A stretch of 26,122 nucleotides of DNA, from IMG/VR virus record IMGVR_UViG_3300027708_000267, positions 1 to 26,122 of that record. One strand, given 5' to 3'. Under the pieces are notes generated by a model. That model was not told the DNA's origin, did no database searches, and saw only the letters and a program-made list of their open reading frames with translations. Position 1 is the first letter of the stretch. Each line of letters begins with the position of its first letter. Below, piece by piece: positions 1-26,122 of this stretch. A program made the translations under genes and the position numbers. This DNA is from a virus.

Positions 1-1361
1 CCATAGGTATCAGTTGGGTGTGCCGATTGAGGACTGGTTGCGGCTACCCAATTGGTAGCGGCATTGTCACTGTTGTTGTTACCGTATGTTAGTTTGCCAG
101 CCAGTTCAGGCATGTTGTCTGCTAACCATTTTTTAACTACACCGCGTATGTCGTAATCGGGCTGATCTGCAAACTTGGCTAGCTCATCGTCGAGTGCGTC
201 GCTGCCAATTAACGGTTCCAAACGATCTTGTGCTGTGCTGGCAGTAATTGGAGATTTTAGTAGCTGTTGTAGTGCAATTTCCTTGTCGACCGTATCTGGT
301 GCGGCCCAGGTACTTTCAGTCACTTCGTCAGCCCATTCAGCCAACTCATCGCCCAATTGTCCAAACGATTCTGCTTTGTATTTTTTATGTGCTTTGTACA
401 CAATAGGTAATGCTTCAGTAAAACGATCATCGTATACTTTTTTAACAAAACGTTCGCGCATGGCGTCTATATCAATTTGATCGTGCTGTTGAGATTCTGG
501 CTCTAGTGTTTCAAAATAACTCTTGTATCCACGAGCACCGCGCATTATACGCAGTTTACGTTTGATTTGATCGTAATGATGTACAGCACTACGAGTCATG
601 TCGGCTGTTTCGGCATCTTCAAATTGACGATGTTTAGTGCTACGAACAAAGTGGCGCATGGCCGACATTTCAGCAATTAAACTATCGATGTGTTTTGCAC
701 GTTCGTCATGCATTGTGCCGCCGGCATTCAGGTGTTCGGCCATTGCATACGCACCGTGTAGATTTTTGTGTGATAGTAGGAAGCGTTCGCCGCGTTCTGT
801 TTCTAAGAAAATTTCTTGGATACGTCTTGCGCGGCTTCCGCGGATTTCATCGTTTACTTTGTCTTCGTGACGGATTAGTATCTTAGTTGCGCCTTTGTCA
901 GCAAAACTGTTGTATGGACGTCCCGGTGTACCGTACAATCGACTTTCTGTTACAGGCATATCATCTGTGGTGGCTACGTCATCAACCTTGGCCTGCTGTT
1001 TAACGTCTTGTAGTTTTAAATTGGATTTGTTAATATCGCGTGTGTCAAATGTTAATAAATTGCGTTTTGCAAACTGTCTTAAATTGCGTAAGAATTCATA
1101 CCATTCTTTGCGTTGTTCGCGGTCCATGTCTGCAGAAATGTTTTGACCAAAGTATACTTTTAAACTAGTTTCATCGATTAAACTGATAGTTACTGCGCCA
1201 AACTTTGCACCATCACGTCCTGTGTATGTAAAATTAAAGAAACGGGCTTTTTCTGGATCTTGTTCGGCCTGAGCTTTTTCGTCGCCCAAGGTTACGTTGG
1301 TAAATCTTGAGCGTATTTTCTCAAATAATGCGGATGCAATGGATTCAATTTCTTTAGACAT
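1..1361 (-). CDS. Large conserved phage protein of unknown function, 3' end off the window
   Basis: An uninterrupted minus-strand frame runs from ATG at 1361 to the left edge, giving at least 453 residues with no stop. It begins MSKEIESIASALFEKIRSRF and has a mixed alpha/beta N-terminal part (about residues 1-140), followed by a strongly charged, probably helical remainder rich in His, Arg, Glu and Asp. From memory, proteins with this N-terminus occur in other aquatic T4-like phages without an assigned role; I recognise no catalytic motif. It directly follows TerL: the TerL stop codon (1375-1377) is followed at once by GATAAATA (1367-1374), which lies 5 nt before this ATG, and there is no Shine-Dalgarno. 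A virion or head-assembly role is an inference from position only. Codon pattern and ORF length make the coding call secure. Confidence 0.85.
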   Translation of the reverse strand, partial: MSKEIESIASALFEKIRSRFTNVTLGDEKAQAEQDPEKARFFNFTYTGRDGAKFGAVTISLIDETSLKVYFGQNISADMDREQRKEWYEFLRNLRQFAKRNLLTFDTRDINKSNLKLQDVKQQAKVDDVATTDDMPVTESRLYGTPGRPYNSFADKGATKILIRHEDKVNDEIRGSRARRIQEIFLETERGERFLLSHKNLHGAYAMAEHLNAGGTMHDERAKHIDSLIAEMSAMRHFVRSTKHRQFEDAETADMTRSAVHHYDQIKRKLRIMRGARGYKSYFETLEPESQQHDQIDIDAMRERFVKKVYDDRFTEALPIVYKAHKKYKAESFGQLGDELAEWADEVTESTWAAPDTVDKEIALQQLLKSPITASTAQDRLEPLIGSDALDDELAKFADQPDYDIRGVVKKWLADNMPELAGKLTYGNNNSDNAATNWVAATSPQSAHPTDTY

Positions 1362-1366
1362 AAAAC

Positions 1367-1374
1367 TATTTATC
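1367..1374 (-). promoter_or_regulatory. T4-type late promoter element after TerL
   Basis: GATAAATA on the minus strand, 5 nt before the ATG at 1361 and directly after the TerL stop codon. No Shine-Dalgarno lies between. Confidence 0.6.
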
Positions 1375-2937
1375 TTAAATCATTATGAACGGCATGGGTT
1401 CAATAAAGTTATCTATGCTGTCTTTTAACTCGCTGTCTAATCCTGCATCAAACTGCTGTAAAAGCATAATCATGCGTATTGCTAGTAATGCACTCATAAC
1501 CAAGTCATCGTGATCGCCTATTTTTGCCGCAAAACTATTGCCACTTGCTACAAACGTCTTTAATTCGCTGATTAGAGCTTTACTAGCAATATGCATTCGT
1601 TTAGTTTCAACTAAACTTTTGAACTTGGCACAGGCGCTTAGTTTGCTTTTGTTTGTTGTAGTAAATCCTTTGCGATAGCGCACTCCACTAGCGCCTTTAC
1701 GTGGCTCACTAAGGAATGTACCTGGAATGTTTTCTTCTCCAAGTTCGTTTATAGCAACCAGTGCGGCTTCACCTAGTGTATTGTTTTCAACACTATAGTA
1801 TACATTATTTGTGCCAGTTACATCTACTAGATACTGACAAATCTCTTTCATAATAACCACTTGTCGTTGAACAATAGTTTTATTATCCCGCCACTCTGCC
1901 ACTTGTTTAAGCCCAGGCATTTCAAATACTTGTATAGCCGCTGGGTCACTACCTGTTCCTAAGCTAGGGTCTAGTGCAACTACGTAAGTATGATCTTTTG
2001 CAGGCTTTTTATACCAACGTATTTGTCCTTGTTTTTCTATAGGATCAATTCCGGCCATTTCAACTAGGTGCAAGGGATTGATCAATGTTTCATCAAAGAT
2101 AATGAATTCACATTCCATCTCACGTCTAAAACGTTCTTCGCCTAACTGTGCTCGCATTTGTGCGGCCCACTTCTCATCACGATCCGGATGTTCTTGCCAG
2201 GCGCTACGGAATGCTTTAAATCCGTTTTGCCCTAATTCAGTTTCGTTACCTTGTTCATCAAAACACTTGTTGGCGCCGCGCCAAATTTGTGCAAATTGAT
2301 CTTCGTCACTGTTAGGAGTTGAGGTAATAATACACTTACCACCAGTTGCCAGGGTAGGAGTGATGGAAGTCCAAAACTCACTTGCAATAGTCGGTCTTAC
2401 GAATGCAAACTCATCACAGTATAATAGCGATAAACTCATACCGCGTCCTGTGTTTTCTGTTGTTGTTTGACTTACAATACGTGATCCGTTTTCAAAGTCT
2501 AAACTACCTTTGTTGTAGCTAGTAACACCGGCTCGAATAAAGTCTGGACAGTTTTCGTAAGCATAGCGAACACGTTGCATAATTTCTTGTGCGCCTAAAT
2601 ACTTGTGTGCGGCAACTAAAATTGTACTGTCTGGAACAAACATAGCATACCAAAGTAAATAGCCTGCCGCACTAGTCGATTTGCCCGTTTGTCTAGGCAT
2701 TAGTGATATAGAGAATCTATAATTGTGATATGTGCTAACTAGACGTTCTTGGTACTCAAATGGATGATATTGTATAGCACCTTTAGTCGGATGTTGTATA
2801 TGGAAATAATTATCCATAAAGTACTGTGGGCCCGTTTCTGGGTCAGCACATCGGGCTAATTCCCTGATTTGTACTTCAGTATAAGACATCCGTTTATACG
2901 GCGCCTTGATAATTGCAGTTTCTAGTTCTTTACTCAT
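1375..2937 (-). CDS. 17: Terminase large subunit, ATPase-nuclease DNA packaging motor (T4 gp17 family)
   Basis: TerL drives DNA into the prohead with ATP and cuts the concatemer. Numbering from the chosen start, the Walker A motif is MPRQTGKST at about residues 80-88, the Walker B strand ends in LLYCDEF (acidic pair about 175-176), and a TSTPNS coupling motif follows. The C-terminal RNase H-like nuclease shows ALDPSLGTGSD, a VENNTLGEAAL segment and the closing DHDDLVMSALLA. At about 520 residues it is shorter than T4 gp17 (about 610). An in-frame ATG at 2961 would add eight residues but would overlap the divergent HNH gene. I prefer 2937 because a TAAATA element (2945-2950) lies 7 nt before it, the arrangement seen at other starts here. 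The stop is followed immediately by the promoter word of the next gene. Confidence 0.95.
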   Translation of the reverse strand: MSKELETAIIKAPYKRMSYTEVQIRELARCADPETGPQYFMDNYFHIQHPTKGAIQYHPFEYQERLVSTYHNYRFSISLMPRQTGKSTSAAGYLLWYAMFVPDSTILVAAHKYLGAQEIMQRVRYAYENCPDFIRAGVTSYNKGSLDFENGSRIVSQTTTENTGRGMSLSLLYCDEFAFVRPTIASEFWTSITPTLATGGKCIITSTPNSDEDQFAQIWRGANKCFDEQGNETELGQNGFKAFRSAWQEHPDRDEKWAAQMRAQLGEERFRREMECEFIIFDETLINPLHLVEMAGIDPIEKQGQIRWYKKPAKDHTYVVALDPSLGTGSDPAAIQVFEMPGLKQVAEWRDNKTIVQRQVVIMKEICQYLVDVTGTNNVYYSVENNTLGEAALVAINELGEENIPGTFLSEPRKGASGVRYRKGFTTTNKSKLSACAKFKSLVETKRMHIASKALISELKTFVASGNSFAAKIGDHDDLVMSALLAIRMIMLLQQFDAGLDSELKDSIDNFIEPMPFIMI

Positions 2938-2952
2938 ATAAGTATATTTAAT
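2937..2952. promoter_or_regulatory. Back-to-back late-type promoter elements between TerL and HNH genes
   Basis: TATAAGTA on the plus strand (2937-2944), 6 nt before the HNH ATG, abuts ATTAAATA on the minus strand (2945-2952), 7 nt before the TerL ATG. Each is a one- or two-base variant of TATAAATA. The plus element overlaps the TerL start codon and the minus element overlaps the HNH start codon. Confidence 0.5.
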
Positions 2953-3481
2953 GTCAGACACTCTACTACTAAATTCTAATTACGAACCAATCTCAGTATT
3001 GCCCCTAAGTGTCATTGGGTGGCAACATGCTATAAAACTAATGTACCTGGGAAAGGTGCATGTTATTGAAACTTACCCTGATTGGATACTGCACAGCGAG
3101 CGTTTGGCTATAAATGTTCCCAGTATCTGTGTAACACGAGATTATTTTCATTATAAAAAATCTGTTAAATTTAGCAGATATAACTTGTATATGCGCGACC
3201 TGTTCAAATGTCAATATTGCGATGATGTGTTTGACTACGAAGAATTGACTATCGATCATGTGGTTCCACGCAGTAGTGGTGGCAAAACACATTGGGAAAA
3301 TTGTGTTACCAGTTGCAAGTCATGTAATCACGCAAAAGGTAGCAAATTAATCAAGCCATTGATTAAACCTTACAAGCCCGACTACTACAGTCTTGTTGGC
3401 CAATGGAAGAAAATGCCATTCAATGTTAAACAGGATTCGTGGTATCAATATCTAGGCAGAGGCAAGCTAGAAGCGGCTTAA
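2951..3481 (+). CDS. HNH endonuclease
   Basis: A 176-residue protein with a complete HNH/ββα-metal module in its C-terminal half: CQYC zinc pair (C87, C90), catalytic-type DHVVPRSSGG (D102, H103), the W-E-N step (N117), and the second zinc pair in SCKSCNHAKG (C122, C125) with N126. The N-terminal part, starting MSDTLLLNSNYEPISVL, resembles the N-terminal segment of stand-alone bacterial and phage HNH proteins. Such enzymes cut DNA; in T4-like phages they are often free-standing homing endonucleases, and some HNH proteins help terminases. It is transcribed against the flanking late genes, diverging from TerL and converging on the next gene, whose stop codon it shares through TTAA at 3478-3481. 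A late-type TATAAGTA lies 6 nt before the ATG. Whether it is a mobile intruder or a packaging partner cannot be decided here. Confidence 0.9.
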   Translation: MSDTLLLNSNYEPISVLPLSVIGWQHAIKLMYLGKVHVIETYPDWILHSERLAINVPSICVTRDYFHYKKSVKFSRYNLYMRDLFKCQYCDDVFDYEELTIDHVVPRSSGGKTHWENCVTSCKSCNHAKGSKLIKPLIKPYKPDYYSLVGQWKKMPFNVKQDSWYQYLGRGKLEAA

Positions 3482-3906
3482 CGAGAGCGCGGACGATACT
3501 CAGGGTGTGCTCGAAGGTAGTCTTCGCACTTGTCGCGAAGGCTACCGTTTAAAAATGGCTTGCTAAAGTTAATAATAAACCATAAATCATCGCCAGGTTT
3601 GGCACAGTACTCTATTTCAAGAGCATTGCGCTCTTGTGCTGTGTAACTGATGTTGCTACCAGCCGGTGCTTGCTGAATAGTGCCCACTGGGCTAACAATA
3701 CCGTTCTCCCCAGCTTGCGGAACTTGATCTAACATTCCGCCAACAGGGCCAGGTTGACTCATATCGCCTGTGGATTCGCCAATGCTAAATGGCAGTCCAG
3801 CCAACCGCTTTAATTCATTTAACTCTGCAGGATCAATGAACGCATCAGCATCTCCGGTTTCGCCCGGGGATACAAAGTGCTCGCTTGTTATTCGATATTG
3901 TTTCAT
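3478..3906 (-). CDS. Phage protein of unknown function, 142 aa
   Basis: Starts MKQYRITSEHF. A helical segment containing NELKRLAGL lies at about residues 28-36, followed by a Gly/Pro/Gln-rich linker (about 40-85) and a C-terminal domain containing the stretch KPGDDLWFIINFSKPFLNG. I do not recognise the family. The NELKRLAGL stretch resembles DELAKLAGL in the 859-residue protein and DELARLA in the small terminase subunit nearby. An IGES tetrapeptide after it could be a prohead-protease-type site, as T4 gp21 cleaves after Glu in L/I-x-E, but that is speculation. AATAAATA at 3912-3919 overlaps the upstream stop codon and sits 5 nt before the ATG; no Shine-Dalgarno is visible. The stop overlaps that of the convergent HNH gene. 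Confidence 0.8.
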   Translation of the reverse strand: MKQYRITSEHFVSPGETGDADAFIDPAELNELKRLAGLPFSIGESTGDMSQPGPVGGMLDQVPQAGENGIVSPVGTIQQAPAGSNISYTAQERNALEIEYCAKPGDDLWFIINFSKPFLNGSLRDKCEDYLRAHPEYRPRSR

Positions 3907-3911
3907 AATAG

Positions 3912-3919
3912 TATTTATT
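3912..3919 (-). promoter_or_regulatory. T4-type late promoter element before the 142-aa gene
   Basis: AATAAATACT on the minus strand, 5 nt before the ATG at 3906. The element contains the stop codon of the SGNH-like gene (3915-3917). Confidence 0.6.
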
Positions 3920-4673
3920 GAAGTTTTTTAATAAAATAATTAGCAATAGCGGTATGGGATTCTGGAGTAAACTCTGTGAATATATTTTCAAGTACTGTAT
4001 ACGTAGTTGGCGTTGTTTTATCATACCTATTGATCATCAGCTCATGATATTTTGCACCAGCATTTAATGTTGTTTGCTCTAGTAGAATATGATTCTTTTG
4101 GTAGTTATAATTATTGCTTACCCAGTCAATGTGGTCCCACCAATTTTCATAAGGAACATCTCCACTGTGTGTATGGATTCCGGCTTTGAATTTCTTACTT
4201 ACAAATTCTCTAAGACTTGCCACTGGCCATAGTACACATACATGCTTGACTGCCGGGCCAAGTGCCAACAAAGTTTGTACTCCAACTCTGGCCATGCCAT
4301 CGGGACTTAATCCCGGGATTCCTAAATTTACAACACACATGTCTGTTTGCTGTTGTATCTTTGTGGCGTAAATGTCTTCATTTTTAACGCCACGGCCTGT
4401 TGCATCGCTATCTCCAAGAATCAATACAATTTTTTTAGTTTTTAACTCAGCTACATCAAAATCAATGTCTGAACGATAGCCCAAGTTATTTAATTTATAT
4501 TCCACATTGTCGCCCCATACACTTTTACTGTGTGCATTGGGATTACATAATTTCATAAACGAAGTTCGTGGTGGAATATCCCACGCATTAGGAATACCGC
4601 TTTCCCAATGTAGATTGGGCACTCGATCTTTACCTAAGTACTGTTCTATTTGCTCTGCTAGGGATATGTCCAT
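3915..4673 (-). CDS. SGNH/GDSL hydrolase-like protein
   Basis: A 252-residue protein. The sequence KKIVLILGDSDATGRG (about residues 80-95) matches block I of SGNH hydrolases, a hydrophobic strand followed by GDS with S89 as candidate nucleophile. VVNLGIPGLSPDG (about 114-126) fits block II with a conserved Gly, and ESHTAIANYFIKKL near the end resembles the block V helix with H240. The usual Asp three residues before the catalytic His is not evident, so enzyme activity is uncertain. Family members are esterases, lipases and polysaccharide deacetylases. It lies first after a strong terminator, with its own TATAAATA (4682-4689) 8 nt before the ATG, so it probably opens a new late transcription unit leading to TerL. 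Its role in the virion or on the host surface is unknown. Confidence 0.7.
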   Translation of the reverse strand: MDISLAEQIEQYLGKDRVPNLHWESGIPNAWDIPPRTSFMKLCNPNAHSKSVWGDNVEYKLNNLGYRSDIDFDVAELKTKKIVLILGDSDATGRGVKNEDIYATKIQQQTDMCVVNLGIPGLSPDGMARVGVQTLLALGPAVKHVCVLWPVASLREFVSKKFKAGIHTHSGDVPYENWWDHIDWVSNNYNYQKNHILLEQTTLNAGAKYHELMINRYDKTTPTTYTVLENIFTEFTPESHTAIANYFIKKLQ

Positions 4674-4681
4674 TGGACAAA

Positions 4682-4689
4682 TATTTATA
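4682..4689 (-). promoter_or_regulatory. T4-type late promoter element before the SGNH-like gene
   Basis: An exact TATAAATA on the minus strand, 8 nt before the ATG at 4673 and downstream of the terminator at 4710-4733. No Shine-Dalgarno fits between it and the ATG. This word is the T4 late-promoter consensus; its use here is inferred. Confidence 0.65.
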
Positions 4690-4709
4690 GGTAAACCGCA
4701 TAGCCATTA

Positions 4710-4733
4710 AAAAAGGCACTTAGGTGCCTTTTT
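4710..4733 (-). terminator. Rho-independent terminator after the AT-hook protein gene
   Basis: A perfect 10-bp stem, AAAAAGGCAC/GTGCCTTTTT, with the loop at 4720-4723. Read on the minus strand it is followed by more T residues and lies just after the stop codon at 4739. It ends the operon that begins at or after the sheath gene. Because the stem carries A and T runs on both sides it could also work on the plus strand, but no plus-strand gene leads into it. Confidence 0.85.
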
Positions 4734-4738
4734 GTTTA

Positions 4739-7318
4739 TTAACTAAGCTTCTTTATACTTTCGTATTCTGCGGCTAGTTTTGATTCCAATGCAGAAACTG
4801 CAATAAGAGTTTTTTGTGCTCTTGTTGGAGGAGTTGCTAATGCATTGTCACCATTGTTTTTAGTTGGACGATCTGGATTCATTGCCTTTTCGCCTGAATC
4901 GCCTTCGCCTGGACCCATGGTGGAACCTCTCATACTTGCATATTGTGGGTCAGGTGCATTGACTGGGTCAACAGCAGGTTGATCAACACCAACTCCGGCT
5001 TCATCAACTTCTTGTTCTGGTTCAATGTCAATGACTTGAATGCCTGGCTCTTCGTAACCCAGATCTGGTTCAGCCTGTAGCTCTTGTGCCTTGGCGCCGC
5101 CGCCCAAGCCGGCAATACGCAACATCTGTAGTAGCTCTGCCGCTTGGCTACCATTGGCTGTGACTGTTACATTCTTGTCACCGTTGCTACTCATGTTTGT
5201 AGAAATATTAATAGCATCTTCAGCGGACCCAATTGATTCGTCAATGTCTACTTTTTTAATAGCGTTGGTACCAGGAATCTTGTCACCAATTTCAACATTG
5301 TCGTCTTCCAAACCTTTGGTAAATGTATTGCCTTCGTTGGGTTCTTCGGTGATCTCATCGGTATCAAACTCTTGACCAAATGCCTGGAACTTGTGTTTGC
5401 CAGACTTTTCGGCGGCTGTATCTTGTTGCTTGATATACTCGCCACGACTAACTTCACTCAGGCCGGCCAATTTGGCTAGTTCATCCAGTTCATTTTTTAG
5501 TGCATCTGGATGTACTTCGCCGGTACGACGTTGATAGAAATCGTGTTCTGGTTTTTTATCTTTTTGCATAACATCACGTGTTGTCAATGGCTCTTGACCT
5601 TGTTGCTTGCGTAAGTAAGCTGGAATTTCATAATCGCGTGGGTTTGTGGGATCAATGGTTTCTTCCATTTGTTTCTTGGCATGAGCATACACTTCCATCA
5701 TGTCACGTAGACGTTCTGAACAGATACCGCTTTCTTTAAACTGTTGCATATCAGCAGTCATGCACTCGATCATTTCATCTAGAGTCATGTGTTGTTCTTC
5801 CATCATGCGCTTGAAGTTGACACTTTCGTTGATTCTAGACAATTTTTGTCCCAGTGTATTCATTGCTTCATCCATCGAATGTACCCGGCCTTTGACTTTA
5901 CTCTTAGGAGCTTTGCTTGGTACACGACCAAACGGATCATTTATTTTGCTGTATACTGGTTCAGTATCTTTCTTTGGACGACCGCGACCCAGTCGGTTGC
6001 CTTCGGCATCAGTCTTGGGTGCTACTTTGGCATGCTTGCGTGGACGACCGCGTTTGCCTTTGTTGTCATCTTCAACGTCATCACCATCGTCTGTTGGGTA
6101 ACCGGGGAAGTCGGTTTTACGGTGTATTGTTAAACCAGGCTTGTGTGTAGTTTCGCCTTCGGCCATGGCCGGCTGTGGTGCCACAGCAGACATGCTGGCT
6201 GTTACCATTGCGCCTGGCAATCGAGCAAAAGCATTCAAGAACTCTTTGAAGTACATGGGGTCGCTGGCTTGGCTCATGTCTGGACCACGATAGTCGTCAA
6301 ATGACTTGAATCCCTTGGCCGGATCGTTTAAAGCAAGACCAGTGGCTTGCAATGAGGTAACTTGTGTTTCCAGTCTAGGATCTCTCAACCACTCAGCTGG
6401 TGATTTTTTCTCGGTTTGGCCAGCGCCTTCCAGCATGGTCATGTCGTAGTTGCCCCATCCGCTGGTCATGCTTTCATCATCGTATTCCCAGGACATCACG
6501 CACTGGCCATCGATGTAACCACGAATTTCCATACCATCTTCGCTTTCTTCTGTGTCATCAAAAGAATCTGGATCAAACAGGCCGACGAAATCATCAAAAC
6601 TGTCATAGTGTTGGCCATCGTCGGCTTGTATATCTTCCATCACACTTTCGTCAATCTTGGATTTGGCACTTACAAAAGTAAAACGATTGGAGTCGTTCCA
6701 ATCTGCAAAAGCTCTTTTTGCATCAGCAACACTGGTTGCTTTAACTTCAGTAGTGCGTTTTTGTTCTGGCTTTTTATTATCAGTATAAGTCACAATGTAT
6801 CTGGCCATGTCGCCTAGACCTTCGTTGGTTGGACATTTGCATGGCTCGCGATCACACTTGGAGCAATGTCCTTCTGACATCTTGACCGGTGTTACACCTT
6901 TGGTCATGGCATTGTAACCGCCTGATGCAAGTTTACCTGACGGTTCTGTAGTTTTGTTAAAAGGTAATTTACTACCAGCGGCACGACGAGCTGATCGGGC
7001 CATTGCGGCTGTGTCATCGCGATGTTTTTTTGATTCAGGACTGCCATCTTTATCAGCATACTTCATGTGTGAATAGTGACCAACTGGTCCTTTTGTATTA
7101 CCGACAACACGAACTGCTTCGTTTGTATTGCTTTCAGCAAACTGTTTTGCTAGACGAGCCTGAACCGCATCAACGCCCTGTAGTACTGAGCCCTTGGCTT
7201 CAACACTTTCGCGAATTTCTTTTACAAGAGCAAAACGCTTCTCTTCAGGTGTTGGCTTTAAGGCCGCTAGTTTTCCAAGAATGGAATACATATTGTCGTG
7301 TGGGTGGTTCTTGCTCAT
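4739..7318 (-). CDS. Large internal or scaffold-like protein with two AT-hooks, function unknown
   Basis: An 859-residue, very hydrophilic protein. Visible parts: an N-terminal helical region starting about MYSILGKLAAL; a Cys cluster CSKCDREPCKC near residues 150-160 that could bind zinc; an acidic region (about 220-290); an acidic stretch followed by two AT-hook cores, KRGRPRK (422-428) and GRGRPKK (444-450); DELAKLAGLSE near 615; and an acidic, Pro-rich C-terminal third. AT-hooks bind the minor groove of AT-rich DNA. I do not recognise the whole protein. Its place between the terminase genes suggests a DNA-associated internal head protein or a core/scaffold protein, and LSE could be a prohead-protease-type cleavage site. 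The start has an AAGG Shine-Dalgarno and lies 4 nt after the previous stop; a strong terminator follows the gene. Confidence 0.85.
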   Translation of the reverse strand: MSKNHPHDNMYSILGKLAALKPTPEEKRFALVKEIRESVEAKGSVLQGVDAVQARLAKQFAESNTNEAVRVVGNTKGPVGHYSHMKYADKDGSPESKKHRDDTAAMARSARRAAGSKLPFNKTTEPSGKLASGGYNAMTKGVTPVKMSEGHCSKCDREPCKCPTNEGLGDMARYIVTYTDNKKPEQKRTTEVKATSVADAKRAFADWNDSNRFTFVSAKSKIDESVMEDIQADDGQHYDSFDDFVGLFDPDSFDDTEESEDGMEIRGYIDGQCVMSWEYDDESMTSGWGNYDMTMLEGAGQTEKKSPAEWLRDPRLETQVTSLQATGLALNDPAKGFKSFDDYRGPDMSQASDPMYFKEFLNAFARLPGAMVTASMSAVAPQPAMAEGETTHKPGLTIHRKTDFPGYPTDDGDDVEDDNKGKRGRPRKHAKVAPKTDAEGNRLGRGRPKKDTEPVYSKINDPFGRVPSKAPKSKVKGRVHSMDEAMNTLGQKLSRINESVNFKRMMEEQHMTLDEMIECMTADMQQFKESGICSERLRDMMEVYAHAKKQMEETIDPTNPRDYEIPAYLRKQQGQEPLTTRDVMQKDKKPEHDFYQRRTGEVHPDALKNELDELAKLAGLSEVSRGEYIKQQDTAAEKSGKHKFQAFGQEFDTDEITEEPNEGNTFTKGLEDDNVEIGDKIPGTNAIKKVDIDESIGSAEDAINISTNMSSNGDKNVTVTANGSQAAELLQMLRIAGLGGGAKAQELQAEPDLGYEEPGIQVIDIEPEQEVDEAGVGVDQPAVDPVNAPDPQYASMRGSTMGPGEGDSGEKAMNPDRPTKNNGDNALATPPTRAQKTLIAVSALESKLAAEYESIKKLS

Positions 7319-7322
7319 TGTC

Positions 7323-7910
7323 TTAACCTTTTACTTTATAAACTTTATTTTGCGTTGTTCCAACTGGGCTTTTGTTGCCTAGTGGAGCATTGTTTGTTGT
7401 CTTGCCTGCTTCTTTGCTTTCTTGAGCAAACTCAAACTTACGTGATTCTAATTCTTTTAGTAAACTACCAATGCGACTTTGTCCAGCTAGTGCTTGTGCG
7501 TCTGGCGCATCTTTTAATTCAGTTTCGTCTAGCAAGGCGCCTTCATGATCTTGTCCATTTGCTTCGGCTTCGTCTGTGTAGTCGGCTTCATTTAGATTGC
7601 GTACATTAATCCAATCAACATTGATACCAGCACGTTCTTTGATAAGTTGACGTACCACAATATTTGTAGTTGGGTATGTTAATTTGACATCAAATTGCCA
7701 ACATTCACAAGCACCGCCCCACTGTGGAAAGTCACGGTGTTCTTGTATTGGTAAACTTTTAACAGCACTTACGCTTTCAAGTTGATATGCTTCAAGCGCA
7801 TTTTTAATCCGGTCCATTACTTCGCCGGTTGGATTAATGCTGGCCAATTTGATGCGGAACTCACTTGGCTTGCTTAGTTCAAAAATGTAAGTTTGGAATG
7901 GCTTTAACAT
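7323..7910 (-). CDS. Conserved phage protein of unknown function, 195 aa
   Basis: Starts MLKPFQTYIFELSKPSEFRI. Residues 1-105 look like a compact alpha/beta domain, with strand-helix-strand segments including RIKLASINPTG, LESVSAVKSLPIQEHRDFP and a CECWQFDVKLTYPTT strand. This is followed by an acidic, low-complexity tail with a charged helix near 150-175. From memory, proteins with the LPIQ-H-DFP segment occur in other aquatic phages without known function. It lies between TerS and the AT-hook protein in one operon, so a packaging or head-core role is plausible but unproven. A TAAATA word (7933-7938) lies 22 nt upstream and ACAGGA gives a Shine-Dalgarno about 8 nt before the ATG. Confidence 0.8.
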   Translation of the reverse strand: MLKPFQTYIFELSKPSEFRIKLASINPTGEVMDRIKNALEAYQLESVSAVKSLPIQEHRDFPQWGGACECWQFDVKLTYPTTNIVVRQLIKERAGINVDWINVRNLNEADYTDEAEANGQDHEGALLDETELKDAPDAQALAGQSRIGSLLKELESRKFEFAQESKEAGKTTNNAPLGNKSPVGTTQNKVYKVKG

Positions 7911-7932
7911 TGTATTAATCCTGTATATTGTA

Positions 7933-7940
7933 TATTTAGC
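7933..7940 (-). promoter_or_regulatory. Possible T4-type late promoter element before the 195-aa gene
   Basis: GCTAAATA on the minus strand, a degenerate form of TATAAATA, 22 nt before the ATG at 7910 in the short gap after TerS. An AGGA Shine-Dalgarno lies between. Weaker than the other elements because the first two bases differ. Confidence 0.4.
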
Positions 7941-7949
7941 TCTGATGGC

Positions 7950-8438
7950 TTATTTGCCGGGCTTGTTTGCAAGTATCTGTTTTAGCAGATCGTTACGATC
8001 CAGTACCACACCGTGGCCTTCTACTGCCTGTTCTTCAGGAGTTCCAGCGTCTTTTTTGATTTGATGATCCAGTTTGGCCTTGGCCAACTGTAGCTGTACC
8101 ATTTTGAGCTTCTTATCCAGCTTGGCTGTTTTGGCTGTGATGGCATGTCCCAGCATTACACCGGCTGTTTGTAGTATAACTCCGCTAAAACGTGGTTCTA
8201 CATTCATGCCCAAATCTATTAGATCTTCGGCTTTGCTTTGTGCCAGGCGAGCCAGTTCATCCAATTCGCTATCGCCGGTATCTAGGTCGTGTACTGTGGG
8301 CAGGGCCGCATCTATTCGATCTATAGCATGATCAACGTCGGCAATAATCTCTCGGTGTTCAGCAATAGTTTGCTCAGTTTCTTCTGCGGTCGCGTCCACT
8401 GTAGGTAAGTTAAATAACTCTTCTAATTTTTTGGTCAT
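7950..8438 (-). CDS. 16: Probable terminase small subunit (T4 gp16 type)
   Basis: A 162-residue, largely helical protein, close to the length of T4 gp16 (about 164). The N-terminus MTKKLEELFNLP is followed by a Glu/Ala-rich helix, a DELARLAQSKAEDLIDLG helix (about 59-76), a central helical hairpin around GVILQTAGVMLGHAITAKTA (about 86-105) and a Lys-rich coiled helix. The C-terminal tail carries VVLDRNDLLKQIL, like the terminal segment of other T4-type small subunits. TerS recognises DNA and regulates the TerL motor as an oligomeric ring. The call rests on architecture, size and its place just after gp4, not on a diagnostic motif. AATAAATA (8443-8450) overlaps the gp4 stop codon and leaves only 4 nt before the ATG. 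Confidence 0.65.
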   Translation of the reverse strand: MTKKLEELFNLPTVDATAEETEQTIAEHREIIADVDHAIDRIDAALPTVHDLDTGDSELDELARLAQSKAEDLIDLGMNVEPRFSGVILQTAGVMLGHAITAKTAKLDKKLKMVQLQLAKAKLDHQIKKDAGTPEEQAVEGHGVVLDRNDLLKQILANKPGK

Positions 8439-8442
8439 ACAA

Positions 8443-8450
8443 TATTTATT
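8443..8450 (-). promoter_or_regulatory. T4-type late promoter element before TerS
   Basis: AATAAATA on the minus strand, 4 nt before the ATG at 8438. It contains the gp4 stop codon (8446-8448). Confidence 0.55.
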
Positions 8451-8880
8451 TGCCGCGACCCTGGGCGAAAATCATATCTTCCGTAACTACTCGAAAGGTC
8501 AATCCGTGGGCTCGGCACCAGGCACGGGCGGCTTCCCATTTGGCCATATTGAGTATGGCGCTGGCTTGATCACGAATGTTCTTGGCACCCTCCAAAGTGG
8601 TTTCCTTTTTGGGTTTAATTTCAATTACTTCAGCATGTTGACGACCGCTGGCATCACCGTAGGTAATTAAAAAATCTGGAACATAAATTGTATTTTTACC
8701 AGTCAATGGGTTTTTGTAGTTGATACGAACTGCTTCACTTGCCCAATTTATAATATTGGGGTTGTTGTCACAAAATTGCATAAACACAAATTCCCAACTG
8801 CTACGATAAGTTGGAGTTTTGTTGCCCACATACTTGGCCGGGTTTTGCAGTTGAAATTTGCCTTGAGCGTATTTGGACAT
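8446..8880 (-). CDS. 4: Head completion nuclease-like protein (T4 gp4 family)
   Basis: A 144-residue protein similar in length and layout to T4 gp4 (also called gp50/gp4). The signature is clear: GKFQLQNPAKYVGN, YRSSWEFVFMQFCDNNPNI, then WASEAVRINY, a YVPDFLITY strand with the first acidic residue, and VIEIKPKKE giving the E-x-K of a PD-(D/E)XK nuclease fold. The C-terminal helices include KWEAARAWCRAHG. In T4 this protein is needed to finish packaged heads before the tail is attached, and the fold suggests DNA-end trimming. It starts on the previous gene's stop codon (TAATG at 8878-8882) and ends where TerS's promoter word begins. Confidence 0.88.
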   Translation of the reverse strand: MSKYAQGKFQLQNPAKYVGNKTPTYRSSWEFVFMQFCDNNPNIINWASEAVRINYKNPLTGKNTIYVPDFLITYGDASGRQHAEVIEIKPKKETTLEGAKNIRDQASAILNMAKWEAARAWCRAHGLTFRVVTEDMIFAQGRGK

Positions 8881-9278
8881 TATAAAATAATACTTCTAGT
8901 TATGTATGTGCTGGTTGCTTTGGTGCCGTTGTTGATACCAAGACTACTAGTAGGTGCTCGACTGATGTTCAAAAATGCCGCAAGATATGAGTTTAACTCA
9001 CCCTTAGGTAAATTTTGAAATTCACTTAGTACTGACATTGGATCAATATTTTGTGCCATTGCGGTATATAATACCGCCGATGCCATATTTTTTCCAGCAA
9101 TGGCATTTTGAGTATATTTTTCAAAGAATGCAACAATAGCATCATTGGTACTCGAACTTACATTGAATGGCGTGGCATAAAAATTATTAAAATATTTTGG
9201 TGCGTTATTTTTTGCGGTGCCAGGATTAAGATCCGGTGCAGTAATGTTAGTTGCTGTTGTTGACTGGGTATTATTCAT
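8880..9278 (-). CDS. Small conserved phage protein, possibly virion-associated
   Basis: A 132-residue protein. The N-terminal 40 residues are Asn/Thr-rich; the core at about 45-110 contains NDAIVAFFEKYTQN, ASAVLYTAMAQNIDPMSVL and LPKGELNSYLAAFLN, a likely helical bundle; the C-terminus ends YITRSIIL. From memory, proteins with the ASTVLYTA and LPKGEL-type segments occur in aquatic T4-like phages next to tail or neck genes, without a proven role. I chose the ATG at 9278, which overlaps the stop of the tube-like gene by 8 nt, rather than the ATG at 9323, which would overlap it by 53 nt and add an unrelated-looking MLLLACLMQ peptide. It is followed by gp4 with a TAATG overlap. Confidence 0.75.
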   Translation of the reverse strand: MNNTQSTTATNITAPDLNPGTAKNNAPKYFNNFYATPFNVSSSTNDAIVAFFEKYTQNAIAGKNMASAVLYTAMAQNIDPMSVLSEFQNLPKGELNSYLAAFLNISRAPTSSLGINNGTKATSTYITRSIIL

Positions 9279-10701
9279 AATATCTGTCACTGAATGTTGC
9301 ATAAGACATGCCAGAAGGAGCATTTAATGTGTAATCTGTAAACATTGTGGCTTCACGACCAATGTTGGTTAGTCCTGAATTTATACTACCTAATGTGGTT
9401 GACGAATCGCCCCATGCTTTTGATATAGAAGTTACACCACCGGCTACGCCTTTTTCAATACCGCCTGATAATACTCCCACTCCCTCGGCAATTTTTGTAT
9501 TTAGATAATTCATACCAATACCAAGTACCAACGATGTGGCCATGTTTTCAATGGTCTTTAAGGCCTGGTTTGGATTGGCAATAACACTGGCAGCCATGCC
9601 CACAATGCTTGACCCGTTGGGACCTAGACCTTTTGCTATTGCGCCGGTTACTCCATTGGCCAATGTACTGGTAGCACTTCCTGCTAAACCAATACCAGCC
9701 GATTGTAATTGTTGTCCCAGGACTGCACTGCCAGTGACACCCTGTGTCAAACTGCCCAGATTTGGAATACTGTATCCACCGCCATTGCCGCCGCCGGCCA
9801 TTCCTTTGGTCACTTGATTAAACAACGGCTCTACTGGTTTGGACGGGTTTCCGCTTGCGGCCTGTAGTGCAACGTCACTGCGAATAAAGGGCATAATAGC
9901 TGTTTGATTGTTGGCCAGATCTGTTATCTGATTTGAGTTGGAACTGGACTGTGGAGCATTTTGTGTTGTGCCCGGATAGCTGGGATATGGGCTGGGCACA
10001 GTATCGTAGTGCAGATCCATAAATCCACCCACTGTGTTATTTGTGACTTTGCCTTCAAGATATTTTACAGTTTCATATTGAATAGTCATATCAGAATGTA
10101 AAAATTCGGTACTTGATACGTCATGATCACCGTGCTTGAAACTTGTAATGATCGGATTAACTAATTGATACTCGCTGAAGTTGCCCTGATATAAACTATA
10201 AATTCTTATTGCTTGTATATATTGGTATGGTTGTGTGCCGTTGGCATTATTATAGCCTACTGCTGGGCGTGGGCTGTAACCCCAATCAAAACTTGGGCGA
10301 CTTTGGTATTTGTGCTGTGCCGAATATGTAGCGTCGGCATAGTCTGGGTCGCGATAAAAGTAACTGTAGTAATCATACCAGAATTGTTTTACATTGTCTG
10401 CTTGGTCATCTCGAAACTGTATTGTTACTGGATCGTAGTTGATTTTATTTTGTACAATGTTCTTGCGGTTGTAAGCATTGTGTACTTTGGTATCGATAGT
10501 AAATTTTGGAAGGCTAACACTTCTAACAATCATGCCTAGCTCTTGTGCGGCTTGATTACTAATTTCTGTAATTAAAGGATTAAAGTCAAACTCAACATAA
10601 AATAAGAAACCATACTTGGGGCTCAGACGAAAATTGCTGTCAACAAAGATCCGTTTGCCGTGTCGGTAATCTCTCAGAATAGTTTCTTGCTGTTGTATCA
10701 T
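9271..10701 (-). CDS. Tail-tube-like baseplate protein (T4 gp48/gp54 type)
   Basis: A 476-residue protein. The first ~220 residues look like the tail-tube fold: KYGFLFYVEFDFNP, a LGMIVRSVSLPKFTID strand (reminiscent of gp19's VVDIKRPNVNFTPI), NRKNIVQNKINYDPVTIQFRDD, then late strands FKHGDHDVSSTEFLHSDMT and IQYETVKYLEG. The C-terminal half is Gly/Ala/Ser-rich with small hydrophobic segments. In T4, gp54 starts the tube and gp48 caps the baseplate hub; both share the gp19 fold. Assignment to one of them is not possible from sequence alone, and a second, specialised tube protein is an alternative. CATAAATA (10707-10714) is 5 nt before the ATG with no Shine-Dalgarno, just downstream of the terminator after gp19, so it should head a new transcription unit. 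Confidence 0.65.
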   Translation of the reverse strand: MIQQQETILRDYRHGKRIFVDSNFRLSPKYGFLFYVEFDFNPLITEISNQAAQELGMIVRSVSLPKFTIDTKVHNAYNRKNIVQNKINYDPVTIQFRDDQADNVKQFWYDYYSYFYRDPDYADATYSAQHKYQSRPSFDWGYSPRPAVGYNNANGTQPYQYIQAIRIYSLYQGNFSEYQLVNPIITSFKHGDHDVSSTEFLHSDMTIQYETVKYLEGKVTNNTVGGFMDLHYDTVPSPYPSYPGTTQNAPQSSSNSNQITDLANNQTAIMPFIRSDVALQAASGNPSKPVEPLFNQVTKGMAGGGNGGGYSIPNLGSLTQGVTGSAVLGQQLQSAGIGLAGSATSTLANGVTGAIAKGLGPNGSSIVGMAASVIANPNQALKTIENMATSLVLGIGMNYLNTKIAEGVGVLSGGIEKGVAGGVTSISKAWGDSSTTLGSINSGLTNIGREATMFTDYTLNAPSGMSYATFSDRYYE

Positions 10702-10706
10702 ACTAG

Positions 10707-10714
10707 TATTTATG
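10707..10714 (-). promoter_or_regulatory. T4-type late promoter element before the tube-like gene
   Basis: CATAAATACT on the minus strand, with 5 nt between the 8-mer and the ATG at 10701, directly after the terminator of the tube gene. The extended ACT matches the T4 late consensus. Confidence 0.65.
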
Positions 10715-10722
10715 CCATAAAA

Positions 10723-10746
10723 AAACCCGGGTTTTAATCCGGGTTT
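10723..10746 (-). terminator. Rho-independent terminator after the tail tube gene
   Basis: Stem AAACCCGG/CCGGGTTT (8 bp) with an 8-nt loop at 10731-10738. On the minus strand the stem runs into a T tract (10719-10725). It sits between the tube stop codon at 10767 and the start of the tube-like gene at 10701, and probably limits read-through from the strongly expressed tube gene. Confidence 0.85.
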
Positions 10747-10766
10747 GATTTATTTAAAGCGACTGA

Positions 10767-11381
10767 TTAGTTTACGCTAGAACCAGGTGTCATGCTAACC
10801 ACGCTAGTACCAACACCACCACCAACTGTTTGGATAGCATTATCAAAGCGAATTGTTAGTGCAATTTGTACTGGGTCGTTGCTCTTGTAGTCCATTGAAC
10901 CCCAGTCAACTTGACTTAGGAAACAACCGTCTAGTTCCCATGCTTCAAGCACGTTAGGCATAACTGTACCATTGCCACCGTCCAACATTTCGTATGTCAA
11001 TTGAAACTTGTAGTTGATACCGGCTGCCGCACTAGCCTGTTCCATAAAGTCATACTGTTTCTGTACCTGCTGACCGACCAACTTGCTGACTGCGCCGGTG
11101 CTGTCGTCACGTAGGTTAAGTGTTGTTTCTTGCCACTCTGGTTTACCTTGTAAGTATACCTTGCTGTTGTAAACGTCAAGAGTGATTGGTGTAAAGTTTA
11201 CGTTTGGACGCTTGATGTCAACAACCTGCTTGGTCAATTCATTTGTTTGATTTGTAACGCCAAAGTTGATAAAGTTCGCACGGAAGCGATACATTAATTT
11301 TGGCATTAACAGACCTTGACTGTCTGCTGACTGGTTGTTCGCTAAAGGAACTGTAAACTTACTTAAACTTGCTACGGCCAT
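10767..11381 (-). CDS. 19: Tail tube protein (T4 gp19)
   Basis: The inner tube subunit of the contractile tail, through which DNA leaves. The 204-residue sequence has the usual gp19 pattern: an N-terminal LMYRFRANFINFG strand, VVDIKRPNVNFTPITLDVYN, TLNLRDDSTGAVSKLV, KFQLTYEML, LEAWELDGCFLSQVDWGSM and a final strand IALTIRFDNAI. It is somewhat longer than T4 gp19 (about 163), with an N-terminal lead and a Ser/Gly/Val tail. The GGAG Shine-Dalgarno is close to ideal and a GATAAATA late element lies 18 nt upstream of the ATG; the gene is followed by its own terminator. Position directly after the sheath gene matches T4 order 18-19. Confidence 0.92.
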   Translation of the reverse strand: MAVASLSKFTVPLANNQSADSQGLLMPKLMYRFRANFINFGVTNQTNELTKQVVDIKRPNVNFTPITLDVYNSKVYLQGKPEWQETTLNLRDDSTGAVSKLVGQQVQKQYDFMEQASAAAGINYKFQLTYEMLDGGNGTVMPNVLEAWELDGCFLSQVDWGSMDYKSNDPVQIALTIRFDNAIQTVGGGVGTSVVSMTPGSSVN

Positions 11382-11399
11382 AATATTCTCCTATACTCT

Positions 11400-11407
11400 T
11401 ATTTATC
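11400..11407 (-). promoter_or_regulatory. T4-type late promoter element before the tail tube gene
   Basis: GATAAATA on the minus strand, 18 nt upstream of the ATG at 11381, with AGGAG in the leader. It lies in the 33-nt gap after the sheath gene, so the tube can be transcribed separately from the sheath. Confidence 0.65.
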
Positions 11408-11414
11408 TATATTC

Positions 11415-14400
11415 TTATGTTGAACTTGCACCAAGCTGTTTAACTGTTCCAGGATTGTATAAAGCAATTGGAATGTAGATAAACTCAACATCACGCATTG
11501 GCTCAATTGCTACGTCAACATACAGTTGATTGTTGGCAATAGTGCTTGGTGTGTTGTTGCTTGTATCGCAAATTACCAAGAAGTCATATAGACCACGCTT
11601 GCTTAATAAATCGTTACATGCGCTTTCAATTTGAGTTGCAATACTCTTACGTGTAATTGTGTCGTTTGGTTCAAACAAGAAACCATTGCTGATTGTAGCG
11701 AAAATTGTACGCAAGTAGTTTTCCAAGCGAACCACATTTACGCGATTACGTGCTGTTTCAGCACCGCTACGTGTTTCCTGACCCCATACAACTAGACCTG
11801 TACCAGGCAATTGTGTGACTGGGTTAACATTGATACTGTACAATGCATCACGTAGACCTTGGTTAATACCGTTGTGTACAAATGCACCACTGTTCACATC
11901 AACATAGCCGATGTCACTTAGGTTGCTTACCAAGCCACGGTTAACACCGGCTGGAGCAAACCACTGATATGCAACTTGGTCGTTGTACAAGAATGTACGT
12001 AATACTGCGTGACTGGCTGGAACTGCCACTGTGTTGCCTGCCAAGTCGTTTGTTAAACCAGCTGGATAGTATACACCTAGGTATGGGCTTGCTGTTGCCA
12101 GTCCATTACCATTCTTGTTGCTTTCCCATGCTGTGATGTCAGTCACATTTGGTGCCAATGTCATTGGTGTATCACCAATGATAAAACCTGTGCTTGTACG
12201 GTTGTTGTTTAATGTTACCAAGTTGGGAATTAACTCTGGGTAGCCAGGGGCAACCAACAAGTTAAAGTTGTAGTTGGCATCAAGTACATCGGTGTTACTG
12301 TCAATCGCCGACTTCATTGCGGCAACAACAATGTTACGTTGTGCGGCAGAACCAGCGTACATAGTACCATCTTCTTTTAGACCACTTACGCTAACCCATG
12401 CATCTTTGACTGAGTATCCGTTTGTGCCAGAGAACTGAGCAAAGTAATTGCTTACAAATTTCTTAATGTTATAACCTGAACGACGTGTGTTGAACAAGAT
12501 TGTTCCACGTGGATATAAACGATAATCCGGGCAATCAACGTCAACGTGATTGCTTGTCAATAGTGTAACAGTTGATGGCAATGCGCCTGCGGCAACATCG
12601 GCAGTATTACCCACTGCGCTACCGGCTGCGCCATCCCAACGTGCATCAGCAAAAATAATACCGTTGTTGCTGATATGATCTGTATTGTCAATTGCTACCC
12701 ATGCAGTACCATTGTAACGTGATAGAGCTGGGAAGTTTACTAGATCTGATGTATTCAACCACAAGTCGCCAGCCACCAATGGCGTAGCATCGCTTTGGCT
12801 AGTTGGTTTTGTTCCAGATACAATGACCCCAAGTGGATCTGTATTTCCTAGATTGTAACCACGCACATCAGCAGAAACGTTCTTGTAACCTTTCCAACCA
12901 CCAGCGTCGCTGATCATTACATCGATGTCTGTTGGATTGCTGTAGTACCATAGTGTGCCATCTGCTGGGGCGGCATATGGCTCAGTAGAGCTAAATTTGA
13001 TGTCGTCGGTAATCCAGTACAAGTTGCTAACAGCAATGTTTCCGTTGGCTAGTACTACAAAGCCTGATCCGCTACCTGTAGCAAACCCGGCGTTGGCTAA
13101 GTTAGTGCCAGTTACTTGGGCTAGAATAATATGTCCACCTTTGGTATGAATAATGCTTACTGTGCCATCGGTATTAGTTTGTGCTGTAACGTAAGGAATG
13201 TTAGCCGCTAAAATTGCAGTAACGAATCCGCTTGCGCCAGCAGTTGGGCTAATAGTAACTGCTGAACTCATATTTGGAGTTCCTGGTGCAGTTGCTTGGA
13301 TAGTAAACGAACCTGTGCCCGGGAACGCAGTTGGTGTACCACCAGTGGCAACCGTTTGTGTTCCTACCTGTTGCTCGCTGAAACTTAGTCTATTAGCTGT
13401 AGAATCAGTAGCACCAAAGAAAGAAACCACTTGACCGTGTACAAGATTTGCACCGCCACCAATTGGATCTAGGCCATAAATTGCACTGGCTGGGTAATCA
13501 TACATTGGGGCCGGAATAGCTTGCCACGAATCCTTGGACATGCTGTATTTTTTAAGTGCTGGGCTAAAACCACTACCTGTTGCAGTTGTTTTCCACCAAA
13601 TTGTACCAGCTGGGTATGCACTCCAACCTGCACTTGGTTCTTGTGCAAATGTGCCGTAAGACATAATAGGTGCATGGTATGTAGATAAAGTAATACCGCA
13701 AGAAGCAAATACGCCAGATGCGTCATTGGATAATGTCATTGTGCCTGTATTACTACCAGCGGCGCTAGTAACAAACAATGCTAAACCTTGTCCAGCTACT
13801 GCCACGGCAGTAACACCAGTGACTGCGGCTGTATTAATAGCTGTTGCCAATGCACCAACAGTGGCATCAATTGCGCTAGTGTTGATAGTTACATTGTTGA
13901 TTTTAAATGAAGCACTTGTTGGTACTGTTGGGCTAGGAATATTTCCTTGTACCGCTACAGTACTGTTTTGCCATGCTGTAGAACCAACTTGTACCCAGCT
14001 GTTTGTTAGGCTTGCGCTGTTAACTGCTGTGGCTTTGTAGAACAAACGTATGTCTGTTACAGGAGTATTGTTTACATCAGTGAATACCAATGCATAACTA
14101 CCTTGTGCGCCAACTGCGGCAATTGGAGTTGGCACATTGCCAATAGATACCACTTGTGCTGTATCAGTAATTAATAAAGGACTGACGCTGGAGAATGTTG
14201 CAGGAGTAGTTCCGTTTGAACTGTAAATACCAAATTCTGTATTGGCCAAATCTAACCAATATGTGCCGTCTTTGACCATGCCAACCGGGCGATTGCTTGT
14301 ACCAACTAGTTCGTTTAGATTAACATCTGCGCGAATAGCAAATAACTGATTGCTCAAACCCAGTGCCGAGTATGCTGTTAACAAACCGTATTCGTTCAAC

Positions 14401-14657
14401 TCGCTACCATTCAATGGTGTGCCTGCGGCGCTGAGTTGGAATGTTGGTGTGCCCATTGCTGTAATCAAGTCACGTTGACTTGTGAACGCTTGTAGTTTGC
14501 CAGCATTGGCTTTGCTTGTGCCAGTTGCGGCGGCATTGTTATATGTTTTGTTTTGTGCAGTTGCCAAAACAACCAACGGAACAGAACCTACATTGCTTGC
14601 AACGTATTGACTCTGATCATTGATGCTGATCGATACTCCTGGGGATACTAGTGCCAT
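11415..14657 (-). CDS. 18: Tail sheath protein, enlarged (T4 gp18)
   Basis: The contractile sheath subunit. The N-terminus MALVSPGVSISINDQSQYV and a C-terminal half with YRLYPRGTILFNTRRSGYN, GLVVWGQETRSG and RVNVVRLENYLR, ending RDVEFIYIPIALYN, are typical of T4-like sheath proteins. At 1080 residues it is about 420 longer than T4 gp18 (about 659). The extra length is in the middle, roughly residues 190-690, made of beta-rich Gly/Thr/Ala segments and repeated Gly-x-x-Trp pieces such as AGTIWW (about 352), DGTLWYYS (about 566) and AGDLWLN (about 632). These probably form surface domains on the sheath. A strong AAGGAAG Shine-Dalgarno and an exact TATAAATA 31 nt upstream of the ATG fit high late expression. 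Confidence 0.93.
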   Translation of the reverse strand: MALVSPGVSISINDQSQYVASNVGSVPLVVLATAQNKTYNNAAATGTSKANAGKLQAFTSQRDLITAMGTPTFQLSAAGTPLNGSELNEYGLLTAYSALGLSNQLFAIRADVNLNELVGTSNRPVGMVKDGTYWLDLANTEFGIYSSNGTTPATFSSVSPLLITDTAQVVSIGNVPTPIAAVGAQGSYALVFTDVNNTPVTDIRLFYKATAVNSASLTNSWVQVGSTAWQNSTVAVQGNIPSPTVPTSASFKINNVTINTSAIDATVGALATAINTAAVTGVTAVAVAGQGLALFVTSAAGSNTGTMTLSNDASGVFASCGITLSTYHAPIMSYGTFAQEPSAGWSAYPAGTIWWKTTATGSGFSPALKKYSMSKDSWQAIPAPMYDYPASAIYGLDPIGGGANLVHGQVVSFFGATDSTANRLSFSEQQVGTQTVATGGTPTAFPGTGSFTIQATAPGTPNMSSAVTISPTAGASGFVTAILAANIPYVTAQTNTDGTVSIIHTKGGHIILAQVTGTNLANAGFATGSGSGFVVLANGNIAVSNLYWITDDIKFSSTEPYAAPADGTLWYYSNPTDIDVMISDAGGWKGYKNVSADVRGYNLGNTDPLGVIVSGTKPTSQSDATPLVAGDLWLNTSDLVNFPALSRYNGTAWVAIDNTDHISNNGIIFADARWDGAAGSAVGNTADVAAGALPSTVTLLTSNHVDVDCPDYRLYPRGTILFNTRRSGYNIKKFVSNYFAQFSGTNGYSVKDAWVSVSGLKEDGTMYAGSAAQRNIVVAAMKSAIDSNTDVLDANYNFNLLVAPGYPELIPNLVTLNNNRTSTGFIIGDTPMTLAPNVTDITAWESNKNGNGLATASPYLGVYYPAGLTNDLAGNTVAVPASHAVLRTFLYNDQVAYQWFAPAGVNRGLVSNLSDIGYVDVNSGAFVHNGINQGLRDALYSINVNPVTQLPGTGLVVWGQETRSGAETARNRVNVVRLENYLRTIFATISNGFLFEPNDTITRKSIATQIESACNDLLSKRGLYDFLVICDTSNNTPSTIANNQLYVDVAIEPMRDVEFIYIPIALYNPGTVKQLGASST

Positions 14658-14688
14658 GGTGATCTTCCTTTAAATTACATGTTACAGT

Positions 14689-14696
14689 TATTTATA
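14689..14696 (-). promoter_or_regulatory. T4-type late promoter element before the sheath gene
   Basis: An exact TATAAATA on the minus strand followed by ACTGTAAC, 31 nt upstream of the ATG at 14657. A long leader with AAGGAAG follows, the best ribosome site in the window. Confidence 0.75.
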
Positions 14697-14719
14697 ATAA
14701 AGTCACAAAATAATGGCAG

Positions 14720-14736
14720 TTGCAAAGCCTTTGCAA
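14720..14736. promoter_or_regulatory. Perfect 17-bp palindrome in the sheath/HNH-like divergent region
   Basis: TTGCAAAG, one C, then CTTTGCAA: an 8-1-8 perfect inverted repeat between two divergent late-type promoter elements (minus 14689-14696 and plus 14745-14752). The one-base centre makes an RNA hairpin unlikely, so a dimeric DNA-binding protein site is the simpler reading. No regulator gene is recognised in the window. Confidence 0.45.
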
Positions 14737-14744
14737 AGGTTTGG

Positions 14745-14752
14745 GGTAAATA
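14745..14752 (+). promoter_or_regulatory. Late-type promoter element before the HNH-like gene
   Basis: GGTAAATA followed by ACTGT and the ATG at 14758: the same 5-nt spacing as at three other starts. The bases after the element (ACTGT) match those after the sheath element. Confidence 0.45.
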
Positions 14753-14757
14753 ACTGT

Positions 14758-15108
14758 ATGCTAACACGTAATTTATGCCCTGTCTGCCACGTTACTCCAG
14801 TTGCTGTAAACTATATTCGCGACGGCGTACATCACTATCGCAATCTTTGTTCTAGTTGTAGCAAGAAGGGTAAAACTTTAAAGAAAGAACCAACTGCTTG
14901 GCAAAAGGCCGGCTATAAAAAAAAGCCCATATGTGAGAAGTGCAATTTTAAAGCCAAGTTACCAGAGCAACTAAATGTATTTTATGTTGACGGCAACTTA
15001 AAAAATAACAATCACTTTAATCTCAAGACAGTATGCCTAAACTGTCAGCCAGAGGTTTATAAATCCCGTTTGGCCTGGAAAGCGGCTCCAATAACACCAG
15101 ACTTTTAA
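14758..15108 (+). CDS. Small zinc-binding HNH-like protein
   Basis: A 116-residue protein with four CxxC pairs: CPVC (7-10), CSSC (31-34), CEKC (59-62) and CLNC (about 93-96). The C-terminal segment FYVDGNLKNNNHFNLKTVC has the layout of an HNH core (HxDGN..N...NL..C..C), but the first His is replaced by Tyr/Val, so it may be catalytically weak or only DNA-binding. Similar small proteins occur, from memory, in other aquatic phages. I chose the ATG at 14758 over an in-frame ATG at 14713: the longer form would run through a perfect palindrome and the promoter-like GGTAAATA, while MLTRNLCPVC begins right at the first zinc pair. The gene is convergent with the dNMP kinase and overlaps its 3' end by 86 nt, including the fourth CxxC. 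Confidence 0.75.
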   Translation: MLTRNLCPVCHVTPVAVNYIRDGVHHYRNLCSSCSKKGKTLKKEPTAWQKAGYKKKPICEKCNFKAKLPEQLNVFYVDGNLKNNNHFNLKTVCLNCQPEVYKSRLAWKAAPITPDF

Positions 15109-15703
15109 CTTGATTGTACAGATCGTCAACGCTTCCGTTGTTGTCAATTTCAACGTCAAATCGAGTACCTACCCAAGCAGTTTCACTCACATGAACACCT
15201 AGCTCTTTGAGTTTGGTTTGTGCTACCGGATCGCCGTTGTTGGCTTTACCTGCCATAATATACCAGCTGGGTAATTCTCCACGCTTGACCCATACAACTC
15301 GTCCGCCTGCTTGTTTAATACTGGCTATTTCGTTGGGGAAACGGCAATCGCTGATAACAATATTATCTTGACTGGTACGCAGTTTGTTTTCCACACTGGC
15401 AATCCATATATCATCATGAAACCCTCGGCGGCACACTTCTGTACCCCAGAGCTGTAGTACCAATCTAGGAGTTAGGTCAGGCATTCGTAAACGCTCTGCC
15501 CACCAGGGATCCACTTGTTCACGCCATTCACGAGCTTGTTTGGTACGCCCTTCTAGTAGCTCTCGATCCCAATTAAACACAGCCGCCACAGCATCTTTGA
15601 GAGTGCCGGCATAACTGTCACGTCTAAATTCGTGGAAGTTGACCAAATAGTCAGCTATAGTGTCTTTACCGCTACCAATAAATCCGCAGATGCCAATGAT
15701 CAT
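15023..15703 (-). CDS. 1: Deoxynucleoside monophosphate kinase (T4 gp1 type)
   Basis: A P-loop kinase of 226 residues (T4 gp1 is about 241) that phosphorylates dNMPs to dNDPs for phage DNA synthesis. The Walker A motif is GFIGSGKDT at about residues 7-15; then RRDSYAGTLKDAVA, the LLEGRTKQAREWRE lid-like segment, TPRLVLQLWGTEVCRRGF and ISDCRFPNE follow the dNMP-kinase pattern. The last ~25 residues are translated from DNA that also encodes the opposite-strand HNH-like protein. Oddly, the ATG is preceded directly by the T tract of a hairpin (15704-15709), with no Shine-Dalgarno. Weak sigma70-like boxes exist upstream (TATACT at 15718-15723 lies inside the hairpin loop region), but none is convincing. 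Confidence 0.9.
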   Translation of the reverse strand: MIIGICGFIGSGKDTIADYLVNFHEFRRDSYAGTLKDAVAAVFNWDRELLEGRTKQAREWREQVDPWWAERLRMPDLTPRLVLQLWGTEVCRRGFHDDIWIASVENKLRTSQDNIVISDCRFPNEIASIKQAGGRVVWVKRGELPSWYIMAGKANNGDPVAQTKLKELGVHVSETAWVGTRFDVEIDNNGSVDDLYNQVKSLVLLEPLSRPNGIYKPLADSLGILS

Positions 15704-15729
15704 AAAAAAGCCCTTGTAGTATAAGAGCT
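15704..15729 (-). terminator. Terminator-like hairpin abutting the dNMP kinase start codon
   Basis: On the minus strand AGCTCTT pairs with AAGGGCT (one G-T pair, 15723-15729 with 15709-15715) around a 7-nt loop, followed by TTTTTT and then at once the kinase ATG. It should end transcripts from the preceding 133-aa gene. Placed here it could also attenuate kinase expression. Confidence 0.6.
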
Positions 15730-15759
15730 ATTTTTACATATTTTTAATACAAAGTCAAG

Positions 15760-16161
15760 TTATTTTTTGGGTTTGCGGTTAAGTACAATTGGACCTGGAT
15801 TCCGATGTGGGCTGGTTTTGTGTACTTCTATGTGCTCGGAACTTTTGCTAAACGGGACTGGCTGGTCGTATTCTGCCCCAATGGTTTTTAGTGCGCCGTG
15901 TACCATATTATGTTCTTCTTTGGTATAAGGGTGTGCTGTATTGTATTTTTCTACCCAGCTGGCTGGATCCATTTGATCCGAAGTTAGTGCATTGTCTGTC
16001 TGACCATCATGACACCCTGCCGCCATCATGACGCGATTCAGATGGTTAGTACGATCATACCCTCCATTGTCACGCATACGTGTAATACCAGTACTGGCAT
16101 CCGCAACGCCCCTGGGCAAGTTGCCTTTGCGATCTTCAATAATAACCTCTGTAATTTTCAT
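15760..16161 (-). CDS. Small conserved phage protein of unknown function, 133 aa
   Basis: Starts MKITEVIIEDRKGNLPRG. The middle contains NHLNRVMMAAGCHDG and MDPASWVEKYNTAHPYTKEE, then a short helix ending in KTIGAEY; the C-terminus is basic and Pro-rich. From memory, a family of small aquatic-phage proteins shares this plan (a start like MKI-E, a Tyr/Arg/Gly-Met segment, an Asp-rich loop and a PYT-EE helix), and no function is known. The gene begins 7 nt after the gp13 stop without an obvious Shine-Dalgarno, so it is probably read from the gp13 transcript. A terminator-like hairpin follows it. Confidence 0.75.
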   Translation of the reverse strand: MKITEVIIEDRKGNLPRGVADASTGITRMRDNGGYDRTNHLNRVMMAAGCHDGQTDNALTSDQMDPASWVEKYNTAHPYTKEEHNMVHGALKTIGAEYDQPVPFSKSSEHIEVHKTSPHRNPGPIVLNRKPKK

Positions 16162-16168
16162 GATATGC

Positions 16169-17125
16169 TTATCCCGTTATCCAGGTCAATGGTTGACTAC
16201 CATCCACGTACTGTTTCAAATCGTCTTCTAATTTTTCCATTTCGACTTGTGCTTCGTTCTTTAGTGCGTCGCCGTTTAGACTTGCGCCGCCTTGTGGACC
16301 GGCAATTTGATTGAACTTGCTACGTGCTTCTCCTAGAATACGTTTGCAGAAACTGTAGGCATAGTCCTGTATCCAAGGAAAAGCATAGGTGTCATTGAAG
16401 ATCATTTGATCAGGTTTGGTATTGAAAATATGCAGTAGCACACTTTCTTGTTGAGACTGGTCTGGGTTTGCACCTTGAAAAGGCATCTTGCGTACCAGTG
16501 TGAGTTTTTTTGTAACTGGATTAAATGTAAAGTTCATGTAGCCACCAAACATACGCATGGCCAACTTTTGATAGTCAACAAATAGTTCGTAGTTTGTTAA
16601 TCCACCAACACGACCTGCAGTCAGCATATAAGTGTTTAGGTAGCCACTTGCAAATGGTTCAAATTGGCTGGCTGTTGTGCCTGTAACGCTACCAATACCA
16701 CGACGGTGAATAGCCTTAACAGTTTGAATTTCTTTAGGCAGTATGTATTCTTGTGTTTCGGGTTCTAGCTTCAAGAACGCATACGATTCTTCAGTGGAGT
16801 TTTGTGCTTTTTGACGATACTTGATCAGGGCTTGATTGATGCCCATTTCGTAGTGTTCTTTTTCTAGTTCAACATCAACAATACCATCGCCTAGACGCAT
16901 ACGTATGTAATCAATGATACTGGCTCGCATCGAATCTGTGGTATTACCATAGGTCCAGTTGGGATCAGTGACACCGGGATTTGTAATTGTGGGATTGCCA
17001 TTGAATGCAATGTGAGCGCCCGACTGAGAACCGGTATTTGCGTCAAACAGGCTCTTAGCGTTTATGTTGTTCTGAGCATCAAACCCAGGCTCTGTTGTTA
17101 CTGCATTAGTGAATGGTGTGGCCAT
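16169..17125 (-). CDS. 13: Neck protein (T4 gp13 family)
   Basis: gp13 is part of the head-tail connector added after packaging. The 318-residue protein (T4 gp13 about 309) has the family's recognisable run: IDYIRMRLGDGIVDVELEKE, MGINQALIKYRQ, EESYAFLKLEPETQEYILP, then FGGYMNFTFNPVTKKLTLVR and a C-terminal helical part around YAYSFCKRILGEARSKF. About 60 N-terminal residues are low-complexity. The longer frame starting at TTG 17128 is less likely: ATG at 17125 has GGAG at a 6-nt spacing. AATAAATA with the extended ACT lies 19 nt upstream. In T4 the gene is followed by 14 and 15; here those lie on the opposite strand about 1.9 kb away. Confidence 0.85.
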   Translation of the reverse strand: MATPFTNAVTTEPGFDAQNNINAKSLFDANTGSQSGAHIAFNGNPTITNPGVTDPNWTYGNTTDSMRASIIDYIRMRLGDGIVDVELEKEHYEMGINQALIKYRQKAQNSTEESYAFLKLEPETQEYILPKEIQTVKAIHRRGIGSVTGTTASQFEPFASGYLNTYMLTAGRVGGLTNYELFVDYQKLAMRMFGGYMNFTFNPVTKKLTLVRKMPFQGANPDQSQQESVLLHIFNTKPDQMIFNDTYAFPWIQDYAYSFCKRILGEARSKFNQIAGPQGGASLNGDALKNEAQVEMEKLEDDLKQYVDGSQPLTWITG

Positions 17126-17144
17126 CAATTACTCCGTTATACAG

Positions 17145-17152
17145 TATTTATT
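17145..17152 (-). promoter_or_regulatory. T4-type late promoter element before gp13
   Basis: AATAAATACT on the minus strand, 19 nt upstream of the ATG at 17125, with CGGAGTAA as Shine-Dalgarno. It lets gp13 be expressed late, independently of the exonuclease promoter upstream. Confidence 0.65.
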
Positions 17153-17176
17153 CCATATAACGTAGTATGGCTCAGA

Positions 17177-18346
17177 TTAGGCTGTGCGTAATAGTACCAC
17201 GTCAGCACTTATACGGCCGTTTAGTTTGGTTTCTGTTGCTTTAATTTCTTCAATAAACTTGCGTAACTGCACCTTGGTAGCCTTGGCAAACTCCTTGAGC
17301 TTTTCTTCTGGTTTGCGTAGTGTTTTTGTTACACTTTTGAACTCATCATATCCAACAATCGTGGTTCCTTTGACACCCAAAGGACCTCTAATACTGTCGG
17401 CCACATACTTGCCCAGTTTTCGTGTTTTACTGTTGTATACCCATAGCTCTTGAGCACCAATGATGTCAACTGGATTCACACTTACCAGTCTCAGCACTTT
17501 ATCTTCTTTTGCGTATTTGAGTTTGCTAACCACTTTTTCTTTGCTCACACTCTTAGGGGCACGTACTTTCTTGGTAGCTTTTTTAACACCACGATATTGA
17601 ATAATGTCGTTTAAGATTTGATCAAGGAACACAAAGAATCGCTTGAAGTCCGCAGATTTAAGATGGCTGTAACCTTCAACCAATTGCGGATCTTGTTTTT
17701 CATAAGCGGCCTTGAGTTCATCAAATCTTTTCTGATACACTTCTTCGTATTTGCTCAATTGACTTTGCGGTACATTGTTGGTAACTAAAAAATCATAACA
17801 TTTGAATTGGTACTTGGGGTTCATCATAAACTCGTCGTAGTGTCCTTCAAGTTCGCCAATGGTATCTGCAGTTTTTTCATTCATACGGTCCTGTATTGTA
17901 GGAACGTATGCTTTGGGAGTATCTACAACTGCTTCTTCAACTTCGTCGGCTGTGCTGTTGATCGCCTTGGCTATAGATTCTTTGACATATGATAATGACC
18001 TGGGCTTAAATGGCATACCTTGACGATGTGCCATAATTAGGCTACAGGCTGTCATTTCAATTGCACGATCTGGACTACGCTGGAATGTTTTAACATCAGC
18101 GGCAGTAAACCCATTTTCGGGTTTCTTCATCCAGTCAATCACATACTTCTTGCAATCTTTTTGATTGTAAAAATAATTGTAGTAATAAAATGCACGACGC
18201 AGGTGATGATCAAAGGTAGCATCATCAAAGCCAAGTGCTCGTTCTGTGTCCCATACTGGCTCTTCACCTGTGTACTTTTCATCAACCATCAGGGGGTTGC
18301 GTTGTACTTTAACTTTTGATCGTACTGTTTTACCGTTGAGCTTCAT
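17177..18346 (-). CDS. Conserved phage protein of unknown function, 389 aa
   Basis: A soluble, Lys-rich protein. The N-terminal half is helical and contains HHLRRAFYYYNYFYNQKDCK and RAIEMTACSLIMAHRQG. The middle has a long charged helix and a basic KKATKKVRAPKS stretch. The C-terminal third has a beta-rich domain: VNPVDIIGAQELWVYNSKTR, GVKGTTIVGYDEFKS and KTLRKPEEKLKEF. From memory this C-terminal pattern recurs in aquatic T4-like phages next to gp13, with no assigned function; nucleic-acid binding is a guess from the charge. The ATG lies inside the end of the exonuclease gene (17-nt overlap) with AAGGA at the right distance, so the two are probably translationally coupled and made together. 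Confidence 0.82.
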   Translation of the reverse strand: MKLNGKTVRSKVKVQRNPLMVDEKYTGEEPVWDTERALGFDDATFDHHLRRAFYYYNYFYNQKDCKKYVIDWMKKPENGFTAADVKTFQRSPDRAIEMTACSLIMAHRQGMPFKPRSLSYVKESIAKAINSTADEVEEAVVDTPKAYVPTIQDRMNEKTADTIGELEGHYDEFMMNPKYQFKCYDFLVTNNVPQSQLSKYEEVYQKRFDELKAAYEKQDPQLVEGYSHLKSADFKRFFVFLDQILNDIIQYRGVKKATKKVRAPKSVSKEKVVSKLKYAKEDKVLRLVSVNPVDIIGAQELWVYNSKTRKLGKYVADSIRGPLGVKGTTIVGYDEFKSVTKTLRKPEEKLKEFAKATKVQLRKFIEEIKATETKLNGRISADVVLLRTA

Positions 18347-18845
18347 GTCTTTCCTTTACCAAAGGTTTATATGCAAATCTATTTCCGTGGGCATCATACA
18401 ATGCCATGTGCTGTCGCCAGCCAATTGTGTCCCGCTCCATCCAAAACCAATCCAGTGCTTGTTTATCCAAGTCACCCCAGATGTTTTTTGCCTGTATGTT
18501 GTCAAACAATTCTTCCTCAGGTAGCAATAATAGCATACGAGCCATCAATGCCCAATCTGTATTGTAGTCAAAACAGATAGTGACTACATCATGCGGGTTA
18601 TTGTAAAACTTTAACCATTCATTGAGTTTTTTAGCAATACCAAAATAGTTATCTACTACACGATTATGATGCTTGCCCAACAAAGGAAGTACTACATCCA
18701 GAACAAATTGGCTACAAGCCTCTCTTCTAAATTGCGTACTTTCTGCGTAGAATTCCCTGCCGTTTTCGTCAACTAGTCCAATAGAGATTAGGTCGCACTC
18801 GCTCTCGGGGAAATCTGTGAATTCTGTATCCAAAAATATCAACAT
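18330..18845 (-). CDS. DEDDh 3'-5' exonuclease, Rv2179c-like (probable exoribonuclease)
   Basis: A compact 171-residue nuclease. All catalytic positions are visible: D6 and E8 in LDTEFTD, D93/D97 in FDYNTDW, and H146 with D151 in HMALYDA (the H-x4-D of the DEDDh type). Starting at MLIFLDTEF and lacking extra domains, it resembles the Rv2179c-like exoribonuclease group found in bacteria and T4-like phages, which trims RNA 3' ends. DNA as substrate cannot be excluded. It is unusual in having a near-consensus host-type promoter (TTGACA, 17 nt, TATACT) whose predicted start falls at the ATG, so early expression and a nearly leaderless mRNA are likely. A perfect inverted repeat overlaps the -35 box. 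Confidence 0.85.
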   Translation of the reverse strand: MLIFLDTEFTDFPESECDLISIGLVDENGREFYAESTQFRREACSQFVLDVVLPLLGKHHNRVVDNYFGIAKKLNEWLKFYNNPHDVVTICFDYNTDWALMARMLLLLPEEELFDNIQAKNIWGDLDKQALDWFWMERDTIGWRQHMALYDAHGNRFAYKPLVKERHEAQR

Positions 18846-18850
18846 AAGCT

Positions 18851-18879
18851 AGTATAGCATTTTGGTATTTATTTGTCAA
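18851..18879 (-). promoter_or_regulatory. Strong sigma70-type promoter of the exonuclease gene
   Basis: TTGACA (18874-18879), a 17-nt spacer and TATACT (18851-18856) on the minus strand. The expected start is about 18844, at the ATG. An AATAAATA late-type word (18866-18873) lies in the spacer, so the same site might also be used late. Confidence 0.75.
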
Positions 18880-18891
18880 CCAGACTGGTTG
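18877..18891. promoter_or_regulatory. Operator-like inverted repeat overlapping the -35 box
   Basis: CAACCA, GAC, TGGTTG: a perfect 6-3-6 inverted repeat, three bases of which fall inside the TTGACA box. This is a typical position for a repressor, but an RNA hairpin is impossible for the minus transcript because it lies upstream of the start. The factor is unknown. Confidence 0.4.
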
Positions 18892-18961
18892 TGGCAAAAT
18901 CAAGTATTGTTCTAGGTTATTTACTGCATTATATATTAAAACAATTTATGGGTCAACCTGC
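18892..18961. other. AT-rich part of the divergent intergenic region
   Basis: About 70 bp between the operator-like repeat and the plus-strand late element. It is AT-rich, with stretches such as TTATATATTAAAAC, and has no open frame or hairpin that I can support. It may be a promoter upstream region. Confidence 0.4.
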
Positions 18962-18969
18962 GATAAATA
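18962..18969 (+). promoter_or_regulatory. T4-type late promoter element before the gp14-like gene
   Basis: GATAAATACT on the plus strand, 22 nt before the ATG at 18992, with AGGA in between. It should drive the three-gene plus-strand unit gp14-like, gp15 and Nudix. Confidence 0.7.
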
Positions 18970-18991
18970 CTACAACTAACAGGATTCACTT

Positions 18992-20161
18992 ATGGCACGT
19001 TTAAGTCTCTGGAAAGACGGCAAACACTCAAATGATTACAAGTTTTTTGATCGTAGGATCAGTGAAATGTTTACCATCGGCGGTACGGGCATACTGTTAA
19101 ACAAATACATAGGTCCTATCAAGCAAACTGGTAGCACAGATGCCACTATACCCGATTACCTAAATCAAAGCGAAAAGAACATCGAAGACTTGCTGTGGCT
19201 GGAAAACCGTGACCGCAAGTACGACACTGAAGTGTACAAAATGCGTGGCATATATCAACGTGCCGATCAAGATTTTGATCTTAGCCAATTTGGCTTATTC
19301 TTACAAACCGGAACTATCTTTATGGTATTCCACTTGCGTGACATGGTTGACCAAATTGGTCGCAAACTAATTGCCGGCGACGTAATCGAACTAGAGCACT
19401 TAAAAGACTACGATGGATTAAATGAAGATGTGCCTGCCGCATTAAAACGTTTCTATAGTGTCAGTGATGCTAGTTTTGCAAGTGAAGGTTTTAGTCCAAC
19501 ATGGTGGCCACACTTGTGGCGAGTCAAACTCAATCCGCTAGTGGACAGTCAAGAATACAAAGATATTTTGGACAACCTCAAGGCAGGACCTGCAACCGAT
19601 AAACCGGTAGGACAAATTTTAAGCACATACAATACATACCTAGACATCAACCGGGCTATTATTGCTCAAGCCGAGCTCAATGTTCCTAAATCTGGATTTG
19701 ATACTTCGTCTTTGTTTACCTTACCGACCAACGAAGCCGGTAATCAAGTTGCTACCCCAATACAGGCCGATAATAATATTCTCACAGCCGACAACAGCAA
19801 TATCACAGCAGACGAAGGTGTTGCAAGTCCAAAGAGCAAGGTCAAAGGATATTTAACCGGCGACGGTGTGGCACCAAACAGTATTGTAACCGGTGCCGGT
19901 GTTGCTTTCCCAGAAAGCCCAAGTCAAGGAGATTATTTCTTGCGATTAGACTACTTGCCAAATCGTCTATTCCGTTTTGGTGGATACAACTGGAGCAAGG
20001 TCGAAGATGCTGTACGCACCAACTTGACTCCTGGAGCAGATAATAAAACGCAGAAGTCGGGCTTCGTAAATAACACTAACACCTACAAAGACGCCGCAGG
20101 TAATACCCACAACGAGCGTCAAAGTTTAAGTAAAGTACTCACACCCAAGGCAGATAATTAA
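18992..20161 (+). CDS. Virion structural protein, probable neck protein (gp14-like)
   Basis: A 389-residue protein starting MARLSLWKDGKHSNDYKFFD. Conserved-looking segments are DLLWLENRDRKYDTEVYKMRG, DFDLSQFGLFLQTGTIF, a GRKLIAGDVIELEHL loop and PTWWPHLWRVKLNPLVDSQE, then a low-complexity stretch and a small C-terminal module GDYFLRLDYLPNRLFRFGGY. Aquatic T4-like phages carry such a protein next to gp15; I equate it with neck protein gp14 mainly because T4 order is 13-14-15 and the gene ends on gp15's start (TAATG). It is longer than T4 gp14 (about 256), so a different connector or head-tail protein is possible. It has an AGGA Shine-Dalgarno and its own late element. Confidence 0.65.
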   Translation: MARLSLWKDGKHSNDYKFFDRRISEMFTIGGTGILLNKYIGPIKQTGSTDATIPDYLNQSEKNIEDLLWLENRDRKYDTEVYKMRGIYQRADQDFDLSQFGLFLQTGTIFMVFHLRDMVDQIGRKLIAGDVIELEHLKDYDGLNEDVPAALKRFYSVSDASFASEGFSPTWWPHLWRVKLNPLVDSQEYKDILDNLKAGPATDKPVGQILSTYNTYLDINRAIIAQAELNVPKSGFDTSSLFTLPTNEAGNQVATPIQADNNILTADNSNITADEGVASPKSKVKGYLTGDGVAPNSIVTGAGVAFPESPSQGDYFLRLDYLPNRLFRFGGYNWSKVEDAVRTNLTPGADNKTQKSGFVNNTNTYKDAAGNTHNERQSLSKVLTPKADN

Positions 20162-21516
20162 TGTCAGTAGTTCAATTCAATTACGATGGCCAAATACGTA
20201 AATTTATAATACAATTTATACGTATGGTTTCTAATTTCCAGGTTCAATTTGGAAAAGACAGTGACGGTAATCGCACACTACAAACTGTGCCTGTGTATTA
20301 CGGTGACCCCGGTCGTCAAGCCAGTATTATCTTAAAGAACAATAGTGAAAACACTTTGAGTTCTGTTCCGGCAATGGCCGCATACATATCCGGATTTCAA
20401 TACGATCGAGATCGACTACAAAACCCCTACCACGAAAGTACAATGCGTTTCCGTGAACAAATATACGATCAAGATTCACAGGCCTATACCGGACAACAGG
20501 ATGGAATTTATACTGTAGAACGCCTGATGCCTGCGCCATATAAGTTAACAATTAAACTAGATATATGGACAAGTAACACAGACCAAAAGCATCAAATATT
20601 AGAACAGCTGACTCCGTTGTTTAATCCAAGCATGGAAATTCAAAGCAACGATAACTACATTGATTGGACCAGTTTAAGTGCTGTATTGTTAACTGATGTA
20701 ACCTATAGTAGTCGTGCTGTTCCGCAAAGTGGCGAAGAAAGTATTGACATAGCTACAATGACTTTTGAGTTGCCAATTTGGATTACATTGCCAGCTAAGG
20801 TTAAAAAGATGGGCGTAGTTGCACAAATTATTGCCAACATGCACAACGTCGATGGCGACTTGAATCCAGAGATTATCTACAGCCAACCAAGCAGTCAACA
20901 AAGATTTACACCAATGAATTATGGTCTAGTCTGGGTTGGCAATACATTGACCTTGTACAAGAATGCCGCACAATACGGAGTGCCAACTGCATGGACACAG
21001 GTAGTTGCGTTATTTGGAACATTAACAAATGGTATTAGTCAGATGCGCTTGACATTTGAATACCCAGATGGCACACATGAAATTGCAGGTACTGTTGCTT
21101 ATAACCCAACTGATGACACCCAGCTATTGTTTACAGCTTTTCCCGAAACATTGCCGGCAAATACACTAAGAGCGGTTGACGCTATTATTGATCCAATGAA
21201 TGTTACCATAGATAGTAGCATACTAACTCCTACCAATGGAGCTCGATATTTGATTTTAAATCCAATCGGTGATGCCAACAGTGATAGTTCTATTGCATGG
21301 GCAGGGGCGGCTGGCACCAACTTGATTGCTCGAGCCAACGATATAATTGAATGGAATGGGTCGTATTGGCATGTGTCTTTTGAAAGCGGCAATAATCCTT
21401 TGGTACAGTACGTTACCAATACCAAAACTCTTGTGCAATATCGCTGGACCAGCGGCACCTGGGTTAAAAGTTACGAAGGTGAATACTCTGCAGGTTCCTG
21501 GAGCCTGGTACTGTAA
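20161..21516 (+). CDS. 15: Tail sheath stabiliser / tail completion protein (T4 gp15/gp3 family), C-terminally extended
   Basis: This protein caps the tail and locks the last sheath ring before head joining. The first ~225 residues match the family: FNYDGQIRKFIIQFIRMVSN, VPVYYGDPGRQASIILKNNS, YTVERLMPAPYKLTIKLDIW, TSNTDQKHQILEQLTPLFNP, NYIDWTSLSAVLLTDVTYSS, then IDIATMTFELPIWITLPAKV. T4 gp15 has about 272 residues; here some 200 more follow, beta-rich with WNGSYWHVSF and YRWTSGTWVKSY, like surface modules. The ATG overlaps the preceding stop (TAATG), and the stop overlaps the Nudix start the same way, so translation is probably coupled. gp3 and gp15 are homologous; choosing gp15 rests on the neighbour. 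Confidence 0.85.
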   Translation: MSVVQFNYDGQIRKFIIQFIRMVSNFQVQFGKDSDGNRTLQTVPVYYGDPGRQASIILKNNSENTLSSVPAMAAYISGFQYDRDRLQNPYHESTMRFREQIYDQDSQAYTGQQDGIYTVERLMPAPYKLTIKLDIWTSNTDQKHQILEQLTPLFNPSMEIQSNDNYIDWTSLSAVLLTDVTYSSRAVPQSGEESIDIATMTFELPIWITLPAKVKKMGVVAQIIANMHNVDGDLNPEIIYSQPSSQQRFTPMNYGLVWVGNTLTLYKNAAQYGVPTAWTQVVALFGTLTNGISQMRLTFEYPDGTHEIAGTVAYNPTDDTQLLFTAFPETLPANTLRAVDAIIDPMNVTIDSSILTPTNGARYLILNPIGDANSDSSIAWAGAAGTNLIARANDIIEWNGSYWHVSFESGNNPLVQYVTNTKTLVQYRWTSGTWVKSYEGEYSAGSWSLVL

Positions 21517-21947
21517 TGGCCGACACTCATACAGAAGGCTGCGGCGCATTGGTTTACGCCAAGTCAACTAATCGATATCTTTTTTTACTACGAGATAAAT
21601 CTAAACACTCAGGTAGCTGGGGAATAGTAGGTGGAAAAATTGAGTCAGGTGAAACTGTAACTCAGGGCTTGGTGCGTGAAATACGTGAAGAAATTGGTGT
21701 TGACTTTTCTAAGAAAAAATTTATTCCCTTAGAAACATTTACCGCAGACAATCGCAAATTTGCTTACTACACATTCTTGGTAAGTGTAGATGAAGAATTT
21801 GTTCCTACATTAAATAACGAACACCGTGGATATTGTTGGGTAAATCTAGATGACTACCCAAGACCCTTGCACCCAGGTCTGTGGCGTAGTTTTAATTTTG
21901 ATATTGTGCGTAAGAAAATAAAGACCCTAGAGTCTATATTGAATTAA
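21516..21947 (+). CDS. Nudix hydrolase
   Basis: A 143-residue protein with a perfect Nudix box: G40, E46, then REIREEIGV at 54-62 (the G-x5-E-x7-REUxEExGU pattern), preceded by the WGIVGGK strand. Nudix enzymes hydrolyse nucleoside diphosphates linked to another group, such as damaged dNTPs, NAD-type compounds or RNA caps; the substrate cannot be read from the box. T4 has a Nudix protein (NudE), but this one is not clearly its orthologue. It is translationally coupled to gp15 (TAATG), which is an odd partner for an enzyme and means it is made late. Its stop codon overlaps that of the convergent gene through TTAA at 21944-21947. Confidence 0.9.
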   Translation: MADTHTEGCGALVYAKSTNRYLFLLRDKSKHSGSWGIVGGKIESGETVTQGLVREIREEIGVDFSKKKFIPLETFTADNRKFAYYTFLVSVDEEFVPTLNNEHRGYCWVNLDDYPRPLHPGLWRSFNFDIVRKKIKTLESILN

Positions 21948-22684
21948 CCAATGTCGGCTTCTAGTACAAAGTCTCTATGATTGATTTGACGGAAGTTTGG
22001 CTTGCTGTCAAACATATCATGTACATACCATTTTTCTGTTGGCATAATGCTTACAAATTCCACGTCAGGATATGTGTCCATTACTGTGCTCAATGACAAA
22101 TTCCAAAACGTTTCATTTTGATCGTCTGTAGACGCTGGGTATCCGTTGGTGTTTTTATACACATTGTTGATATTACCAGCAACATCGTACCCGTCGAATC
22201 CCATCAAGAATACTTTTTTGTGTCCATCAAAGCAGGCCAAGTAAACTGCTAGAGAACCGGCATCAAATGCTATGTTTTGTGGCACAAGGTAAAACTTGCC
22301 TGGATAATCAATCACGTGCTGACCGTTTGCGTAAACAATACCATTGTCAGAGTAGCCGGACTCAGCAATTTCTTTAACAATTTCGTTGCCTACTGCAATC
22401 AAAAAATCAGGAGTAAAGTCTCTGTACAATGCATTGCAACCGTATGTTTGCAATCTGTTTGCACCAAATAGACCACCTTTGTGATTGGCAATATGTGTTA
22501 GATCAAATTCTAAACGTGTTTCACCGTTGCCAATTACTAGGGCATGTGTGGTTGTGTAGGTGTTGAAAACTTGATTGGGAACCATTTCTGTTGTTGGATT
22601 CCATTCTCCATTTTCGTATGTCAATTGTGTAATAACATTTTCACCTGGATAAGAACTACGATAAAGTTGTTTTAATTTTTGCAT
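21944..22684 (-). CDS. Rossmann-like protein resembling the DUF115 group; function unknown
   Basis: A 246-residue protein. The motif THALVIGNGETRLEFDL (about 46-62), then YGCNALYRDFTPDFLIAVG (about 81-99) and KKVFLMGFDGYD (about 155-166), resembles phage proteins related to DUF115/MptE-like or glycosyltransferase-like folds, where a glycine loop binds a nucleotide and Gly-Cys-Asn-Ala follows. A role in modifying fibres or host surface glycans is attractive because it follows three fibre genes, but it is an inference. A short AGGT ribosome site precedes the ATG, 7 nt after the upstream stop codon, so it is probably on the fibre transcript. Confidence 0.6.
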   Translation of the reverse strand: MQKLKQLYRSSYPGENVITQLTYENGEWNPTTEMVPNQVFNTYTTTHALVIGNGETRLEFDLTHIANHKGGLFGANRLQTYGCNALYRDFTPDFLIAVGNEIVKEIAESGYSDNGIVYANGQHVIDYPGKFYLVPQNIAFDAGSLAVYLACFDGHKKVFLMGFDGYDVAGNINNVYKNTNGYPASTDDQNETFWNLSLSTVMDTYPDVEFVSIMPTEKWYVHDMFDSKPNFRQINHRDFVLEADIG

Positions 22685-22693
22685 TTTGTTTAC

Positions 22694-23401
22694 CTATATT
22701 AGCATATATTCTTTGCTTACTCTTATGGTCGTGGCCGCTTGATACGGAATCATACATACACTACAACTATTTAGCGTAATGTTTGCTGTTAGCACTCCTA
22801 AGTTGCCATTTGTCTTCACAGCAGAGTATACAGTTATCTGCGGTGTAGTTCCATCATGCAACACTAGAGCTTCCATCGTTTGATAATTTCCGTCGGTTGA
22901 CGAAGCTTGTACAATGTACTTGGCACTGCGATATTGAGTCGTAGGGAATGTGTCAATAATTGTTGTTACATTGGCAACTACGGCAGTTACGTTGGATGTA
23001 GTGGCTATTCGTGCGGTATTTGTGTACAAGTTACCTGCGATTGCTACGTCACCAGTTACACCAATTCCGTTATTGACGTTTATATTGCCGGCAGTAACAT
23101 TACCACTAACGCCGGCGCCGCCCACAACTACCAATGCACCAGTTGAAACGCTTGTGCTTGCCGTTGCGGAATTGGCGACCAAGTTGCCGCTGTGTACTGT
23201 TACACCAGAAATTACAGGAAATGTTTTATTGTAGACTGTCTGGGACTGTAGTGTTCCAACCATTGGCCAACCACCAATTGTGGTACCATCTTGCACATTA
23301 ATAATGTTTTGCTGTGTATCAATGGTCATTTCACCGGCTGCCCCAGTGAATGTGGCATTCTGTGCTGTGGTTCCTCTTCTAAACTGTACTACTGTTGGCA
23401 T
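22694..23401 (-). CDS. Short tail-fibre-like protein with Mtd-type N-terminal domain
   Basis: A 235-residue protein. The start MPTVVQFRRGTTAQNATF, then GAAGEMTIDT and a VQDGTTIGGWPM segment, follows the N-terminal domain seen in phage receptor-binding proteins such as the Bordetella phage Mtd. The middle has Gly/Ala/Val/Asn repeats including STGALVVVGGAGVSGNVTAG, and the C-terminal ~90 residues form a separate beta domain with a TTQYRSAKYIVQAS strand. It probably forms part of a trimeric fibre or its attachment. GGAG in the leader and AATAAATACT 19 nt upstream give it its own late promoter. Confidence 0.8.
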   Translation of the reverse strand: MPTVVQFRRGTTAQNATFTGAAGEMTIDTQQNIINVQDGTTIGGWPMVGTLQSQTVYNKTFPVISGVTVHSGNLVANSATASTSVSTGALVVVGGAGVSGNVTAGNINVNNGIGVTGDVAIAGNLYTNTARIATTSNVTAVVANVTTIIDTFPTTQYRSAKYIVQASSTDGNYQTMEALVLHDGTTPQITVYSAVKTNGNLGVLTANITLNSCSVCMIPYQAATTIRVSKEYMLI

Positions 23402-23420
23402 TTCCCGTCTCCTGTATTAG

Positions 23421-23428
23421 TATTTATT
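23421..23428 (-). promoter_or_regulatory. T4-type late promoter element before the Mtd-type fibre gene
   Basis: AATAAATACTAATA on the minus strand, 19 nt upstream of the ATG at 23401, with CAGGAGA as Shine-Dalgarno. It lies within 3 nt of the stop codon of the previous fibre gene. Confidence 0.65.
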
Positions 23429-23430
23429 GA

Positions 23431-24534
23431 TTAAATTGGGTTAGCAGACGCATAATTACTTCCGCCTGTTGTAGTTTCTAAATTCACAGTCAAAGTAGCA
23501 CCGTTTGGTGTATTGCTTAGGTCGTAAACTGTATATTGTGTAATAGCCTGTCCAAATGCATCAGTTGCCAATGCTCCGCTGAATGTACCATAATCTCCAG
23601 TTGGATATGCGCCTGCGGATGAAGATCCATCTGCGTATGCTTTGGTTGCCGCATCACCGGAAATTACAGGAGTTGGTAAGCCACCGAGCCCGTAACCGCC
23701 CATGTTGATTGGTGCAGCCATTGCCAAACCGGATGAAGTAAATGTAGCAATAGTAACACCGCCAACGTTGACATATACTGTGTCAGATGCAACAGATAAT
23801 GTTGTGTTTCCGCTAGTAAGTGTTGTTATTGCCGCATTGCCAGTAACATTTAAATTGTTTACAGTTAAATTGCCACCGTAGTTGGCCAGCTGATTAGAAA
23901 CTTGTGATGTTATTGCGTTTGTACCGTTGGCCCAAAATAAACCACTGGTGGTAATTACGTTGCCGGCTGTTAGTTTACTACCAACGTTTAAATTTCCTGC
24001 AATGCCTGCGCCACCAGCAATGACCACAGCGCCTGTAGTGGTGCTTGTGCTTGTTGTTGTGGTCTGGAATGTTGTTGTACCAACTGTGTCTAGCTTGACA
24101 AAGTAATTATTATTTGTTCCTAGATACACTGGATGGTTACTCAGTGTACCTATGCCAAGTTGTCCGCCAAACGATTCTATTCTGCTATAGGTACCTGTAC
24201 TACCATCTGTCAAATAGTATCCGCCGCCAGAACTCAATGATGTTAGTATACCATTGCTGGTACTGGTTGTATATGGGTTTGCCATATCGCTGACCGTGAG
24301 CAGTTTACTAGAAAAAGGTATAGTACCTGCGCCAATGCTAGCAATATTAGCTGTAAATACGTTTCCTGAGTATGATGTACCATTGGCCAAAAACGAGCCT
24401 ATGGTGTTTTGAGACGTTAGGTAGTAGAGAGCGCCATCAGTATAATTGATGGATAATTCGCCGTATTGTAAGTTGGCAGCTAACGGTGCTTTACCAGCAA
24501 CCGAACTGCGCTTTAATAAAATTGGTTGCGCCAT
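23431..24534 (-). CDS. Tail fibre protein
   Basis: A 367-residue protein starting MAQPILLKRSSVAGKAP, then LQYGELSINYTDGALYYL, an N-terminal pattern common in fibre proteins of aquatic T4-like phages. The rest is a repetitive beta region rich in Gly, Thr, Asn and Val, with TTTGAVVIAGGAGIAGNLNV near residues 166-185 and a short tail (YPTGDYGTFSGALATDAFGQ) near the end. It ends in SANPI without a recognisable chaperone or lectin domain, so it may be a shaft segment. An AGGTAGAG ribosome site precedes the ATG; two small hairpins separate it from the previous fibre gene. Confidence 0.78.
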   Translation of the reverse strand: MAQPILLKRSSVAGKAPLAANLQYGELSINYTDGALYYLTSQNTIGSFLANGTSYSGNVFTANIASIGAGTIPFSSKLLTVSDMANPYTTSTSNGILTSLSSGGGYYLTDGSTGTYSRIESFGGQLGIGTLSNHPVYLGTNNNYFVKLDTVGTTTFQTTTTSTSTTTGAVVIAGGAGIAGNLNVGSKLTAGNVITTSGLFWANGTNAITSQVSNQLANYGGNLTVNNLNVTGNAAITTLTSGNTTLSVASDTVYVNVGGVTIATFTSSGLAMAAPINMGGYGLGGLPTPVISGDAATKAYADGSSSAGAYPTGDYGTFSGALATDAFGQAITQYTVYDLSNTPNGATLTVNLETTTGGSNYASANPI

Positions 24535-24557
24535 TCTCTACCTAATAAGGTTAAAAC

Positions 24558-24577
24558 GATTTAGTAAAAACTAAATC
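24558..24577 (-). terminator. AT-rich hairpin between two fibre genes, possible weak terminator
   Basis: GATTTAG/CTAAATC (7 bp) with a 6-nt loop. On the minus strand it is followed by GTTTTAA. The stem is AT-rich, so termination would be partial; it may instead be an RNA-processing or stability hairpin. Confidence 0.4.
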
Positions 24578-24581
24578 CTAC

Positions 24582-24597
24582 AGGAATAAAAATTCCT
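24582..24597 (-). terminator. Second small hairpin after the repeat-rich fibre gene
   Basis: AGGAAT, AAAA, ATTCCT: a 6-bp perfect stem beginning on the last base of the stop codon (24597-24599). Only 4 nt separate it from the next hairpin. Too weak alone to call a terminator with confidence. Confidence 0.3.
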
Positions 24598-26122
24598 TAG
24601 TAAGTACCACCATCAATGGTAGCACTTGTACTCAATGCATCTGTAATTCCGTATCCGCTTAATGTGGTTGGTGTACCGGTCAAGCTACTAAACGCTGGAG
24701 TAATCAATGCTGTTGTAACACCAGTTATTAAACCTTTGCCGTTTACTGTTATACCTTGATTGTAAGTAGCATTACCAAATGTACCTACGTTTGTGTTCAC
24801 CGTAGCCAGGGTCAATGACAATGCATTGTAGGCACCGCTGACTGTTACATCACCGCCACTGTTGGCATGTGATGTTGCTGTTGTTAAAACTCTGTTACCG
24901 GTATCGTACAATGAACCGGCGTAAACTGCGCCAGCAATACCGGCACCGCCTGCAACTTGCAACGCACCTGTTGTTGTGCTAGAGCTAGCTGTTGAGTTTG
25001 CTAAAACTAATGCACCAGATTTAATTGTACCATATGTACCAGTAATTACGTTACCGGATTCGCCGGATACATAACCAAAATATTCCAATGAACCGGCGGC
25101 GTTTGTACGACCAAAGAACGAACTGGCGTCTGCTAGACCAGTCCAATAGTGAGTTTTAATACCAGAGTCAAATGCTGTGCCAGTTAATGCGGCACCGTTG
25201 ACACCGGTGTTTAATTCAATAATTGGATCTTGTAGTACTGTAACAGTACTGTTTACATATTCGTATGTACCGCTAACTGTCAAGTTACCAGCAACAACAA
25301 AGTTACCAGCGGCAGTTGTAGTTACTGCGGCAGTACCTAAACTTGTTACACCCGCCAATGTTGTGATACTTGGTTGGCTTGCCGCTGTCACTGTTGCGGC
25401 GCTACCGCTTACGCTACCGGTGATAGTACTAGAAACCGTTAGTCCAGTTAATGTACCAACGCTAGTGATGTTTGGTTGTGCGGCTGTTGTTACTGTGCCG
25501 GCTGTTGTTGCTGTTGCGGCACTACCTGTTACGCTACCAGAAATTGGGTTTGTAACTGTTAAGTTTACCAGTGTACCAACGCTTGTTACGTTTGGTTGAG
25601 CGGCAGTTTGTAATGTACCGCCTAAATTAGTAAATGATGCAGTAGTACCTGAAACTGTTGTTCCGCTTACATTACCTGTTGTTACGTTACCAGTTACTGC
25701 TAAACTAACAAGTGTGCCAACACTGGTTAAGCTAGATGCTGTAACACCTGCGGCTAAAGTTGATCCGGTTAATGTACCGGCTGCGGCTGTTATTGTAGCG
25801 GATCCACCTAAACTAATTGCAGTACCGTTAACTGTGATAGAGCTATTAGCAAGAGCCGAGTTTGGGATTGCAGTAAAGCCTGCACCAATGCTACCAGCAG
25901 TCAACGTACCAACCTGAGTAATACCAGTGTATGCACCGCTTATTTGTGCAGAAGGAACCGTGCCGCTAGATAAATTGCTTGCGTTTAAACTGGTTAAGTA
26001 AGTACCAGTACCAACAACGTTGGCACCAATGTTACCAACCGTGGCTGCATTTAATCCAGCAAATGTTGGTGTTGCTGTTGTAGCGACACTTTGTCCAATG
26101 CTAAATGTAACTGCACCTGTAG
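24597..26122 (-). CDS. Repeat-rich tail fibre protein, 5' end off the window
   Basis: An open minus-strand frame enters at the right edge and ends at 24597, giving at least 508 residues. An apparent start at 25904 is only a TTG codon inside the frame, which stays open upstream in the same repetitive style (for example FAGLNAATVGNIGANV). The upstream part is built of repeats around AAQPNVTSVGTL and SGSVTGSAAT. The middle contains VLQDPIIELNTGVNG, KTHYWTGLADASSFFGR and STTTGALQVAGGAGIAG. The C-terminal part, TPAFSSLTGTPTTLSGYG, resembles a shaft-to-tip element widely seen in fibre proteins. It probably forms the long, beta-structured shaft of a tail fibre. Confidence 0.85.
   Translation of the reverse strand, partial: TGAVTFSIGQSVATTATPTFAGLNAATVGNIGANVVGTGTYLTSLNASNLSSGTVPSAQISGAYTGITQVGTLTAGSIGAGFTAIPNSALANSSITVNGTAISLGGSATITAAAGTLTGSTLAAGVTASSLTSVGTLVSLAVTGNVTTGNVSGTTVSGTTASFTNLGGTLQTAAQPNVTSVGTLVNLTVTNPISGSVTGSAATATTAGTVTTAAQPNITSVGTLTGLTVSSTITGSVSGSAATVTAASQPSITTLAGVTSLGTAAVTTTAAGNFVVAGNLTVSGTYEYVNSTVTVLQDPIIELNTGVNGAALTGTAFDSGIKTHYWTGLADASSFFGRTNAAGSLEYFGYVSGESGNVITGTYGTIKSGALVLANSTASSSTTTGALQVAGGAGIAGAVYAGSLYDTGNRVLTTATSHANSGGDVTVSGAYNALSLTLATVNTNVGTFGNATYNQGITVNGKGLITGVTTALITPAFSSLTGTPTTLSGYGITDALSTSATIDGGTY
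25361..25740 (-). repeat. Degenerate repeats coding for the fibre shaft
   Basis: Within the repeat-rich fibre gene, sequences such as GTACCAACGCTAGTGATG and GTACCAACGCTTGTTACG recur (near 25454 and 25574, with a weaker copy near 25714), spaced about 120-140 nt. They encode the repeated N-V/I-TSVGTL unit of about 40 residues. Protein-level repetition is clear; DNA copies have diverged. Confidence 0.7.

What the first reader, a model, noticed from the sequence alone, without database searches (positions are those of the whole stretch)
1359..14760. Late promoter words set 4-8 nt before start codons: a predicted class of nearly leaderless late mRNAs
At eight starts (1361, 2937, 2951, 3906, 4673, 8438, 10701, 14758) a TATAAATA-like 8-mer ends 4 to 8 nt before the ATG; at four of them (1361, 3906, 10701, 14758) the gap is exactly 5. 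No Shine-Dalgarno fits between. In T4 the late element is the -10 box, so transcription would begin at or within a few bases of the ATG. In contrast the genes for sheath, tube, gp13, gp14-like and the Mtd-type fibre have the same word 18-31 nt upstream with a clear Shine-Dalgarno. This splits late genes into a leaderless, perhaps low-output class (TerL, TerS, tube-like baseplate protein, unknowns) and a high-output class, a way to set stoichiometry through promoter-to-ATG distance.
Basis: partly seen in the sequence, partly recalled or inferred. Interest (0 to 1): 0.65.

Follow-up and report, generated by a model that had tools for sequence, protein, structure and literature searches.

The report
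Leaderless late genes in T4-like phages
In two groups of uncultured or little-studied T4-like phages, many late genes carry the phage's late promoter so close to the start codon that the messenger RNA should begin at, or within about three bases of, the AUG, a way of expressing genes that T4 itself does not use and that can be tested directly in a cultured ocean phage.

Summary
Start 2951 has no such word on its strand. It is not chance. In three large relatives (354, 202 and 317 kb), 70 of 1023 genes have TAAATA ending 4-8 nt before the ATG, 5 at 9-15 nt and about 104 at 16-33 nt; dinucleotide shuffles give 8 in place of the 70. T4's whole genome has none at 4-8. T4's late box lies at -13 to -6, so a 5-nt gap puts +1 on the A of ATG. 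The short-gap class lacks Shine-Dalgarno sites (7%) and uses ATG almost only; the long-gap class has them (76%). Orthologues keep or switch class (at least 18 switches) with one intermediate. The same layout, 12 of 17 at exactly 5 nt, is in the cultured Pelagibacter phage HTVC008M with its GenBank starts. Best reading: gp55-type late promoters making leaderless or nearly leaderless mRNAs. RNA 5' ends were not seen; the low-output idea is untested. Leaderless phage late mRNA is known (phiYS40); a T4-type late promoter built this way I did not find described.

The parts
1367..1372 (-). late promoter core TAAATA, 5 nt before ATG of the 3-1361 virion structural gene
   Evidence: 68 of 79 orthologues have it at 4-7 nt, 11 at 19-25 nt, none between
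3..1361 (-). virion structural protein gene (PHROG 13484), short-gap class
   Evidence: N-terminus conserved close to the Met
2945..2950 (-). TAAATA 7 nt before TerL ATG
   Evidence: TerL relatives mixed: 19 short-gap, 8 long-gap, 50 with none in range, 1 between
1375..2937 (-). large terminase gene, short-gap here
   Evidence: PHROG 36964 E 2.6e-128
2951..3481 (+). HNH endonuclease gene, divergent from TerL; no TAAATA on its strand in this window
   Evidence: 7 of 45 relatives have short-gap TAAATA
3912..3917 (-). TAAATA 5 nt before ATG 3906; its TAA is also the stop codon of the upstream gene 3915-4673
   Evidence: and sequence
3478..3906 (-). gene of unknown function, short-gap here (1 of 21 relatives)
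4682..4687 (-). TAAATA 8 nt before ATG 4673, downstream of a terminator-like hairpin (about 4706-4736)
   Evidence: sequence
3915..4673 (-). gene of unknown function, short-gap class
8443..8448 (-). TAAATA 4 nt before ATG 8438; its TAA is also the stop codon of gene 8446-8880
   Evidence: 34 of 38 orthologues at 4-8 nt
7950..8438 (-). gene of unknown function (PHROG 16202), most conserved short-gap family
   Evidence: MTKKLEEL conserved from the first residue
10707..10712 (-). TAAATA 5 nt before ATG 10701, just after the T-run of a terminator-like hairpin (about 10717-10745)
   Evidence: several orthologues keep the T-run then TAAATA order
9271..10701 (-). tail-tube-related gene (PHROG 4542); relatives split 8 short-gap / 12 long-gap
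14747..14752 (+). TAAATA 5 nt before ATG 14758
14758..15108 (+). small protein with several Cys pairs, unknown function, short-gap class
11400..11405 (-). long-gap contrast: TAAATA 18 nt before tail tube ATG 11381, with aggaga Shine-Dalgarno
   Evidence: 21 of 23 orthologues long-gap, all with SD
14689..14694 (-). long-gap contrast: TAAATA 31 nt before tail sheath ATG 14657
17145..17150 (-). long-gap contrast: TAAATA 19 nt before gp13-like ATG 17125
   Evidence: PHROG 211
18964..18969 (+). long-gap contrast: TAAATA 22 nt before ATG 18992 (virion structural)
18866..18871 (-). long-gap contrast: TAAATA 20 nt before ATG 18845 (PHROG 2259, RNase H)
23421..23426 (-). long-gap contrast: TAAATA 19 nt before ATG 23401 (tail protein)
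7933..7938 (-). long-gap contrast: TAAATA 22 nt before ATG 7910; 39 of 40 orthologues long-gap

Best explanation
TAAATA is the core of a T4-type late promoter read by the phage's gp55-like sigma factor on host RNA polymerase. Where it ends 4-8 nt before an ATG, transcription starts on the A of the ATG or up to about three bases before it, so the late mRNA is leaderless or nearly so. It is then translated without a Shine-Dalgarno site, most likely by 70S ribosomes that take the 5'-terminal AUG. Where it ends 16-33 nt before the ATG, the leader is about 11-28 nt and carries a Shine-Dalgarno site. Intermediate distances are avoided because a leader of 4-10 nt is too long for leaderless initiation and too short for a Shine-Dalgarno site. 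Shown here: the word, the spacing classes, conservation, switches almost without intermediates, start-codon preference, a gp55 homologue. Inferred: the RNA 5' ends, the 70S route, and late timing.
For: 1) Two spacing peaks with a gap between, in about 1250 distinct genes of relatives and genome-wide in three large genomes; TAAATA is the commonest (two genomes) or third commonest (one) hexamer ending 4-8 nt before ATG. 2) Shuffles: 31, 13 and 26 observed against 3.8, 1.6 and 2.7; highest of 200 shuffles 12, 7 and 8. 3) Whole T4: 0 of 254 genes at 4-8. T4's box is at -13 to -6 (PMC1524935), so gap 5 means +1 = A of ATG. 4) Short-gap genes: 7% with an SD 4-mer against 76% for long-gap (partly forced because the box fills the SD zone). 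5) ATG almost only: 161 ATG, 2 GTG, 2 TTG in the loci against 144/14/20 at SD-led starts of G001, p 4e-7; in G001 alone 36/0/3, p 0.10. 6) At gap 5 the base before ATG is T or C in 88 of 88 loci genes and 19 of 23 in three genomes, p 0.001: the usual pyrimidine-purine start. 7) Orthologues: 68/79 and 34/38 keep the short gap; on a TerL tree at least 6+5+7 short/long changes, one intermediate. 8) Short- and long-gap boxes share flanking preferences. 9) gp55 homologue, E about 1e-24, in G001, G002, G006, G007. 10) N-termini are conserved close to the Met and downstream SD-led starts are rare: 0/38, 1/78, 3/79. 11) HTVC008M, GenBank starts: 17 genes at 4-8 nt, 12 at exactly 5, none at 9-15; its 9 long-gap genes all have an SD.
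Against: No RNA 5' end was seen. TSS position is carried over from T4. Gaps of 4, 7 and 8 need the start to shift by a base or leave a 2-3 nt leader. Most short-gap genes (62 of 84) lie behind a same-strand gene and could also be read from longer transcripts. The host and its tolerance for leaderless mRNA are unknown for the window's group. The gp55 match was found in only some records, others being fragments. The starts in most relatives come from a first-ATG rule, though GenBank starts give the same in HTVC008M.
Confidence: 0.87

Rival explanations
1. Translational coupling: the gene is read from an upstream promoter; the nearby TAA is simply the stop of the gene before and the ribosome restarts at the ATG.
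For: In 14 of 84 short-gap genes of four genomes the TAA of TAAATA is the upstream gene's stop, and 24 more have a same-strand gene within 20 nt.
Against: 22 of 84 are divergent and 24 lie more than 20 nt from a same-strand gene. The full hexamer is enriched, not TAA alone. The 10701 and 4673 genes follow terminator-like hairpins. Coupling does not predict an empty 9-15 zone.
Confidence: 0.06
2. The annotated ATG is not used: the true start is a downstream codon with a Shine-Dalgarno site and the promoter gives an ordinary leader.
For: Such mis-annotation is known beside -10 motifs in Deinococcus (PMC12340547).
Against: An in-frame SD-led start within 30 codons is present in only 0/38, 1/78 and 3/79 orthologues, and the protein is conserved close to the Met.
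Confidence: 0.03
3. AT-rich composition or gene-calling bias.
For: The word is AT-only; the exact 8-mer TATAAATA is at chance in the window.
Against: Shuffles, control words without the same peaks, none at 4-8 in the more AT-rich T4 with the same caller, same result with GenBank starts.
Confidence: 0.01
4. An addition to the best explanation rather than a replacement: the short distance sets low output.
For: Tube and sheath are long-gap, major capsid is never short-gap where checked; short-gap genes include TerL, gp25, gp48, gp4, gp2, gp3, endolysin, HNH in some relatives.
Against: Long-gap genes include low-copy portal and gp13. Leaderless mRNAs can be translated as well as others (PMC4117421). 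Nothing measured.
Confidence: 0.3

Closest known systems
T4 late promoters (gp55/gp33/gp45 system)
   Same: Single TATAAATA-like box, gp55 homologue present, box before virion genes.
   Different: In T4 no box ends 4-8 nt before an ATG genome-wide; leaders carry Shine-Dalgarno sites. Here a third to a half of boxed genes have the box at 4-8 nt.
Thermus phage phiYS40 leaderless middle/late mRNAs
   Same: A phage that makes most of its middle/late mRNAs without leaders (PMC3594737, citing Sevostyanova 2007).
   Different: Different phage and host; not, to my knowledge, a T4-type box. Here leaderless and leadered late genes share one promoter word and differ in distance. I could not read the original paper.
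Deinococcus -10 motif adjacent to ORFs
   Same: A -10 element a few bases before the start codon giving leaderless mRNA, with a spacing requirement (PMC12340547).
   Different: Cellular RpoD promoters (TANNNT), not a phage late sigma.
Pelagimyophages (HTVC008M, Mosig)
   Same: Show the same two-class layout here.
   Different: Separate T4-like lineage, gap mostly fixed at 5 and box usually followed by G; earlier authors could not detect late promoters in this group (PMC7029224).

Membership tests
T4-type late promoter | TATAAATA-like -10 box | tested here: met
   TAAATA core with A preferred before it, shared by both classes
T4-type late promoter | no conserved -35 element | tested here: inconclusive
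   positions up to about 12 nt upstream of the core show no strong conservation; the -35 itself was not profiled
T4-type late promoter | gp55-family sigma in the same genome | tested here: met
   PHROG 234 match in G001, G002, G006, G007; annotated late sigma in HTVC008M; the window is a fragment and was not itself shown to have it
T4-type late promoter | active late, coupled to gp45 clamp | not testable with these tools
   no expression data
Leaderless mRNA class | RNA 5' end at or within a few nt of the start codon | not testable with these tools
   predicted from the -13 to -6 position of T4's box
Leaderless mRNA class | no Shine-Dalgarno upstream | tested here: met
   5 of 70 against 79 of 104 in the long-gap class; partly by construction
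Leaderless mRNA class | strong preference for AUG | tested here: met
   161 ATG / 2 GTG / 2 TTG in loci; in G001 alone 36/0/3, p 0.10
Leaderless mRNA class | translation by 70S ribosomes at a 5'-terminal AUG | not testable with these tools
   needs biochemistry

The most novel reading that the evidence does not exclude
The phages run two translation channels from one late promoter word, and reshape the host ribosome to favour the leaderless one. A candidate is the phage-encoded ribosomal protein bS21, which contacts the anti-Shine-Dalgarno region of 16S rRNA, is encoded in G001, G003, G004 and HTVC008M, and in G001 and G004 is itself a short-gap gene. Against it: Vibrio phage 2.275.O has bS21 and IF3 but no short-gap genes in the stretch examined, and G003's bS21 gene is long-gap.
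Probability: 0.1. Interest if true: 0.88.

Novelty: new variant of a known kind. Interest (0 to 1): 0.66.

Why it matters
[quoted passage not shown] It may explain why late promoters could not be found in pelagimyophages by the usual search (PMC7029224), improves start-site calls in these phages, and gives a natural series of switches between the two ways of starting translation. It can be tested in a cultured phage.

Tried and rejected
Exact TATAAATA as the signal: only two copies in the window, at chance; the core TAAATA was used. Start 2951: rejected, no box on its strand. TerS label: no PHROG or Pfam support. Terminators just upstream as a general mark of the class: only 1 of 31 in G001 by a simple scan, though two window genes have one. 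IF3 in the relatives as a helper: none found in five records. Host by bS21 similarity: two distant hits only (Vermiphilus, Omnitrophota), no host call made. Broad spread over T4-like phages: none at 4-8 in the stretches of S-PM2, P-SSM2, KVP40, Cr30, Atu_ph07, Phosso, GAP32, Vibrio 2.275.O, ACP17; one in PA5oct. For these only about 49 kb each was read, and the S-PM2 and KVP40 stretches are largely not virion genes.
Full report
WHAT IS THERE. The window is a 26,122-base virus record carrying T4-like virion genes: large terminase, tail sheath, tail tube, gp13-like and head-closure proteins. Its terminase is 54% identical to that of PA5oct, the nearest GenBank phage, and 68-90% identical to those of at least 80 uncultured virus contigs. 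On the coding strand TAAATA ends 4-8 nt before seven starts: 1361 (5), 2937 (7), 3906 (5), 4673 (8), 8438 (4), 10701 (5), 14758 (5). Seven other genes have it 18-31 nt upstream, mostly with a Shine-Dalgarno site. Start 2951 does not have the word.

IS IT MORE THAN CHANCE. In relatives the distance from TAAATA to the first ATG has two peaks. In 1251 distinct genes there are 34, 88, 13, 48 and 12 at gaps 4 to 8, 7 in all at 9-15, and a second peak at 18-22. Control words do not show this pattern. In three large single genomes (354, 202 and 317 kb) 70 of 1023 genes are in the short class, 5 have the word at 9-15 nt and about 104 at 16-33 nt. Dinucleotide shuffles of each upstream region give 3.8, 1.6 and 2.7 instead of 31, 13 and 26. 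T4's whole genome has none of 254. A bias of the first-ATG rule is unlikely: it would favour gap 6 only (the TAA being in frame there), T4 was handled the same way, and HTVC008M was counted with GenBank starts.

WHAT IT IS. T4's late box lies at -13 to -6 from the start of transcription (PMC1524935; PMC2988020). A 5-nt gap therefore puts +1 on the A of ATG. Short-gap and long-gap boxes have similar flanks, and a gp55-family sigma is encoded in four of the relatives, so both classes look like the same promoter. At gap 5 the base before ATG is a pyrimidine in 88 of 88 cases in the loci and 19 of 23 in the three genomes, against 47% at other starts, as expected if transcription starts at the A. 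The loci counts include orthologues and are not independent. At gap 7 an A at the fifth base after the box is common, which would leave a leader of about 3 nt.

HOW TRANSLATION WOULD WORK. Short-gap genes have a Shine-Dalgarno 4-mer in 7% of cases against 76% for long-gap genes, a difference partly forced because the box occupies that space. In frame behind a short gap the start is ATG 161 times, GTG 2 and TTG 2 in the loci, where SD-led starts of G001 are 144 ATG, 14 GTG and 20 TTG (p 4e-7); in G001 alone 36/0/3 is not significant. Leaderless translation in E. coli prefers AUG and uses 70S ribosomes (PMC9031893). The empty 9-15 zone fits leaders that are too long for the one route and too short for the other; this is inference.

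CONSERVATION. The 3-1361 family has the box at 4-7 nt in 68 of 79 orthologues and at 19-25 nt in 11, none between. The 8438 family is short-gap in 34 of 38. Tube is long-gap in 21 of 23, with SD in all, and the 7910 family in 39 of 40. TerL is mixed (19 short, 8 long, 50 without a box in range, 1 between), as is the 10701 family (8 short, 12 long). On a TerL tree at least 6, 5 and 7 changes between short and long are needed in the 1361, 10701 and TerL families, with a single intermediate. Phage genomes are mosaics and upstream regions need not follow the TerL tree, so the counts are minima on that tree only. N-terminal residues are conserved close to the Met, and SD-led starts within 30 codons are rare.

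A CULTURED CASE. Pelagibacter phage HTVC008M, a different T4-like lineage, has 17 of 197 annotated genes in the short class, 12 at exactly 5 nt, none at 9-15, and 9 long-gap genes all with SD. Its first-ATG count is 14 against 2.1 in shuffles. Eighty related loci give 20 genes at exactly 5 nt, and the 49-kb stretch of Mosig has 4, 3 of them at 5 (weak alone). Late promoter searches had been reported as unsuccessful in this group (PMC7029224).

OUTPUT. Short-gap genes in G001 include TerL, a gp25-like wedge protein, endolysin, an ATP-dependent protease, a nucleotidase, a radical SAM protein and bS21. Long-gap genes include portal and tail fibres. High-copy tube, sheath and major capsid genes are not short-gap where checked, but low-copy genes occur in both classes, so low output remains a guess.

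RIVALS. Coupling to the upstream gene cannot explain 22 divergent and 24 well-separated cases among 84. Downstream starts and composition are addressed above.

NOVELTY. Leaderless late phage mRNAs are known from phiYS40 (PMC3594737) and -10 elements next to ORFs from Deinococcus (PMC12340547). My searches of the open-access library found no account of T4-type late promoters making leaderless mRNAs; subscription papers were not searched. The missing evidence is direct: no RNA end was observed.

Noticed in passing
G001 232944-233180 (L095:2844-3080:-); G004 (L109, minus strand, start near 1690); G003 (L110, start near 1472): Phage-encoded ribosomal protein bS21. Its gene is short-gap in G001 (7 nt) and G004 (4 nt) but long-gap in G003; this fits the reported late expression of phage bS21 in another phage group (PMC9723584).
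   Followed up: partly
window 3912-3917 and 8443-8448: The TAA of the late box doubles as the stop codon of the upstream gene; 14 of 84 short-gap genes in four genomes show this.
   Followed up: yes
HTVC008M genome (L119, L200, L201): Box is usually followed by G (TAAATAG), and several short-gap genes are T4 homologues of neck and baseplate parts (gp2, gp3, gp4, gp13, gp25, gp48).
   Followed up: partly
G001, G003, G006 genes without TAAATA: About half lack a Shine-Dalgarno 4-mer as well, so these phages or their hosts may use non-SD initiation widely; part of this is start miscalling.
   Followed up: no
gap-7 and gap-8 starts in L002-L081: The bases before ATG are often TACT (TACTATG), conserved beyond the box; could mark a 3-nt leader ACU.
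   Followed up: no
L112, L113, L171, L172: gp55-family open frames of about 295-324 aa, much longer than T4 gp55 (185 aa).
   Followed up: no
window 16169-17128: The ORF list gives a TTG start at 17128; the ATG at 17125 directly after it is the likely start of the gp13-like gene.
   Followed up: no
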